DNA of 64,000 bases. Origin: Terrirhizobium terrae (lineage in GTDB: Bacteria > Pseudomonadota > Alphaproteobacteria > Rhizobiales > Rhizobiaceae). A model generated the notes under the pieces. That model was not told the origin of the DNA. It ran no database searches and saw nothing but the letters and a program-made list of their open reading frames with translations. This document shows, in pieces, positions 1-64,000 of this stretch. The position numbers and the translations under genes are program-made. How positions within the stretch are numbered: the stretch's first letter is position 1; the number at the start of each line of letters is the position of its first letter. Location: positions 496,001-560,000 of the forward strand of contig NZ_CP104991.1 in NCBI RefSeq assembly GCF_030323265.1, given 5' to 3'.

Positions 1-216
1 GTGGCTGCGCTTCAATACATCTGGAGGCATGTTCAGCACAGCAAGGTGGTCGGCCATGAAGAAGGCATCGAACTTTGCCTCCTCCAACGTTCGGATCAGC
101 CGTCGCAAATGGTCCAAGTTAAAATTGGCGTCCGGCCAAGCCCCAGGATAGCGCCAAGAGCCCGTGTGGATGGCGACGGGGCGCATGAACGCGCCCAAGT
201 GCATCTGTCGTACCAT
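1..216 (-). CDS. FMN-dependent monooxygenase, NtaA/SnaA/DszA type (5' part only)
   Basis: The minus strand reads an open frame from an ATG at 214-216 to the window edge, giving the first 72 residues. The segments MHLGAFMRPV, GSWRYPGAWPDANFN and FDAFFMADHLAVLNMP are typical of the N-terminus of the bacterial-luciferase-fold monooxygenases of the nitrilotriacetate/desulfurization family. These use FMNH2 from a separate reductase to oxidise small organic substrates. A strong ribosome site (AGAGGAGG) lies seven bases before the ATG. Substrate cannot be told. The rest of the gene lies outside the window. It shares strand with the broken transferase genes beside it, so they may once have formed one catabolic run. 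Confidence 0.85.
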   Translation of the reverse strand, partial: MVRQMHLGAFMRPVAIHTGSWRYPGAWPDANFNLDHLRRLIRTLEEAKFDAFFMADHLAVLNMPPDVLKRSH

Positions 217-353
217 AAATTACCTCCTCTATCCTTGACTCCTGGTGCCCCTCGTCGGCCGCATACGACGAGGCGCAGGGCACTGGGAACGACCGCCCCC
301 TTGGTCAGAACCTCTGTGCCGCTCCAGCCTTGTTGGCAAACGACGTTGGTCAT

Positions 354-1031
354 TCACTCGCCTTCTTGGGGACGCCAATGGGGTGGGTAGGCGGCATCGT
401 AGCCAGCAATGGCCTCCATGCGGGTCAGCCAAGCTCCGATCGCCGGCAAAGTCGCGTTGAAGTCGTCCAGACCGAGATTCATTTCGACAGCTTCCGCTCG
501 ACGGCCGACTCGCGCAAGCATCTGCATATTGGGTAGCGCGACGATATCGGCGGCCGACACGCGGTCACCAGCCAGATAACAGCCATTTTGGAGAGCGTTT
601 TCCATCCACTGCACCGCGTTGATCGCCGAAGACGCCGACGATCGAATGGCGTCCGGGTTGTCCTGGCTATCACCCCTCAGCAATGGTCTGACGATTCCAA
701 GTGAAAGTAGGTCGCGAACGTAGTTCTCGAACTCGAAAATCGTCTCCTAGATAAGTCCGGTCTCGAAGGGATCTTCTCCGAATAACGCAGGTTCGGGATG
801 CGCCTTCTCCAGGAAAGACATGATCGCGACCGACTCCGTGATAGCCGTTCCGTTCGCGATAAAGGTCGGCACCTGGCCTCGAAAATTCAGACGTAAGTAT
901 TCGGGACTTTTGTGCCCTCGCGTGGAACCGTCGATCCGGTTGGATTTGTATCGGAGGGACTTGTATCCCAACGTGAGCATGACACGCCACGCATAGGGAC
1001 TGCCGCTGATCCAGTAGAGTTCGTATTCCAT
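354..1031 (-). pseudogene. glutathione S-transferase, interrupted by an in-frame TAG
   Basis: The frame from 1031 to 747 encodes a thioredoxin-fold GST N-domain (starting MEYELYWISGSPYAWRV, with a VPTFIANGTAITESVAI glutathione-site segment). The same frame continues from 744 to 354 with the helical C-domain (AGDRVSAADIVALPNMQ). Only a TAG at 747-749 separates the halves; Trp or Gln is the likely original residue. Restored length is about 225 residues, normal for a cytosolic GST. GSTs conjugate glutathione to electrophiles. A second GST lies just upstream and is broken in another way. Either this copy is inactive or the TAG is a base-call error; no frameshift is needed to restore it, unlike most broken genes here. 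Confidence 0.85.
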
Positions 1032-1126
1032 GCGATGTGCTCTCCAGTTCTTTTACGAGGGCCAGATCGGTTGACACTATTCGTTTCACGCAGCCGTATA
1101 GGGGACACGCTACCGTCGACGTCTAG

Positions 1127-1362
1127 CTAAATGCCGTTCACGCAGGCACTGTCGTCGGGTTCGGGGAAAAGTGCTGCCGACGCGAGGTCCTCAGGTGTTC
1201 CAAGGCGTGCGGACGGGGTTGTGGCCACGAGACCCGGCAGAAGGGAGCCGCCGGCCGGGTAGATCGCGGCCAAGCTCCCTTCCCGTCTGTAATTTTCAGG
1301 ATCTCGTGCGTCACGTCGACTTCGGAAACGCAGAGCATCCTGTGTTGACGCATTCCCCACAT
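1127..1362 (-). pseudogene. chimeric scrap of an MDR reductase joined to an SDR tail
   Basis: No intact frame is present. Read on the minus strand, one frame (about 1362-1275) gives SEVDVTHEILKITDGKGA, the nucleotide-domain segment of zinc-less quinone oxidoreductases; compare VDLTAEILRITGG in the gene at 3278-4389. From about 1270 a different frame gives an SDR-like end with VATTPSARLGTPEDLASAAL followed by VNGI and a stop at 1127. The two families are not normally joined, so this looks like the residue of a deletion that fused two degraded enzyme genes. Just upstream (about 1363-1440) an N-terminal Rossmann-like stretch LRIVVIGD is also visible but too short to assign. Confidence 0.5.
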
Positions 1363-1452
1363 TATTCGGTTCGCCTGCTGGGGAGGCGCAGCTTTAGGCT
1401 ACCGCCGGTTCGAAGGTCACCAATGACAACGATCCTCAATTGCGTGTCGATA

Positions 1453-2120
1453 TCAGAGGGTGACGCCGATGCTGTTGAGGAACGTATCCATGCGCTCATC
1501 AAGGTCACGCTTGGTTTCCACCCAGGCCGGAACGGTGTCCAGGAGGCGCTGATGCCAAGCTGTAAGATAGGGGAACTCGTTGAGCGGCGGCTTGGACCGG
1601 TCGATTTGTGAGAACGGAGCCGCGATGTCAATATCAGCCAAGGTCAGTTCGTCGCCGACCATAAACTGGCGGTTGGCGAGGTGGGCGTCTAGAACGGTGG
1701 CAGCGGCGCGGATCTTCTTATTGACGTACTCGACGATCGCCTCGTTCTGCGGCTTTCCCATGGCAGTAGCAGCCACGCGCTCGTCGAACAGCATGGTGAA
1801 ATAGATGCGCCACTGCTCGCCCGACCAGAACATCCACTGGAGGACTTCCGTACGTTGCTGCTCGGTCTTGCCGACGAGGGGCGAATTTACTTTTTCCGCA
1901 AGATACAGATTGATTGCCGCCGATTCCCAGACGACCGTATCGCCTTCCTGCAGCACCGGCGTCAGACCGTGCGGATTGAGTTGCAGGAACTCCGGAGTGT
2001 GGCTTTCTCCTTGAAAAGGTCGACGTTCACACGCTCGTAATCGACGCCCATGACCTTCGCGGCGACGGCGACCCGGCGGTAGCTGCCCGAGCCAAGGTCA
2101 CTATAGATTTTAATAGACAT
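1453..2120 (-). pseudogene. glutathione S-transferase with -1 frameshift
   Basis: An ATG at 2118-2120, eight bases after an AGGAG site, opens MSIKIYSDLGSGSYRRVAV, a GST N-domain. The frame is lost after FKEKATL. Adding one C near 1994-1996 restores PEFLQLNPHGLTPVLQEGD, the cis-proline/glutathione-site region, and runs through ESAAINLYLAEKV into a complete helical C-domain ending at 1453. Restored length is about 222 residues. The family conjugates or reduces substrates with glutathione in the cytosol. It sits between a LysR gene and the other broken GST on the same strand, so LysR control is plausible. The lost base falls in a short C run. Confidence 0.85.
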
Positions 2121-2215
2121 TTGTAGTCTCCTAGCTGGTCGCCATCCCGTGGATGGCGTGCGTAGAAGGTAGGTCATTCCAAACTGGACAATAAGGCAGA
2201 CTGATCGAATATGTT

Positions 2216-3130
2216 TTATTCCTTTATCGGATTAATGCCGAACCTTGTGGCGTTGACTTGCGCTTCGATGAATTCGACGAAAGCCCGGATTTTAGGGCTG
2301 ATACGTCTCCCTCCAGGCATTACTGCCCACAAATCAAGATCAGGCAGCACCCAGTCACTAAGAACTTTATGTACGGCTCCGCTTTCCAGTTCGGCTTCAA
2401 ACATCCACTCAGTTGCTATCGATAAACCAGCGCCTGCCAGAACAGCAGATCGGATGCCTTCCGTTGCATTAATCCGCAACCTTGGTTTGACCGACACCGA
2501 TTTGCTTCCTTTCGGACCCTTGAATGTAAAGCGTTCGCCACCCTCGCCTTGCGAAAAAACAACCATGGAATGTTCGGTCAGATCTTCTGGCTTATGTGGT
2601 GCTGCGTGCTTGGCAAGATAGGACGGGGTGCCGACGACGACGCGGCGACAGCGGCCAATGCGTTTGGCAACATAGCCGGAATCGTCAAGCTGGCCCATGC
2701 GGAGCGCGAGATCGATCCCCTGCTCGATCAGGCTAACATTTCGGTCGTCGAGATGGACCGAGATATCAATGGCGGGATGTTCATCAAGAAATAGCGGTAG
2801 CTTCGGGATAATATACTGGGACATGAACGTCAGTGTCCCGCCTACACGGATGTGACCTGAGAAGCTTTGTGACATAGTCCCGACCGAGGCTACTGCGGCC
2901 TCGGCATCTTCTAGAACCTTGGTCGCGTGTTCGTAGAATACGCGACCCTGCTCGGTCGGAATAAGCTGTCTGGTAGAACGCACCAAGAGCGGCGCGCCGA
3001 GTTCCTGCTCGAGTTGTGCGACAACTTTCGAGACCGCCGATTGACCCACGTCCAATAATTTAGCAGCGCCACTAAATGAACTTGTTTCGTACACGCGGAC
3101 GAAATAGCGCATCGACGTTATGAGATTCAT
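2216..3130 (-). CDS. LysR-family transcriptional regulator (CrgA-like)
   Basis: Intact 304-residue LysR protein. The N-terminus carries the winged helix-turn-helix (SFSGAAKLLDVGQSAVSKVVAQLE, residues about 18-41) with the usual TRQLIPTEQGRVFYEHA linker. A periplasmic-binding-like effector domain fills residues about 90-295 (IRVGGTLTFMSQYIIPKLPLFL). The ATG at 3128-3130 follows a GGAG. Neighbours on the same strand are a quinone reductase upstream and a GST downstream, both broken, which are its most likely targets. An imperfect TTCAA/TTGAG dyad at 3193-3208 lies about 65 bases before the start. Effector unknown. Confidence 0.9.
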   Translation of the reverse strand: MNLITSMRYFVRVYETSSFSGAAKLLDVGQSAVSKVVAQLEQELGAPLLVRSTRQLIPTEQGRVFYEHATKVLEDAEAAVASVGTMSQSFSGHIRVGGTLTFMSQYIIPKLPLFLDEHPAIDISVHLDDRNVSLIEQGIDLALRMGQLDDSGYVAKRIGRCRRVVVGTPSYLAKHAAPHKPEDLTEHSMVVFSQGEGGERFTFKGPKGSKSVSVKPRLRINATEGIRSAVLAGAGLSIATEWMFEAELESGAVHKVLSDWVLPDLDLWAVMPGGRRISPKIRAFVEFIEAQVNATRFGINPIKE

Positions 3131-3277
3131 GCTGCCGCTCCATAAATGCTACCCCGGTCATCCTGCGGATGTCGTCTCACCAGTGTATAGTTTTCAAATC
3201 ATGTTGAGACAAAATCTGCCAGAACGGGCATGGTCTCGGCCGGTGGAGAGCGCGGACGGATTAATAGCTGGTCCTCG

Positions 3278-4389
3278 TTACAAACGCTCCCCCGCGACCC
3301 GCCAAATCGAGACGCTGCTCCGTGTTAAGGGCGTGATAATATTGCCGCTTCGCTTTCCACTGAAGCCGTTCAAAGGGGAAACAGCATTATCCCTCGCGGG
3401 CACCCCTAATGTCACAATGACCTTTCCAAATTGCTGGCCGGATTCGAGGTGGCGGTGAGCTGCCACCATGTCTTCGAAGGTGAACACGCTGTCGATTATT
3501 GGCGTAATGTCCTTCCGACGAAGCGCATCCGACACATATTTGATTGCTTTGCGCTTACGATTGTCATCCGCCAAAAGGTCAGCGATGATCCATGCTTTGA
3601 TAGTGGCCCGGTGCATCAAAGCTTCCAGAACCGGGATTGTAGCAGTTTCCCCGCCCAAGGCTCCATACAGGTAGATTACGCCCTTCGGCACCGTCTTCAC
3701 CAAGCTCTGCAGAAGTTCACCGCCAACTGCATCGAATGCAACACGCGCACCCTTCCCCCGGTAATTCTCAAAATTTCGGCAGTCAGGTCGACTTCGGGGT
3801 AGATAACGACATGCTTCGCTCCAGTATCAAGCAACCTTTGCTTCTTCTCTTTGGTGCGGGTTAAAGCGATCGGGATTGCTCCAGCCATCTTTACAAGCTG
3901 GATGGCGGCTATACCGACACTGCTCGAGGCGGCTGAGATGATGACATGATCACCGGGCTGGATGCGCGCGTCCTCGATCAGGGGGCCGTAAGCGGTTAGG
4001 AACATAACCCAGATCGATGCAGCTTCCTCGAAACTCAGCCCTGCCGGCTGCGTGACCACGGCATGACCTGGTACGATGATCTCTTCGCCATAGATGCCGT
4101 ATGCGCCCATCGGGAAAGAGGGAACGAGGTTCACCTTATCTCCCACGGAGACGTGGGTTACGTCCCGGCCTAGGGCAAGAACGATACCTGCCGCCTCGGT
4201 CCCTAGCTGTGCGGGAAGGATCGGCTCAAAGATGTATTGCCCACGCCGGAACATCGCATCGGCGCGGTTGAGGCCGATAGCTTTCACAGAGATGAGCACC
4301 TCATCATCTTTGGGTGAAGCAGGAGTGCCGCTGACGAATTCAAGTACCTCAGGCTCACCTGTCTCCGAGAACTGTATGAATTGTGACAT
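3278..4389 (-). pseudogene. zinc-less quinone oxidoreductase (MDR) with -1 frameshift
   Basis: The start ATG at 4387-4389 opens MSQFIQFSETGEPEVLEF, then the MDR catalytic domain (GLNRADAMFRRGQY, LGTEAAGIVLALG) and cofactor domain (VIISAASSSVGIAAIQLVKMAGA). The frame breaks near 3750-3760 in a run of G on the coding strand. One added base restores GGKGARVAFDAVGGELLQSL and the remainder of the domain up to QQFGKVIVTLG. The family reduces quinones or activated double bonds with NADPH. About 35 extra residues follow the usual end, so the natural stop may also be displaced. Two inverted repeats lie in the 450-base gap upstream and may be operators. Confidence 0.85.
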
Positions 4390-4485
4390 TGAAACTTTCC
4401 AAGTTTGCGGACCACGTCGCTCATATTTCATGAGGGGCCACCCATGAATTAAGTGTGGCGATATCCTCCCGGAAGGCGAGGGCTT

Positions 4486-4502
4486 GGAATAACATCTATT
4501 CC
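4486..4502. promoter_or_regulatory. inverted repeat GGAATA-N5-TATTCC, candidate operator
   Basis: Perfect six-base arms separated by five bases, about 100 bases upstream of the quinone reductase start. The symmetry and size suit a dimeric regulator. The cognate protein is unknown; the neighbouring LysR is one candidate. Confidence 0.35.
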
Positions 4503-4527
4503 ATATTGTGGCGGATGGCCGAGATCG

Positions 4528-4556
4528 CAGGCTTGAGCTGAACTTCAGCTCCTGCC
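4528..4556. promoter_or_regulatory. inverted repeat centred on GAGCTGAA-C-TTCAGCTC
   Basis: Eight-base perfect arms around a single C, with outer GCAGG and CCTGC flanks. It could form a hairpin or be bound by a dimeric regulator. It has no following T run, which argues against a terminator. Confidence 0.35.
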
Positions 4557-4840
4557 ACACCGTTAGGCTCGTCGGTTACATGTGAGAAGTGTTACTGCGA
4601 AGCATCGACTCACGGCGGCGACAGCTCGGTAAGCTTGCATGATCTTTTGCATTAGCTGGAAGTGGATTTCACGGCGAAGCGGGCTTTAAAGCAAATGGGT
4701 GTATGGCTGGGAAGCGAAGGTAGCGTAATTTCACTATTCCAACGTAGAGTACCTATTATGCCAGTTCTTATCCTACCGCGAGATAGCGGCTGATCGCATC
4801 TGACGTGCTGCAATGATGCACGCACGAAAGGATCAGTCTC

Positions 4841-5589
4841 TTGTCTAAACTCGATGGAAAAATAGCCGTCATTACGGGTGGTAGCAGCGGGATCGGGCTC
4901 GCGACCGCTCAGCGTTTCGTCGATGAAGGAGCTTATGTCTTCATCACTGGCCGCCGCCTCGCCGAACTCGAAAGAGCCAAATCGACGATAGGCCGTAATA
5001 TCTCGTTCGTTCAGGGTGACGTCGCCAACCTCGAGGAACTCGACAAGGTATTCGCACAAGTGAAGGCAGAAAAGGGGATCGTCGATATTCTCGTAGTCAG
5101 CGCTGGCGTCGTCGAACATGCACCAGTCGACACTGCATCTCCAGAACATTTCGACAGAACGTTCGGCATCAACTCACGCGGCGCATTCTTCACCGTTCAA
5201 AAAGCCCTACCGCTGATGACCCGGGGCGGCTCAATTGTTTTGGTATCGTCCGGATTGCATTTGAAGGGCTTTCCTTCTCATTCGACCTATTCGGCGAGCA
5301 AGGCAGCGGTACGCTCATTCGCGCGCACCTTTGCAGCAGAGCTGAAGGATCGTGGCATCCGTGTGAACTCGCTTTCGCCCGGTGCAATCGATACTCCCAT
5401 TATTGAAAGCCAGTTCAAGACTACGGAAGAGGCCGATGGCGCGCGTTCGACCTACGCGCAGATCACCCCCTCGGCCGCCTTGGAAGAGCCGAAGAGATGG
5501 CAGCGGCAGCTCTGTTCCTGGCGTCCAACGAAAGTAGTTTTTCGACCGGCACAGATCTCGTTGCCGACGGCGGAATTACCCAGCTCTGA
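4841..5589 (+). pseudogene. short-chain dehydrogenase/reductase with -1 frameshift near the C-terminus
   Basis: The likely start is TTG at 4841 behind a GAAAGGA site, opening MSKLDGKIAVITGG. It has the SDR nucleotide motif TGGSSGIG, a central NAG-equivalent (VVSAGVV) and the catalytic YSASK. After QITP the frame slips. Six C instead of five at 5466-5470 restores [24 protein letters not shown] and the usual [11 protein letters not shown] ending, with a stop at 5587-5589. Uncorrected, the protein would run to 5611 with a nonsense tail of about 45 residues. Restored length is about 249 residues. It is an NAD(P)-dependent oxidoreductase of unknown substrate, followed closely by a second SDR gene. 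Confidence 0.8.
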
Positions 5590-5665
5590 GCCCCAGTCGG
5601 CGCGGCCTTAGTGGTCGCGCCACCTCCCTCATCCGCCGACCAGCGAAAAACCAGGACGCCAGGAT

Positions 5666-6478
5666 ATGAAAATCCAGTTGAACGGCCGCACGGCCATCGT
5701 GACGGGATCCACCTCAGGCATTGGCCGAGCGACAGCGGAGGGGCTCGCGCAGGCCGGCGCGTCGGTCATCATCAATGGCCGCACGCCGGCACGTGTCAAT
5801 GAAGCGGTGCGGCAGATGCGCGCCGCGTTTCCGGAGGGCATTATCTCAGGTATCGCTGCCGATCTGTCGACCGCAGAAGGCGTGAACGCCTTTATTGCAC
5901 AGGCGCCAGCAGCTGACATTCTTGTGAACAATGTCGGTACGGCCTTCCTCCGGAACTACGATGGCCTGAAGGACATCGTAGCAATCCCAGACGGGGACTG
6001 GATCGACCTGTTTGAGCTCAACGTCATGAGCGGCGTGCGGCTCTCCCGCCACTACCTGCCTGGCATGGTTAGTAAGGGCTGGGGGCGCGTCGTTTTCGTC
6101 AGCAGCGAGTCCGCCGTTAACACGCCCAAGGAAATGCTTGACTACGGCGTGACTAAAACCGCGCAACTTGCAGTCTCGCGTGGCCTCGCAGAGGCGGTCG
6201 CCGGCACGGGTGTCACTGTCAACGCCGTACTGCCAGGCCCGACCCGCTCCGAGATCCTGGGCGAGTACATCGCGAAGCAAGCGGCGGAGACTGGCATTAC
6301 GCGCGAGGACGCCGAGCAGGGTTTCCTGCAAGCACTACGACCGACGACCCTGATACGGCGCTTCGCAACGACCAACGAGGTCGCCAATTTTATCGTCTAT
6401 GCCTGCTCCGAGCAAGCATCCGCAACGAGTGGCGCCGCATTGCGCGTCGACGGTGGCGTAGTCCGGTTCATTGTCTGA
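5666..6478 (+). CDS. short-chain dehydrogenase/reductase
   Basis: Intact 270-residue SDR starting MKIQLNGRTAIVTG. The cofactor glycine motif is TGSTSGIG (about residues 13-20), the NNVG motif is present near residue 88, the catalytic Ser lies in FVSSESA, and the Tyr/Lys pair is YGVTK. The C-terminus carries the usual DGG motif (RVDGGVV). Family members oxidise or reduce hydroxyl/keto groups with NAD(P)H in the cytosol; substrate unknown. It lies about 75 bases behind another SDR on the same strand, so the two may be co-transcribed. This copy, unlike its neighbour, has no frame damage. Confidence 0.9.
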   Translation: MKIQLNGRTAIVTGSTSGIGRATAEGLAQAGASVIINGRTPARVNEAVRQMRAAFPEGIISGIAADLSTAEGVNAFIAQAPAADILVNNVGTAFLRNYDGLKDIVAIPDGDWIDLFELNVMSGVRLSRHYLPGMVSKGWGRVVFVSSESAVNTPKEMLDYGVTKTAQLAVSRGLAEAVAGTGVTVNAVLPGPTRSEILGEYIAKQAAETGITREDAEQGFLQALRPTTLIRRFATTNEVANFIVYACSEQASATSGAALRVDGGVVRFIV

Positions 6479-6829
6479 ACGCGAATTCTGGGAGCGTTGC
6501 GCTTCCGCCGACGATACTCACGCGCCATCCACGTTGACCGAAATAACGCTGGTGATCGCAGTACGAACAGGGTGCCCGGAGGTCATTCGAGTGAAGGACC
6601 GCGACATAAAACCTCCGAGCAACGAACAAAGTCGAGCAAAACCTATCCTTACGCGGGCCGATCATCAGCTTGGCGGAACTGTGCTGAAATAACGAGAAAT
6701 GGCTCGATCGAGAAACGACGAACGCGAGGACCGGATCGTGGAAGCAGCGATCGAGATTCCCGCGTCCAACGGACCGGAACACCTTCCGCCGCCGTCACGA
6801 AGGCATCTGCCAACAAGTGGGTCCTGCCC
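6479..6829. other. intergenic stretch containing a TetR stub
   Basis: Lies between the end of the SDR gene and the end of the esterase gene, which converge here. The only recognisable content is the short TetR-like start described at 6699. No terminator hairpin with a T run was seen. Confidence 0.5.
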
Positions 6830-6845
6830 CTATCGATCGACGTGA
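6699..6845 (+). pseudogene. N-terminal stub of a TetR-family regulator
   Basis: A 48-codon frame begins MARSRNDEREDRIVEAAIEI, which matches the first helix of TetR regulators (basic start, then R-I-hydrophobic-E-A-A). It loses similarity after about 25 residues where the helix-turn-helix should begin, and it stops inside the 3' end of the converging esterase gene. It is probably a truncated remnant and not a working regulator. The short match leaves real doubt. Confidence 0.35.
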
Positions 6846-7915
6846 TTGTCGATCCAGTCGACCAAGACGTCCGCTACCTTGATGTTCTCTTTGCCCTGCA
6901 TGAACATATGCGTGCTGCCCTTGATCCCGACATCGGGGAGCGAGAGGAAGGTAATGTCACCACCTGCCGCCTTGATCTGCTCCATTTCCTTGGCGCAGGC
7001 TGCGGCTGGGTTGTCGCCCATGTAATCGCCAACCACCACGAGGATGGGAACCTCGGCCAGCGCCTTGACCTGCTCCTCCGTCAGGTTGGAGAAACAGCCG
7101 GTCTCAAGCTGGATCAGGCCCTTGATATTACCTTTGCCCTTCAGGACTGCCTGGCTCGGAAATCCCGCCGACTGCGAGTGGCCGACGAGGATTGCCCCTC
7201 CGAGTTCTGCAGCCAGATCGGCAACGTTGGCGACGGTCGGGTTGTCAGTTTCAGGCTGGATCAGCTCGCCCAGCAGGCTCGGCACCTGGGTCTCGATCAT
7301 GTCAGGGATCACCTGCTTGGCGAATTCATCGATTGCCTCGATCGGGAACTGGACGTCTGGCCAAGCCTTGCCAAGTTCAGGACCGAATCTGAAGACTTTC
7401 CAGGCCATGGCCGACGTGCCAAGAAAAACCATAGGCTGCGCCTCAGGTGGCAGACTTTTGTTTTTCACCTGGTTGAAGATCGTACCGTTGAAGCCTGAGC
7501 GTGCCCGTCCCGTCTGTTCGGCAAGATAGGTGGGGAATCCCTGCCGCGTGAAATATTCGAACCAGCCCATGCGACCATCCGGCGTCGTTTCCCACTGCTT
7601 TGAAGAGAGCAGCCCGCCATGCATGAACACGATCGGCAGGTGCGTCGGCTTCGGCGGGGTCTGGAACTGGACATACATCTGATCGACGACGACATCACCG
7701 GCTTCGAAACTCTCGCCGAAGATGTCCTTGAGGTCGCCCCAGCCGGCGCTTTCGGTTTTGACGGTCCGGCCGCCGACGAAGAAACTACCCTGGCTCTGAA
7801 GCACAAGCGGCTCCGGTGCGGGCTTGATGTCGGAGAGCGATTGCGCCGAGGCACCGGCTGTACTGAGGAGAAGGGCAAGCACGGTTGCCTGCATCTTGGA
7901 GAGGATCTGCATCAT
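6830..7915 (-). CDS. secreted alpha/beta-hydrolase, esterase 713-like
   Basis: Intact 361-residue protein with a Sec signal peptide (MQATVLALLLSTAGASAQS, cleavage near residue 25), so it acts in the periplasm or outside. The oxyanion segment FMHGGLLS lies near residues 98-105 and the nucleophile elbow is GHSQSAG with Ser247. A C-terminal KGSTHMFM supplies the likely catalytic His. Size and motif order resemble the esterase 713 group. It probably hydrolyses a carboxylic ester. It is divergent from a LysR gene 136 bases away, the usual arrangement for LysR control. The ATG pair at its start follows AAAGG. Confidence 0.8.
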   Translation of the reverse strand: MMQILSKMQATVLALLLSTAGASAQSLSDIKPAPEPLVLQSQGSFFVGGRTVKTESAGWGDLKDIFGESFEAGDVVVDQMYVQFQTPPKPTHLPIVFMHGGLLSSKQWETTPDGRMGWFEYFTRQGFPTYLAEQTGRARSGFNGTIFNQVKNKSLPPEAQPMVFLGTSAMAWKVFRFGPELGKAWPDVQFPIEAIDEFAKQVIPDMIETQVPSLLGELIQPETDNPTVANVADLAAELGGAILVGHSQSAGFPSQAVLKGKGNIKGLIQLETGCFSNLTEEQVKALAEVPILVVVGDYMGDNPAAACAKEMEQIKAAGGDITFLSLPDVGIKGSTHMFMQGKENIKVADVLVDWIDNHVDR

Positions 7916-8051
7916 AAACCTTTGTGTTGGGCGATTGCATGAGATATCGGAGAGGACCAGTCGAACGGTGCGTATTCACACACCATATCTGGCTTTTGGA
8001 TATACAACGGTACTGATCCGAGGATAAACTCCGAGAGAACACACAAGGGAT

Positions 8052-8990
8052 ATGAATAAACGCACCATGGATCATTGGGATGAGTTACGGATGTTCCTAG
8101 CAGTGGCCAACGGCGGAACGGTGCGTGCGGCGGCTGAGGAGCTGGACCTCAACCACGCAACGGTGCTTCGCGGCGTTGCGCGTCTGGAGCAGCGACTGAA
8201 AACAAAACTCTTCGAAAAGCTTCCTTCCGGATACAGGCTGACGTCAGCGGGTGCCGACATTGTGGACCTCGCCGCGCAGATGTCGGAGGCATCCACGAAG
8301 ATCGAGGGAAGGATCTTCGCTCGCGACCAGAGTGTATCTGGCCCGTTGCGCCTCACCCTCCCCGTCTCGTTTGCGACCGATCTTTTGATGGAGACCCTGA
8401 CGGAGTTCAGATCCACCTATCCGGACATCGCGCTCGAAATCATCGGAACGGGGACGGTTGCCAACCTGAGCAACCGAGAGGCGGATGTGGCTTTGCGCGT
8501 CGTTCTTGGAAAGACGTCGCCTCCGGAAAACCTCTACGGAAGCAGGCTCTGCGGATTCCACACAGCGTTTTACCGACGCCGTGACCGGCTCAGCGACGTT
8601 TCATCCCCTTTGGCCTGGTTGCTAGGACCTGGCGAGTTTGTTCCTCTCGATTGGATCCCGGGAGAGATCGAGATGGCCGCCACCCCTGTCCGCTTTTCCG
8701 AGATGCGGTCGAGGCTGCAGGCCACGCGCGCGGGCATGGGCATCACATTGCTACCCTGCTTTGTCGGCGATGCAGACCCGCTACTCTCGCGAGTCCCAGG
8801 CAGTCCGGTCATACACACCGGTGATGTATGGCTCCTAACCCACGTCGACACCCGGCAAACTCTGCGCGTCAGACTTCTGAGCGACCGTATACGCGACACC
8901 ATGCGAAGGGTCTCCGCCAAGGTCCAGGGACAAGCGGACACTGTTACATCTGACCATGATGACACGAAGGAAGGTACGAAACGACAGTAG
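8052..8990 (+). CDS. LysR-family transcriptional regulator
   Basis: Intact 312-residue LysR. The HTH lies at about residues 20-45 (GGTVRAAAEELDLNHATVLRGVARLEQ) and the effector domain begins at GPLRLTLPVSFATDLLMETL. HATVLRGVARLE replaces the more common PAVSRxVxxLE, a variation found in a subset of LysR proteins that lack a full-length effector pocket. The ATG at 8052 follows AAGGGAT. It is divergent from the secreted esterase, its likely target. The last 25 residues are hydrophilic and unusual for the family. Confidence 0.88.
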   Translation: MNKRTMDHWDELRMFLAVANGGTVRAAAEELDLNHATVLRGVARLEQRLKTKLFEKLPSGYRLTSAGADIVDLAAQMSEASTKIEGRIFARDQSVSGPLRLTLPVSFATDLLMETLTEFRSTYPDIALEIIGTGTVANLSNREADVALRVVLGKTSPPENLYGSRLCGFHTAFYRRRDRLSDVSSPLAWLLGPGEFVPLDWIPGEIEMAATPVRFSEMRSRLQATRAGMGITLLPCFVGDADPLLSRVPGSPVIHTGDVWLLTHVDTRQTLRVRLLSDRIRDTMRRVSAKVQGQADTVTSDHDDTKEGTKRQ

Positions 8991-9263
8991 CCTTCGCCCT
9001 GAGCAGATACGAGCCCGCGACCCACACGTCCCTCGAATGTGCAACCCATTGAAATCGTTACGCAGCCCCATAAGCATATTGTATGCAATTCTCTAGCCTT
9101 TTTGACAAGCCAGTCGAAGTCTTCATGGATCAGTAGCCACAGTAAAATCGGATTTCTCACCTCTCCGGTTGCGAGAGACGTAACAAAATCTGCTTGAGGC
9201 ATCCCTTCCTTGACAATCCTGTTCGCGTGATGTTGCGGTAGCCGCTAAATTTGTAAGAGAGAG

Positions 9264-10169
9264 TTGCTAGTGGCGGAACCCACCTCAGTCGATCTACTTG
9301 ACGTAATTGCTTTCATCCGGGTGGTAGAGGCAGGTAGCATCGCAACTGCGGCCTCTCGTCTCGGGATCGCGAAGTCTATTGTGAGCCGTCGGATTACGCG
9401 CCTGGAAGGCTTTCTCGGCGCGACGCTTCTTACCCGGTCTCCAAAAGGCACTGTTCTCACCGATGTTGGCCGGGAATATCATATCCGTGCTGCGTCGGGC
9501 CTTGCCGAACTGGAGTCGGCGCAAGAAATGGTGATTAAATCGACGACGGATGTATCAGGCCAACTAAAAATTTCGGTGCCCGTTGCTTTTGGGGAATTTT
9601 GCCTTGCACCATTACTAGCGGAATTCGCGATCCTCCATCCGAGGATCGATTTGGACATCCGCTTTGAGGATAGAAAACCGGATCTGATTTCAGAAGCTTA
9701 TGACGTGGCGATGTGGGTTGGAGGCCCAGCTGATTCAAACCTTATTACTCGCAAGCTTGCGAGTGTTCGCTGGGCTATTGTGGCCAGTCCGTCCTACCTT
9801 AACACGAAAGGGCGTCCAACTAGTCCAGCTGATTTGGCAGGGCACGAGGCAATGCTCTATGCAATGGACTCGGGTATCTGGCGGTTCAAAGGGCCTGACG
9901 GATGGGAACACATTCGTATCCCGTCTCGATCTCGGACGGATAATGGCCAAATGCTTCTTGCGGCAGCGCGAGCAGGCCTTGGTATCGTCTTATTGCCTAT
10001 GTTTATGGTCCAGCAAGCGCTTGAAACTGGCGAGTTAGAGTTTATTCTTCCCGCTTTCCCTTATGAGGGTGCAGATCTGCACATCCTGATGCCGCCAGGG
10101 CGCGCCGGAATTGCCCGCGTACGTGTGTTGGCAAACTTCTTGTACGAGCGGCTTAAGGGAGAGATCTAA
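9264..10169 (+). CDS. LysR-family transcriptional regulator
   Basis: Intact LysR of about 300 residues. Two starts are possible: TTG at 9264 or GTG at 9270. The GTG is better spaced from the AGAGAGAG at 9256-9263. The HTH is GSIATAASRLGIAKSIVSRRITRLE. The effector domain begins GQLKISVPVAFGEFCLAPLL and is of the CrgA-like group. It has no divergent enzyme partner: the preceding gene is another LysR and the next is an unknown protein on the opposite strand. Target therefore unknown. Confidence 0.88.
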   Translation: MLVAEPTSVDLLDVIAFIRVVEAGSIATAASRLGIAKSIVSRRITRLEGFLGATLLTRSPKGTVLTDVGREYHIRAASGLAELESAQEMVIKSTTDVSGQLKISVPVAFGEFCLAPLLAEFAILHPRIDLDIRFEDRKPDLISEAYDVAMWVGGPADSNLITRKLASVRWAIVASPSYLNTKGRPTSPADLAGHEAMLYAMDSGIWRFKGPDGWEHIRIPSRSRTDNGQMLLAAARAGLGIVLLPMFMVQQALETGELEFILPAFPYEGADLHILMPPGRAGIARVRVLANFLYERLKGEI

Positions 10170-10232
10170 TGCTATTCCGATCGGTTAGCAGCTAAGTCTC
10201 TGGAAGCGTTGCAACCCATCTGTAAGGGATAC

Positions 10233-10801
10233 CTAGACGGTTACGCCTATCAGGCGTGCGATTGACATTTTCAACCGCTCGCCGAAAAACTGCGCGACCT
10301 CCGAAGGTGGATCAGTGACGCCGACACGCGCCTCGACGGAGGCCGATATACGATCGCGCAGATCGGGGTCGGTGATGCTGGCGTGTTCGACCAGTGCGCG
10401 GATGACCGTGTTGGTTGCAAGCTCCTGAGCGCTTTGCGCAAGAGCGGATTTCTCGCGTCTCTCCCTTTCAAGCTCCGCCTGGCTCTCCGCCTTTCGGCGC
10501 CTCGACCGAGTTCCGTGTTCTTTTTCCCAATAGCGGGCCGTACCGCGTACCATATAGAGTATGTCCCAGGCGTGTTCTGGATCACCCCCTTGGCCGTTTC
10601 CGCATTCGCACCACACAGGTGCAAAAATAGCTGACGCATGGCGACGTCCGCGAAGTAAGTCTGGTCGGTTGGGGGTCCAGTTAGCTGAAATGCAGCCTCC
10701 GACTCCTTTGCCGCCCTGATGATGGCTGCATGTATCGCATCCATCATAGTTCTTTCCACCTGCTTCAAAGCGTCGACCTTGTCCTGCACATCATTATCCA
10801 T
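10233..10801 (-). pseudogene. hypothetical protein with -1 frameshift
   Basis: Not recognised. The start ATG at 10799-10801 opens MDNDVQDKVDALKQVERTMM. The frame slips at 10585-10589, where six G instead of five on the coding strand would join HLCGANAETAK to GGDPEHAWDILYMVRGTARYW and run to a stop at 10233. The restored product is about 189 residues, soluble, with a basic central helix (RSRRRKAESQAELERERR) and no signal peptide or membrane segment. The good continuity of hydrophobic pattern across the join supports the frameshift. Function unknown; it stands alone between a LysR gene and the aldehyde dehydrogenase gene. Confidence 0.6.
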
Positions 10802-10990
10802 TCGTATGGTGCTGCATTCAATCAGGGGAGATGCCGACCGTTTTTGTCAGCTCTCTCCATCGGCCGACCAGATTGGATTGGTAACATTAAGTGGAAATTA
10901 CGCAGCAAGACCGAATGTAAGTTTCCATTAGAGAAACTGCAATCGATGCCCTGCCGCCCAGAAGCACACCTTCTGACCAACTGGCTTCTT

Positions 10991-12444
10991 TCACCGCAGC
11001 AAGCCCGGTTTAAGGGCGATGTGCTTGTGCTCGATAAAGTCCTCGATCGCGGCAACGCCGTTCAGCCTCCCGAGACCAGATTGCTTGAAGCCACCCTCCT
11101 CCGTCCCGTCGTAAACTTTGGCCCAATCGTTAACGAACACGCTTCCCGCTTCAAGCGCCTGCGCGACCCGCAACGAGCGATCCAGATCCCGCGTCCAGAT
11201 CGAGGCGGACAGACCATAGTCGTTATCGTTTGCCAGCGCGACGGCTTCGCGCTCATCTAAGAACCGCTGGATTGTAATGACAGGACCGAATGTTTCCTGC
11301 TGCACGACCGGTAGACTGTTATCGGAGACTTCCAGCATCGAAGGACGAAAAAAGCGCCTTTCGCCAAAAGACCTTCTGTCACGGGACCTCCCCGAACGAC
11401 CGCAATCGCACCCTTCGCCAGCGCGTCTTGCACCACGCGGTCAACGCGGTGGACGTTCTGCTTGTCGATGAGCGGCCCCATATCGCTTGCCGGATCGGTT
11501 GCAGGTCCCACTTTGACCGCACGCAGCCTTTCGGCGAGACCATTGCGCACCAGTTCGTAGACTGAGTTTTGTACGAGCAACCGTGAGCCTGTCATGCAGA
11601 ATTGGCCGGCAAAGATGGTCAGAGCCTTTTCCAGGACGGGCAGCATTGCCTCGATATTGGCATCGTCGAACACGATCATCGGCGCCTTGCCGCCGAGCTC
11701 CAGCCCGAAGCGCTTCATTCTCTTCGCACCGACGGCGCCGATGGCCGCGCCCGTTTTCGTGCTGCCAGTGAAGCTGATCGTCGGTACATCGGGACTTTCG
11801 ACAAGGAGAGCTGCGCCCTCTGAACCGCTTTCGATAAACATGTTGACGATACCGTCTGGCAGGTCTGCGGCCTCCGCAAGAACCTCGGCCAGAACGCTCG
11901 CGATCTGGGCTGTCTGTCCGGGCATCTTAACCACGACGGCGCATCCGGCCGCGAGTGCCGGCGCGAACGAGCGAACCGAGAGTATGACTGGAGAATTCCA
12001 AGGCACGATGATCCCAGCCACTCCCATCGGCTGGCGCAGGACCACCGAAAGGCTGCCGGGCCTGGGCAGCGTCGCGCGGCCCGCCTCCGTTCGGGCCATC
12101 GCGGCCCAGTAGCGCAATTTGCTCGGGCTGCCGTCGACCTCGAACGCGGCCTCGCCGCGTAATTTTCCGTTTTCAAGCGAAAGAATGTCGATCAGGCGGT
12201 CGCGATTACGCTCGAACGCCATGGCCATCTGATCGAGCACTTTCGCGCGCAGTTCGGCGTCATGCCGCCAGTCGGAGCCACGAAACGCTCGCAGGGCCGC
12301 GTCTATCGCCGAGCGAGCTGCGGTTTCTCCATAATCCGGATAGTCTCCTATCGTTTCATAGGTAGCAGGGTTGATGGAGCTTTGGCGCGACGGCGACGTA
12401 ACAAAGCTTCCATCGATCCAGTTCTTTGCGGAATACCGGGTCAT
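10991..12444 (-). pseudogene. NAD(P)-dependent aldehyde dehydrogenase with -1 frameshift
   Basis: Restored length is about 484 residues. The N-terminus starts MTRYSAKNWIDGSF. The Rossmann domain has IVPWNSPVILSV and FTGSTKTGAAIG, the general base lies in LELGGKAPM and the catalytic Cys in GQFCMTG. The frame is lost in a run of T on the coding strand (11348-11353). One added T restores GAFFRPSMLEV followed by QQETFGPVITI and the terminal domain with GGFKQSGLGRL. It oxidises an aldehyde to its acid. It is the last gene of the minus-strand run with a metallo-hydrolase, alcohol dehydrogenase and pirin, so it plausibly takes the aldehyde made by that dehydrogenase. Confidence 0.9.
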
Positions 12445-12559
12445 TCAATGGCCTTTCTGATGATGGGCGGACGGACGTGACGCAGCCATCGGGGATGGCG
12501 TCCCGGACGAGCCGGTCGCGGCTCGCCCTCTCCGGCTCTTGACGGCGGGCGGGGTAGGG

Positions 12560-13639
12560 TCAGGTCAGGAACGGCGGTGGATTTTCGCCGCGGAGCCTAT
12601 AGTTCGGCCTTGGCCGTTCAAGGCGGATCGATTCCAGTACGGTGTAGGCGTGGTACTTCGTCTGTGTCGTAACCCCAGCCAGCCGCTCGGACCAGAGTTG
12701 CCCGTTGCTGCTCTTCTTTTCGAGAACGTATTTCGTCGCGAAGTTGGCCATCGAATTGATCCAGTTCTCGGTGCCCGCGAATATATTGTCCCAGCCTGCG
12801 CCATCAAGGATGCTCACAAGCGCGTCCGACCTGCTGAAACGATCGATCGCCGCTTGCGCCCCATCCAGCACATCCTGGAAATACTCGATCGAAGCCGCGA
12901 CCGTTTCCGGCGTGCCGTAACTCATGTGATGACCGGCGACGAGGAAGTCGAAATCATACTCCATCAGTTGCTTCTGGGCCTCGTACCAACCCGCGATGTT
13001 CTGGGACGCGTCGCAGTGCATAAACGTTGCGCTGCCCGGGCTGACGATGTCGATGACAGTCAGGACCTTTTGAGCCGGGGCATAGATGAAAATGTTGCCG
13101 GGGCAGTGATTTTCGCCCTTGTAGGACAGTTCAAGCGTAACGCCGCCCACGACGAGGTGGTGATCCTTGTCGAATGTCAGGGTCGGCACTGGTCGGTTCG
13201 GATCGGGAAACCGCTCGAGCAATTCCTTGGTGATATCGTGCGCCACGATCTCGACATCCGGCCCGAAAACTGAAGCGGCACCAATGTGATCCGTATGCCA
13301 GTGGCTGTAGATCACGTGCGTTACCGGCTTATCCGTGACGTCTTCGATCGCGGCCAGCATGTTTTCGCCGATCGTTGGCGGAGCGTCGATGGCAATCACA
13401 CCATCGCCGGTCACGACGAAAGCCGCATCGTAGCCGCCGCTTGTCACCCAATAGAAGCCGCCGCGCAGCTCCTCGACGTGATAACCCAGCCTCTGGAACC
13501 GTTCGCTGGTGAAGTAGGGCGGATAGTATCCCTCCGGATCGGACGGGTGTTCGCCGGCCTCCGGAAATCCGTAATGATTTATAGCGTAAAAGTTTGGGGC
13601 GTCGGTCGCTTGGATTAGTTTCTGGTGCTTGTCGCACAT
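12560..13639 (-). CDS. metallo-beta-lactamase-fold hydrolase
   Basis: Intact 359-residue protein. Metal ligands typical of the fold are visible: SHWHTDHIG (HxHxDH) near residue 115, His in KGENHCPGN, Asp in TVIDIVSPG and His in VAGHHMSYG. It lacks a signal peptide and is probably cytosolic. The MBL fold covers thioesterases, lactonases and related hydrolases, so the reaction is not fixed by sequence alone. A good GGAGGA site precedes the ATG at 13637-13639. It sits between alcohol and aldehyde dehydrogenase genes on one strand with short gaps, and probably acts in the same catabolic route, for example on a lactone or ester intermediate. Confidence 0.85.
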   Translation of the reverse strand: MCDKHQKLIQATDAPNFYAINHYGFPEAGEHPSDPEGYYPPYFTSERFQRLGYHVEELRGGFYWVTSGGYDAAFVVTGDGVIAIDAPPTIGENMLAAIEDVTDKPVTHVIYSHWHTDHIGAASVFGPDVEIVAHDITKELLERFPDPNRPVPTLTFDKDHHLVVGGVTLELSYKGENHCPGNIFIYAPAQKVLTVIDIVSPGSATFMHCDASQNIAGWYEAQKQLMEYDFDFLVAGHHMSYGTPETVAASIEYFQDVLDGAQAAIDRFSRSDALVSILDGAGWDNIFAGTENWINSMANFATKYVLEKKSSNGQLWSERLAGVTTQTKYHAYTVLESIRLERPRPNYRLRGENPPPFLT

Positions 13640-13702
13640 GTGGATTAGTCCTCCATGACAAAAGTTACTGGGTAAAGAGATGGTGAGGCATTGGGTGAGC
13701 GT

Positions 13703-14820
13703 TCAGGCAACGTGCTCGGGAAACCGCAAAACCGCCTTGATGACGCGCCCCGCGGCAACGTCGTCGAACGCGGCGTTGATGTCGGCGAAGTCGTAGAAGG
13801 CGAGCAGCCTATCGAACGGGAAACGGCCGCTTCGATAAAGACCGACCAGTTCCGGAATCATCAGGCCGGAAATGGCATCGCCCTGGATAATCCCGATGAG
13901 GCTTTGCCCTACCGTGAGCCGGGAGGCATCGACGACCGCGCCCGAATGGTCATTGAAGGCGACGAAACCGAACTGCCCCATCGGAGCAAGAGCGCCGATG
14001 CCGGCATCGAGGTTCTCCTTCCGACCACTCGTGTCGAGAACGTATTCGACGCCGCGAGAGGTGATATCCCTGATCGCCGCGGCTACATCGGTTTGCGCAC
14101 GCGGGTTGACGCAATGTGTCGCGCCGAGTTCGTTAGCGAGCTTCAGCCGTTCGGCATTGACATCGATGGCGATGATGATTGCCGCATCGGCGACCTTGGC
14201 AGCCATGATTGCAGCCAGTCCCACTGCCCCCACTCCGAAGATCGCGATCGAAGCACCGACCGGCACTTTGAGCGCCTTCAAGACCGAGCCGGCTCCGGTC
14301 TGAAACCCGCAACCGAGCGGCCCGAGCACTTCGAGCGGAACATCGTCCGGGACCTTGACGGCATTGCGCTGATGAGCGAGCGCATAGGTGGAGAATGAGG
14401 ACTGACCAAAGAAGTGCGCATGGAGCCTGTTCCCGTCGGGTGCTGCCACGCCGATCGTTCCATCGAGCCTGGCGCCGGCGAAATTTGTTTCCCAGACATG
14501 ATCGCAATAGGCTGCATGGGAAGACATGCAGGGTTTGCAGTGGCCACAGGAGTGATAGGAAAGAACGACATGATCGCCGGGCTTGAGATGCGATACGGTC
14601 GATCCGACACGTTCGACGATGCCGGCGCCTTCATGGCCGAGGATCGCGGGGAGCGGCGTCGGCATGAGCTGTTGCCTGACATGCGCATCGGTCGCGCAAA
14701 TACCCGTAGCAACCATGCGAATGAGCACTTCGTCGGGGCGCGGGGCCTCAAGCTTCACTTCACGAAGAATGAAGGGCCCATTTTTTCTTCTAGTACGGCT
14801 GCGGTCGCTGATTGGGTCAT
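13703..14820 (-). pseudogene. zinc-dependent aryl-alcohol-type dehydrogenase with 5' frameshift
   Basis: The ATG at 14818-14820 follows AGGAGG and opens MTQSATAAVLEEK, then the frame slips in the T run at 14781-14786. Seven A on the coding strand would give NGPFILREVKLEAPRPDEV and join the long frame to 13703. Read as it stands, translation could only begin inside at a GTG (14758). The catalytic zinc site (GICATDAHV, GHEGAGIVE), four-Cys structural zinc loop (SCGHCKPCMSSHAAYC) and cofactor motif GVGAVG are present. Length of about 371 residues fits the benzyl/aryl-alcohol dehydrogenase group. It oxidises an alcohol with NAD to the aldehyde used by the neighbouring dehydrogenase. Confidence 0.85.
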
Positions 14821-15081
14821 CTGTTCCTCCTGGGCTGGTTTCGGATACTGGGACGAGTGATCCCGCTCACGGACCGGCGGCGATCCATGTTCGGAAAGGC
14901 TTGATCCGATCCGCTTGAGTTTTGGACGAGCGGTGTGAAGCGGCTGGTTTTCTCAGCCCGTTTGCGGGCCTACTGTTCGCGAACATATCCATGCTGTCGA
15001 AAGACTAAAGACAGCAGTGGCGGAATGTCGGGTTGCTGATAACGAAACCCTTTGTGGCTTCATGGCAGCTGGACAGTCAGA

Positions 15082-15936
15082 TCAGACAGGTCGCATCTCG
15101 CCGGCATTCGGAAACTTGCCTTGGCGGTATGCGGCATAGTAGCCGGCAAGCTCCTCTTTGGAGCCTGCGATAAATGGTCCTTGTGCCACGACATGGATGT
15201 TTTGCGGTTGGCCTGCATACAAAAGCACCCGAGCACCATCCTTCCCCGCCTTCAGCCTCACAAAGCTGTCACCGTGTACCTCCAATGGACTTGTCCAGCC
15301 GACTTTATCCTCGGCGAGAACTGTCCTTCCTGCGCCTGCCTCAATCTCGCCGGCGATGACCACGACGAAACCGTTGTAGGACGACGGCAACACCTGCTCG
15401 AACTCAGCTTCCGTCTCAAGGCGGATATCGACTAAGGTCACCGGGACGGCGTTCTTCGCTGGCGCGATGACCCCCGCTGCACGACCGCTGTAGACGGTCG
15501 CCTCGAAACCATCGCCGCGGTGCACCGGCATTTCGTCACGTCTCAGGATCTGCACCCTCGGCGCCATATTGCGCTCCCGCTCGGGAAGAACTAGCCATAG
15601 CTGAAACAGACGCATACCCGCAGAGACCCGTGCATCTTCCGAATGGACGATGCCGCTTCCGGCAGTCATCCATTCCACGTCGCCTTCGGCCAAGCATCCG
15701 CCGGCATCCCCCATGGTGCCGTGAAGCATGAACGTGACAGTTTCCAGGCCGGCATGAGGGTGGGCCTCGCCGAACTGCCCCTCTCCCGTCACATGGTCAT
15801 CCGCCATCAAGAAGAACGGATCGGTTGCGGAAAAATCTCCCGGCGCGACGACGAGGGCCGCCTTGTGCCCCTCGCCTGCGAAACCGGGCCCGAGAGGCGG
15901 TGTCGTCGTAATCCTGTTGATGGACCTGTGAAGCAT
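15082..15936 (-). CDS. pirin-family protein
   Basis: Intact 284-residue bicupin. The N-terminal cupin holds the metal ligands in HPHAGLETVTFML and the downstream MTAGSGIVHSE motif, both diagnostic for pirins. The C-terminal cupin is about residues 170-275. Bacterial pirins have been reported as quercetin dioxygenases or redox-sensitive modulators, so the exact role is open. An AGGAGG precedes the ATG at 15934-15936. It is the first gene of the minus-strand run with alcohol dehydrogenase, metallo-hydrolase and aldehyde dehydrogenase, and is divergent from an exporter gene 208 bases away. Confidence 0.88.
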   Translation of the reverse strand: MLHRSINRITTTPPLGPGFAGEGHKAALVVAPGDFSATDPFFLMADDHVTGEGQFGEAHPHAGLETVTFMLHGTMGDAGGCLAEGDVEWMTAGSGIVHSEDARVSAGMRLFQLWLVLPERERNMAPRVQILRRDEMPVHRGDGFEATVYSGRAAGVIAPAKNAVPVTLVDIRLETEAEFEQVLPSSYNGFVVVIAGEIEAGAGRTVLAEDKVGWTSPLEVHGDSFVRLKAGKDGARVLLYAGQPQNIHVVAQGPFIAGSKEELAGYYAAYRQGKFPNAGEMRPV

Positions 15937-16144
15937 CTTTGCCTCCTGAAGTTAAGGATTACGCCCATCCGCTCTATTACGAATGAAGGGCGCCTCGAAT
16001 GATGTCACTGATTTTGAGCGAATGACGGCTCGCAACAAGTCGCGATAGTTCGAACCTTATGTTGCCAAACCAGCAACGCCCCAGGCGACCGGAGTTGGGT
16101 TAGACTGCGGCGGATTGATGCCGTCAATCCAACAAGAGAGCACG

Positions 16145-17822
16145 ATGATGAAACTGACGCGACGAGTTGGCAGCTTTTTCCGTGAGGAGGCATGGGACTT
16201 TCCCGAGCATGAAAGACCAATGGTCGCGGGGTCGCCAGCGACACCGGAACATGCCCTGTCGCTGCGGATTGCCTATGCCTTCGTCGCAATTCTTGTGGGT
16301 CTAACGGGCGGGCTGGGCAACGCGCTGGTTATAGTCAACATCGCGGAGCTGCGAACGGGCTTGGAGTTGAGCGCCGTTCAGGCGGCATGGCTGCCAACGG
16401 CCTATGTCATGACCAATATTTCCGCCAATCTGCTGCTGATCAAGTTCCGCCAGCAATATGGCCTGCGTGTATTCACGCTGATTGCCCTTGGCCTCTATGC
16501 TCTCCTTTCGCTTACCTATCTGTTGACCGCAGATCACTGGCTCACACTCGCCGTCAGGGCTGCAAGCGGCTTTGTTGCGGCGGCGTTAACGCCGCTGTCT
16601 TTGTTCTACGTGATGCAGGCCCTTCCGGGCCGTTGGCGCGTCAGGGGCTGATACTTGGCCTCGGTGTCTCGCAATGCGCGTTCCCTCTCGCAAGCGTCAT
16701 CTCGCCGTGGCTGTCTGTCAGCTCGCATTGGCAGTCGATATTTCTGCTCGAAGCCGGGCTCGCATTTCTCTCTTTCGCAGCCGTTGGGGCATTCCGGCTG
16801 CCACCCGCCGAGCGAGAGCGGGTGTTCGAACCTTTGGATTTCCTCACCTTCCTGCTTTTGGGTGGTAGCCTCGCTCTGATTGCAGCAGTGTTGAGGCTCG
16901 GACGACTGGAAGGATGGCTCGAGGCGCCTTGGATAATTTGGTTTCTGTCGCTCGCGCTTCCGATGATCATCAGCGCGCTGATACTGGAGAACGGCCGGAC
17001 CGCACCCTCCTCAACCTGCGCTGGCTTGGGAGCGGTGACATCGTCCGCTTTGCTGTCGCAATTCTCATGGCCAGGATCGTCCTTGCCGAACAGAATGTTG
17101 CAACCAGGTTTTTGACGTCGCTGGGAGGCAGCGACGAACACCTTGGAGCACTTTCGATCGTCACCTTTTTCAGCGCTGTTGCCGGCGTGATCGTGAGCGC
17201 AGTCACGGTGAATGTCGAAAAATTGGTGATGCCTATGATGCTGGCCGTCACCGCAATCGCTGCCGCGGCATTTGTCGACAGCTCTGCTACGGACCTTGAT
17301 CATCTGCCGCGACTTTATCTGTCCCAGGCGGCAATTTCATTCTCAGCCATGTTCTTTCTCGGGCCGGCACTGGTGTTCGGCATCACCAGCGCGCTGCAGA
17401 AAGGGACCCGAGAACTCTTGAGTTTCATCGTCCTGTTTGGAGCAGTCAATTCAATAGGCGCTCTCTCCGGCCATGCTTTGTTCGGGACATATATCGACAC
17501 CACCGTAACTAATTCCAAAGATTGGGTCCTTGCCCATCAGAACGCCTTGCGCTTGGCAGCGGTGTTGTCTCTCATAACGGCACTCTATCTGGCTGTGCTC
17601 CTTGCAATTCGTGTGCGCCATAAGCTGGCGGAAATTCAACGGCAGAAAGCAGCGCCGAGCGCAGGTGCAGACACGGTCGATCCGCCTGCCGGCATCAAGC
17701 GGCCAACAGGAACACGCTGGCATCCTCCGTCTGTGTCGTCGCCTGACCGATTGCTCTTGAGCGCAACAGCGGCAGTCGGAGCGGTCTTGCTTTTGTCAGC
17801 GGTATGGCTGCCCCCGCGGTAG
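16145..17822 (+). pseudogene. MFS exporter of the DHA2 (EmrB/QacA-like) type with two -1 frameshifts
   Basis: Restored length is about 559 residues, with alternating hydrophobic segments as for 14-helix DHA2 exporters. The ATG at 16145 follows AAGAGAG; an earlier TTG at 16115 is less likely. The first slip is near 16630-16635: an added base restores LARQGLILGLGVSQCAFPLA. The second is at 17005-17007: four C instead of three restores APLLNLRWLGSGDIVRFAVA. The last part runs unbroken to 17822. The family expels drugs or toxic metabolites using the proton gradient. It is divergent from the pirin gene, so the exporter may belong with the catabolic run beside it. Confidence 0.85.
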
Positions 17823-17945
17823 GCGATATCCATAGCGTGGATGCTTACGCATACCATTTATCGATTTCACCGCAGTGCCGAGGGTCGGATACCTCTGACC
17901 CAGGGCGCGGGTTCGCGTCAAGCAACGTGATTTGGAGCATCGCAG

Positions 17946-19046
17946 ATGGCGGATAAAAAATTTCGTGTGGGTATTATCGGAGCAGACACTCACGCAAGCT
18001 GGGCGGGCGCATCGCACGTGCCCGCCCTAGCGTCACAACCTCACCTAACGCTAGCGGCGGTGGCGACCCGACGCGAGGAAAGCGCCAAGGCGGCGGCCGA
18101 AGCATTCGGCGCAGAACTCTGGTTTGCTGATCCCTACGCGATGATTAGCGACAAAAACATTGACGTCATCACGGTCGCCGTGAAGGTGCCGGCGCACAAG
18201 GATCTCGTGATGGCCGCCTTGCACGCGGGTAAGGCCGTCTATTGCGAAGCGCCTCTGGGCGCAACGCTGGCGGAAACGAACGAGATGGCCGCAGCAGTCG
18301 GGTCTTTGCATACCGCGATCGGCCTGCAAGGCCGGCATAATCCTGCCGTCCGACGTACGGCGGAACTGGTCGCGTCAGGAAAGCTCGGTCGCCTGATGTC
18401 GGCCCGTGTCGGCGCAACCACGTTCGGCTACGGTCCGCAATCTCCGAGTATGTACGACTATTTCAACAAGGCCGCTTCTGGCGCCAGCTTCATGACGATC
18501 ACGGCAGGGCACGTGCTCGACGTCATCGAGGCTGTGCTAGGCAACATTGTGGAGGTCGATGCGCGCACGGAGTTGCTCTGGCCGGAGATCGAGATCGTCG
18601 ATACAGGCGAGACTTCAAAGCGAGAGATTCCGGATCATCTCGATCTGATCGCTAAGACGGCAAGCGGTGCGCCTGTGTCCGTTCAGATTCTGGCTGGCGT
18701 ACCTGCAGATGAAGCGAGTTTTAATTTCGAGATCCGTGGTTCCAAAGGCTGGCTGAAGCTGACCGGCAATCATCTCGCAGGTGTACAGGTCGGAGACATC
18801 AAAATCTCTTCGAACCTCGAGTTCTTTGCGCCCGATACGCCTGTAGCGACTGGCGTCGGCCCGACCGCGGCCGATTTCTGGGCGGGCGCCGCTATCAATG
18901 TCGGAGAGGTCTATGCGTCCCTGGGGCGCGATCTGACGAACGGTACATACACCACTCCCGGGTTCGACCATGCCCGCCATAATAGCCGTCTGATTGCGGC
19001 CGTCGAGCTTGCGGCAAGAACGGGTGAGCGGCAGCTCATTGGTTGA
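17946..19046 (+). CDS. Gfo/Idh/MocA-family oxidoreductase, Gal80-like
   Basis: Intact 366-residue protein. The N-terminal Rossmann domain starts FRVGIIGADTHASWAGASHV and includes TVAVKVPAHKDLV and YCEAPLGATL. The C-terminal alpha/beta domain begins near residue 130 (IGLQGRHNP) and contains FNFEIRGSKGWLKLTG. The HVPAL, VKVPxH and LQGR segments resemble the branch that includes the fungal Gal80 repressor, though bacterial members are expected to be NAD(P)-dependent oxidoreductases. GGAG precedes the ATG. An aldo-keto reductase gene follows at once, suggesting a shared carbonyl or sugar-like substrate. A paralogue lies at 43255. Confidence 0.88.
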   Translation: MADKKFRVGIIGADTHASWAGASHVPALASQPHLTLAAVATRREESAKAAAEAFGAELWFADPYAMISDKNIDVITVAVKVPAHKDLVMAALHAGKAVYCEAPLGATLAETNEMAAAVGSLHTAIGLQGRHNPAVRRTAELVASGKLGRLMSARVGATTFGYGPQSPSMYDYFNKAASGASFMTITAGHVLDVIEAVLGNIVEVDARTELLWPEIEIVDTGETSKREIPDHLDLIAKTASGAPVSVQILAGVPADEASFNFEIRGSKGWLKLTGNHLAGVQVGDIKISSNLEFFAPDTPVATGVGPTAADFWAGAAINVGEVYASLGRDLTNGTYTTPGFDHARHNSRLIAAVELAARTGERQLIG

Positions 19047-19168
19047 GATGTCCCAGACGGCCCGGCATTCGCAACGAGTGTCGAGCCGTCCGTAAGCGCA
19101 AGCCGTACGGAAATGCCCCCAACGAGACCGCGCCCCACATCGGCGAACACCAGAAAAAGGACCACATC

Positions 19169-20185
19169 ATGCAAATGCGCAAGCTCGGTGAGAGCGGGTT
19201 GTTCGTGTCGGAATTGTGCTTCGGCGCTATGACGTTCGGCGGAACGGACGGATTATGGGGCAAGGTGGGAAGACTGGGTCAGGAGGATGCCGATGTACTG
19301 GTCAAGGCCGCTCTCGACGCTGGCATCAACCTCTTCGATACCGCAAATGTATATGCGCACGGACGCAGTGAAGAAATACTGGGGCGCTCGCTGAAGAACC
19401 TTGGTGTGTCGCGCAGGGATGTCGTGATTGCCACGAAAGTCGCGTCTGCCATGGGTGACGGACCAAACCATCGCGGCGCTTCGCGGGGACACATTATCTC
19501 CGAATGCAAGGCAAGCCTCGGCCGGCTTGGTCTGGACCACATCGACCTATATCAGATCCACGCATTCGATTCCGCTACACCGATCGAGGAGACGCTGGAA
19601 GCGCTCGACACACTCGTCCGAGCCGGGGACGTCCGCTACATCGGCCTGTCGAACTGGGCCGCATGGCAGATCATGAAGGCGATCGGGATAACACGCGCCA
19701 GAGCCCTCGCGCCCGTCACCTCGCTTCAGGCATATTACACGCTTGTCGGGCGCGATCTGGAGCGGGAGATTGGTCCGTTGCTTTCATCGGAACGTGTTGG
19801 CCTCATGGTCTGGAGTCCGCTAGCCGGCGGCTACCTCACCGGAAAGTATTCTGCCGGTGGCGACGCAGCAGGCGGCCGACAGACGGAATTGGATTTTCCG
19901 CCCATCGATCGCATCCGGGGAGAGCCCCTGATCGCCGTCCTGAAAGCTGTCGCGGAGAAACATCTTTGCAGCCCGGCGCAAATCGCGATCGCCTGGTTGC
20001 TGAAGCAAAGCGTGGTCTCAACCGTCATCGTCGGCGCGAAGCGCGTGGAGCAATTGCAGGAAAACATTCGGGCGGCATCGATTGACCTGGACAATGACGA
20101 TATGGCGAAGCTTGATGCGGTCAGCCGTCTTCCCGTCGAGTATCCGGGCTGGTTGCTGAACGCCGGAAACGGACACTCACGGTGA
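19169..20185 (+). CDS. aldo-keto reductase
   Basis: Intact 338-residue AKR. The start ATG at 19169 (MQMRKLGESGLFVSELCFG) is chosen because family similarity begins exactly there; the frame is open further upstream to 19043 but that part overlaps the end of the preceding gene and is not AKR-like. The catalytic tetrad is visible: Asp and Tyr in FDTANVYAHG, Lys in VIATKVAS, His in YQIHAFD. The NADPH-binding end is TVIVGAKRVEQLQEN. It reduces an aldehyde or ketone with NADPH in the cytosol. It follows the Gal80-like oxidoreductase and precedes a LysR gene on the same strand, a probable operon. Confidence 0.9.
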   Translation: MQMRKLGESGLFVSELCFGAMTFGGTDGLWGKVGRLGQEDADVLVKAALDAGINLFDTANVYAHGRSEEILGRSLKNLGVSRRDVVIATKVASAMGDGPNHRGASRGHIISECKASLGRLGLDHIDLYQIHAFDSATPIEETLEALDTLVRAGDVRYIGLSNWAAWQIMKAIGITRARALAPVTSLQAYYTLVGRDLEREIGPLLSSERVGLMVWSPLAGGYLTGKYSAGGDAAGGRQTELDFPPIDRIRGEPLIAVLKAVAEKHLCSPAQIAIAWLLKQSVVSTVIVGAKRVEQLQENIRAASIDLDNDDMAKLDAVSRLPVEYPGWLLNAGNGHSR

Positions 20186-20225
20186 GATACAAGAACATGC
20201 TTGAGATCGATGAAGGAAGAAGTTA

Positions 20226-21194
20226 ATGATCCATGCCATGAATTTACATGGAATCGATCTCAATCTCCTCGTCGCCTTTGATGCTCTCAACTCCGAGCGC
20301 AATGTAACACGCGCCGGAAGCCGTATCGGCCGGACCCAGCCGGCCATGAGCGCGGCCTTGTCGAGATTGCGTTTTCTGCTGCGTGACGAATTGTTCGTTC
20401 GCGGGCCGACTGGTCTTCAACCCACGCCGCGAGCGGTGGAACTTGCCGAACCCATCTCGCTTGCTCTGCGGGAAATTCAGCGGACATTGCAATTCACGCA
20501 GGGTTTTGATCCGGGCAAATCGACCATGTCTTTTTCCATCGCCGTTTCGGCCCATGCAGGTTCCGTCCTATTGCCGCGCCTGCTGTCGTTGCTTGAAGAC
20601 AAGGCTCCCGGCATCGATATCGAGGTGAGGGACTACGGCAGTCGCGACGATGCAATTGGCATGCTCGACAGCGGCGGCGTAGATCTGACGGTCGGAATCC
20701 CTCCAACACCTACGAGCCGGATCCTGACCGCACGTCTTTTTCAGGAGCGGTTCGTCTGTATCTTGCGGAAGGATCATCCGATACTGGACCGCCGGTTCGA
20801 TGCCGAGACATTCCTGTCTCTGACACATATCCTCGTCGCGCCCGACAATGAGGGCCTCGATGTTGCCGATGCCGCTCTGGCCTCGAAGAATTTCAAGAGG
20901 CGATCCGCTGTGACCATTCCCCATATGCATGCGGCGCCGGCATTGATAGCATCATCAGATATGGTTGCGACCGTGATAGAAAGCGTCGTGGCCCATTCAG
21001 GCTTTGCCGAACGCCTCGCTATGTTCGACTTCCCTCTGCCCCTGAACCCGATCCCGTTCGTGTTGTCCTGGCATCGTCGCAACGACGGACATCCGGCGCA
21101 GCAGTGGCTGAGAAATGGTATCATGGCCGCATTCCCCCATGTATGGCTTCCCTCGGAGAACATCTGCGCCGATCTTGCCCGACAATACTACTAG
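20226..21194 (+). CDS. LysR-family transcriptional regulator (NodD/NahR-like)
   Basis: Intact 322-residue LysR. The N-terminus MNLHGIDLNLLVAFDALNSERNVTRAG and the HTH IGRTQPAMSAALSRLR match the NodD/NahR/LinR branch, whose members commonly respond to aromatic or phenolic inducers. The effector domain starts near residue 95 (MSFSIAVSAHAGSVLLPRLL). The ATG at 20226 follows AAGGAAG. It lies 40 bases after the aldo-keto reductase on the same strand, so it may be co-transcribed with and regulate the two oxidoreductase genes. No clear inverted repeat of NodD-box type was identified nearby. Confidence 0.88.
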   Translation: MIHAMNLHGIDLNLLVAFDALNSERNVTRAGSRIGRTQPAMSAALSRLRFLLRDELFVRGPTGLQPTPRAVELAEPISLALREIQRTLQFTQGFDPGKSTMSFSIAVSAHAGSVLLPRLLSLLEDKAPGIDIEVRDYGSRDDAIGMLDSGGVDLTVGIPPTPTSRILTARLFQERFVCILRKDHPILDRRFDAETFLSLTHILVAPDNEGLDVADAALASKNFKRRSAVTIPHMHAAPALIASSDMVATVIESVVAHSGFAERLAMFDFPLPLNPIPFVLSWHRRNDGHPAQQWLRNGIMAAFPHVWLPSENICADLARQYY

Positions 21195-21449
21195 CGCTCT
21201 TGGACAACGATTGGCCGCGGAAACCGCTTTTGATTCAAGGCTGCCAGCTGGAAGCTACTTTGGACGAGCTTATAGTCAGCTTGATCCGCCCCTTTAAGCT
21301 TGCGCTGAAGCGAGGTGGCTTGTCGGAGCTTGCGGGGTAGATACGGCGACTGCGGATTGCCGTTCCGTCCGCCATCTCGTCCCACCGAAACGCCGGCCTT
21401 CCCGCACGGTGCGCTTCATAGAAAATGGTCGCCCTGTTCTTGTTATCCG

Positions 21450-23132
21450 TCAAGCCAGCCAGGCCGGCAGGCGTGGAGGGACACGGCCGGTGAGGGCTGC
21501 TTCGATGCAGTCGGCGAGGCTGCCGAAGCGGACGGTGCGGCCGGAGAGGCCGGGGCCGTAATGGGCGTATTTCCCGGAATTGGTGATGAGGGTGCGGGTC
21601 TTCGACGGGAAGACCGGTTCGGAGATCGAGCACCAGCACAGATCCGGGATGACCTGGATGCCGCTTTCCCTTAGCCGGATAAGAATGTCGCCGGCTTCCG
21701 CCATGACGTCGTGGCCGGCGGTGACGATGACGGCGACGTCCTCGTGCCGCTTGCGGCCTCCCAGCGCATCCGCCAGGGCGCTGCATTCTGAAAGCGAGGC
21801 GTGCGGACTGCCGATGGCGACGAGTTCGACCTCGTCCGGACCGTCGTTGAACATCCTCCAGGTGTCGATCATGTCGGCGGGGGTGATGGCTGTGTGATCG
21901 GCATTGGCGGCGGCTGCGTCTTTCGCTTCGGGCGTGATGCCCTCGATGTGCAGCATCGGGGCGGCGGAGGTGGTGCCGAAGGCGGCGCACAGCGCCTTCA
22001 GGTCGTCCTGCGTCGGTTGCGCGGCGGCGAGGCCGCGCAGGAGCGGAATGCGGTCGGGTGCGGCGCGGCCGGCAAGATAGCCGATGAGGGGCCAGAAGGC
22101 ATCGTCGACATTTTCCGGCAGGTCGACATCGATGATGCGGGCCGCCTTGCGGTGCTCGTCGAGATACACCCCGGAGAGCGGGGCGCGGCCGGTCAGCGCG
22201 ATGCAGAGGTCGAGGAAATCGGGATGCTTCGCCGTGCGGGCGCCCAGCACGGTGTTGGCGAAGATCACGGCGTTGGATCTCGGCCCAGGCGATGGCCTCG
22301 CCGATCTTCGGCGCGCTGTCGAGGAGATAGGGGAACAGGTAAAGGTCGCACGGCAGCCCATGCGCACATAGGCGTCGGCGAGGCGGGCGGCGGGATTGCC
22401 GAAATCCGCCGGCACGCCCTGGGCCTGCCAGTTTGCGCGATCGACGGAGATGGCGTTCATCGTGGTGGGAACGCGCACCTTCGCGCCCATCCCCGCCATC
22501 TTCTCGGCAAATGTCAGGTTGGCGGGGCTGGCATAGATGCAGCCGTCGATATGGCCCTGCACGACGTCGGCGAGCTTCAGCGCGCCCTGCTGCGCGGCCA
22601 TGGCCGTCGTGATGCGCATGGCGAGCTGCACGGCGATGCCGTCGCGGCCGTCGAGCATGGCGCGGTCGTCGTCGGTGAGGTCGAGCGCGGCGGTCGCGGG
22701 CGGCGTGACCGGGATCGTCAACACGTCCGTCTCGATGGCCGTCTCGCTAATTCGGGCAGTTTTTTCACGACAGAGTGCGGCGAAGGCGTCGCGCGAGACG
22801 CGCAGCACGGGCAGCGACGTCTCGAACATTTCTGCAGCGATCAGCGCGCCGAGCGTCAACACGTCCTCGGCCTCGCTGAAGATGAGGGCGGCGGGTGCGC
22901 GGCCCGTCAGCGCGAGGTCGAGCAGCACGCCGGAGCCGGTGCAGGAGCCGCGGCTCGACGGCATCATAAGCACGCCGCCGGTGATCGTGACGCCGTGGAG
23001 CGGGTGGTGCACGTCGATGACCTTGCCAGTCGCGGGATCGACGCCGCCCCAGAAGCTCAGCGCCTCGCCCGCGGCGATGACCTGCCCGGCGGCGATGCCG
23101 GGGAGAATGCTGCGGGCGAAGAGGTCGGCCAT
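21450..23132 (-). CDS. aconitase X (fused AcnX; cis-3-hydroxy-L-proline dehydratase type), internally frame-scrambled
   Basis: The start at 23132 ([12 protein letters not shown]) follows AGGAG; the frame stays open to 23417 but that extension is not family-like. The first 140 residues or so form the small swivelling AcnX domain ([18 protein letters not shown]). The large domain follows ([19 protein letters not shown]). A -1 near 22330-22333 and a +1 near 22276-22281 compensate each other, so about 17 codons are misread; the normal reading there is [20 protein letters not shown]. Bacterial AcnX proteins dehydrate cis-3-hydroxy-L-proline to a pyrroline carboxylate. No proline racemase or imine reductase gene is nearby. 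As written the product may be inactive. Confidence 0.8.
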
Positions 23133-23555
23133 CGGCGGCTCCTGTGCGGCTGGAGGCGTTGCGTCGAGAAGGATGTGTCGTCCGTCGCCGGGCGATCTGT
23201 CAACAGGGCTGCGGCGAGGCGTGGGCATAGAGCCCAACAATCGGCGATCGAATGTCGGCCGGGCGTTAGCGCGCCGTCGGTGCAAGCGCTGCACCGAAAA
23301 TGCAAATGGTCTATGAAATACGAGAATATTTGGGAGCAGGTGGAAACAATGCCGGGCATTCGGTATGGAATCCCCAGCTCGGTCCAAGCTTTGCGCTTGA
23401 TTAGCGCTCGCGGACAAGGGGTATCCAGAGCTTGACCGCAGGGTTTGTTTTTAGCGCATTATCCGACGCAGAAGTGACTGCGCTTCGCTGAAAATGCTTT
23501 TGCGGCATCCATAGCGCGGTAAAGTAGCACCGGCTGCCGAAAGAGAGGCTCGATA
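23133..23555. other. upstream region of aconitase X
   Basis: About 420 bases between the aconitase X start and the end of the L,D-transpeptidase gene, both on the minus strand. It presumably holds the aconitase X promoter. No gene, strong dyad or terminator was recognised. Confidence 0.4.
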
Positions 23556-24274
23556 TCACACGGTCATCGGCCCCTGATGCACGACGATCGGCGCGTGGAA
23601 GGGAACGCGCTCATAGAGGTCCACGATATCGTGGTTCAGGAGGCGCACGCAGCCCGATGACACGGCCTTGCCGATGGATTGCCACTCGGGATTGCCGTGG
23701 AGTCGATAAAGCGTATCCTGCCTGTTCTGGAAAATGTAAAGAGCGCGAGCGCCGAGGGGGTTGAGTAGACCGGGATCCATTCCTCCGTTGGCAACAGAGT
23801 ACTTTTCCAGTTCGGGTTGCCGCGCGATCATCTCGCTCGGCGGCTTCCATCGCGGCCAATGCTGGCGCCAGTGGATATATCCCTCGCCCTCCCAGGAAAA
23901 TCCGTCTCGCCCGATACCAACCCCGTATCGTAACGCACTTCCGTCGTTTTCCACCAGATAGAGAAATCGCTTTGGCGTGTCGACGACAACAGTCCCCGGC
24001 GCCTCGCCGGTAGGATTGGGAACACGCTGCCTGAGATATTCTGGGTTCATTCGTTCAATAGGAACTGCGGGAACGAAATGTCCGCCATCTTCAAACGCCG
24101 CATAACGGGAAGCGAGTTCCACGTCGATCGGTGAAGGCATTGGATCGGCAACTGGCTGGGGGTGTTCAAAGCCGATCTTTCTTGCACTGTTGTACATCCA
24201 CCGAGTATGGCCGGCGCCGCCAGAGAGCCGAGTACGAAGTTACGGCGAGACATGAGACTGCTTGTGTTCTGCAT
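23556..24274 (-). pseudogene. L,D-transpeptidase lipoprotein (YkuD domain) with -1 frameshift
   Basis: The N-terminus, from an ATG at 24272-24274 or the better MSRRNF start at 24251-24253, has a twin-arginine-like start and lipobox (SRRNFVLGSLAAPAILGGC). The frame slips just after it; one added base near 24184-24188 restores TTVARKIGFEHPQP and the YkuD domain. That domain contains VVVDTPKRFLYLVEN and the catalytic motif HGNPEW...SSGCVRLLNHD, with the active Cys in SSGCVR. These enzymes make 3-3 cross-links in peptidoglycan or attach proteins to it, in the periplasm. The gene stands alone between aconitase X and a LysR gene. The small frame slip could be a sequence error. Confidence 0.85.
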
Positions 24275-24400
24275 TCTGGAAAGTGACCTTGGGGTTGCGC
24301 CTGCAAACATTGCTTGAATCGCACAGTATTCTCCCTTCGACCGAATATTCCATATCTGCATGAGTGATAGCCCTCATAACCGTTGGCTATGCTCTAATGG

Positions 24401-25318
24401 CTAGCGCTGCTCCGAGGAGATCCCGTCAATCTTTCTGAGCCGCGGCATGACGAAGTCCGTAAATGCCCGAACGACCGGTCGCATGAACTTCGTGGACGGA
24501 TAAGCAAGGAAAGCTTCGGTAGGTCGGAGCCAATATTCGGGCAGCACCCTTACAAGTTCGCCGCTGGCCAACAAATCCGATACGAGGTTCTTTTGCACCA
24601 GTCCGACGCCCCGACCACGCAAGAGTGCTGCAATCATCACGTGTGCATTGTTCGTTGTGAGTATCGGCCTCACTACAACATCCTCAGCGCACCCGCCTGG
24701 TCCCAACAAGGAAATGGTGCTGCGCTGAGCGAGCATCTTAGGGGTACCGATTACATCAAGCTCAGAAAGCCGTTGTGTGTCTTCGATCTCCCCCACCTGT
24801 TTAACGTAACGAGGGGACGCGACGAGAAATCGCTCCACCCATCCTATGCGGCGTGCGATGACCTCCTGATCCTCGATTTTCCCGTAGTGAAGCGACAAAT
24901 CGAAGTTATCATAGACCAAGTCGATTGTGCGCTCGTCGAGAGCAAGTTCGACGGAAATCCCGCAATGCTCATCCTGAAATTCGCCGACAATCCGTTCGAG
25001 ATGGCCAACACCAATGCAAGATGGAGCGTGAATTCTCAGATTTCCTTCAATCTCACCTGTGTTGATGCGAACGCCCTCCAGTGCAGCGTCGATCGATGCA
25101 ATCGGCATGCGGCTGGCCTCGTATAATTCCAGCCCATGCGCCGTCGGGCGAACGATTTTCGACGATCGCTCCAGAAGCCTGGCTTGAACGTGCCGTTCGA
25201 GGTTCGAAATATGCTTCGTTACAGCCGGCTGCGTTACCCCGAGGTCCCGTGCCGCCGCCGTAATCGAACCTTTCTCGACGGTGCGTATGAAAGCTTTCAA
25301 AGCGACGTTGATATCCAT
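24401..25318 (-). CDS. LysR-family transcriptional regulator
   Basis: Intact LysR of 305 residues from the ATG at 25316-25318 (MDINVALKAFIRTVEKGSI); the frame is open to 25423 but the extra residues are not LysR-like. The HTH is ITAAARDLGVTQPAVTKHISNLE. The effector domain starts near residue 92 (GNLRIHAPSCIGVGHLERIV) and matches the CrgA-like group. It is flanked by the L,D-transpeptidase and a MerR gene on the same strand, with no divergent partner, so the target is not indicated. Confidence 0.88.
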   Translation of the reverse strand: MDINVALKAFIRTVEKGSITAAARDLGVTQPAVTKHISNLERHVQARLLERSSKIVRPTAHGLELYEASRMPIASIDAALEGVRINTGEIEGNLRIHAPSCIGVGHLERIVGEFQDEHCGISVELALDERTIDLVYDNFDLSLHYGKIEDQEVIARRIGWVERFLVASPRYVKQVGEIEDTQRLSELDVIGTPKMLAQRSTISLLGPGGCAEDVVVRPILTTNNAHVMIAALLRGRGVGLVQKNLVSDLLASGELVRVLPEYWLRPTEAFLAYPSTKFMRPVVRAFTDFVMPRLRKIDGISSEQR

Positions 25319-25423
25319 GATATTGCTCGCAGTTATAGCTGGCTCCAGCCATAACCAAGAGTTTGAATGTGGCGTGATGATGTTTGGGAACGGCAGACCG
25401 CCAAATTTTAGTTCGCCTGCCAC

Positions 25424-26203
25424 CTACAATCGTGGACGGGCGCAAAGTGGCGATCCCCGGCCGGATACCAGTCGGCTTCTGATTTCGGTCAGTAATCTTT
25501 TCTGCTGATTGTTCGTATTCTCGAGGGCATGAAGCCAGAGCAGCCCTGCTGCTTGGTCTTTCCCGCTACCGCTTAAAGCATTGTCGAAGTCTCTCATCCA
25601 TGACCCGAGATGTGCGATGTAATCATCGGCAAGTGCTGAAATCTCGGCGTCGCCACTACGAGGCCCCAATGCATCGAAACGATTCCCCAGCTCGCTTGCG
25701 GCAGCACCGTGCTCGCCATCTGCCAGTTGGTCGTAGAGCCGAGCCAGTTCTGCGCGCTGCTCTTTATCCAGAAGGTTTGACAGGAGTACAGATTGCTCTC
25801 GACCCGCTCGTACGGCTGTAGGCTCTCGTCCCGCCTCCAGCGCCATCAGCGATGTTGCGAATTCCGGTGCCATGTCGGGCGGTCCTTTGCCGTCGCGCAG
25901 GGCAGCCACTGTCCGGCGTCGACGCTCGAGAAGTTCGATCTGCCGCGTCAGCCCGTCATGAAGAGCATCTAAACTGTCCCCGGTCATCCAGGCATGATTG
26001 TCGAGAAGCGCTGGGATTTGCGAGAGGGAAACACCGAGCTCCGTCAATTGACCGATACGCAGCAGTCTGATCAGTTGCGGCAGGCCGTAAACGCGATACC
26101 CATTGTCTTGCCTCGGCGGCTCCGGCAAAAGTCCGATCTGGTGGTAGTGCCGCAGCGTGCGGATGCTCACGCCCGCCAGTGCTGCAATCTCCTTGCTGCG
26201 CAT
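25424..26203 (-). CDS. MerR-family transcriptional regulator
   Basis: Intact 259-residue protein. The first 70 residues form a MerR winged helix (MRSKEIAALAGVSIRTLRHYHQIGLLPEP) followed by the dimerisation helix. The C-terminal 180 residues are all-helical with no recognisable metal-binding Cys cluster, so a small-molecule ligand is more likely than a metal. A GAGGAGGG site precedes the ATG. It lies nine bases after the S9 peptidase gene on the same strand and is very probably co-transcribed with it. A candidate MerR box in front of that operon is listed at 28192-28216. Confidence 0.88.
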   Translation of the reverse strand: MRSKEIAALAGVSIRTLRHYHQIGLLPEPPRQDNGYRVYGLPQLIRLLRIGQLTELGVSLSQIPALLDNHAWMTGDSLDALHDGLTRQIELLERRRRTVAALRDGKGPPDMAPEFATSLMALEAGREPTAVRAGREQSVLLSNLLDKEQRAELARLYDQLADGEHGAAASELGNRFDALGPRSGDAEISALADDYIAHLGSWMRDFDNALSGSGKDQAAGLLWLHALENTNNQQKRLLTEIRSRLVSGRGSPLCARPRL

Positions 26204-26212
26204 GAGCCCTCC

Positions 26213-28115
26213 TCAGTGCTCGCCCCTTAAATGCCGTGCCAGAAAGCGCTCGATCCTCTGATAAAGCTCGATATTGCTATCCTCGTTGATGAACCAGTGC
26301 CCTTCGCGCTCGTTGAGGAGATAGTTAACCTCCACACCATTGGCGCGCACTGTTTCCACCACCAGATCCGCCTGTGCCTGTGCGACACGTACGTCATTAG
26401 CGCCATGGATCACCAAAAGAGGTTTAGAGATGCAATCAAGCCGGCTGACCGGCGAGCGCGCAAGCATGTCCCGGTTCTGCATCTCGATGTCCGGATCGCC
26501 CATGTAAGCAAGGTAGGTATTGATCAGGGCGGGCCGAACGAACGGGACGGCGCCATCCACAAGCACGCGGAGATCGGACATGCCGGAATAGTCGATGGCG
26601 GCAGCGAAGCGCTCCGGCGTGAAGCTGGCGCCCACCAGTGCGGCATAACCGCCATAGGAGCAACCATAGATCGCCACCCGCGCCGGGTCGGCAATACCCT
26701 GCCCGATTAGCCAGTCGAGCCCGTCGATCAGGTCGTCATGCATACGCCCAGAGAACTCTCCGATCGCGGCCTGCATAAAAGCCTTGCCGTAGCCGGTCGA
26801 GCCGCGAAAATTCACCTGCAGCACGGCATAGCCACGGTTGGCGAGGAACTGCACTTCCGCATCATAAACGCAGGCGTCGCGATACCACGGCCCGCCATGC
26901 ACCAGAAGCACGGTCGGCAAAGCGCGGGGCTCATCCTCGGCATCGTACCCAACGGGCAGCGTGACATGGCAAGGCAACGTCAATCCGTCACGCGACGTCA
27001 CATCGACCGGGTGCACGCTCGCCAGCCGCTCAGCCGAGATTTCGGCAAATCGCTCACCTAGCACCTGTGCATCGCCGCTCACATGATCGTAAAGCCACGT
27101 CGTGCCGGGATGGCGGTCATCCCAGAATTCGACCACCCATTTTTCGCCACCGGCATCGCAGGAAATGTGACCTATTTCCACGTCTGATAGCCGCTGCAAG
27201 CTATCGAGCACGGCGGCAAAATGCGGGCTCAGCGACCGAATCTTCTGTTGTATGCCAAGGTAGCGTAGTCCTAGCAACTCACCCGTCACAGGATTGGAGA
27301 TCAGGCTGGAGGAAGCGCGTATCGGCCTCTGGCCGCGGCGTATCGAGGCTGCAATCGGGTAGGCTGTCGATCACTCTTTGTCTGCCCGTCGCAAGGTCGA
27401 TGGCAGCAAGATAGGTGTGGTCGCTGCCCGTATTGCAGCCGACGAAGATGCTCTTTCCATCCACCGCAACCATCAGCGGCATCGGCCCGATCGGCTGGTC
27501 GCGCCCCTTCAGCTTGGCCAAAGTGGTGAAAGTTCCGTTTTCGTAGCGAGCCAGTTCGTGGTCACCAGCGTCGTCGATGATAAAAGCATGTATCGGACCG
27601 TTCGGTGTAACGATCCAGCGGACGAAGCGATCGGGGCTTTCTGCAGCGATCCTCGTTTCACCATTTTCGATATCGACCTCGTACAAATCAATCAGGCCCG
27701 GACTTCTGAGGTTCATCTGCACGAAAGCCTTGCCCGGAAGCGCGGCGGAAAAGTCCAGACCCATCACCCGCACGCCGGCAAAGGGCGTCAAGTCGACAGT
27801 TAGCGCCATCCCGCAAACCGTTTCTGCCCCGTCCACCTCTACGCGATGAAGGTGCCAGTTCTCGTCGCCCCTGCTGTCCTGCACGAAGAGAATGTAGCGA
27901 GCATCGCGCGTCCAACTAAAGCCGTCGATATTGCGCGTGTCATCGCCCGTCAGTCGCCGCGCCGCGCCCTGTCCGGTTGGCTGCACCCAGATGTTCAACC
28001 TTCCCCGCCAGGGCGCAAGATAAGCCACGAGCCGGCCATCGGGAGAAATCTGAGCCCGCGAAAATTCCGGCGTGCTGAACAGCGTTTCAATCGGGATGAG
28101 ATCAGGAGCAGTCAT
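26213..28115 (-). pseudogene. prolyl-oligopeptidase-family (S9) serine peptidase with frameshift
   Basis: Restored length is about 634 residues. The N-terminal part is a beta-propeller-like domain with repeated blade motifs (ISPDGRLVAYLAPWRG, WTRDARYILFVQD). The C-terminal catalytic alpha/beta-hydrolase domain has the nucleophile motif GCSYGGYAAL, Asp in HGANDVRV and His in NEREGHWF. A +1 (or -2) slip at 27315-27322 separates the two. Restoring frame gives ASSSLISNPVTGELLG at the join. Such enzymes cleave short peptides or acyl-peptides. There is no signal peptide, so it is cytosolic. It forms an operon with the MerR regulator gene that follows nine bases later. Confidence 0.88.
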
Positions 28116-28191
28116 GTCGAACCTCGCATCGTCGGCGGACCGCGATGCCTAACGAGCCGCCCACACTAAGACAATATCGACACACTGCCTA

Positions 28192-28216
28192 AACTATGAC
28201 GTGACGTCGGAGTCAA
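28192..28216 (-). promoter_or_regulatory. candidate MerR-type operator/promoter of the S9-merR operon
   Basis: On the minus strand a TTGACT (28216-28211) is followed by CCGACGTCACGTCAT. The ACGTCACGT core resembles boxes bound by TipA-like MerR proteins, which sit in unusually long promoter spacers. It lies about 75 bases before the S9 start. The -10 element is not convincing. Confidence 0.35.
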
Positions 28217-28343
28217 CGGTGAGGGCGAGCTTGATCCGGCAATCACGTAATTTCTGCGTAACTGTGAAATCCCATAAGCGTCCGGCGGGAACGCGCTTCG
28301 CTCTCGCAATCGAATGAATTTACCGAGAAAGAAGGTACATCAA

Positions 28344-28649
28344 ATGAGCAAAGCCTCCCTGGATCATGTTTTCATGCGACGCTTGTCTGTCGGGACAGTG
28401 TTCGCAGGCCTCCTTATCCTGACCGGCTGCCAGACACCGGAACAGGAACGCTACGCCGACCTCGACACCTGCTCTGGAATGGGCGCACAATACGGATCAT
28501 CATCTCATACCGGGTGCATGTTACAGCAGCAGCAGCGTCGTGACGACGCGCAATTGCGGACCCTCGAGGCAGCCAGGCTAAGCCAGATCATGGCAGAAGA
28601 TGCCCGTCGGCAGCATGAGCGCATGAAAAGAGAGAGACGGCGGGACTAG
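28344..28649 (+). CDS. small lipoprotein
   Basis: 101 residues from the ATG at 28344, chosen for the AAGAAGG site in front; an upstream in-frame ATG at 28314 has none. The N-terminus is a lipoprotein signal (RRLSVGTVFAGLLILTGC) with a lipobox Cys near residue 29, so the mature protein is anchored to a membrane facing the periplasm. The mature part has two more Cys (DTCSGMGAQYG, HTGCMLQQQQ) that could pair, then a charged helix rich in Gln and Arg. It is conserved in style with small rhizobial lipoproteins of unknown function. It is divergent from the S9/MerR operon. Confidence 0.7.
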   Translation: MSKASLDHVFMRRLSVGTVFAGLLILTGCQTPEQERYADLDTCSGMGAQYGSSSHTGCMLQQQQRRDDAQLRTLEAARLSQIMAEDARRQHERMKRERRRD

Positions 28650-28820
28650 TTTCGAGTTCGGTGGGAGGCTGAGCTGATCGAAACCGATCTACGGGAATGG
28701 CTGCCGGCTGATGAATGCCGGTCTGGGGACGTTCTCCCTCGAGCCTCTCACCAATGATGCGCCCCCTCTACGGCAACCGCATCCCCCAGAATCGGGAACC
28801 AACTGCTCATATTAACTCTC

Positions 28821-29416
28821 TTGCGGATGGAAGTACGCCTCATCCAACGCCACAGAACTGAGTTTATTGTTGTGAATGCAGCTTTTTTTGGCCTGTTTGC
28901 AACGACGATGACGGTGACGTTGCTGAACCCGGAAATCCAGCCAGCCGTTTTGGATGCGATATCGGGGATAGTGCGCACCGACCTTGCCATGCAGGTCTAT
29001 CTCAGCGGAAACGTCGTCTATGCAGCATCAGCAGCCTTGGCGGTCAATCTCGGGATTGCAGTGACGCTCATTACGATCCCATCATTCGTTGTACCATTTT
29101 TCGGCGTCGTGTTCGCGATGGTGTTTGCGGCGGCTTATGGTGTCACGCTGGCTCCGATTGGTCCTCATTCGGCTGCGATGATCCCACACTCCATCCAGTC
29201 CTGATAGAGATCCAGGCCTATATTGTCGCGGCCTTCGGCGCCTATTTGACCGGTCGAACCATCTTTTTACCTGTGGCGGGAGAAAAGCGGTCTGTCGGAC
29301 AAAGATACGGGGCGGCAGCTGTGCACATTCTCACGCTTCACATCGTCCCGCTCCTTTTCTTCGGCGCGGTCTACGAAGCCTTTGAAATCATCTATCTCGT
29401 AAGGTACTTCATTTAG
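28821..29416 (+). pseudogene. SpoIIM-like integral membrane protein with -1 frameshift
   Basis: The first frame (start TTG 28821 or ATG 28827) gives RLIQRHRTEFIVVNAAFFGL with three hydrophobic stretches and ends at 29204. One extra C at 29195-29196 restores PHSIPVLIEIQAYIVAAFG followed by GAYLTGRTIFLP and two more hydrophobic helices, to a stop at 29414-29416. The PHxxPxLxEIQA motif between helices, and the overall layout of four to five helices, resemble SpoIIM/DUF95 membrane proteins. Restored length is about 198 residues. No function is established for bacterial members outside sporulation. It ends four bases before a response regulator, so the three genes form an operon. Confidence 0.6.
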
Positions 29417-29420
29417 CGTC

Positions 29421-30095
29421 ATGAAAATCTTGCTGGTCGAAGACGATCCCGAAATGGCCGATGCGCTTCGGACGGCGCTGTCGAGGCACGACTTCGTACT
29501 GGCGGCGGTGGCGGATATCGCCATGGCGCGAGAAGCGATCGCCATCGAACGATACGATGTTGTTCTCATCGACCGCCAGCTTCCGGACGGCGACGGCAGC
29601 ACTTTGCTCGCTGAGATCCGGCAAACAGACAATCCACCGCGCTCGATAATCATCTCCGCCATGGGATCCACGAAAGACAGGATCGCCGGCCTTAACGGAG
29701 GCGCGGACGACTATCTGCCAAAACCGTTCGAGGTCGATGAACTGATCGCCCGACTTAACGCAGTGGCACGCCGAACGCCTGAAGCCAAGGCAGACATCAT
29801 CACGATCGGCAATATCCGCTATGATCGAGTGACACGAGACCTGTATGTCAACGGCATCCGGCAAGAGCTCGCTAGACGAGAGCTTTTGATCATCGAGTCA
29901 CTTCTCAAGAATCTCGGACGAACGGTCCTGCGGTCTTCCCTGGAGGAAAGCGTGTACTCCTTCGACGACGAGATTCAGTCAAATTCTCTGGAAGCCAACA
30001 TGTCGCGCCTGCGGCGCAAACTGGCAGATGCTGGTGCGGATATCGTCATCCGTAACATTCGCGGCGTCGGATATTTCCTCCATGAGCAAAAATAG
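29421..30095 (+). CDS. OmpR/PhoB-family response regulator
   Basis: Intact 224-residue regulator. The receiver domain (residues 1-115) has the acidic pair EDD at 7-9, phosphoacceptor Asp51 in VVLIDRQLPDG and the conserved Lys101 in LPKPFEV. The C-terminal winged helix covers about 125-222 (LARRELLIIESLL, VYSFDDEIQSN, RNIRGVGYFL). It binds DNA when phosphorylated by its kinase. It starts four bases after the SpoIIM-like gene and overlaps the kinase start by 14 bases, indicating translational coupling. A degraded paralogue of its DNA-binding domain is found at 49634-49875. Confidence 0.92.
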   Translation: MKILLVEDDPEMADALRTALSRHDFVLAAVADIAMAREAIAIERYDVVLIDRQLPDGDGSTLLAEIRQTDNPPRSIIISAMGSTKDRIAGLNGGADDYLPKPFEVDELIARLNAVARRTPEAKADIITIGNIRYDRVTRDLYVNGIRQELARRELLIIESLLKNLGRTVLRSSLEESVYSFDDEIQSNSLEANMSRLRRKLADAGADIVIRNIRGVGYFLHEQK

Positions 30096-31449
30096 CATGT
30101 CCCATTATTCGCTCCGCTGGCGCTTTACACTCGGCTTCATTACACTTCAGCTCCTCACCATCGTCGCCTCGTTCGGGCTCGTTCTATACATCGCGACGCT
30201 GAGTGCTCCCCGTGGCGCGGTCCCATCCACGTGGTACCCGCAGGAGATAGCAAGATCCGTCACAATTGACCAAAATGGCGTCGTGGCGGTCCGCCCTACG
30301 CAGGCACTCCGAACTGTGATGGCTGAGCGGCCTACTTCATGGTTTGCGGTTCGTCTTGCTGATGGCACAACACTCACCCATGGGGTGATCCCGAAGGACA
30401 TCGGTGAAAACTTTGCCTTTTTTGACAATTTTCGCAGCGTCGAACTGCGCGGTTACGTCGATGTCCCCGATCGTCAGGCCACCATTGATAAAATTCAGAC
30501 AGAAGCAGGTGAAGCGACTATTATGGCTGGTGGCGTTTCGATGTCCCTTTACCAACTCGTCTTTGTCGTAGGTCAGATAACGATCGGCGTGCCTGCCCTC
30601 ATACTTCTTTTAGTCACCCTCGTCGGTGTCCCGTGGGTGACAAAATGGTCGCTTCGCTCCCTCGGGAAGCTCACTGACCGTTTGAACAAAGTCGATTTTG
30701 AAGCCCGGGGCGGTGTAGTAAACGAGGCCGGACTGCCCAAAGAGCTGTTGCGGGTCGTCAGGGAGATCAATCTCGCCCTCAGTCGGCTCGACGCCGGTTT
30801 CGAAAAAACAGAACGCTTTTTCGTTAACGCAGCTCACGAACTGCGTACGCCCCTCGCCATAGTTCAGGTCCGTGCAGACACCTTGCCGCAAAGCGAGGAG
30901 ACGCTTCACATTCAGAAGAGCATCAAACGGCTTACCGCCATCACAAACCAGCTTCTGGATATAGAGCGATATCGACAGAACCCGCCGATTTCGAAGAAAA
31001 TCGAACTGACGCACCTCCTTTCAAAGGTCGTTGCCGACCTTGCGCCGTTCGCGATTTCCGAAGGCTACGAAATTTCTTTCGAAACCGACGTTTCCAAAGT
31101 GTCCATGGAAGGTGATGACGAAGCCTTGGACCGCGCTTTTTCAAATCTGGTGCGCAATGCCATTCAATATGGAGGAAGGCGCGGCGACATCGTGGTCAAG
31201 GTGGAGACCGATGGTTCCGTCCTTATCTCCGATCAAGGCATTGGCATCCCCGTAGACCTTCATTCACGGATCTTCGAGCCATTTTACCGCGTTAATCCTC
31301 ATGGATCTGGAGCGGGTCTCGGCTTGAGTATGGTCGACGAGATTATTGAAAAGCATGGCGGGGTTATCGAGCTCAAATCCTCACCGGACCATGGGAGCAT
31401 ATTTGCTATCCGCTGGCGAAACGCATTGAAGATTGCCGGGCGTGGTTAG
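30082..31449 (+). CDS. sensor histidine kinase
   Basis: Intact 455-residue membrane kinase. The start ATG at 30082 overlaps the response regulator end by 14 bases. Two membrane helices (about residues 16-38 and 158-184) enclose a periplasmic sensor of about 120 residues. A HAMP-like linker follows, then the H-box with His252 in NAAHELRTPLA. The N box is NLVRNAIQYGG and the G boxes are DQGIGIP and GSGAGLGLSM. It phosphorylates the regulator encoded just before it. The kinase at 48283-49647 is a paralogue along its whole length, including the sensor, so the two may detect related signals. Confidence 0.92.
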   Translation: MSKNSMSHYSLRWRFTLGFITLQLLTIVASFGLVLYIATLSAPRGAVPSTWYPQEIARSVTIDQNGVVAVRPTQALRTVMAERPTSWFAVRLADGTTLTHGVIPKDIGENFAFFDNFRSVELRGYVDVPDRQATIDKIQTEAGEATIMAGGVSMSLYQLVFVVGQITIGVPALILLLVTLVGVPWVTKWSLRSLGKLTDRLNKVDFEARGGVVNEAGLPKELLRVVREINLALSRLDAGFEKTERFFVNAAHELRTPLAIVQVRADTLPQSEETLHIQKSIKRLTAITNQLLDIERYRQNPPISKKIELTHLLSKVVADLAPFAISEGYEISFETDVSKVSMEGDDEALDRAFSNLVRNAIQYGGRRGDIVVKVETDGSVLISDQGIGIPVDLHSRIFEPFYRVNPHGSGAGLGLSMVDEIIEKHGGVIELKSSPDHGSIFAIRWRNALKIAGRG

Positions 31450-31675
31450 GAACACTGGAACTGCGCAACACCCTCGGACCGGCTGTAGGTCGCTTCGACT
31501 TCCGCGTAGCAATTGCAGTCGGCAATGCGCAGTTGCCGTCCGCTCGCCAACTCAAGCGTTCGGCGGGTGTAACGTTCCCGTAATTTTGAGAGTTCATGAC
31601 TGCAGGAAAGGCGCTTTGTCGAGTTTTTGAGTATCTGTCTGGAGCGCTCCCTACACTCTCGCAAACGGAGTCTGA

Positions 31676-32834
31676 ATGCGCATTTTTCTAAGTACAGTGG
31701 CTGTCCTGTTCGGGATCGTGCTGCCGGTCGTGCCGGCGGCATCAGAGGATGATATCCGCTCGACCGTCGATACAATCGTCAAGCCGCTGATGGCTGAATA
31801 TCAGATCCCTGGCTTGTCAGTCGGCATCCTGCTCGCTGGCCAGCACCATGTTTTCCATTACGGGGTCTCGTCTCGAGAAACGGCATCCCCCGTGGACGGT
31901 GCGACACTGTTCGAGATCGGCTCTTTGTCCAAACCCTTCACCGGCACATTGCTCGCACGCCTTCAAGCTGAGGGTTCGGTTTCTCTCTCAACCCAAGTCA
32001 AAGAGCTCCTCCCGGAACTATCGCAAAGCCCAATCGGAGCCGCTTCACTCCTCGAACTTCACACTTACGTGGCGGGAGGGCTGCCACTCCAGTTCCCTGC
32101 CGAAGTCAACGAGCAAAATTTTATAAGCTTCTATAAGAGCTTCATTCCCACCACCAAAATCGGCACCAGTCGCCTTTATTCGAATACGTCCATCGGACTG
32201 TCTGGCTATCTTGCGGCGAAGAGCGTCGACGCTCCCTTTGCTTCGCTCCTTGATGAAAAGGTGATCAAGCCGCTGAACCTGGCGCATACCTTCCTTTCGG
32301 TCCCTAAAGATCGCGTTAGCTCGTATGCGCAAGGCTACACAAGCTCCAATGCACCGGTACGGGTCAATCCTGGCTTATTCGACGATGAGGCTTACGGCAT
32401 CAAGACAACCGCAGCCGACCTCCTTGATTTTGTTGAAGCGTCGGCCAATCCCAACCGATTCGACGGCTCGTTAAAAGCCGCTCTGATCGCGGCTCGCTCG
32501 CCGGTCTACCAAGTCCGTCGAATGTATCAGGGCTTGGGTTGGGAACTCTATCGCGCTCCAGCTCGACGCGGTGACCTACTTCAGGGGGTCGATCCCGATT
32601 TCGTCTTGAAGGCCAATCAGATTGATCCTCCCAGCTTGCATGTGACGGCGGAGATGGTTGCCACCGTATCAAAAACAGGCTCGACGGGCGGGTTCGGAGC
32701 TTATGTTCTCTTTCAGCCTGAGCGCGGAACCGGAATTGTAATCCTTGCGAGATCGGTTCTGGCCAAACTCCGCTCGCATCGCAACTGCTTATTCCATACT
32801 CGGAAAGCTCGACCCCGGGTTCTTTGCCGATTGA
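31676..32834 (+). pseudogene. class C beta-lactamase-like serine hydrolase with 3' frameshift
   Basis: A Sec signal peptide (MRIFLSTVAVLFGIVLPVVPAAS) opens a serine beta-lactamase/penicillin-recognising domain: SLSK with Ser83, the YSN triad (RLYSNTSIG) and KTGSTGGFG near residue 333. These are the three class C signatures. After VILARS the frame carries one extra base near 32755. Removing it gives FWPNSARIATAYSILGKLDPGFFAD and a stop at 32832-32834, the normal AmpC-type C-terminus. As written the frame runs on to 33283 through the next gene. Restored length is about 385 residues. It may be a true cephalosporinase or a peptidoglycan-related hydrolase. No AmpR gene is adjacent. Confidence 0.85.
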
Positions 32835-32924
32835 CGCGCGGAGTTCGCATATCGGACGACCGCATCCTCTCCCGAGTATGCCTCCGTTTCGAACTAATAT
32901 TCCTCCTCACTAAAGGATTAGAAG

Positions 32925-33401
32925 ATGAAGAAGATAGCGACATTTTTGATCGCAGTGATGACTGCGTTCTCCGCTGCAATCCCCGGTCAGGCGGCCCCGG
33001 TTTTTGTCCCCTCGAACCCGGACACTCGCTACACTGTCGAGAACGTTCAATGGAATGGCGACCGCAGGTGGCGACCCAACAGGCACAATTGGAATGGCCA
33101 TCATGGGCATCAACGGCCAAGCTATCATCGCCCTTGGCGCCATCAACATCGCCCTTGGCATCATCACCGGCGTCACAACAGTTCCAATGCCGCAGCGGTT
33201 CTCGGAGGTCTTGCAGCTGGCGCCATAATTGGTGGCGCTATCGCTCAGTCCCAGCAACCCCGTTACGCGTTGCCTCAGCGTGACTTACAGGGAGATCGGC
33301 ACGTCAGCTGGTGTTTCGCGCGATACCGCTCTTACCGCAGCTTCGACAATACCTTCCAACCATTCAATGGGCCTCGCCAGCAATGCTATTCACCCTACTG
33401 A
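32925..33401 (+). CDS. BA14K-family secreted protein
   Basis: 158 residues from the ATG at 32925 behind AAAGGA. It has a Sec signal peptide ([25 protein letters not shown]), a low-complexity His/Arg/Trp-rich middle ([11 protein letters not shown]), one glycine/alanine-rich hydrophobic helix ([18 protein letters not shown]) and the C-terminal BA14K motif [19 protein letters not shown] followed by the conserved CYSPY-type end. BA14K was described as an immunoreactive Brucella protein, and the family is common in Rhizobiales envelopes. It overlaps the spurious extension of the beta-lactamase frame, which confirms that the extension is an artefact. Confidence 0.88.
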
Positions 33402-33512
33402 TACGTGAAAACTCGAAGGTAGGGCGGATCCCGGCAGCGATATTCGCGCAGAGCGATATCAAGCCAGAGACGCATAGGTTATCTGGCACCCGCTCTGTAC
33501 TTTGAAATGGCA

Positions 33513-33545
33513 GAGGTCGCTCGTGTCAGGCAGCGACCTCGCCTT
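33513..33545. terminator. hairpin between converging genes
   Basis: GAGGTCGCT at 33513-33521 pairs perfectly with AGCGACCTC at 33532-33540 across a ten-base loop, followed by a short T-containing tail. It lies between the BA14K gene and the converging monooxygenase-like gene and can serve either. Confidence 0.6.
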
Positions 33546-33549
33546 TGTC

Positions 33550-33855
33550 TTAATCGTTTGCGGCTAGGTCGCCGCCTTCGAGATGATAGACCGTCGGTTC
33601 CTCCGAGAGATATGCCTGTATGCCTCTCATGAACTCCTCATGGTCCTCGCTCGCTTCGAAAGCTGGAGTGTGGTCCGCAAGCGAGCGCCATAGCACGATC
33701 AGGTTGAAGACCTTCGGCGTTTCGATCCCCCGAGCCAGAACGTGACCACGGTAACCCTGCGCACGCGTGAGCAGAGGAACAACGCTCTCGAATGCCTGCA
33801 CGAACTCTCTGATTTTGTCCTCATAGACGGGCAGCACGGCGATCTCATAAATCAT
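33550..33855 (-). CDS. NIPSNAP/antibiotic-biosynthesis-monooxygenase-like small protein
   Basis: Intact 101-residue protein starting [22 protein letters not shown]. The ferredoxin-like beta-alpha-beta layout and the [18 protein letters not shown] segment resemble dimeric alpha/beta-barrel proteins of the ABM/NIPSNAP group, small cofactorless oxygenases or unknown stress proteins. Its ATG overlaps the stop of the upstream dehydrogenase gene by four bases, so the two are translated together and probably act on one pathway. Substrate unknown. Confidence 0.7.
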
Positions 33856-34850
33856 GGTTGCACCTTTGCTTCGGCCGACGGGCCAATGGCGATGGCGATC
33901 TTGCCCCGCAAACCGTTATTGGGTTTCTCGAGCAGCGCATGGGCAAGCGGAAGGTCGGCGAGCGAATAAACGGCGCCTACGTGCGGCCGCAGCTGACCGC
34001 GTTCCACCAGTGCGCTTAGCTCGTCAAGCTTGCCTTGGCTCTGCCTCGTGAAGACGAAGTGGTAGCTTGCGTTTTTACCCCATGCCTCTATGAGGTTCTG
34101 CGGCTGTGCAATATCCACGATCGATATAACGCGACCAAGTTGCGCAAGCACCTTGGGGCTGCGAGACAATGTGTCGCCGCCGAGGGTGTCAAACACCACG
34201 TCTACCCCGAGACCTTCGGTTTCCCGCATGATGGCGTCGACATAATCCTCTTTCCTGTAGTCAATAACGACATCTGCCCCGACACTTCGCGCAAACTCGA
34301 AGTTTTCTTCGCGCACGGTCGTGAAGACCTTCGCGCCGATGGCTTTCGCGACCTGGATGGCCACGTGCCCTACCCCTCCCGCGCCACCATGAATAAGGAT
34401 GCTTTCTCCCACCCTGAGGGCAGCACGCGAGACAAGAGCTTCCCAGGCTGTTCCGCCGACCAGGCTGAGGCTGGCGGCTTCCAGATGGCTGAGCGCGCCG
34501 GGCTTCCTTCCAATGATATTTTCGTTTGCAACGTGGTACTCGGCGTAGCTTCCCGGACCATCGAATATCTGCGGCGTGTACCAAACTTCCTCTCCAACCG
34601 AGAACATCGTCACGCCCGTTCCCACGGCTTCGACTACTCCGGAAACGTCATGACCGGTAATCGCCGGCAACGGCACCAGGTCGCGATAGTCGCCGCGCCG
34701 AACCTGATAATCCAAGGGGTTGACGGATGTGGCATGGACGCGAACCAGGACTTGTCCCGCCTGGGGACCTGGTTTCGGCACGTCGGAAAGTTCGAACGAT
34801 TCCGGGCCACCGAAGCGAGTGAGGATGGCTGCTTTCATGGTTTTGGTCAT
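33852..34850 (-). CDS. NADP-dependent zinc-less MDR oxidoreductase (quinone reductase type)
   Basis: Intact 332-residue protein. The start at 34850 ([19 protein letters not shown]) follows AAGGGA. The catalytic domain has [14 protein letters not shown] and [14 protein letters not shown], the cofactor domain has [20 protein letters not shown], and no structural zinc Cys loop is present. It reduces quinones or enones with NADPH. It overlaps the small monooxygenase-like gene by four bases and is divergent from a LysR gene 139 bases away, a classic LysR target. A symmetric TTTCAA-N7-TTGAAA site lies in the divergent gap. Confidence 0.9.
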
Positions 34851-34962
34851 GGTGATCCCTTTGATGGTGGCTTTGACTGGCTCGCCATACATGGCGCCGT
34901 CTTTGTGGGTGCTATTTGATCTCTCACGATTGCTTTCGGTAGCGCCTCGGTTTTAGGATGAG

Positions 34963-34981
34963 TTTCAACAAAAATTTGAAA
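34963..34981. promoter_or_regulatory. TTTCAA-N7-TTGAAA dyad, candidate LysR site
   Basis: A 19-base perfect dyad lies nine bases before the LysR start and between divergent genes. Its T-N11-A form fits LysR recognition. The same half-sites with the same spacing recur at 39448-39464 in front of another CrgA-like LysR. Confidence 0.5.
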
Positions 34982-34989
34982 GCCATCTC

Positions 34990-35916
34990 ATGGACGTAGA
35001 CGATTTGAGTCTCTTTGTGCGTATCGCCCAGCTGCACAGCATCAGTGCCGCAGCCCGCGACTTGGGTCTGACGCCTGCTGGCGCGAGCGCCAAACTCGCC
35101 GCTCTTGAGCGGAAACTCAGCGCCAGGCTTCTCCATCGCACCACGCGGCAAGCGACATTGACCGAGGACGGCCTCGCCTTCCTGCCACATGCGGAAAATG
35201 TTGTGCTCGCAGCGGAAGCTGCTCGAGCGGCGCTTGGTCGAGAGCAGGCTGCGCCTCGCGGCACCTTGCGAGTAGCCGCTCCCGCCTCGTTCGCGCGAAT
35301 GCATATTGTGCCGGGTCTGGATGAATTCTGCAGGCAATATCCCGAACTGGCACTTGATTTGCGCATCTCGGACAGCATCGTCGATCTGGTCGAGGGTGCC
35401 TTCGATGTGGCGGTTCGTTATACCGAACTCAGCGACTCATCCTTTGTCGCGCGGCGGCTTGCTCCGGACAATCGGGTACTGGTCGCGTCGCCCAAATATC
35501 TCGAGAAACACGGCCAACCTAATACTCCCGACGACCTAGCGGAACATACCTGCCTCGTCGTCGGCACGCTCGACCTCTGGACGTTTCGAGGGAAAGGTTC
35601 GGAGGTGATCGAGCGGCGTGTCACGCCGAGCCTTCGCATCAATGACGGCACTGCAGTGCGGGACGCGGCTTCTGCCGGGCTTGGCATCGCTCTCATGGCA
35701 ACGTGGTGCGCGTCGAACGAGCTGCGATCTGGCGCACTCGTTCCAGTCGTTTCAGAATATCCGCTAATCTCTACACAGACACTTTGGGCGTTGTATCCAA
35801 GTTCTCGCGAACTGGCACCGAAAGTGAGAGTGTTCATCGACTGGCTTGTCAATCGGTTCGGCAATCGACCCTACTGGGATAAAGGGCTAGAAGACATCCT
35901 CGATCACCGTCGATGA
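34990..35916 (+). CDS. LysR-family transcriptional regulator (CrgA-like)
   Basis: Intact 308-residue LysR starting MDVDDLSLFVRIAQLHSISAAARDLG. The HTH includes LTPAGASAKLAALERKL, where GASAKLAALE stands in for the more usual AVSRxIxxLE, as in several CrgA-like proteins. The effector domain begins GTLRVAAPASFARMHIVPGL. It is divergent from the quinone reductase gene, its probable target, and a perfect dyad sits directly before its own start, suggesting autoregulation. CrgA-like regulators of quinone/enone reductases often respond to electrophilic stress; the effector here is unknown. Confidence 0.9.
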   Translation: MDVDDLSLFVRIAQLHSISAAARDLGLTPAGASAKLAALERKLSARLLHRTTRQATLTEDGLAFLPHAENVVLAAEAARAALGREQAAPRGTLRVAAPASFARMHIVPGLDEFCRQYPELALDLRISDSIVDLVEGAFDVAVRYTELSDSSFVARRLAPDNRVLVASPKYLEKHGQPNTPDDLAEHTCLVVGTLDLWTFRGKGSEVIERRVTPSLRINDGTAVRDAASAGLGIALMATWCASNELRSGALVPVVSEYPLISTQTLWALYPSSRELAPKVRVFIDWLVNRFGNRPYWDKGLEDILDHRR

Positions 35917-36211
35917 TACGTGATTACTGTCCGGTTCCGGTGCGCGCGCGAACACGGGTTCTTAGCGGAGCAACGCGGTTGTTGCTTGAACGACGTGATG
36001 TCACGATCTGATGGATCATTGACGAATTAGAAAAACACCTTGGGATGTAAACAGTTCGGTCTAACGGAAGGCGAGGGAGTGAGATCGGAGCAGGATCGCA
36101 ACGAAGTGCTGCAGGTGACTGAAGGCGAACCGGCTTCTCCATGCGCTCTCGCTTTCAAGAGCCTTCTATATTTAGCTGGCAATTGTCGACCCGTAGATCG
36201 ACCCTCGTCAA

Positions 36212-37396
36212 TCACTGCCTCTTGAACCCGAGGATGACCATCGCGCCAATAAGGGCCGCCGAGGCCGCGTAAAGTGTTACACCAGTAGAGCCGAAGCCGT
36301 CGATGATGAGGCCGCCAAGACCTGATCCTGTCGCAATCGCGACCTGGAAAATCGACGCCAGAAGTGCCCCGGCACTTTCGGCGTGATCAGGTGCCGCGCG
36401 GGCATTCCAGATCGAGATCGCAACGGGGAAACTGCCGAAAGCAAATCCCCACAGAGCCGTCGCCGTGAACGCAACACCCGCGACGGCGCCGAGAAGGGTG
36501 AGCGCAAATGCGGCACTCGCTATCAGGAATGCGGACAAGGCGACAGCCCAACCAGGATTGCGCTCGGCGATGAAGCCCCTGCGAAATTGCCCAGGAAGCC
36601 GGCAAGGCCGAAAACCAGAAGAGCAAGTGAGACGGTTGAAATGTCGAGGCGCGTAACCTCTTCCAGAAATGGGCGGACGAACGTGAAACCGGCGAAGTGG
36701 CCTGATACGACGAGGAATGCCGTCCCAAAACCGATGGCTACCGAGCGGCGCGACAGCGCCGCTTTGAAGGAGCTCAGGCCGGGCGCGGCGGTGGGGGAGC
36801 TTGGGAAGGGTCAGTATCTGGGTCACAAGCGCAACCAAGCCAATGCCGGACCCGGCAATGAAGGCGGCGCGCCATCCCCACAGTCCTCCAAGGAAAGTGC
36901 CAAGCGGTGCAGCAAAGACTGTAGCGAGGGAGATACCCATGATGATGATCGAAATAGCCCGCGGCACCTTGTCGGCAGGGACCAAACGCAAAGCAAGCGC
37001 GGCCACCATGGCCCAAAAACTACCGAGAGCGAAGCCCAGAATCGCGCGAGCGGCCAGCAGTATTGTGATGCTGGGGGCGTAGGCCGAAAGGACGTTGGAG
37101 ATGATGAGCATCGCCGTCAGGCCAAAAACAATCTTCTGGCGGTCCAGCTCGCCTGACACCAGAATGAGAAATGGCCCGGCGATCGCAGCAACCGCGGCTG
37201 TAGCTGTGATAGCCTGGCCAACCACACCCATCGAAACTCCCAGTTCGCCCGCTATCGGCGTCAGCAGACTGATCGGCAAAAATTCCGCGGTTACGAGACC
37301 AAATGCCCCAAACGCAAGCGATACTACGGCTAGCCACGAAGCAGGTGGCGCTGTAGGCAAATCATCGCGCTCATTTGAATATGCTGTCTCAGACAA
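36212..37396 (-). CDS. MFS transporter of the DHA1 type, internally frame-scrambled
   Basis: The 394-codon frame starts MSETAYSNERDD and has DHA1 features: VTAEFLPISLLTPIAGELGVS, RAILGFALGSFWAMV and GTFLGGLWGWRAAFIAG. About 70 central residues are misread because a +1 near 36779-36783 and a -1 at 36576-36579 compensate. The alternate frame between them gives GLSSFKAALSRRSVAIGFG and a run of normal helices ending GFLGNFAG. The C-terminal half then resumes (GFIAERNPGWAVAL). Family members export drugs, sugars or metabolites by proton antiport. As written at least two helices are destroyed, so it should be treated as interrupted. Confidence 0.8.
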   Translation of the reverse strand: MSETAYSNERDDLPTAPPASWLAVVSLAFGAFGLVTAEFLPISLLTPIAGELGVSMGVVGQAITATAAVAAIAGPFLILVSGELDRQKIVFGLTAMLIISNVLSAYAPSITILLAARAILGFALGSFWAMVAALALRLVPADKVPRAISIIIMGISLATVFAAPLGTFLGGLWGWRAAFIAGSGIGLVALVTQILTLPKLPHRRARPELLQSGAVAPLGSHRFWDGIPRRIRPLRRFHVRPPISGRGYAPRHFNRLTCSSGFRPCRLPGQFRRGFIAERNPGWAVALSAFLIASAAFALTLLGAVAGVAFTATALWGFAFGSFPVAISIWNARAAPDHAESAGALLASIFQVAIATGSGLGGLIIDGFGSTGVTLYAASAALIGAMVILGFKRQ

Positions 37397-37576
37397 AGGA
37401 ATTTCTCCGGATTAAGGCCCAAAGGTGGTTGTTTTCGGGGCGCGCCGAACTGTGATCCCTGCAGCGTCACCTCGCGCCCGCTCCGTCATTGTCCATACTG
37501 AATATCGGTAGATTGGTGAGGTGTTGGAACTGAAAAGGGTCGTTGGAGCGCGGTTTGCGCGTTACTCCGGGATATT

Positions 37577-38339
37577 TCAGGATGTGAAACCACCATCAGC
37601 CCGGATGTCGGCACCCGTTACAAATGAAGCCTCTGGACTTGCAAGGAATGCGACAACGCTCGCAATTTCCTGAGGCTTTCCATAGCGGCCCGCCGCGATG
37701 CGCGATATCTGCATAGCGGCAAACTCGCCATCGGCAGGATTCATATCAGTGTCGGTTGGGCCCGGATGTACTGTGTTGACTGTGATGCCGCGTGGCCCCA
37801 GGTCATGAGCCAGGCTTCGGTTGAAGCCGGCGACAGCGCCCTTGGTGAGGCCATACGCTGAGAGCCCAGGAACCCCGGCATATTTCGTAATTGAACTGCC
37901 GATCTGTATGATCCGGCCGCCATCCTTCATATGACGTACGGCTTCTTGCGTAGCAACGAAAACGCCTGTTACGTTGACCGCGAGCATTGCCTGATAGTCA
38001 TTAAATGCGATTTCGTCGATCGGGCCGGCGAAGGCGATCCCGGCATTATTTACAAGAATGTCGAGGCCTCCAAACGTGTCGACAGTCTCTGCGACGGCGG
38101 CTCGTATTGCATCCGGATTAGCAGCATCGGCTGCAATAGCCAGGGCGCGTCCCCCGCTTTCTCGATGGCGAGGAGACTTCCTCAGCCTTCGCAGGTGATC
38201 CGCGATAGGTGAAGGCGACCTGAGCGCCGTCGGCTGCCAAACTATGGACGATTGATGCCCCAATCGACCGTGAGCCACCGGTAACGAGTGCGACCCTGCC
38301 ACTTAATGGCAAGTTTCGAGAAAAGGATTCTTCAGTCAT
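37577..38339 (-). pseudogene. short-chain dehydrogenase/reductase with two -1 frameshifts
   Basis: The start ATG at 38337-38339 (MTEESFSRNLPLSGRVALV) leads to the TGGSRSIGASI cofactor motif. Two slips, near 38170-38176 and in the C run at 38151-38155, must both be repaired to give AIEKAGGRALAIAADAANP. The rest is unbroken: ILVNNAGIAF, IGSSITKYAG, catalytic YGLTK and the ending RADGGFTS. Restored length is about 254 residues, an FabG-like SDR. A paralogue with similar sequence (same GRYGEPQ/GRYGKPQ and NPAxGEF segments) is at 41339. It is on the same strand as the LysR gene upstream, and an inverted repeat overlaps its ribosome site. Confidence 0.85.
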
Positions 38340-38342
38340 AAT

Positions 38343-38376
38343 TCACTCCGTCCAGTTCATGTAGTTTGCGGAGTGA
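38343..38376. promoter_or_regulatory. inverted repeat TCACTCCG-N18-CGGAGTGA at the SDR start
   Basis: Eight-base perfect arms lie four bases before the SDR start; the proximal arm includes its GGAGTGA ribosome site. It could be a repressor site or a hairpin that hides the ribosome site. Confidence 0.35.
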
Positions 38377-38507
38377 TATTTGCGCAGTCCCTTTCTAGAC
38401 CACTAGTGGCGAGTCGGTTGGATCACATTCAAGCGTCTGTTGAATATTGAGTAATTGATGCGATTCCGGTGCCAATCTTTTTTCGCGTGTGGCAAAGACG
38501 GTAAGCG

Positions 38508-39437
38508 TTACGTAAGACTTCCGGCAAGCCGAGCACTTAGGCGCTCGCGACGAAAATACTCCGTGTAGAAATCGATGAAAGCGCGCGTCTTCAACGGTTG
38601 AAGCACGCGGCCCGAGTAGTACAGCGATATAGATCCGGCATCCGCATACCACTTCGGAAGGACACGTTCGAGCGCTCCACTTTCTATTTGCGGCAGCACG
38701 TCGGGTACCGCCAACAGTGCGATGCCTAACCCCGCGATCGCCGCCTGCGCCATGGCCGCCGCGTCGCTCATCACGATCGTCTCGTTGAGCAGCGCGCGCT
38801 CTTCGCGCCCTTGGGCGTCACGCATCATCCATTGCCGTATCCGGCCCGAATTCGAGGACCGCATCAAGATTCCTGCATGATCGGCCATATCAGCAGGGCT
38901 AATTGGCCGGCGACGTGCAGCAAAATAGGCGGGCGATGCGACCGCGATAACGTGAACCGGTGCGAGCGTTGTGGAAACGATGCCCGGATTGAGCTCAAAA
39001 CCACCGCCGATCGCGGCGTCAAAGCCCTCGGCTATAAGATCGACCTTGCGGCTGTCAAAATGCCAGTCAGGTCTGATGCCTGGATAACGAGCCAGAAAGT
39101 CGGGCAATGCGGGGAGAACGTGTCCCATCGCGAACGACAAACTCATGCTGAGCTTCAAAACGCCGACGGGCTCGCCCTTCGTTTGTGATGCCCCGTCGAT
39201 TGCGCCCTGAAGGTGGTTCAGGCTATCGCCGATGCTCACCAGAAACGATTCCCCCGCTTCGGTCAGGGTCAGCTTCCGCGTTGAGCGGTGAAACAGCCGT
39301 ATACCGAGGTTCCTTTCCAGCATTGCAACATTCCGGCTGACTGCGGCCGGTGTGATCGAGAGACGCCGTGCAGCCCCGGAAAAGCTGCTCGCTTCTGCGC
39401 TTCGAACGAAGGCTTCAAGGTTTGCCAGTGTTTCCAT
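38508..39437 (-). CDS. LysR-family transcriptional regulator (CrgA-like)
   Basis: Intact 309-residue LysR from the ATG at 39435-39437 (METLANLEAFVRSAEASSF); the frame extends to 39479 without LysR character. The HTH is SGAARRLSITPAAVSRNVAMLE and the effector domain begins GVLKLSMSLSFAMGHVLPAL. It is divergent from the redox operon that starts at 39628 and shares a strand with the SDR downstream, so it may control both. A TTCAA-N7-TTGAA dyad lies 11 bases before its start. Confidence 0.9.
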   Translation of the reverse strand: METLANLEAFVRSAEASSFSGAARRLSITPAAVSRNVAMLERNLGIRLFHRSTRKLTLTEAGESFLVSIGDSLNHLQGAIDGASQTKGEPVGVLKLSMSLSFAMGHVLPALPDFLARYPGIRPDWHFDSRKVDLIAEGFDAAIGGGFELNPGIVSTTLAPVHVIAVASPAYFAARRRPISPADMADHAGILMRSSNSGRIRQWMMRDAQGREERALLNETIVMSDAAAMAQAAIAGLGIALLAVPDVLPQIESGALERVLPKWYADAGSISLYYSGRVLQPLKTRAFIDFYTEYFRRERLSARLAGSLT

Positions 39438-39447
39438 GAACGTAACC

Positions 39448-39464
39448 TTCAAATGTTGATTGAA
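39448..39464. promoter_or_regulatory. TTCAA-N7-TTGAA dyad, candidate LysR site
   Basis: The perfect dyad lies just upstream of the LysR start and in the divergent gap before the oxidoreductase operon. It matches the half-sites and spacing of the dyad at 34963-34981, which also lies in front of a CrgA-like LysR gene. Confidence 0.5.
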
Positions 39465-39627
39465 ACTAAAACAATTCATTTATGACTTATGCTGCGTGTA
39501 TTTGCCAGCCATATTCCAGCCAACAGCAGCGCCGGTTTTCTGCAACGCCAACCGCATCAGGCCCAGGATGCAGCGGGAAAACCGACCGTCGCAGACAAAA
39601 TTCTCCCAAACCGTGAAGGAGTGGGTA

Positions 39628-40224
39628 ATGAGCTTAGGAATTATCGGAGCCGGCAATATTGGCGGCGCATTTGCCACTGCGCTCGCCAAGGCGGGAATAG
39701 AAGCCGTGATCGCAAACAGCCGAGGGCCGGAAAGCCTCACGACGCTCGTTTCGAAGCTCGGCAGCACGATCCGGGCTGGAAGCCTGCAAGAGGCCGCGGC
39801 GCAAGACATCGTTCTCGTGGCGGTCCCGTGGTCAAAGATACCTGGTGCGCTCGCCGGCTTGAGCTTCGACGGCAGGATCGTGATCGATGCCAACAACTCT
39901 ATCGAAGCGCCGCTTTACAGACCGGCGGACCTCGGCGGCCGCACCTCGACGGATATTTTTACCGCCCTTGTACCAGGCGCGCGCGTCGTCAAGGCGTTCA
40001 ACCACCTGACGCCAAGGCAACTTTCGGGCGACCCCCGCTCGGAAGGAGGCAGGCGCGTCCTGTTTTATTCGGGCAACGATATGAGGGCGAAGGCTGAGGT
40101 CGCCGCCATCATTGATCGCCTCGGCTTCTTCGGGATCGATCTCGGCGGGCTCGCGGTCGGCAGCCAGCTGGTTCAGTTCCCCGGCGGCCCGCTGCCCGCT
40201 CTCAACCTCGTCAAGTTCGATTGA
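39628..40224 (+). CDS. NADPH-dependent F420-reductase-like oxidoreductase
   Basis: 198 residues from the ATG at 39628, behind AAGGAG; the frame is open further upstream but without similarity. The N-terminal nucleotide fold is SLGIIGAGNIGGAFATALAKAG, followed by VLVAVPWSKIPGAL, DANNSIEAP and VVKAFNHLTPRQL. This is the pattern of the F420-NADP oxidoreductase-like domain family, whose bacterial members in organisms without F420 probably act on other small substrates. It is the first gene of a plus-strand run (quinone reductase, SDR, hydrolase, Gal80-like oxidoreductase) and is divergent from a LysR gene. Confidence 0.82.
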   Translation: MSLGIIGAGNIGGAFATALAKAGIEAVIANSRGPESLTTLVSKLGSTIRAGSLQEAAAQDIVLVAVPWSKIPGALAGLSFDGRIVIDANNSIEAPLYRPADLGGRTSTDIFTALVPGARVVKAFNHLTPRQLSGDPRSEGGRRVLFYSGNDMRAKAEVAAIIDRLGFFGIDLGGLAVGSQLVQFPGGPLPALNLVKFD

Positions 40225-40288
40225 ACATCGCTGCGCGCCTTCCTTCTACAATCAGTACGCCGCGCATCTGAAATACGGAGACAAGATC

Positions 40289-41242
40289 ATGACACGAATC
40301 GTTCAAATGCAGTCGGCCGGCGGCCCGTCAGTCTTGGAAGTCATCGAGAAAGACCTGCGCGCGCCTCGTGCCGGCGAGGTCAAACTCATTCAAGATGCGA
40401 TCGGCCTCAACTTCGTTGATACAATGGTACGAAAGGGCCAGTATCCGATGGCGTTGCCAGCGGTCCCCGGTTTTGAAGCGGCCGGGACGATCATCGAGGT
40501 CGGATCCGGCGTCGAGGGGCTGTCGGTCGGCGATCGGGTCGCTTACTTCTTTTCGGAAGGCGCGTATGCCACCGAGAGGAACATTCCGATCGGGCCGCTC
40601 ATCCGCCTGCCCGCCGATATCTCGAACGAGATCGCGGCGACCTACCTGGCAAAGGGCGCGACGGCTTGGATGGGGATGCGTGGTCTCCACAATCTCAAAT
40701 CCACCGACACAGTGCTGGTACTTGGGGCATCGGGAAGCGTGGGTGCTATCCTGTCTCGCTGGGCGAAGTCGCTGGGTGCTACAGTGATTGGTGTCGCCGG
40801 ATCGCCGGATAAGCTCGACAAGGTCGCGGCGGGTGCTACTCATGCCTTCCACGCTGGCGAGCCAGATATCGCCGCCAAGATCCGTGCGATCGCACCTGAC
40901 GGTGTCGACGTCGTTTATGATTTCGTCGGCCGGACGACTTTCTCGTTGGGCGTGTCAAGCGTCCGAGATGGTGGTGTAATTGCCGCGATCGGAGCCGCGA
41001 CGGGTCAGCCAGCGCCGGCCCCCGATCTTGTGCGACGAGGCGTTGATGTCCGCAGCGGCGGCACCCCGCAGTACGTCCGGGGACCGACAGTCGAGATCGC
41101 GACCTCTCAGCTATGGGATGCGCTGCGCTCAGGCATCTTCAGTGATCTCGAAACCGTCCGCTATCCGTTCGACGAGATAGCCCGCGCGCATAACGACATG
41201 GACAACCGCCGTTTGAGCGGTCTGCCGGTCCTGATCGCGTAA
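40289..41242 (+). CDS. NADPH:quinone oxidoreductase (MDR, zinc-less)
   Basis: Intact 317-residue protein from the ATG at 40289 (MTRIVQMQSAGGPSVLEVIE). The catalytic domain has GLNFVDTMVRKGQYPMALP and PGFEAAGTIIEVG; the cofactor domain has LVLGASGSVGAILSRWAKSLGA. No zinc ligands of the structural loop are present. The family performs NADPH-dependent one- or two-electron reduction of quinones. It lies 64 bases after the F420-reductase-like gene on the same strand. Two stable hairpins follow it before the next gene (41256-41294). Confidence 0.9.
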   Translation: MTRIVQMQSAGGPSVLEVIEKDLRAPRAGEVKLIQDAIGLNFVDTMVRKGQYPMALPAVPGFEAAGTIIEVGSGVEGLSVGDRVAYFFSEGAYATERNIPIGPLIRLPADISNEIAATYLAKGATAWMGMRGLHNLKSTDTVLVLGASGSVGAILSRWAKSLGATVIGVAGSPDKLDKVAAGATHAFHAGEPDIAAKIRAIAPDGVDVVYDFVGRTTFSLGVSSVRDGGVIAAIGAATGQPAPAPDLVRRGVDVRSGGTPQYVRGPTVEIATSQLWDALRSGIFSDLETVRYPFDEIARAHNDMDNRRLSGLPVLIA

Positions 41243-41255
41243 TCCGAAAATTATT

Positions 41256-41294
41256 GTGCGGCGGCAGGCCGCACGGACGCCCGCCTTAAGGCGG
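41256..41294. repeat. twin intercistronic hairpins
   Basis: GTGCGGC (41256-41262) pairs with GCCGCAC (41268-41274); directly after, CCGCC and GGCGG (41281-41294) form a second small stem. Neither has a T run. They may stabilise the upstream mRNA or attenuate the downstream SDR gene. Confidence 0.45.
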
Positions 41295-41338
41295 CCGGGC
41301 GAGACATTTCCCCTGTCGATAACGAAAGGAATAAATCG

Positions 41339-42076
41339 ATGAGTGAACTAGCAGGTAAACGTGCGCTTGTGACTGGTGCGTCCCGCGGCATTGGAGCCGC
41401 GATCGCAATCGCACTGGCCGAAAAAGGTGCTGATGTAGCGATCACATATGAACGCGCCGCTGATCGGGCAGCGCAAGTTGTGGCAACGATCGAAGGCAAA
41501 GGGCGCAAGGCGTTGGCTATCCAGGCTGACAGCATGGACCCCAATGCGGTCAAGCGGTCGGTTGATGAGGCGGCGCAGGCGTTGGGCGGCCTCGACATCT
41601 TGGTGAACAATGCGGCTATCGCGATCTACAAGGATGTGGCGGATTTCACCGTCGCCGAGATCGACGCCCTTTTTGCTGTCAACGCTCGCTCACCGATCCT
41701 GGCATCGCAAGCCGCGATGCCGTATCTTGGCAAAGGTGGCCGCATCGTCACGATCGGTTCCGCGGGCGCAGAACGCATTGTCGGACCATCGACGGTTTAT
41801 TCGATGACTAAATCGGCACTCCAATCATTTACTCGCGGTCTCGCGCGAGAACTTGGCCCCCGTGACATTACCGTCAACCTCATTCAGCCGGGATCAACCA
41901 ACACGGAAATGAACCCGGCCGAGGGCGAATTCGGAGATTTCCAGCGTGCTCTGATTCCGCTCGGCCGGTACGGCGAGCCGCAGGATGTCGCGGCTGCAGT
42001 GGCATTCCTCGCATCTGGTGCGGCCCGGCAAATCACCGGAACCATCCTGACAGTTGATGGCGGCACGCTAACCTAA
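41339..42076 (+). CDS. short-chain dehydrogenase/reductase (FabG-like)
   Basis: Intact 245-residue SDR starting MSELAGKRALVTGASRGIG. It has the ILVNNAAIAIY segment, the catalytic YSMTK and the C-terminal TVDGGTLT. An AAAGGA site precedes the ATG. It oxidises or reduces hydroxyl/keto groups with NAD(P)(H); substrate unknown. It resembles the broken SDR at 37577-38339 across the C-terminal half, so the two are recent or conserved paralogues on either side of the LysR gene. It belongs to the plus-strand run that begins at 39628. Confidence 0.9.
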   Translation: MSELAGKRALVTGASRGIGAAIAIALAEKGADVAITYERAADRAAQVVATIEGKGRKALAIQADSMDPNAVKRSVDEAAQALGGLDILVNNAAIAIYKDVADFTVAEIDALFAVNARSPILASQAAMPYLGKGGRIVTIGSAGAERIVGPSTVYSMTKSALQSFTRGLARELGPRDITVNLIQPGSTNTEMNPAEGEFGDFQRALIPLGRYGEPQDVAAAVAFLASGAARQITGTILTVDGGTLT

Positions 42077-42372
42077 GACATGCCGACGGATCCCGGCTTG
42101 TAATGTAGGAGGTCTCAGAGTGGGGGCTAGCCCGGTATCATCAACGACTAGCTTTCCACTCTCTTTCCACGTGGGCTTTGGAGCATTGGATCAAACGCCG
42201 CTCCACATATGGGTCAGACCCAATATGCCATGTTGGAACATGAAGTCGCACGGGGAGTGACACGCATGTTGGGTGGGTTCCTAAGATAGCAACGTAAGGT
42301 TCCTCAAATGTCGGCTTCTGCGACACCTGGGTATCAGTATCATTCTGACATCGATTATTTGGAGATCCCGAC

Positions 42373-43095
42373 ATGCCTGCAGTACTCGTCCACGGCGTAC
42401 CTGACACCCACCGACTCTGGGACACCGTCCGCTCCCATCTTCAGCGCAAGGATATCGTTACGATCGATCTCCCCGGCTTTGGCACTCCGTTGCCGCGGGA
42501 CTTCAGGTCAACGAAAGAAGAGTATCTCGACTGGCTTATCCACCGGATCGCTGAGATCGGCGAGCCCGTAGATCTGGTCGGTCATGACTGGGGCTGCCTG
42601 CTGACAGGCCGTCTCACGTCAATCCGACCGGATCTGGTGCGGACTTGGACCGGCATCAGCGGGCCGATTGATCCGGAATATCCGTGGCATTATCTCGCCA
42701 AGATCTGGCAGACCCCAGGTGAGGGCGAGCAATGGATGAAGGATCTCGACCTCGAGGAATTTGCGGCGAAACTTGTCGAGGCCCAGATGCCGAAAGTTGC
42801 GGCGGATGAATCGGTTCGGCATCTCGATGCCACTATGCGGGCAAGCATTCTCGCACTTTACCGTTCCGCAATCGAGGTCGGGGCGGAGTGGAAACCGGCT
42901 TTGAGTAGCATAACTGCGCCAGCGCTGGTGATCTGGGGCCTGGACGATCCGTTCCTGCCGCACCGCTTCGCTGACGAGCTCGGCAATGCCACACACGCAC
43001 GCGCCGTCGTGAAACTGCGCGCCTCGCATTGGCCAATGATAGAGCGTCCGGCCGATGTCGCGCGCGAACTCGAGGCCCATTGGACTCACGTTTAA
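42373..43095 (+). CDS. alpha/beta-hydrolase with Asp-type nucleophile elbow
   Basis: Intact 240-residue protein starting MPAVLVHGVPDTHRLWD, beginning directly with the oxyanion HG motif, so it lacks the extra N-terminal strand of many relatives. The nucleophile elbow is VGHDWGC with Asp72, as in epoxide hydrolases and haloalkane dehalogenases and unlike Ser esterases. The acid lies in WGLDDPFLP and the catalytic His in ASHWPMIERP. It may open an epoxide or remove a halogen, but a fluoroacetate-dehalogenase-like or other role is possible. It is flanked by an SDR and a Gal80-like oxidoreductase on the same strand. Confidence 0.85.
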   Translation: MPAVLVHGVPDTHRLWDTVRSHLQRKDIVTIDLPGFGTPLPRDFRSTKEEYLDWLIHRIAEIGEPVDLVGHDWGCLLTGRLTSIRPDLVRTWTGISGPIDPEYPWHYLAKIWQTPGEGEQWMKDLDLEEFAAKLVEAQMPKVAADESVRHLDATMRASILALYRSAIEVGAEWKPALSSITAPALVIWGLDDPFLPHRFADELGNATHARAVVKLRASHWPMIERPADVARELEAHWTHV

Positions 43096-43254
43096 CTCCC
43101 TGCGCTTGCATCACGTGGACTCAAACCCAAGCAGCCGCAACGCGAACGGCATTGCTTGGTCACTCGCTAAGCACAGCATTTGTCCGAAAACGAAACCATG
43201 GTGAAGCAGCACGGCGAGCATAGCCCGGGCTGCACCAGACAGGAGCACGCCTAC

Positions 43255-44397
43255 ATGACGAACTCAGCAAACACCCGGATTGGCGTCGGCATCATCGGCG
43301 CCAGTGCCGATCGAGGCTGGGGCGGAATTGCCCACGTCCCCGCGCTGCAGGCGCTCAATGCATTCCAGATCCGCGCCGTCAGCACGACCCGTATGGAAAG
43401 TGCGAACTCGACCGCAAGCCGACTGGGCGCCGATCTTGCCTTTGACACACATCAGGCGCTGGTCCTGCGGCCAGAGGTCGACTTGGTGGTGGTTGCGGTC
43501 AAGGTGCCAGATCACAAGCAGATCGTTTCCGACGCGCTCGCCGCGGGCAAGATGGTCTACTGCGAATGGCCGCTCGCGCGAAACCTATCGGAAGCCGAAG
43601 CGCTGGAGGGGATTGCCCGCGAACGGCGGCTGCGCACGGTCATTGGACTGCAGGGCGGCCTGCACCCGCCGATCCGCTATCTCCGCGATCTCGTTCGGCA
43701 GGGCGTGATCGGCATGCCGCTCAGCACAAGCGTTCGGGCACATCTGAACGACGAAATGTGGGTCGGCCGATATGCCCCGCCATTCGAATACATGGCCCGC
43801 ACAGAGAATGGCGCCACCCTTCAAAGCATTATGCTCGGCCACGCACTCCAACCGCTCGCGCACGTACTCGGTTCGTTCGAGAGCCTGTCCGCCGTCGTGG
43901 CAAATCAGCGCGGCGACGGCGTCCGCCTCTCGGACGGCACGTCCCTCTTGAAGGACGCGCCGGACGAGATCATCGTCGCCGGCGTTCTCGAAGGCGGGAT
44001 CGTCACTTCGCTGCACTACAGTGCCGGGCACTCCGCCGGATTGGTGTGGGAGATCCAGGGCACGGAAGGCAGTCTGCACGTGGAGACGGCGTCGGGCTAC
44101 ATCCACTTCGGCGATGTGACAATCACGTTGCGCCGCGGCAGCGAGCCTGTCCAGCAGCTACAGGTCCCAGCCGCATATGCGGCTCCCGACTTGCAACTAG
44201 CAGCGCCCGCAGCAGGCGTCGCACGCCTCTACGCCCAGCTCGCCGACGACCTCCGCGACGGGACCGCATATGTGCCGGACTTCGCGGTCGCGCTCGATCG
44301 TCACCTTGTGCTCGAGGCGATCACACAGGCCGCTGAAACGGGTCATCGCCAGCATCTCCCGCCCCGCCTGGTCAACGCCAATCCCTTAAAACCCTGA
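43255..44397 (+). CDS. Gfo/Idh/MocA-family oxidoreductase, Gal80-like
   Basis: Intact 380-residue protein from the ATG at 43255, behind CAGGAG; the upstream open part has no similarity. The N-terminal Rossmann domain is TRIGVGIIGASADRGWGGIA with VVAVKVPDHKQIV and YCEWPLARNL; the C-terminal domain has VWEIQGTEGSLHVETASG. It is a paralogue of the protein at 17946 and shares the HVPAL, VKVPxH and GLQGxxxP segments of the Gal80-like branch. It is probably an NAD(P)-dependent oxidoreductase of a sugar or carbonyl substrate. It is the last gene of the plus-strand redox/hydrolase run. Confidence 0.88.
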   Translation: MTNSANTRIGVGIIGASADRGWGGIAHVPALQALNAFQIRAVSTTRMESANSTASRLGADLAFDTHQALVLRPEVDLVVVAVKVPDHKQIVSDALAAGKMVYCEWPLARNLSEAEALEGIARERRLRTVIGLQGGLHPPIRYLRDLVRQGVIGMPLSTSVRAHLNDEMWVGRYAPPFEYMARTENGATLQSIMLGHALQPLAHVLGSFESLSAVVANQRGDGVRLSDGTSLLKDAPDEIIVAGVLEGGIVTSLHYSAGHSAGLVWEIQGTEGSLHVETASGYIHFGDVTITLRRGSEPVQQLQVPAAYAAPDLQLAAPAAGVARLYAQLADDLRDGTAYVPDFAVALDRHLVLEAITQAAETGHRQHLPPRLVNANPLKP

Positions 44398-44912
44398 GGG
44401 CCTGACCATGGCCCTCCACCGCCAACAGAGGGTTCTCGCTTGTCAGGATGTCGTGACACCTATCGAAATGGCCGCAAACTCCGCACCGTGACAAGCAACG
44501 ATCGCTCCATCAGTGAAACGCTCGTAGAAGAAGGCCTGGCCGGCGCTAGAACCCACCGGAGAGCGACCGGTGTTGGCTCGATTGACATAGCGAGCCGACC
44601 ACATTTGGCCGCCCCCTGCGCCAAAAGCGCGACGGCGTGCCGGTCAACCCGCCTGCGACAGGGGCGTGACCGGAGGCGGAGGCCGCTTGTGGGCTCCTTG
44701 AGCGTCAGCAAATAGCAACCGGCCGGCATCAGCCGGTTTGCCCGAACACCTCGCAATCTCCAACGGACATCCAGAAGTGTCGTTGGACGATACTGTGAAT
44801 ATTGCCGATCATCAGGCCATGAACTCAGAAGCAGCGAGTTCGCCAGCTACTCGCGAGGCTGAGTTCCAATCGGAACTCCCCTTACTAGGCCATCACCCAT
44901 GCTTTCCAGCCA
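44398..44912. other. intergenic region with a nuclease fragment
   Basis: About 515 bases between converging genes. The first part holds the short staphylococcal-nuclease-like fragment described at 44455-44550. The remainder shows no gene, terminator or repeat that I could support. Confidence 0.45.
44455..44550 (+). pseudogene. C-terminal scrap of a staphylococcal-nuclease-like protein
   Basis: The frame reads DTYRNGRKLRTVTSNDRSI followed by ETLVEEGLA. This is the pattern of the last strands and helix of thermonuclease-family proteins (Arg-rich strand, then LVxEGLA). Upstream of GAC there is no matching catalytic domain and the expected RRPWC-type end is lost, so only about 32 residues remain. 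Assignment rests on a short motif. Confidence 0.4.
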
Positions 44913-46862
44913 TTAGTCGCGCGCCAGGGCCTCGATCGGGTCTAGCTTTGCCGCGTTGCGGGCAGGAAGGAAGCCAAATACGATTCCGATCAGGGTGGAG
45001 CAGGCGAAGGCCACAATGATGGAGCCAGGAGAGAAGATCATTTTGAAGTCGGGGCTCAGCCAATTGAAAAGAGCGCTGATCCCGAGGGCGAGCATCACTC
45101 CCATGAAGCCGCCGACAAGGCAGACCATGACGGCCTCGATCAGGAATTGGGAAAGGATGTCGCTGCGGCGTGCGCCAACGGCCACGCGAACGCCGATCTC
45201 CTTGGTGCGTTCGGTCACGGACACCAGCATGATATTCATCACGCCGATGCCGCCGACAATCAGCGAGATCACGGCGACTGACGAAATCAGCAATGTCAGG
45301 GTTTGCGTGGTGGTCTCGATAGTCTCGCGAATGGTCGCCGAGTTGGTGAGGAAGAAGTCTTTCGCACCATGCCGACGCTCGATGAGGCGCGAAACTGCGG
45401 CCTCGACATTGCCCGGGTCGACATCGTCCCTGATACGGACCGTTATGCCCTCGACGTTCGGGCGGCCCAGCATGCGGCCCATAACAGTTGTATAAGGCGC
45501 ATAAACGGTCAACGTATCAACCGCCGGACCGAAGGAATTTTCGCGTTTCGTCACACCTACCACCCTCGCCGGCATTGTGCCCAGAAGGATGACCTGCCCC
45601 ACCGGGTTTACCCGGTCTGGAAAAAGGTCTCGCGCCGCGTTTGCATCGAGCACCACATTCTGGCTGTAGGTGGCAACATCCTGGGCGTCGAACAGTTGTC
45701 CATGCGCCAGCTCAAGACCCCGTACACGAAAGAAGTCGGCGCCGACCCCGGTGGCTGATGCACTGACGGCCACGGCGGCGCGCTTGACCGTTACGCTCGT
45801 CGTGACGGTTGGTGTCACGCTGTCGACATAGGGCTGGTTCACCAGCGCATCTGCATCGGCTGGAACCAGCGTCCGTATCTTGCCCGCTTCCAGATCGCCG
45901 AAGCCTTTACCGGCCCGCACCTCGATCGTGTTGGTGCCGAGCGAACTGATACTGCTGAGGATTTGTTGCTGCGAGCCGGCCCCGAGAGCTGAGATAGACG
46001 CCACCGAGGCGATACCGATGATGATACCGAGCATGGTCAGAAGCGAGCGCATCTTGTGCGCCCATATTGCTGCGCCCGCCATGCGAAAGGCCTCAATCAT
46101 CCGGTCAATTGCACCACGCCAGCCAGCGCCCGGCGCGTGCTCGCGGATGGGACGGGCCTTTGCGTCGGATTTGGATATATTGCGATCGTCGGAAATGATA
46201 ACGCCGTCGCTGATCTCTACAACCCGATCCGCATGTTCGGCGATCTTCTTGTCGTGAGTGACGAGAATGATGGTGTGCCCCTCGGCGTGAAGCTCGCGCA
46301 GGATCTTCATGACTTCGGCGCCACTGTGAGTATCCAGCGCTCCGGTCGGTTCGTCGGCCAGAATTATCTCGCCGCCATTCATCAAGGCGCGGGCGATCGA
46401 CACCCGCTGCTGCTGGCCGCCCGAAAGCTTGCCCGGGATATTGCCCGTCCGCTCGGCCAGGCCTAGCCGGGTCAACAAAGAGATCGCGCGCTTGTGCCGG
46501 TCGGATCGGCTGCGTCCGGCATAGATGGCCGGCACCTCGACGTTGCTGGCCGCGCTGAGATCGCCAAGCAGATGATAACGCTGGAAGATGAAACCAAAAC
46601 GCTCACGGCGTAGCGCGGCCAGTTCGTCCACGGACATCTTCGAGGTCTCGCGCCCTTCGATCCAGTAGCTGCCGTCCGTCGGACGATCGAGGCAGCCAAG
46701 GATGTTCATCAGCGTCGACTTGCCGGAGCCAGAAGCACCTATGATGGCCATCATCTCGCCGGCCTCGATGTCGAGGTCGACGTCTTTCAGCACCCGCACC
46801 ATCTCGTCGCCTGCGGGGAAAGCGCGGGATACCCCGCGTAGGCGGATTAGTGGTTCCGTCAT
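44913..46862 (-). CDS. macB: MacB-type ABC exporter (fused ATPase-permease)
   Basis: Intact 649-residue protein. The N-terminal ATPase (residues 1-230) has Walker [12 protein letters not shown], signature [15 protein letters not shown] and Walker [12 protein letters not shown]. The permease follows with one membrane helix (near 275), a large periplasmic MacB domain (about 300-520) and three C-terminal helices ([26 protein letters not shown] lies between the second and third). MacB works as a mechanotransmitter that drives export of macrolides, peptides or siderophores through MacA and an outer-membrane channel. It lies eight bases after the macA gene. No TolC-like gene is in the window. Confidence 0.93.
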
Positions 46863-46870
46863 AGCGCGCC

Positions 46871-48064
46871 CTACCGCTTCGCCGCGGCCAATTGAGCCTG
46901 GCCATCCGCGCGTTCGTCGGTGGATGCTCCCAGGACGATGGTCTCGCCGGCCTGAAGACCGCCAAGGATCTGGATGTCCGCGCCGTTATCGATGCCGACC
47001 TGGACCTGCCGGATCTGGACCTCGCCCATTGCGTCGACTACTCGGAGACGCGCCGTATCGCCGGCCCGAGGCGCGCCTTCCAATGCACTGAGCGGAACCA
47101 GCACGGCGCCGCTGACGCGGCTCAAGACGATGGACACCTGCGCCGTCATGGAGGGCCGCAGGACCCCATCGGCGTTAGCCACGTCGATCAGACCGGTGTA
47201 GTAGACAGCGCCTTTGGTTGAGCCAGTCCCGCTCGCGGCGGCGTTGCTCTCATTTGAGATTGAAGCTGGGGCCGGTTCCACCTGCCGCAATTCCCCATCG
47301 AAACGACGCTTCGGATCGCCGAGAATGCTGAACCAGACCGGCAGGCCCCGCTGTACACGCACGACGTCAGCCTCGGAGATGTCTGCACGCACCGTCATTG
47401 TGTCCAATCGCGCGATCATGACGATTGTCGGCGCGGTCTGCAGGGCATTCACGGTTTGGCCCTCGTCAGTGACGATCGCGACCACAGTGCCGGCGATTGG
47501 GGAGGTGATGCGCGTATAGTCCAGTTCAATACCCGCAGACTCCAGCGCGACCTGCGCTTGGGACACCTGAGCGTCCAACGACTGAACCTCAGCCCGCGCG
47601 GTGTCTCGCATCGCAACCGCGGCGTCATACTGGGCGCGCGGCGTGGAACCACCCGCCAGCAGGTCACGCTCGCGTTCGAAATCCTTCTCGGCTTTCACCA
47701 GAGCGGCCCTGCGCGCGGCGAGAACGGCGCGGATGTTGGCCAAGGCGGCCTCACGGTCACGCAAGGTGTTGCGCCGGGTCTGGGAATCGATCTCGGCCAC
47801 CAATTGGCCCGCCTTGACGATGTCACCGATCTTGACAGCCAGACGCTCAACGCGTCCCGAGGCCTGGGCGCCGACGCGCACTAGCTCGAGCGGTTCGAGA
47901 ACCCCTGTCGCCAACACCACCTCTTCAATGTCACCCGTTTGCGCCTGCGCGGTCACCAGTTCAAGCTTGGCAGGCGGACGCAGAAAGAAGAGCCAGACGC
48001 CGAGCAGACCGACAAGGGTCACTGCCGCCAGGATCAGACGCTTGCGGGTAATGTGTCGTGTCAT
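46871..48064 (-). CDS. macA: MacA-type periplasmic adaptor (HlyD/RND-MFP family)
   Basis: Intact 397-residue protein. One N-terminal membrane helix (LILAAVTLVGLLGVWLFFL, residues 9-27) anchors it in the inner membrane. Then come a lipoyl/barrel-sandwich domain (VLATGVLEPLELVRVGAQASG), a coiled-coil hairpin (about 95-190, rich in Ala, Arg and Glu) and beta-barrel plus membrane-proximal domains. It connects MacB to an outer-membrane channel. It precedes macB by eight bases. A paralogous sensor kinase gene lies 218 bases upstream on the same strand and probably controls the exporter. Confidence 0.92.
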   Translation of the reverse strand: MTRHITRKRLILAAVTLVGLLGVWLFFLRPPAKLELVTAQAQTGDIEEVVLATGVLEPLELVRVGAQASGRVERLAVKIGDIVKAGQLVAEIDSQTRRNTLRDREAALANIRAVLAARRAALVKAEKDFERERDLLAGGSTPRAQYDAAVAMRDTARAEVQSLDAQVSQAQVALESAGIELDYTRITSPIAGTVVAIVTDEGQTVNALQTAPTIVMIARLDTMTVRADISEADVVRVQRGLPVWFSILGDPKRRFDGELRQVEPAPASISNESNAAASGTGSTKGAVYYTGLIDVANADGVLRPSMTAQVSIVLSRVSGAVLVPLSALEGAPRAGDTARLRVVDAMGEVQIRQVQVGIDNGADIQILGGLQAGETIVLGASTDERADGQAQLAAAKR

Positions 48065-48282
48065 TTAGTCGTGGCCCATGTTATTGAAATTTGTGAGCTT
48101 TCTCCGTCACGAGAGTTACCCCAAAATTACGGGGAGCTGTCGTCGTGCCTGGCCCGTCAGGCACGCGCTGGAAAATCAACCGATCGACAGAAGTCATGCA
48201 ATGTGGTCGGCGCGCGAGTGTTTGACCGCCAGGCATCGGCAATCGCGGCCGTGCCAGCTAACATCGACGGATGAAGGCGGCC

Positions 48283-49647
48283 CTACCGCTGCTGAACAAC
48301 GCGCCTCTCGCGCCAGCGTATGGTAAAGGTGCTGCCCTTGCCTGGCGCGGAAGAAAGCTCGACGTAACCGCCATGGCGGGTCACGATCTCGTTGACCATG
48401 CTGAGCCCCAGTCCCGCACCTGAGCCGTGAGGGTTGACCCGGTAGAAAGGCTCGAATATGCGCGAATGCTTGTCGCTGGCGATACCACAACCCTGATCGG
48501 CGACGGTCACGCTGCCGTCAGCCTCAATAACGACCGATATCTGTCCTTTTCCACCTCCGTACTGGACTGCGTTTCGAACCAGATTGACGAATGCGCGCTC
48601 CAGAGATTCGGCATCACCAGGGACGAAAACGTCTTCCGCGTCGCTGTCGAACGAAATCTCGTAGCCTTCAGAGATTGCCAGGGGAGCAAGGTCGGCAACC
48701 ACCTTGGACACAACGCTGTTGAGATCGACAGGCGTATTCTGCTGGGGCTTCTGCCGGTATTTCTCGGTGTCCAGAAGCTGGTTCGCGATCGCCGTCAATC
48801 GCTTGACGGCCGTCTGCAGGTACGTCTTGTCCACACTGGGTGAAAGAGTATCTATCCTCACCTGCAGAACAGCGATCGGTGTCCGAAGTTCATGCGCCGC
48901 GTTGACGAAGAAGCGCTCCGTCGCCTCAAAGCCACTATCAAGACGGCGCAACGCCCTGTTGATGTCGCGCACCAGGCGAAGCACCTCATTGGGCAAGCCA
49001 CGCTCTTCCACCAAGGCGCCACGTGTGTCGAGATCAATCCTGTCAAGACGCGTCGTCAGATCGCTGAATGACCGCAAAGCCCAGCGTGTGACAAACGGGA
49101 CGCCAATCAGGGAAATGGCGATGAGGATCAGCGCCGGCACACCGACTGCAAGGTTCCCCAACAGCACAGTCACACCATATTGGGACATCGAAACGCCGCC
49201 AGCAAAAATTGTTGCCTCCCCGGCAGGGGTGTCGAATCGCTGCATGCGGGCAACACTCAGCGGATCACTCAGATCGCCATGCAGCTCGAGACTTTTGAAC
49301 GTCCGCAAGAATGGCATGTTGTCGGCAATTTTCCGAGGAGGCGCGCCGTGTGCGAGGACAATATCTTTGCCCAGATCTGCTACGAACCACAGGTCAGGAG
49401 CGTCCTCCATAATCTCCTGAAGCTTGGCCGTCGGCGCCAGATGGGCCCGGCCATTCGGGTCAAGACGAACCGAGTCTGCGATTTCCTGAGACAGCCAGAT
49501 GGATGTGATAGCGACATCGGGCTTGAGGCCGGAAAGGAGATAAAAAACCAGGCCCAGCGAGGTGATAACCGCGCAGAGCTGCAGCACAATAAAACCAAAA
49601 GTGAAACGCCAGCGAAGGGATGATCCGGCCACCTTATTTGTGCTCAT
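48283..49647 (-). CDS. sensor histidine kinase, paralogue of the kinase at 30082
   Basis: Intact 454-residue kinase from the ATG at 49645-49647. It has two membrane helices around a periplasmic sensor of about 120 residues, the H-box NAAHELRTPIA, N box NLVRNAVQYGG and G boxes DQGCGIA and GSGAGLGLSM. Its start overlaps the stop of the ruined response regulator by 14 bases, exactly as in the intact pair at 29421-31449. Sensor, linker and catalytic parts are all recognisably related to that kinase. It lies upstream of macA and macB on the same strand. With its own regulator broken it may be orphaned, or signal to the regulator at 29421. Confidence 0.92.
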   Translation of the reverse strand: MSTNKVAGSSLRWRFTFGFIVLQLCAVITSLGLVFYLLSGLKPDVAITSIWLSQEIADSVRLDPNGRAHLAPTAKLQEIMEDAPDLWFVADLGKDIVLAHGAPPRKIADNMPFLRTFKSLELHGDLSDPLSVARMQRFDTPAGEATIFAGGVSMSQYGVTVLLGNLAVGVPALILIAISLIGVPFVTRWALRSFSDLTTRLDRIDLDTRGALVEERGLPNEVLRLVRDINRALRRLDSGFEATERFFVNAAHELRTPIAVLQVRIDTLSPSVDKTYLQTAVKRLTAIANQLLDTEKYRQKPQQNTPVDLNSVVSKVVADLAPLAISEGYEISFDSDAEDVFVPGDAESLERAFVNLVRNAVQYGGGKGQISVVIEADGSVTVADQGCGIASDKHSRIFEPFYRVNPHGSGAGLGLSMVNEIVTRHGGYVELSSAPGKGSTFTIRWRERRVVQQR

Positions 49648-49875
49648 GATGATAGTAGCCCATTCCACGAATGTTTTTGATAACAAAACTCGGCCTTCGC
49701 GTCGCCAACTTTCGGCGCAGGCGGGACATTTTGAGTTCCGGGAGTTCGATTGGATCTCGTCGTTAACGGAATAGACCTGACCCCCAAGGGACGAGCGCAA
49801 CACGGTACGCCACGGTTTCGCAAAAAGTTTCCCTAGAGCGCAGCTTCCAATAGTTGAACGCACGCCTAAGAAAAT
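49634..49875 (-). pseudogene. response regulator remnant (DNA-binding domain only)
   Basis: Fragments of an OmpR-type winged helix closely match the end of the regulator at 29421: LLEAAL, RTVLRSSL, VYSVNDEIQSNS, then, in another frame, ELKMSRLRRKLATRRPSFV and IKNIRGMGYYHHEHK with a TAA at 49634-49636. At least two frame changes are needed even within this short piece, and the whole receiver domain with its phosphorylation site is missing upstream. This is more damage than a single base error. The stop overlaps the kinase start by 14 bases, as in the intact paralogous system. Confidence 0.7.
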
Positions 49876-50438
49876 TGGCATGGATAGAGCATGAGACGCG
49901 ATCATTTCTGACGTTTCCCCGCCGAAAATATGGATGGCTTGGCTGCCCTCCCGATCCAATGCTACAATGGCCGTCTATCAATCGTTGCAGCGCACTAACG
50001 CGGAAAACGTATGGCCGCCGAAAATTACGTGGAAGTTACGCGGAATTCTCGGCCGTGACGCCGACCCATGAAGCGAGCGAGCCGGCCGACGTGGTCGCGC
50101 GGTTTGTCCATCAGCAACGGCGGATTCACCATCCCGGGGCTGGATGCGTTCTGCCCGCGCTCTTGAACCGATACGAACCACTGACCCGCCGTTTGGTGGC
50201 TAATTTTGTAATGCTATTCCAAATTCGCCCAAACGTTTGCACCTCATGCTGGAACAATCGACGATCTCTCGACCCGCACAGTTTGTAACGAGCAAGCCGG
50301 CCGCGAGGTGCGGCAGCTAGCGCGGGGCTGAAGCCAAAGCTCCGCAAAGTACATTTCGTCTCGGATCGACCGTTGCAATTCGCGCGTACATGCGTTTATC
50401 GATTGTCCCGAGCCGATTTCACCACACCAGGAGCCACC
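49876..50438. other. non-coding stretch upstream of rpsU
   Basis: Apart from the possible far end of the response regulator remnant, no gene was recognised on either strand in these 560 bases. It must include the promoter of the S21 gene. The missing receiver domain of the regulator would have lain here, so a deletion end point is likely within it. Confidence 0.4.
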
Positions 50439-50680
50439 GTGCTTATCCTCGTCCGAGACAACAACGTCGACCAAGCTTTGCGCGTCCTCAAGAAAAACTT
50501 CAGCAGGAGGGCATCGTCCGGGAAATGCGTTTGCGTGAGCACTTCGAGAAACCCTCAGAAAAGCGCGCACGAGAAAAGGCAGAAGGCATTCGCCGCGCCC
50601 GCAAACTCGCCCAGAAAAAGCTGAACAGGGAGTTGCGTCTCGGTCCTGCGAAGAAGTCGAAGCCATCACGATCTAAATAA
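50439..50680 (+). pseudogene. rpsU: ribosomal protein bS21 with -1 frameshift
   Basis: GTG at 50439 behind AGGAG opens [19 protein letters not shown], the typical alphaproteobacterial S21 start. Six A instead of five at 50493-50497 restores [19 protein letters not shown] and the basic tail ([20 protein letters not shown]) to a stop at 50680. Restored length is 80 residues, slightly long owing to a Lys/Ser-rich end. S21 helps initiation on the 30S subunit. Rhizobia often carry more than one rpsU, so this could be an extra stress-linked copy. A damaged ribosomal protein gene otherwise points to a base-call error. Confidence 0.85.
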
Positions 50681-50749
50681 TCGTCCGTGACTGCGCGAGA
50701 CCTGTACGTTGCCAGCAAATGCATCGTCATATCCATCCGGTGACAGACA

Positions 50750-50986
50750 ATGAATTCCCATCAGCCGCACTCTGAACGCTCCGAACTCTCTGGCCGTTAC
50801 ACCGACAATGGGATTACCGTCCTTGTGGAAATCTTCCGGCCCGCGGGCGCAGATGATTGGCGGATGGAGGTGACAAGCCTAGAAGACCAAGTCACCGACT
50901 GGAATGAATCTTTCGCGTCGGCTCATGAGGCATGGGAAGAGTTCATCTATGTCGTCAATACGGAGGGGATCGCAGTTTTCCTTTAG
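50750..50986 (+). CDS. hypothetical small acidic protein
   Basis: Not recognised by name. 78 residues starting MNSHQPHSERSELSGRYTDN, acidic, with no signal peptide or membrane helix. The body (ITVLVEIFRPAGADDWRMEVT, then AHEAWEEFIYVV) looks like a compact mixed alpha/beta domain. The ribosome site is weak. It lies 70 bases after rpsU and 22 bases before another small gene on the same strand, in the stress island, so a minor stress role is possible but unproven. Confidence 0.55.
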   Translation: MNSHQPHSERSELSGRYTDNGITVLVEIFRPAGADDWRMEVTSLEDQVTDWNESFASAHEAWEEFIYVVNTEGIAVFL

Positions 50987-51007
50987 CGCTTCCCGACGTC
51001 ATCGAGG

Positions 51008-51406
51008 ATGAGCAAATTGCCCATTGACAGTGACAGACGGCGAATGATCTTCGATCAGGTTCGCACCAAGGCGATGTCACGTGGCACGCCTATCGACGAT
51101 GACCCCGAGTTCCTGGCTTGGGTAGAGCTGTGGATCAGTGGCGAGTACGAGATGTCCGACCTCAGGTCTAGATACAATGATCTCGTCGCACGTCGATCCC
51201 CGCGATCCAAGTCTGCCGCTGGTCCTCTGGAACCCGCCCCTCCGGAGCGACTACCCGGGATGCCGACTGAACCTGACGGCGTCTTTCCCGGCAGCCTTCG
51301 CATCATACAGAAGCACGTCGGCTTGCTTCAGCAGCTCGGACACATCACGCTTTTCGCCCGTCCAGGCCCCTCCTATGCTTGTGCGGACGTCGGCGATCTC
51401 ATTTGA
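51008..51406 (+). CDS. hypothetical protein overlapping the end of the GGDEF gene
   Basis: 132-codon frame starting MSKLPIDSDRRRMIFDQVRTK. The first 70 residues (PIDDDPEFLAWVELWISGEYEM, RYNDLVARR) have a clear protein-like pattern; the remainder is proline-rich and overlaps the converging GGDEF gene by about 156 bases. The true gene may end near 51240 with a missed frame change. Function unknown. It follows the hypothetical gene at 50750 and may share its transcript. Confidence 0.5.
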   Translation: MSKLPIDSDRRRMIFDQVRTKAMSRGTPIDDDPEFLAWVELWISGEYEMSDLRSRYNDLVARRSPRSKSAAGPLEPAPPERLPGMPTEPDGVFPGSLRIIQKHVGLLQQLGHITLFARPGPSYACADVGDLI

Positions 51407-52524
51407 AATAAAAATAGGCTCCCTCATCCGTGTGAGGATCCGCTCAGCGGCCGCTTCGCCTGTGGACCGATTGCCAGCAACAACCACAGCGAATTCATCG
51501 CCGCCCGTGCGTGCCACAAGATCGCTTTCTCTGACGGCTGAGGTCAGGCGCGCGGCTGTGGTTTGCAGGACGACATCTCCCATCGCGTGGCCATGAGCAT
51601 CGTTGATCTCCTTGAAGCCATCAACGTCGAGTGCGAGGACAGCAAAACCATCGGCAGACCTTAATGCCGCAAATTCTATCGACAGCCCACGCCGGTTCAG
51701 CAATCCAGTCAACACATCGGTGCGCGCCGTCTCCTCCAGCATCTCGATCCGGCGTCGTTCTTCGGTAAAATCGATTGCCATTCCGACAATCTTCACCGGT
51801 CGGCCGTCGCTGTCACGCAAAGCCGGCGATCGCAACGCATCCACCGTTCGCCGTGGACGGTATCGAGGCGATACTCGGCGACATGCTGATCGAGCTCACC
51901 AGCAATTAGCGGTGTAAGATCGGCCTGGGCGCCATCGTTGACGTTGACCCTGTTGACGTAGCGCTCAAGATCGAGGCGCGCCGCCGTCGGGCCTCCGATA
52001 AACTGAGCCAGTCGATCCGAGGTCTCGAACTTGCCTGTCAGGATGTCCAGCTGCCAAAAACCGCCACGAACGGCTTCAAGCGCCAACTCAAGCTGTGCCG
52101 CCCGCTCGGCAAGCTGACGCTCATGCTCCTTGTGGCGGGTGATATCCTCTATCTGCGATATGAAGCGTACGACCTTGCCCTCGGCATCGCGCATCGCGGC
52201 AACATGGATCAGGACGTGAACGATCTCGCCGAATGGGCGGAGATAACGCTTCTCGATCGTGTAACCATCCCGCCTTCCCTGCAGCACCTGCTGAAACAGG
52301 ATCAGGTCCGCCTCGATATCGTCTGGATGGGTAAAGTCCCTGAAATGCGTTCCCAGCACCTTTTCCAGCGGAAGCGACAGCAACTTGGCAAAAGCCGCGT
52401 TGCCGCGAATGATGCGCCCCTGAAGATCGACCAGAGCGATCCCGATCGGCGCATTCTCGAAGGCAAAGTCGAACAACGCTAGGCGGGTTTCTGGATCATC
52501 GGCCGTATACGGTTCCGCTACCAT
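51251..52524 (-). pseudogene. PAS-PAS-GGDEF diguanylate cyclase with -1 frameshift
   Basis: The first frame (MVAEPYTADDPETRLALFD) has a PAS domain (ENAPIGIALVDLQGRIIRGN, FTHPDDIEADL) with a PAC end, and a second PAS beginning near residue 135 (LELALEAVRGGFWQLDI). Frame is lost near 51832-51837; one added base restores SPALRDSDGRPVKIVG and the catalytic domain. That domain has TDVLTGLLNRRG, the active motif RTGGDEFAVV and an inhibitory RxxD site (RESD) five residues before GGDEF. It should make cyclic-di-GMP. No EAL domain is present. Restored length is about 424 residues and it has no membrane helix, so a cytosolic sensor. Confidence 0.88.
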
Positions 52525-52666
52525 CTTTCCTCCAAAAACAAGAGCTTCACGGCGATAGGTGTGTTTTAGGGGATGATAATCAAGGTGACGGTCCGCATTG
52601 TCGCCGAACGGCAGGCTACACCTGCGCCGGCTCCTTGATGTCAGACACCTTCGAAATTATCTCGGG

Positions 52667-52698
52667 CCTTATCGGAATAATCGAAGGCCCCGATAAGG
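52667..52698. promoter_or_regulatory. inverted repeat CCTTATCGG-N14-CCGATAAGG
   Basis: Nine-base perfect arms lie 38 bases before the start of the sigma-like small gene and 143 bases from the GGDEF gene start, in the divergent gap. It could be a hairpin or a protein site controlling either gene. Confidence 0.4.
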
Positions 52699-52735
52699 GG
52701 TGACCTTCGAGACCGATAAGATCAGGGAGGAAGAC

Positions 52736-52954
52736 ATGGATAGCAGGAGCCGGGGTCTTTCCACGAGCGACATGCGCATACTGAGAACGCTGTTGGGTCG
52801 CTACGCAGCACGCTACCATCTCGCTGGGCCAGAGAAAGATGACTTGATCGAACGAACGTTTCAGGCGTTGGCGAACAATCCGGACATCTTCTTTGAAATT
52901 CCGGTCGAAAAGGCAGCCGCAGAGACGATGCACCGGATCTACACCGGCCACTAG
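52736..52954 (+). CDS. small sigma-factor region-2-like protein
   Basis: 72 residues from the ATG at 52736, five bases after AGGGAGG. The sequence (ILRTLLGRYAARYHL, DDLIERTFQALANNPDIFF) resembles region 2 of ECF sigma factors, where DDLxQxTFxxAL is the core helix. It has no region 4, so it cannot act as an ordinary sigma factor. Such truncated proteins in alphaproteobacteria recall the sigma-like domain of PhyR, which titrates an anti-sigma factor. It may interfere with or assist stress sigma factors. It sits in the stress island and next to a DUF982 gene. Confidence 0.6.
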   Translation: MDSRSRGLSTSDMRILRTLLGRYAARYHLAGPEKDDLIERTFQALANNPDIFFEIPVEKAAAETMHRIYTGH

Positions 52955-52989
52955 AGCGGTAAAAATGTCTCAGCTTTTCCTTCGGACGA

Positions 52990-53286
52990 TCACGCCCCGC
53001 TGATCTTCGCGCCAGTGTCACGCCTGCGATGAGGCGGGACATCTGCCAGCTCGGCGAGCTTATCGTTCTGCTTCAGAAACACTCGAAAATTCTCTCGGAC
53101 CGCGTCGATCGGCCAGTGACCGTTCGCTGCCTCGCGACAGTATCGGACAAGAGTCTCGTAAGCGAGGTTACGCTTTTCCCGGGGCCATTCGTCGAGAAAA
53201 TCGAATACGTCATCCAGTCCGGTAATTTCCTGCACGAAATACCGGCGCTGTACGTAGAGGGGCTTGTCGAATTGAGCGAGCAACAT
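52990..53286 (-). CDS. DUF982 protein
   Basis: 98 residues starting MLLAQFDKPLYVQRRYFVQE, with a strong AAGGAGGT site. It has the DUF982 pattern: a two-strand start, DVFDFLDEWP, a conserved Cys in VRYCREAANG and AVRENFRVFLKQ. The family is almost restricted to Rhizobiales, where it is often plasmid-borne and of unknown function. A second DUF982 gene, frame-broken, is at 55011-55246. It lies between the sigma-like gene and hsp20. Confidence 0.75.
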   Translation of the reverse strand: MLLAQFDKPLYVQRRYFVQEITGLDDVFDFLDEWPREKRNLAYETLVRYCREAANGHWPIDAVRENFRVFLKQNDKLAELADVPPHRRRDTGAKISGA

Positions 53287-53384
53287 ACGGACCTCCTTCG
53301 TTTGCTCGGTACCGAGCGATGACTGAAGCCGGCCCTGAATCGGGCCGACTGATAGAAATCCAGAATTCTTCCTGGGTGCCCGGG

Positions 53385-53855
53385 TCAGGCGACCTTGCGT
53401 TCGGCTTCGAGCCGGAGCGGCTCGCTAGTGGCCGGAGCGACGCCGATTTCGATCTTGCGCGGCTTCATGGCTTCCGGCACCTCGCGCTTCAGAGCAATTG
53501 TCAGCAGGCCATTTTTCAGATCGGCCCCTTCCACCCTTACATGATCTGCAAGCTCAAACTTGCGCTCGAAGGAACGACCGGCGATGCCGCGGTGGAGATA
53601 TTCGCCCTGGAGCTCTTCAGCCTTCCCGCCTTTGATCACCAGGACATTGCGCTCCTGAGTGATATCGAGATCGCCTTCGCCAAAGCCTGCCACCGCCATC
53701 GTGATGCGGTAGTCGTCTTCACCAGTCTTGACGATGTCATAGGCCGGCCAGGTCTCAATTGCGTTGAGACGCTGCGTATTGCTGAGCAGATTGAGCACGC
53801 GGTCGAAGCCGATGCTCGAACGATAGAGCGGGGCAAAATCAAGTGCATTTCTCAT
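53385..53855 (-). CDS. small heat-shock protein (Hsp20/IbpA-type)
   Basis: 156 residues from the ATG at 53853-53855, chosen because the GGAGGA site is eight bases away; the ATG six bases upstream is too close. The start MRNALDFAPLYRSSIGFDR and the alpha-crystallin domain (YDIVKTGEDDYRITMAVAGFGE to LKNGLLTIALKREVP) match rhizobial IbpA-like chaperones. The C-terminal part has the I-x-I-type motif KIEIG. It holds unfolding proteins for later refolding. In rhizobia such genes are often governed by a ROSE RNA thermometer; the 5' region here was not resolved well enough to claim one. Confidence 0.92.
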   Translation of the reverse strand: MRNALDFAPLYRSSIGFDRVLNLLSNTQRLNAIETWPAYDIVKTGEDDYRITMAVAGFGEGDLDITQERNVLVIKGGKAEELQGEYLHRGIAGRSFERKFELADHVRVEGADLKNGLLTIALKREVPEAMKPRKIEIGVAPATSEPLRLEAERKVA

Positions 53856-54074
53856 AACCATATCCTCCGTAAAGCAACATGGAAGGAAGCGGGTGAAACC
53901 CGCCTCCTCGGTCAGCCGACCCCCTGATTGGGCCGCCGGCGTTGACCGATTTGGTTTTTGAGATTTTGTCGTTCAAGACCCCGCTCGAAAATTTTTCCAG
54001 CTCCCCGAAATCGTCTTGTTCGCAGGAAATCCGGTCCTATCTCGAGTGGCGATCTTCGCTTTGGGAGCATCGGG

Positions 54075-54245
54075 ATGGATGATGGAACGACCGACATGTT
54101 TTCGGAAGCCTACATTGAGATTTTGCCTCCGGACCACATCGATCAAAAAGAGTCGGCCATTTGCGTTTGCTGTTGTCGTCAGCGTCCGAACTCCGCCATG
54201 GATGAAGACGGCTGCGGCATTTGCGACGAATGCCTGGCGCCTTGA
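54075..54245 (+). CDS. small Cys-rich protein
   Basis: 56 residues from the ATG at 54075, seven bases after GGGAG. The open frame continues upstream to 53958, but those residues are not protein-like. The C-terminal half carries seven Cys in CVCCC and CGICDEC, enough for one or two zinc or iron-sulphur sites of a zinc-ribbon kind. No similarity to a named family was recognised. It stands alone, pointing away from hsp20. Confidence 0.55.
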   Translation: MDDGTTDMFSEAYIEILPPDHIDQKESAICVCCCRQRPNSAMDEDGCGICDECLAP

Positions 54246-54616
54246 CCCTGCGAGAAAGGCCGATGCGACATTTGTCGCGGCAAATCGGTGCTTGGCAAAA
54301 AAGGGGAGGAGACGTGGCAGGAATTTCCGGCTGGCTAGAAGATCGTGGAGCTGAGTCGGTGAAACTCGGAGGTTGGAGGTAACTACGTGCTCTCAAGAAA
54401 AGCACTCAGTGACCTGTAGCTAAGTCAGTTCCCGGAAAATAGCCGATCTCGGTCTGAATTAGTTGAGCATCGTGGGCCGCCCCTGCCGTAGTAGCGCGGG
54501 GAACCATTTGTTCCAAGTCGTCTGAAATCTGTCCGCGCCACTCATCACTCTTACTACCTCTTCACCATCTACCTCAAGTGAGCGACCGTAGACTTGAACA
54601 GCGTTGCCGATTAACG
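54246..54616. other. intergenic stretch without recognised gene
   Basis: 370 bases between the Cys-rich gene and the converging unknown gene. A 22-codon GTG frame behind GGAGGAG (near 54315-54380) is the only coding hint and is too short to support. No terminator was identified. Confidence 0.4.
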
Positions 54617-54925
54617 TCACCGGCCCGACACCCTCATGGCTCCGAGATCACCCAAGCCGCGCTGGACTGCGGCCAAACGGTCCGCGGCGATATCGACAGA
54701 CACTTCGATATCGCCGGTGAGCGGTGCATCCGTTCGTACCTTGCCCGAAGATGAAACGTCTCCACCCGACGGCGCCGAGCCAGCCGAGTTTTCATCATTC
54801 GCCGCTTGAACAAAAATATCCGGTCGGGGGATGCCATGTTTCTGGACCAGATACTCGACAGCGAGATGGGCTGCCTCGCGGGTTTCAAATATCGCGTGGA
54901 CTGTGATTGTGCTGCTGTCAGACAT
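54617..54925 (-). CDS. hypothetical small protein
   Basis: 102 residues from the ATG at 54923-54925 (MSDSSTITVHAIFETREAAH). The frame is open upstream but that part is the misread end of the DUF982 gene. The layout is a betaalphabeta domain (ITVHAIFETREAAHLAVEYL), a low-complexity Ser/Gly linker (NSAGSAPSGGDVSSSG) and a second betaalphabeta half (IEVSVDIAADRLAAVQRGLGDLGAM). This twofold plan resembles proteins that sense or bind small ligands, but no family is claimed. It follows a DUF982 gene on the same strand, so both may respond to stress. Confidence 0.6.
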   Translation of the reverse strand: MSDSSTITVHAIFETREAAHLAVEYLVQKHGIPRPDIFVQAANDENSAGSAPSGGDVSSSGKVRTDAPLTGDIEVSVDIAADRLAAVQRGLGDLGAMRVSGR

Positions 54926-55010
54926 CGTCTCGCACCTTTGTGGTGATCGAGGGTGAACTAGCGACACCAATATTGGTTTCAGTGAATGGAAAAGAGAACG
55001 CCTACGCGGC

Positions 55011-55246
55011 TTACTCGCGAAGTAGACCGGCACTTCTGGCTGCAACTCTGAAAGTCGCCGCGGCGCTGTCTCCTGGAATGGCACCCGACACTGCCTTGAG
55101 GCAGGTTTTTTGGCCTTGCTGGCATCCGGGCCGCCTTTGGGGAAGTCCATTGCCAAGGATGCAACCGCCTCTCGGCTGTTCCTGACGCATTTGAAACAGC
55201 CGCCCGCGGTTTCGATCTCGACGGGGTATTCCCAAAGTTCAATCAT
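55011..55246 (-). pseudogene. DUF982 protein with -1 frameshift
   Basis: The ATG at 55244-55246 opens MIELWEYPVEIETAGGCFKC. Seven A instead of six on the coding strand (T run at 55106-55111) joins KAKKT to CLKAVSGAIPGDSAAATFRV and a stop at 55011-55013. The pattern (Cys-containing central helix, terminal ATFRVAARSAG helix) is that of DUF982. Restored length is 78 residues, as usual. A candidate EcfG-type promoter lies 69 bases upstream (55315-55340). It points away from fdhF. Confidence 0.7.
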
Positions 55247-55314
55247 CAGTCTTCCAATGCGAGGGGTATATTGACAGTAAGCGATCGGTCGATCGCAGGA
55301 ACGGGCCCATCAGT

Positions 55315-55340
55315 AACCCGAGTGGTCATCAGATTGTTCC
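55315..55340 (-). promoter_or_regulatory. candidate EcfG-type promoter of the DUF982 gene
   Basis: On the minus strand GGAAC (55340-55336), 19 bases, then TT (55316-55315), 69 bases before the gene start. This matches the rhizobial RpoE2/EcfG pattern. Confidence 0.45.
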
Positions 55341-55407
55341 CACGTCATTCCCGCTCTCAAAGCACATGAAGGAAACGCCCAGAACGGCCAAAAGCTTGGC
55401 TCATCGC

Positions 55408-55432
55408 GGAACGTTGTCGGTGCCAGGATGTT
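55408..55432 (+). promoter_or_regulatory. candidate EcfG-type promoter of the fdhF-like gene
   Basis: GGAAC at 55408-55412, 18 bases, then TTT from 55431, with 85 bases to the gene start. It lies in the same gap as a minus-strand copy of the motif, which would make a divergent stress-promoter pair. Confidence 0.5.
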
Positions 55433-55516
55433 TCTCCCGCGACAAATCTCGGCCCTGGCCGGTCCACCGCGCGATCGGACGCAAACACCACCTCATGACT
55501 TCTTTGGAGCCATCCC

Positions 55517-57796
55517 ATGACAGATCATATCGACAACCCGGATGGCAAAGGTCCTGCGGGAGGCTGGGGATCGCTGAAATCAATCGCCCGCATTTACGGC
55601 GAGAGCGAGCCGCCCGCAGCTTTCCTGGAAACGCTTGCTCGACAGAATAAACCGGGTGGCTTCATGTGCGTCTCTTGCGCTTGGCCGAAGCCGAAGAACT
55701 ATCATCCGTTCGAGTTCTGTGAGAACGGCGCCAAGGCGACCATGTGGGAGCTCACGAATGCCCGCTGCACGCCCGACTTCTGGAGTGAGCATACTGCGTC
55801 CGAATTGAGATCCTGGAAGGACCACGATCTCGAAATGACTGGCCGCCTCACCCACCCGATGCGCTTCGATCATGCTACCGATCGGTATGTGGAGGTGACA
55901 TGGGATGAGGCGTTCGAGAGGATCGGCAGAACCCTGCGACGGTTGGAGAAGCAGAGGGTCGTTTTCTACTCGTCCGGCCATGCGGGGCTGGAAGCCTCCT
56001 ACCTCTATGCGCTGCTTGCCCGCGCCTATGGCAATAACAACCTGCCGCAAAGCTCCAACATGTGCCACGAGACGACGTCGGTTGGCCTCAACAAGGTGAT
56101 CGGCTCCCCTGTCGGCACGATCGTCTGGGACGATCTGGAAAAGGCCGATGCCTTTTTCTTCTTCGGCCAGAACCCGGGAACGAACAGCCCGCGCTTCCTG
56201 CATCCGCTACAGGAGGCCAAGAAGCGTGGCGCCAAGATCGTCACTTTCAACCCGGTGATCGAGCAAGGGCTGGTATCCTTCGTCAATCCGCAAAACCCGT
56301 TCGACATGCTGACGGGGAATGAGACCAAAATCTCCGATCAATACTGTCAGGTGAAGGCGGGTGGCGACGTTGCAGCCATGCTCGGCCTTTGCAAGGTCGT
56401 CGTGGAAGCTGATGACGCCGCAGTCGCAAAGGGTGCATCGCGCATCCTCGACGTCGACTTCATCTCTGAGCACACGACCGGGTTCGAAGAATTCATCACC
56501 TGCGTGCGGGAATCATCCTGGGCGGACATCGAACGTGAAAGCGGATTGTCTGAAGGTGATCTGCGCGAAGCGGGTGAAACCTATATTGCAGCCGAGCGCG
56601 TCATCGGTGTTTACGGGATGGGCCTCACCCAGCATGCTCAGGGCGCGCTTAATGTCGCGATGCTCGTCAATCTGCTGCTTCTGCGAGGCAATATCGGTCG
56701 CGAGGGTGCCGGCTGCTGTCCCGTGCGCGGTCATTCGAACGTCCAGGGGCAGCGCACTGTCGGCATTGCCGAAAAGACCAAGCTCATCCCGATGGACAAG
56801 TTGAAGGCACTTTTCGATTTCGATCCGCCGACCGAGGACGGCACCCATATCGTTGATGCGGTCAAAGGCATGATGGCGGGGACGATAAGCGCGACGATCG
56901 CGCTTGGCGGCAATCTTCTAAGGGCGGTTCCGGACCAGGAGGAAATGGAAAGAGCATGGGCCGGGCAGGAACTGACGGTGATGGTCTCGACCAAGCTCAA
57001 CCGCAGCCACCTTTTCCCCGGCAAGGATGCCTGGATACTCCCCTGCCTGAGCCGAACGGAGATGGACATGCAGGCGACAGGCAACCAGTCCGTGACGACG
57101 GAGGACAGCTTCTCGCACATTTCCGGTTCGATCGGAAAGCGGACACCGGCTTCCAAGCATCTCAAAAGCGAGCTTGCGATTGTTGCCGGCATCGCCAAGG
57201 CGACGCTCGATCCCAAGCCGACACTCAAGTGGGATGAATGGACGGGCGACTACGGATTGGTCCGGGATCTTATCGAGGCGACCTACCCCGACGACTTCAA
57301 GGATTACAATGCACGCATGTTCGAGCCAGGAGGTTTTTACCGAGGCAACGACGCGCATCAGCGGATCTGGAATACCGAGGAGAAAAAAGCGGTTTTCACG
57401 AAGCCGGACCGGATGAACGCCCTTTCCTTCGAGGACGCACCTGGCCGTTATCGATTGATCACCATGAGATCGAATGATCAGTTCAATACGACCATCTACG
57501 GTTATTCGGACCGCTTCCGCGGCATTGAGGGAACGCGGGACGTGGTGCTGATGTGCCCGCAGGATATCGAAGCCGCCGGCCTGAGCGAAGGACAGACGAT
57601 TGCCCTCGTTAGCGACTTCGACGACGGACGAAATCGCGAGCTTGGCGGGCTCATTGTTCGCGCCCACAAGCTGCCGCGAGGCACAATTGGCGGCTACTAT
57701 CCGGAATGCAACGTGCTGAACGCCATTGATCACCACGACGAGTTATCGAAAACGCCAGCGGCCAAAGCGATCCCTGTTAAGATCGTCGCGCAATAA
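55517..57796 (+). CDS. FdhF/YdeP-family molybdopterin oxidoreductase
   Basis: Intact 759-residue protein starting MTDHIDNPDGKGPAGGWGSL. It has the N-terminal Cys set GFMCVSCAWPKPK with a later Cys in FEFCENGAK, a molybdopterin-binding core (FFGQNPGTNSPRFLHPL, GYGMGLTQHAQGALN-type segment, RGHSNVQGQRTVG) and the C-terminal cofactor-cap domain (RLITMRSNDQFNTTIYGY). This is the YdeP branch, whose physiological reaction is unsettled despite the formate dehydrogenase name; YdeP contributes to acid resistance in E. coli. No signal peptide or selenocysteine codon is seen, so it is cytosolic. No FdhD gene is near. It lies in the stress island. Confidence 0.9.
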   Translation: MTDHIDNPDGKGPAGGWGSLKSIARIYGESEPPAAFLETLARQNKPGGFMCVSCAWPKPKNYHPFEFCENGAKATMWELTNARCTPDFWSEHTASELRSWKDHDLEMTGRLTHPMRFDHATDRYVEVTWDEAFERIGRTLRRLEKQRVVFYSSGHAGLEASYLYALLARAYGNNNLPQSSNMCHETTSVGLNKVIGSPVGTIVWDDLEKADAFFFFGQNPGTNSPRFLHPLQEAKKRGAKIVTFNPVIEQGLVSFVNPQNPFDMLTGNETKISDQYCQVKAGGDVAAMLGLCKVVVEADDAAVAKGASRILDVDFISEHTTGFEEFITCVRESSWADIERESGLSEGDLREAGETYIAAERVIGVYGMGLTQHAQGALNVAMLVNLLLLRGNIGREGAGCCPVRGHSNVQGQRTVGIAEKTKLIPMDKLKALFDFDPPTEDGTHIVDAVKGMMAGTISATIALGGNLLRAVPDQEEMERAWAGQELTVMVSTKLNRSHLFPGKDAWILPCLSRTEMDMQATGNQSVTTEDSFSHISGSIGKRTPASKHLKSELAIVAGIAKATLDPKPTLKWDEWTGDYGLVRDLIEATYPDDFKDYNARMFEPGGFYRGNDAHQRIWNTEEKKAVFTKPDRMNALSFEDAPGRYRLITMRSNDQFNTTIYGYSDRFRGIEGTRDVVLMCPQDIEAAGLSEGQTIALVSDFDDGRNRELGGLIVRAHKLPRGTIGGYYPECNVLNAIDHHDELSKTPAAKAIPVKIVAQ

Positions 57797-57860
57797 GACG
57801 CGTTGAGAGATGGGTTTCATCTACTGACAAGTCTCTGCATCAATCGCAACGCGTCAACTA

Positions 57861-57892
57861 GAAAGAGGCCCCGCTAAAGCGAGGCCTCTTTC
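57861..57892. terminator. bidirectional terminator
   Basis: GAAAGAGGCC (57861-57870) pairs perfectly with GGCCTCTTTC (57883-57892) with additional pairing in the loop neck. A/T-rich ends on both sides allow action in both directions. It lies between the converging fdhF-like and PRC-barrel genes. Confidence 0.75.
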
Positions 57893-57910
57893 TCTTGATT
57901 TCTACGGCCA

Positions 57911-58306
57911 CTACATCCGCGTCGGCGGAAGGCCATAGTAATCCTCGATCCGTCGATCGTTCGCACGATACCAGGAGTCGTCATCCAGATCAGCATAGCG
58001 CGGCGCGCCGGTGATCTGGTCCTTGGTAAGGTCGATCCGGTAGCCATCAAGACCTTCGTCATAGGTCAGCTTTTCCCAGGGCAGTGGGTAGTAATCATCA
58101 CCGATGCCCAGGAAGCCACCGAAGCTCAGCACCGCGTAGGCCACTCGACCGCCCTGCTTCTTCAGAAGAAGACGCTGGATCGAGCCGATACGCTTTCCGT
58201 CGGCGCCGTAGACCTTCGTGCCTTCGACCTTGTCGCTTGCGATCAATGAGAGTGTATCCTTGACGTAAGGATCCTGACCGGTCACGCGATTTTCCTGATT
58301 CAGCAT
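57911..58306 (-). CDS. PRC-barrel domain protein
   Basis: 131 residues from the ATG at 58304-58306 behind AGGAGG. The PRC-barrel lies at about residues 20-90 (ASDKVEGTKVYGADGKRIGSI, GGRVAYAVLSFGGFLGIGDDYYPLPW), with a short acidic tail. Free-standing PRC-barrel proteins of this kind are common in rhizobial stress regulons but have no fixed biochemical role. A candidate EcfG-type promoter lies 39 bases upstream. A truncated DUF2177 frame begins just behind on the same strand. Confidence 0.88.
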   Translation of the reverse strand: MLNQENRVTGQDPYVKDTLSLIASDKVEGTKVYGADGKRIGSIQRLLLKKQGGRVAYAVLSFGGFLGIGDDYYPLPWEKLTYDEGLDGYRIDLTKDQITGAPRYADLDDDSWYRANDRRIEDYYGLPPTRM

Positions 58307-58344
58307 ATCTGCCTCCTCTTCGTTGGTTTCAGGTACGTGGGAGA

Positions 58345-58370
58345 AACAACAGGACTGGAGCGTTTGTTCC
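58345..58370 (-). promoter_or_regulatory. candidate EcfG-type promoter of the PRC-barrel gene
   Basis: Minus-strand GGAAC (58370-58366), 19 bases, then TT (58346-58345), 39 bases before the start. Confidence 0.45.
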
Positions 58371-58431
58371 GAGCAAATTGGCTCAGGTGAACGTTCGGGC
58401 CCGCCCTTGTACCCATGTGCGGACCGCGACA

Positions 58432-58581
58432 TATCCGCAGCCACTTGCTCTTGCGGTCATGATACTCCCCCAAGCCATAACGACGCTTCTCAATGCAACC
58501 GGCCCCCTCACCAAGCCAGATGGCATCGACAGTGAGGAATGTGATCAAGGTTCCGGCGTAGGCGATTGCGAGGGACTTCAT
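58432..58581 (-). pseudogene. N-terminal stub of a DUF2177 membrane protein
   Basis: The ATG at 58579-58581 opens MKSLAIAYAGTLITFLTVDA and then IWLG, the first membrane helix of DUF2177 proteins. Similarity ends within about 45 residues and there is no room for the remaining helices before the PRC-barrel start at 58306. A truncated remnant; the frame itself continues to 58300. Confidence 0.45.
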
Positions 58582-58674
58582 CGAGCGTACTTTCAATCGG
58601 CTGCGCATCTAGAACGCAAAATGGATTGAGCGTCGCTCGGTACCGTACTTCCGCGGAATGCGATGTCAGCACGT

Positions 58675-58699
58675 GGAACATTTGTCAGCATCAATGCTT
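58675..58699 (+). promoter_or_regulatory. candidate EcfG-type promoter of the DUF883 gene
   Basis: GGAAC at 58675-58679, 18 bases, then TT at 58698-58699, 62 bases before the start. Confidence 0.5.
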
Positions 58700-58760
58700 A
58701 GCCTCGTCAGTCCGAAGCGGTGGATAAACGCCGCGGCGTCCCAAGGAGGATAAGAGCGCT

Positions 58761-59099
58761 ATGACATACGACCAAAATTTCAGGTCACCCGCACCCGGTG
58801 AGGATCTGGAAACGAAGAACCCGGCCATTTCCCTATCGGCTGAAAGCTCGTCAACGTCCGTTTCCGGTCCTCTTCATACTTCGGATGCACAACGTGTGGA
58901 TCAGGCGCTGAATTCCGTTCTTGAACATCGTAACGACCCTTATGTTGAGCCGAAGGAGAGACTGTCAGCACTGCGAGAAGAGGCTGATAGTCTTCGGTAT
59001 CGCGCATCGGATGAAGTACGCTTTCGAATTCGCAGGAATCCCTGGCAGGCAGTCGGGATTGCGGTCTTCGTTGGATATATGTTCGGGATCACGCGATAG
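58761..59099 (+). CDS. DUF883 (ElaB/YqjD-type) membrane-anchored protein
   Basis: Intact 112-residue protein starting MTYDQNFRSPAPGEDLET with an excellent AAGGAGG site. The long polar helix (RVDQALNSVLEHRNDPY, LSALREEADSLRYRASDEVRF) is followed by a C-terminal membrane helix (NPWQAVGIAVFVGYMFG), the ElaB/YqjD plan. E. coli relatives bind ribosomes in stationary phase. A candidate EcfG-type promoter precedes it. It is followed by the DUF892 gene, which has its own candidate promoter. Confidence 0.85.
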   Translation: MTYDQNFRSPAPGEDLETKNPAISLSAESSSTSVSGPLHTSDAQRVDQALNSVLEHRNDPYVEPKERLSALREEADSLRYRASDEVRFRIRRNPWQAVGIAVFVGYMFGITR

Positions 59100-59179
59100 G
59101 CCCACGCTTGCAGCGGCGGCGCCGACTGGAGCGCGTTGCCGAGATAAGCGTGTCAGCGTTCCTGGTACGGTGGCGTACG

Positions 59180-59205
59180 GGAACCGTTCAATCGCGACGA
59201 ACATT
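59180..59205 (+). promoter_or_regulatory. candidate EcfG-type promoter of the DUF892 gene
   Basis: GGAAC at 59180-59184, 19 bases, then TT at 59204-59205, 69 bases before the start. Confidence 0.5.
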
Positions 59206-59273
59206 TCCCGCTGTCACCGGTGCGGCGCGCGGTCCGCACCTCTTGCAACAGCTCACAAACGATGGAGGACGAC

Positions 59274-59774
59274 ATGGCAAACGCCAAGACTCTCGACGAC
59301 CTGTTTCTGGATACGCTGAAAGATATCTACTTTGCAGAAAAGCAGATTTTGAAGGCACTGCCGAAGATGGCGCGTGCGTCGCAGTCCGAGGAAGGCAAGG
59401 AAGGTTTTCTTCAGCATCGCGAGGAAACACAGGGCCAGATCGAACGGCTCGAACAGGTATTCGAGCTCCTGGGCAAGTCGGCACGCGGCAAGACCTGCGA
59501 AGCCATCCAGGGCATCATCGCCGAAGGTGAAGAGATCATCGAGGAATTCAAGGGATCGCCCGCGCTTGATGCCGGTCTCATCTCGTCTGCTCAGGCTGTC
59601 GAACATTATGAGATCGCGCGTTACGGCACGCTCATCGAGTGGGCCAAGCAACTCGGCCTGAAGGATGCTGTGCCGCTCCTCGAGCAGAACCTGTCGGAAG
59701 AAGTCGCCACCGACAAGAAGCTGACCGCCTTGGCGAAAGCTTCCGCCAACGACAAGGGCAAGAAAGCAGCCTGA
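59274..59774 (+). CDS. YciE/YciF-type ferritin-like protein (DUF892)
   Basis: 166 residues from the ATG at 59274, directly after GGAGGAC. It is all-helical (LDDLFLDTLKDIYFAEKQIL, LQHREETQGQIERLEQVFEL, AVEHYEIARYGTLIEWAKQLG). The paired acidic/His helix motifs EKQ, HxxET, ExxxQ and EHYE form the di-iron site of the ferritin-like DUF892 family. Relatives are induced by osmotic and general stress. It has a clear terminator after it and a candidate EcfG-type promoter before it. Confidence 0.9.
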   Translation: MANAKTLDDLFLDTLKDIYFAEKQILKALPKMARASQSEEGKEGFLQHREETQGQIERLEQVFELLGKSARGKTCEAIQGIIAEGEEIIEEFKGSPALDAGLISSAQAVEHYEIARYGTLIEWAKQLGLKDAVPLLEQNLSEEVATDKKLTALAKASANDKGKKAA

Positions 59775-59792
59775 TCAGCCGGAATGACGAGA

Positions 59793-59816
59793 GGCCGCCC
59801 GCAAGGCGGCCTTTTT
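59793..59816 (+). terminator. Rho-independent terminator of the DUF892 gene
   Basis: GGCCGCC (59793-59799) pairs with GGCGGCC (59805-59811) over a CGCAA loop and is followed by five T. It lies 19 bases after the DUF892 stop and before the catalase gene, which therefore needs its own promoter or read-through. Confidence 0.85.
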
Positions 59817-59843
59817 CTGTTTCATCAACCTGAGGACGGGCAA

Positions 59844-61975
59844 ATGGCCAAGAAGACACAATCATCGACCGATCAAGTCGCCATCCACGATCAGACACTC
59901 TCGCGCGGTGCAGGCGGCGAGCTTCATCAGACAGCAGAAGATGGCTTCGAAGTGCTGACGACATCGCAAGGCGCTCCGGTCGCCGACGATCAGAACACTT
60001 TGCGTGTGGGTCCGCGAGGCCCGGCTCTAATGGAGGATTTTCACTTCAGGGAGAAGATTTTTCATTTCGACCACGAGCGCATTCCCGAGCGGGTGGTCCA
60101 TGCGCGCGGCTATGGGGCGCACGGTTATTTCGAAACCTACGAATCACTCGCCAAATACACCCGGGCCGACGTCTTCCAGCGTGCCGGCGAAAAACCCCGG
60201 TCTTCGTTCGATTCTCCACGGTCGCCGGCAACAAGGGTTCTGCGGATCTCGCACGCGATGTCCGCGGTTTCGCTGTTAAGATGTATACGAAGGAAGGCAA
60301 CTGGGATCTGGTCGGGAACAACATCCCGGTCTTTTTCATCCAGGACGCAATCAAGTTTCCCGATCTCATCCACGCCGCCAAACAGGAGCCCGACCGTGCT
60401 TTTCCACAGGCGCAGACGGCGCATGACAATTTCTGGGACTTTATCAGTCTGACACCGGAAAGCATGAACATGGTCATGTGGATCATGTCGGATCGGACCA
60501 TCCCAAGATCGCTGCGCTTCATGGAAGGTTTTGGCGTCCATACCTTCCGGTTCATCAACGAGAAGGATGAGTCCACCTTCGTCAAGTTTCACTGGAAACC
60601 GAAGCTCGGCCTGCAGTCCGTCGCGTGGAACGAGGCGGTGAAGATCAATGGTGCCGATCCAGACTATCACCGCCGCGATCTGTGGCAGTCGATCCAGTCG
60701 GGCGACTTCCCGGAATGGGAATTGGGTGTCCAGCTCTTCGATCAAGAATTTGCCGACAGCTTCGATTTCGACGTCCTTGACCCAACCAAGATCATCCCGG
60801 AAGAGGTTCTGCCTGTGAAGCCGATCGGACGGCTGGTTCTGGACCGCATGCCGGACAACTTCTTTGCCGAAACCGAACAGGTCGCGTTCATGACCCAGAA
60901 TGTCCCGCCGGGAATTGGCTTCAGCAACGACCCTCTGCTGCAGGGCCGTAACTTCTCCTACCTCGACACCCAACTGAAGCGGCTTGGCGGTCCAAACTTT
61001 ACCCATCTGCCGATCAATGCGCCCAAGTGTCCCTTCGCCCATTTTCAGCAGGACGGCCATATGGCAATGCGCAATCCTGTTGGGCGGGTGAATTACGAAC
61101 CGAATTCGTTTGGAGAAGGTCCGCGGGAGAGCAAGTCTCGCGGCTATCGCCATTATCCGGCGGAAGAATCCGGCACCAAGGTCCAGCTTCGTCCAGAAAG
61201 CTTCGCCGACCACTATAGCCAAGCGAGACAGTTTTTCATCAGCCAGACGCCACCGGAACAGCGTCATATCATCATGGCGCTCACCTTCGAACTCAGCAAG
61301 GTCGAAACGGTCGCAGTCCGCGAGCGCATGGTTTCGCATCTGATGAACATTGATGATACGCTCGCCTCCGAAGTAGCTCATCGATTGGGTATGAAGTCCC
61401 TGCCGAAAGCCGCACCGGCGGCTGTTGCGACTAGAGAGGATCTTGAGCCTTCTCCAGCGCTCAGCATCGTCGAGCGCGGACCCAAGCGCTTTGAGGGCCG
61501 CAAACTGGGCATCCTCGTGACCGACGGTGTCGATGCGAAACTGTTGAAGGCTTTGACGAGCGCCATCTTGAAGAAAAAGGGCCTCGTGGAGCTTGTCGCT
61601 CCAAAGGTCGGCGGCGTGACAGCTTCCGACGGAAGCTTCATCGAGGCGCAGCATATGATCGATGGCGGCCCCTCGGTGCTCTTCGATGCTGTTGCGCTCC
61701 TTCCATCCGATGCAGGTGTCGAAGATCTGCTGAAGGAAGCGACAGCACGGGATTTCGTGGCAGACGCGTTCCAGCATTGCAAGTTCATCGGCTACAGCGA
61801 TGTCGCCCTGCCATTGCTTGAGAAAGCCGGTATCGCAAAGGACATTGACGAAGGTGTTCTGGAGCTTTCGGGCGGTGCAAGCCTGACGAGTTTCGTCGAG
61901 CAGCTCGGCAAGCTTCGCGTCTGGGGGCGTGAGCCGTCAGTGAAGCTCGGCCCGGCATCAGCAACTACAGCTTAA
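59844..61975 (+). pseudogene. katE: clade II (HPII-type) catalase with -1 frameshift
   Basis: The start at 59844 ([20 protein letters not shown]) is preceded by GAGGA. Frame is lost at the A run 60190-60194; six A would give [19 protein letters not shown] and join the catalase core. The catalytic His lies in [12 protein letters not shown], the Asn in [12 protein letters not shown] and the haem Tyr in [12 protein letters not shown]. The DJ-1/PfpI-like C-terminal domain of large catalases follows after about residue 545 ([15 protein letters not shown]). Restored length is 710 residues, right for a KatE-type enzyme. It degrades hydrogen peroxide in the cytosol. Neighbours are stress genes. Confidence 0.93.
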
Positions 61976-62338
61976 ATACCATCATTCGGCGCGGGTCCTG
62001 GGCTCGCGCCGCTCTCCCTGGCGTAGACATTTCAGGAAAGACGGCCGCTTGATCTCGCCATAAGAATCCCGGCGTCGCACTTCTATAGCGTTTACCTCAT
62101 ACGCGAGCCACGTAATGCGGAGCAAATCCGCGGCCACGTTTGTACGGCACCGTACCCTCGACTTGGTTTTCTCTATCGTTAGGAACCCACCCAGAGACGT
62201 CAACGTTCTCCGCCCGCTGTTCCTTTGGGAGGTGTCGCGCCGTGGTATAGCCCTTCGCGGTTCTGATCGGATCAGCAGTTTGAGGATGACAAAAACTGGA
62301 TGACGAGGACTTCCTCGTTTTCCTGCAGGGAGGTTCAA
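61976..62338. other. intergenic region downstream of catalase
   Basis: About 360 bases. A GC-rich stem (GGCGCG...CGCGCC, about 61988-62009) follows the catalase stop but has no T run. A candidate EcfG promoter is at 62182-62207. A minus-strand frame ending near 61982 gives a plausible but unrecognised peptide (TWLAYEVNAIEVRRRD), not enough to call a gene. Confidence 0.4.
62182..62207 (+). promoter_or_regulatory. candidate EcfG-type promoter of the DUF2934 gene
   Basis: GGAAC at 62182-62186, 17 bases, then CGTT at 62204-62207: the full EcfG consensus. It lies 132 bases before the DUF2934 start. Confidence 0.55.
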
Positions 62339-62509
62339 ATGGACGAAAATCGTGAGGAATGGATTGCCCGTCGCGCTTACGAGCTGTGGGAGCAGGCTGG
62401 ACAGCCTGAGGGTCAAGAGCATGAACATTGGTCCCAGGCTAGCGCCGAATGGGATGCTCGACCGAACGCAGTCGAGCCTGAACGCCCGTCATGGGAAGAC
62501 GAAGAGTAA
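62339..62509 (+). CDS. DUF2934 small protein
   Basis: 56 residues from the ATG at 62339, behind CAGGGAGG. The pattern IARRAYELWEQAGQPEGQ plus EHWSQA is the DUF2934 signature (short helix, ExxGxPxGxxxxHWxxA), common in alphaproteobacteria and typically stress-induced, with no known biochemistry. A perfect hairpin lies 18 bases after the stop. The upstream EcfG-type site is the best match in the window. Confidence 0.85.
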   Translation: MDENREEWIARRAYELWEQAGQPEGQEHEHWSQASAEWDARPNAVEPERPSWEDEE

Positions 62510-62527
62510 TCTGAATGTAAGTACGCA

Positions 62528-62551
62528 GGCGGGTGATCGACCTCACCCGCC
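62528..62551. terminator. hairpin after the DUF2934 gene
   Basis: GGCGGGTGA (62528-62536) and TCACCCGCC (62543-62551) pair perfectly over a six-base loop between converging genes. It lacks a T run, so termination is probable but not certain. Confidence 0.5.
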
Positions 62552-62574
62552 TTGCATGTGCTCTTATGAACATT

Positions 62575-62817
62575 TCAACCTTGGTGCAGTCGAAGCACGT
62601 CGCGAAATTTGACGGTATCGACTACAGCGCCGTTGTCGTCGGTAAGCTCAAACGATTGGCCATCGATCTCCTCTCCATTTAACACGCGCTGGGACAGGAG
62701 TTCGCGAGCTGAGCGAACGGCTTCGGCACGTGCCATTTCGATGTCTTGAAACTCGGCACCTTCCGGATCCTTGGAAAGGCGCTCTCCCTCACGGATATTG
62801 AAAAACAGTCGGATCAT
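62575..62817 (-). CDS. DUF6894-type small protein
   Basis: 80 residues starting MIRLFFNIREGERLSKDPEG. The pattern of two short strands (RLFFNI, D-x-EG), helix (MARAEAVRSARELLSQR) and C-terminal strands (FELTDDNGAVVDTVKFRDVL) fits the DUF6894 family, frequent as small orphan genes in Rhizobiales. Function unknown. It converges on the DUF2934 gene and is divergent from the Crp/Fnr gene. Confidence 0.8.
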   Translation of the reverse strand: MIRLFFNIREGERLSKDPEGAEFQDIEMARAEAVRSARELLSQRVLNGEEIDGQSFELTDDNGAVVDTVKFRDVLRLHQG

Positions 62818-62952
62818 GTGTCACTCCCTCATGCCCCTTCATAACCTAAGAACACGTCTTATGTTTCCTGCGAACTTCTTGTTTTTATGGATATCTCTGT
62901 TTACCGCACTAGGTAGCTTAATGGATGCAAGCAGGGCACCGGGACTGATCTC

Positions 62953-63656
62953 ATGAGCTGGACGACGAATAGGATCCTATCGATGCTCTCGGCCGATGTG
63001 GTCGCACGGCTCCGGCCTCATCTTGATCCGGTCGAGTTGCAGCAGGGGGAGCACCTGTTTGAATCCGATCAACAGCTACATCACGTATTCTTTTTGAGGG
63101 AGGACTTTCGTCCGAAATTGCTGGCGGTACCGGCGACAAGAACATCGAAGTCGGTTGCATAGGTCTGGAAGGGTTTTCAGCGGTACCGGCAATCCTCGGG
63201 ATCGATAACACTCCGCATTTTGCATTCATGCAATGCGGCGGCCCGGCACTCAGAATTGAGGTTACGGCGCTCCGTGCAGCGATGGACGAATGCCGCCCGT
63301 TTCGTGACATTCTCATGCGCTATGCTCACGTTTTCCTGATCCAAGTCGCCACAACAGCTCTTGCCGACGGTCGGTACGGCGTTGAAAAAAGGCTTGCCCG
63401 CTGGGTGCTGATGGGACGTGACCGCATCGGCAATGAGCTGCCGCTGACGCACGACTTTCTGGCACTGATGCTTGGTGTCCGCCGTGCGAGTGTTACAGAC
63501 GCGCTACACCGTCTCGAAGGCAAACACGCGATCAAGGCCGAGCGCGGTCTCATTCTCATCAAGGACGTCGAAAAACTGAAAGAGCTTGCCGGCCCGATCT
63601 ATGGCATTGCGGAGAAGCAATACGAGCAGCACATCCGGCACGACTGGCGCTATTAG
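62953..63656 (+). pseudogene. Crp/Fnr-family regulator with -1 frameshift
   Basis: MSWTTNRILSMLSADVVARL opens a cyclic-nucleotide-binding-type domain (VELQQGEHLFESDQQLHHVFF). The slip is at 63102-63103, where one extra G restores GLSSEIAGGTGDKNIEVGC and LEGFSAVPAILG. The helix-turn-helix is in the C-terminal third (LTHDFLALMLGVRRASVTDALHRLEG). No Cys cluster for Fe-S is visible, so it is not an FNR oxygen sensor. Restored length is 234 residues. This short-form Crp/Fnr is common in rhizobial stress regions, and its target may be nearby genes. Confidence 0.88.
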
Positions 63657-63697
63657 CCTGGCCCTGGAACAGGAGCCGAGCTCATCGGTGCGATCGA

Positions 63698-64000
63698 CTA
63701 GCCGTTGGGACGGATCACGACTTTCACGCATCCATCGGCTTTGTCCCGGAACGTCTTGTAGGCTTCAGGGCCTTCCTCAAGACCGATGCGGTGAGTAATG
63801 ATGAACGATGGGTCGATCTTGCCCTCAACGATCAGATTCATCAGAGGCTCGAGGTATTTCTGCACGTGGGTTTGGCCGGTCTTGAGCGTCAATCCCTTTC
63901 CGACAACTGCCCCAAGCGGCGCTGGCACAGCCGAGCCGATGAAGACACCCGGAAGGGAGACCGTACCACCTGGACGGCATGCCAGGATAGCCTGGCTCAA
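63698..64000 (-). CDS. zinc-dependent alcohol dehydrogenase (C-terminal part only)
   Basis: The minus-strand frame begins at the window edge and gives the last 100 residues of a medium-chain dehydrogenase: [14 protein letters not shown], a cofactor-domain strand, and [21 protein letters not shown]. The end [12 protein letters not shown] is typical of formaldehyde dehydrogenase-like and threonine-dehydrogenase-like enzymes that act on small alcohols or glutathione adducts. The catalytic zinc site lies outside the window. It converges on the Crp/Fnr gene with a gap of 41 bases. Confidence 0.85.

What the first reader, a model, noticed from the sequence alone, without database searches (positions are those of the whole stretch)
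354..63656. About twenty genes carry single-base interruptions, mostly -1 in homopolymers
Reading frames restored by one added base at 1994-1996, 3750-3760, 5466-5470, 10585-10589, 11348-11353, 14781-14786, 17005-17007, 50493-50497, 55106-55111, 60190-60194 and 63102-63103, among others. Most of these lie in runs of A/T or G/C, and the restored products are full-length family members. Plus-one events are few (near 22278, 27318, 32755, 36781). The affected genes are unrelated in function and include rpsU and catalase, while neighbours are intact. That spread fits systematic consensus error better than biological decay. If real, it would be an extraordinary pseudogene load.
Basis: seen in the sequence. 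Interest (0 to 1): 0.72.

Follow-up and report, generated by a model that had tools for sequence, protein, structure and literature searches.

The report
Sequencing errors at a methylation site
About one in five genes checked on this bacterium's chromosome reads as broken, single-copy genes for RNA polymerase and a tRNA synthetase included, and the breaks cluster in runs of one letter and at the sequence GANTC, so they are likely reading errors on methylated DNA rather than real gene loss.

Summary
The chromosome shows the same: 56 of 298 genes broken, 69 events in 236 kb, against 2 and 1 events per 98 kb in two control comparisons. Single-copy rpoB and seryl-tRNA synthetase are cut short. In-frame stops are not raised and selection is unchanged after the breaks. 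Bases are lost in homopolymers; bases are gained at GATTCG/CGAATC, which contains the CcrM motif GANTC: 25 of 33 extra-base events against 2.2% of random places, and GATTC/GAATC tops all pentamers by insertion rate. The genome encodes an intact CcrM homologue. Likely source: unpolished nanopore sequence of native DNA; platform and methylation are inferred. Both error kinds are in print, GANTC-linked errors in agrobacteria included. An artefact, with a readable methylation footprint as its one interesting side.

The parts
1462..2187 (-). glutathione S-transferase-like gene; frame break, a base fewer than in the relative, beside a homopolymer
   Evidence: 1 of 1 relative
3404..4389 (-). zinc-binding dehydrogenase-like gene; frame break, a base fewer
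   Evidence: 4 of 4 relatives
4805..5586 (+). short-chain dehydrogenase-like gene; frame break, a base fewer, in a C run
   Evidence: 4 of 4 relatives
6914..7915 (-). unnamed gene; frame break near its end, a base more; doubtful
   Evidence: no second relative covers it
10245..10789 (-). hypothetical gene; frame break, a base fewer, beside a homopolymer
   Evidence: 1 of 1 relative
10994..12462 (-). aldehyde dehydrogenase gene; frame break, a base fewer, beside a homopolymer
   Evidence: 3 of 3 relatives
13706..15017 (-). alcohol dehydrogenase gene (named by synteny); frame break, a base fewer, in an A run; a second event lies in an upstream ORF extension and is doubtful
   Evidence: 3 of 3 relatives for the first
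16145..17807 (+). MFS transporter gene (named by synteny); two frame breaks, a base fewer each
   Evidence: 3 of 3 relatives each
23559..24507 (-). L,D-transpeptidase gene (named by synteny); frame break, a base fewer, beside a homopolymer
   Evidence: 3 of 3 relatives
26216..28166 (-). S9 family peptidase gene (named by synteny); frame break, two bases fewer in the DNA alignment
   Evidence: 3 of 3 relatives
36189..37243 (-). MFS transporter-like gene; one frame break that passes the filter (a base fewer) and two raw ones that do not
   Evidence: 1 of 1 relative
49637..49892 (-). short ORF with frame breaks and stops; may be a real remnant; doubtful
50340..50677 (+). ribosomal protein S21 gene; frame break, a base fewer, in an A-rich run
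   Evidence: 4 of 4 relatives
51254..52933 (-). PAS-GGDEF (diguanylate cyclase-like) gene; two frame breaks, one base fewer and one more
   Evidence: 10 of 10 and 3 of 3 relatives
58942..59771 (+). DUF892 gene; frame change beside an 11-base gap; doubtful as a single-base event
59784..61972 (+). catalase katE gene; frame break, a base fewer, beside a homopolymer
   Evidence: 1 of 1 relative
62864..63653 (+). hypothetical gene; frame break, a base fewer, beside a T run
   Evidence: 1 of 1 relative

Best explanation
The frame breaks are likely consensus errors of an unpolished nanopore-type assembly and not gene decay: bases were likely dropped in runs of one letter and added at GANTC sites that the cell's own CcrM enzyme is predicted to methylate. 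Shown here: the breaks occur in every compared stretch of the chromosome sample and cut short single-copy rpoB and serS; missing bases gather in homopolymers; extra bases gather at GATTCG/CGAATC; an intact CcrM homologue is encoded. Inferred: that the reads were nanopore reads of native DNA, that these GANTC sites carry N6-methyladenine, and that the disturbed signal made the base caller add a letter in most reads at about a third of the conserved GATTCG/CGAATC sites. The window shows mostly missing bases likely because few such sites could be compared there (9 reference sites under alignments, 2 kept).
For: Chromosome: 69 events in 235.9 kb, 56 of 298 genes, against 2 in 98.2 kb and 1 in 98.1 kb in controls. 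Events in 19 of 19 compared 20-kb bins. rpoB and serS single-copy and truncated. Extra bases: 25 of 33 at GANTC against 2.2% of random places; GATTC/GAATC first of all pentamers, 18 of 192, control 0 of 54; 23 inserted against 51 kept GATTCG/CGAATC sites, control 0 against 10, six other motifs 0 against 524. Missing bases: 20 of 36 beside runs of 4 or more against 7.0%; loss rises with run length; G/C runs of 6 scarce on all three contigs. CcrM intact. In-frame stops 16 of 298 against 6 of 120 and 4 of 123; third-position share 0.813 after breaks against 0.778 in intact genes. Same error kinds in print.
Against: No reads, no platform record and no methylation data were seen. The error is narrower than GANTC: GATTC followed by A, C or T shows no clean insertion among 43 kept sites (5 messier indels), and 51 of 74 GATTCG/CGAATC sites are right. 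8 of 33 extra-base events, the one in nusG among them, are not at GANTC by my test, none of the 3 extra-base events of the window is, and 16 of 36 missing-base events are not beside a run of 4. The control runs of length 5 and 6 are too few to test (0 of 11). The missing-base rate is higher in the window than on the chromosome (17 in 39.7 kb against 36 in 235.9 kb), so a few real pseudogenes may be mixed in.
Confidence: 0.9

Rival explanations
1. Real, recent gene decay: the strain has lost many genes through replication slippage, perhaps with a repair defect.
For: The breaks are in the sequence as deposited and many lie in homopolymers, where slippage also acts; a very recent burst would leave selection marks unchanged.
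Against: Single-copy rpoB and serS are cut short; nonsense changes are not raised; extra bases favour one methylation motif rather than repeats.
Confidence: 0.03
2. Consensus error, but from another platform or cause (for example single-pass PacBio reads or low depth), with the GANTC bias due to sequence context alone and not to methylation.
For: Platform and methylation are inferred; the error depends on the base after GATTC.
Against: The motif is that of the encoded CcrM, six other motifs show no clean insertion among 524 kept sites, and GANTC-linked errors are in print for nanopore assemblies of agrobacteria and Brucella.
Confidence: 0.08
3. Programmed frameshifting or a changed decoding rule makes the broken frames functional.
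For: The protein sequence on both sides of each break is conserved.
Against: The relatives used carry these genes in one frame; the events are spread over unrelated genes and sit at homopolymers and a DNA motif on either strand, not at one slippery site.
Confidence: 0.005

Closest known systems
GANTC-linked errors in nanopore assemblies of agrobacteria (PMC12710330, passages seen)
   Different: The passage speaks of SNP errors near motifs; here single-letter insertions at GATTCG/CGAATC break frames. Other errors there are small indels and homopolymer errors.
GANTC-linked errors in Brucella nanopore assemblies (PMC12392509, passages seen)
   Same: GANTC and CcrM found in the assemblies and tied to errors.
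   Different: Only two potential errors were tied to the motif there; here 25 events in 236 kb of genes.
Modification-mediated nanopore errors and Modpolish (PMC10687267, passages seen)
   Same: Systematic errors at a strain's modified motif, removed by whole-genome amplification.
   Different: Listeria, motifs GCAGC and GCTGG; reads and close relatives were used, here only the assembly and relatives.
Homopolymer and Dcm-motif consensus errors (PMC6591954, passages seen)
   Same: The same two classes: homopolymer length and methylation motif.
   Different: Klebsiella, Dcm motif CCWGG.
Gene-fragmenting errors in long-read assemblies (Kastor, PMC12007338, abstract and outline seen; Homopolish, PMC8011154, passages seen)
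   Same: Apparent pseudogenes caused by indel errors; rates of 23.3% before correction (Kastor) against 18.8% of genes here (56 of 298).
   Different: The correction itself was not done here.

Membership tests
Nanopore-type homopolymer consensus error | Loss of bases that rises with run length | tested here: met
   G/C runs of 3, 4, 5, 6: 5 of 2242, 7 of 274, 5 of 31, 3 of 5 lost one base
Nanopore-type homopolymer consensus error | Long runs scarce across the whole assembly | tested here: met
   G/C runs of 6 at 0-17 per Mb on the window and three contig samples, 63-111 per Mb in six sets of relatives
Nanopore-type homopolymer consensus error | Reads or platform record show nanopore sequencing and correct length in accurate reads | not testable with these tools
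Modification-mediated nanopore error | Errors centred on one methylation motif | tested here: met
   GATTC/GAATC first of all pentamers; 25 of 33 extra-base events
Modification-mediated nanopore error | Every instance of the motif is affected alike | tested here: not met
   GATTC before A, C or T: no clean insertion among 43 kept sites; error confined largely to GATTCG/CGAATC; not required by the published cases, listed as a limit
Modification-mediated nanopore error | Matching methyltransferase encoded | tested here: met
   RAMA and N6_N4_Mtase domains, 6pbd CcrM at E 1.4e-161
Modification-mediated nanopore error | Errors vanish in amplified DNA | not testable with these tools
   needs an experiment
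Pseudogene decay | Nonsense changes and relaxed selection accompany the indels | tested here: not met
   stops 16 of 298 against 6 of 120 and 4 of 123; third-position share 0.813 after breaks, 0.778 in intact genes
Pseudogene decay | Indispensable single-copy genes are spared | tested here: not met
   rpoB and serS one match each, open frames 1253 and 299 residues against 1407 and 426 in G060
Programmed frameshifting | A conserved shift site shared by relatives | tested here: not met
   the reference ORFs of relatives are in one frame by construction of the test, and controls show 2 and 1 events

The most novel reading that the evidence does not exclude
The deposited assembly is a fossil record of the cell's methylation: by comparing an unpolished long-read genome with a relative, without any raw signal, one can read off which methyltransferase motif was active (here CcrM's GANTC), so public assemblies with odd pseudogene loads could be mined for methylation motifs.
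Probability: 0.55. Interest if true: 0.45.

Novelty: not a real feature. Interest (0 to 1): 0.22.

Why it matters
Taken at face value this genome would be reported with about a fifth of its genes broken, rpoB among them, and would mislead work on gene content or plasmid decay that uses it. It should be flagged or polished before reuse. The two error signatures give a simple test, needing only the assembly and a relative, for other genomes with unusual pseudogene loads, and they point to GANTC methylation in this bacterium.

Tried and rejected
Plain DNA gap counts at 80-82% identity did not separate this genome from its relatives (185 one-base gaps in it against 199 in G010, 212 against 242 for G009; that script then stopped on a shell error before its control and window parts). 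Codon-aware alignment was needed. A first version with loose flank rules gave false events in controls (13.6% and 10.6% of genes; 6.7% and 5.6% after a first tightening), several of them near ORF starts, where upstream extensions are read. The filter removed these, and with them 27 of 96 events of this genome (80 of 298 genes broken without it, 56 with it). DNA-level concordance over several relatives in the window was too strict, since gap placement shifts between relatives.

A reference-free count of the erroneous 7-mers showed nothing, because GATCTCG and its complement are common in relatives too; the matching shortage of GATTCG/CGAATC does show on the chromosome (211 per Mb against 338-389 in three sets of relatives). 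In the window it cannot be judged, since plasmid-like references range from 0 to 526 per Mb.

Low completeness as a general marker was rejected: G059 (78% complete) shows 0 breaks in 20 genes of a 40-kb stretch. The idea that the plasmid alone decays was rejected by the chromosome sample. G060 is the closest relative found by one 20-kb stretch among 53 genomes scored (four more in the genus were not scored). A search for 'nanopore' with 'GATTCG' listed 5 papers; by titles and abstract starts none is about such errors, and none was opened. The strain was not identified; the search for Neorhizobium with nanopore was seen as a listing only, as were those apart from the papers opened.
Full report
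WHERE THE WINDOW LIES. The window is part of an 806-kb contig of a 5.89-Mb genome in three contigs, with an estimated completeness of 91.25%. It is therefore likely a member of the Neorhizobium group; this is inferred. Parts of the window are syntenic with the At plasmid of Agrobacterium fabrum C58 and with a plasmid of A. pusense, and its right end with plasmid pNCHU2750c.

THE OBSERVATION. I aligned intact reading frames of relatives to the window with an aligner that permits frame changes. Sixty genes could be compared (39.7 kb after trimming the ends); 17 are broken, with 20 events, 17 of them missing a base. Two control comparisons between the Agrobacterium plasmids gave 3 events in 22.6 kb and 2 in 22.3 kb. 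Of the four plus-one places, one is a frame change but with two bases fewer, one is seen only below my flank test, one is not confirmed, since the ORF matches its family over the full profile, and one, in a class C beta-lactamase ORF, I left alone.

IT IS GENOME-WIDE. The same test on 680 kb of the chromosome against the closest relative found (G060, 89% DNA identity in genes) gave 298 genes, 235.9 kb, 56 broken genes and 69 events, 36 missing and 33 extra. Controls between G010 and G060 gave 2 events in 98.2 kb (2 of 120 genes) and 1 in 98.1 kb (1 of 123 genes), although that pair is more distant, at 83%. Without the end filter this genome shows 96 events in 80 of 298 genes. Each of the 19 twenty-kb bins with aligned genes holds at least one event.

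ESSENTIAL GENES ARE HIT. The broken genes include those for RNA polymerase beta (rpoB), NusG, seryl- and arginyl-tRNA synthetase and a TRCF-domain protein (Mfd by recall). The rpoB and serS families have one match each in the genome, in open frames of 1253 and 299 residues, against 1407 and 426 in G060. That these genes are indispensable is established knowledge; the single match and the truncation are shown here.

IT DOES NOT LOOK LIKE DECAY. In-frame stops are about as common as in controls: 16 of 298 genes, against 6 of 120 and 4 of 123. After the first break, differences from the relative fall on third codon positions at least as much as in intact genes: share 0.813, against 0.778 in intact genes and 0.792 before the break. 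A recent burst of mutation would also leave selection unchanged, but not rpoB and serS broken in a living strain.

CLASS ONE, MISSING BASES. Of 36 chromosomal missing-base events, 20 lie within 4 nt of a run of at least 4, against 7.0% of random places. Loss rises with run length: G/C runs of 3, 4, 5 and 6 lost one base in 5 of 2242, 7 of 274, 5 of 31 and 3 of 5 cases; A/T runs of 4, 5 and 6 in 0 of 392, 7 of 82 and 2 of 18. The control pair has 1 of 57 G/C runs of 4 short by one (and one short by two), and too few longer runs to test, 0 of 11. G/C runs of exactly 6 occur 0, 12, 17 and 6 times per Mb in the window and in samples of the three contigs, against 68, 96, 111, 64, 63 and 95 per Mb in six sets of relatives. 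So all three contigs are affected.

CLASS TWO, EXTRA BASES. Of 33 extra-base events, 25 leave GANTC at the place when the extra letter is set aside (27 if one base of play is allowed), against 2.2% (4.6%) of random places. A count over all pentamers, ranked by insertions over occurrences plus 20, puts GATTC/GAATC first, 18 of 192, while the control pair has 0 of 54. The context is narrower than GANTC. Of 119 GATTCG or CGAATC sites of the relative, 51 are kept, 23 carry one inserted letter and 45 are changed otherwise; in the control pair 10 of 29 are kept and none has a clean insertion. GATTC followed by A, C or T shows none beside 43 kept (5 messier indels); GACTC none beside 20 kept; GAGTC 2 beside 21 kept. 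Six non-GANTC motifs show no clean insertion beside 524 kept sites, with 24 messier indels set aside. The rpoB, serS and both argS events are of this class; the one in nusG is not by my test.

WHY GANTC. [quoted passage not shown] The genome has one RAMA-domain match, at C1:2583813; among the 14 control genomes of that search only Caulobacter has one. Its 376-residue frame matches the solved CcrM, 6pbd, over residues 21-370 at E 1.4e-161 and has the methylase and RAMA domains. It is intact in this assembly.

MECHANISM. The pattern is what is expected of nanopore reads of native DNA: homopolymers are read short, and a modified adenine disturbs the signal so that most reads carry the same wrong letter and the consensus keeps it. 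Published parallels, seen as passages: homopolymer and Dcm-motif errors in K. pneumoniae (PMC6591954), modification-mediated errors in Listeria (PMC10687267), GANTC-linked errors in agrobacteria (PMC12710330; SNP errors in the passage) and Brucella (PMC12392509; two potential errors), apparent pseudogenes in nanopore-only genomes (PMC8011154) and, from its abstract, a pseudogene rate of 23.3% falling to 5.6% after correction (PMC12007338). Platform and methylation state are inferred here, since no reads were available.

WHY THE WINDOW LOOKED DIFFERENT. None of the window's 3 extra-base events is at GANTC. The window's missing-base rate is higher than the chromosome's (17 in 39.7 kb against 36 in 235.9 kb). 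More runs, some true pseudogenes and noisier references may all add to it; I did not settle this.

VERDICT. The interruptions are almost surely not a feature of the organism. The general kind is already in print. The remaining point of interest is that the motif of the cell's methyltransferase can be read from the errors of a deposited assembly and a relative alone.

Noticed in passing
window 53849-53939 (-): A ROSE-type RNA thermometer (Rfam RF00435, 48.9 bits against a gathering score of 45) lies just upstream of an Hsp20 gene (Hsp20 by the annotated NCHU2750 counterpart).
   Followed up: no
window 50340-50677 (+): A ribosomal protein S21 gene sits on this 806-kb contig near stress genes (Hsp20, katE, DUF892); close relatives of the stretch occur in several genus mates. 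Whether another S21 gene exists in the genome was not tested.
   Followed up: no
window 1-64000 against G000:C1:2960001-3640000: Missing-base events are more frequent in the window (17 in 39.7 kb) than on the chromosome sample (36 in 235.9 kb); cause not settled.
   Followed up: partly
L213-L214 (G059:C4:520001-560000): Another genus mate with low completeness (78%, 4 contigs) shows 0 frame breaks in 20 genes, so its low score has another cause.
   Followed up: partly
window 21450-23417 (-): Intact cis-3-hydroxy-L-proline dehydratase (AcnX family) gene, above the curated NCBIfam cut-off, lying between genes that neighbour each other in the syntenic Agrobacterium plasmids.
   Followed up: no
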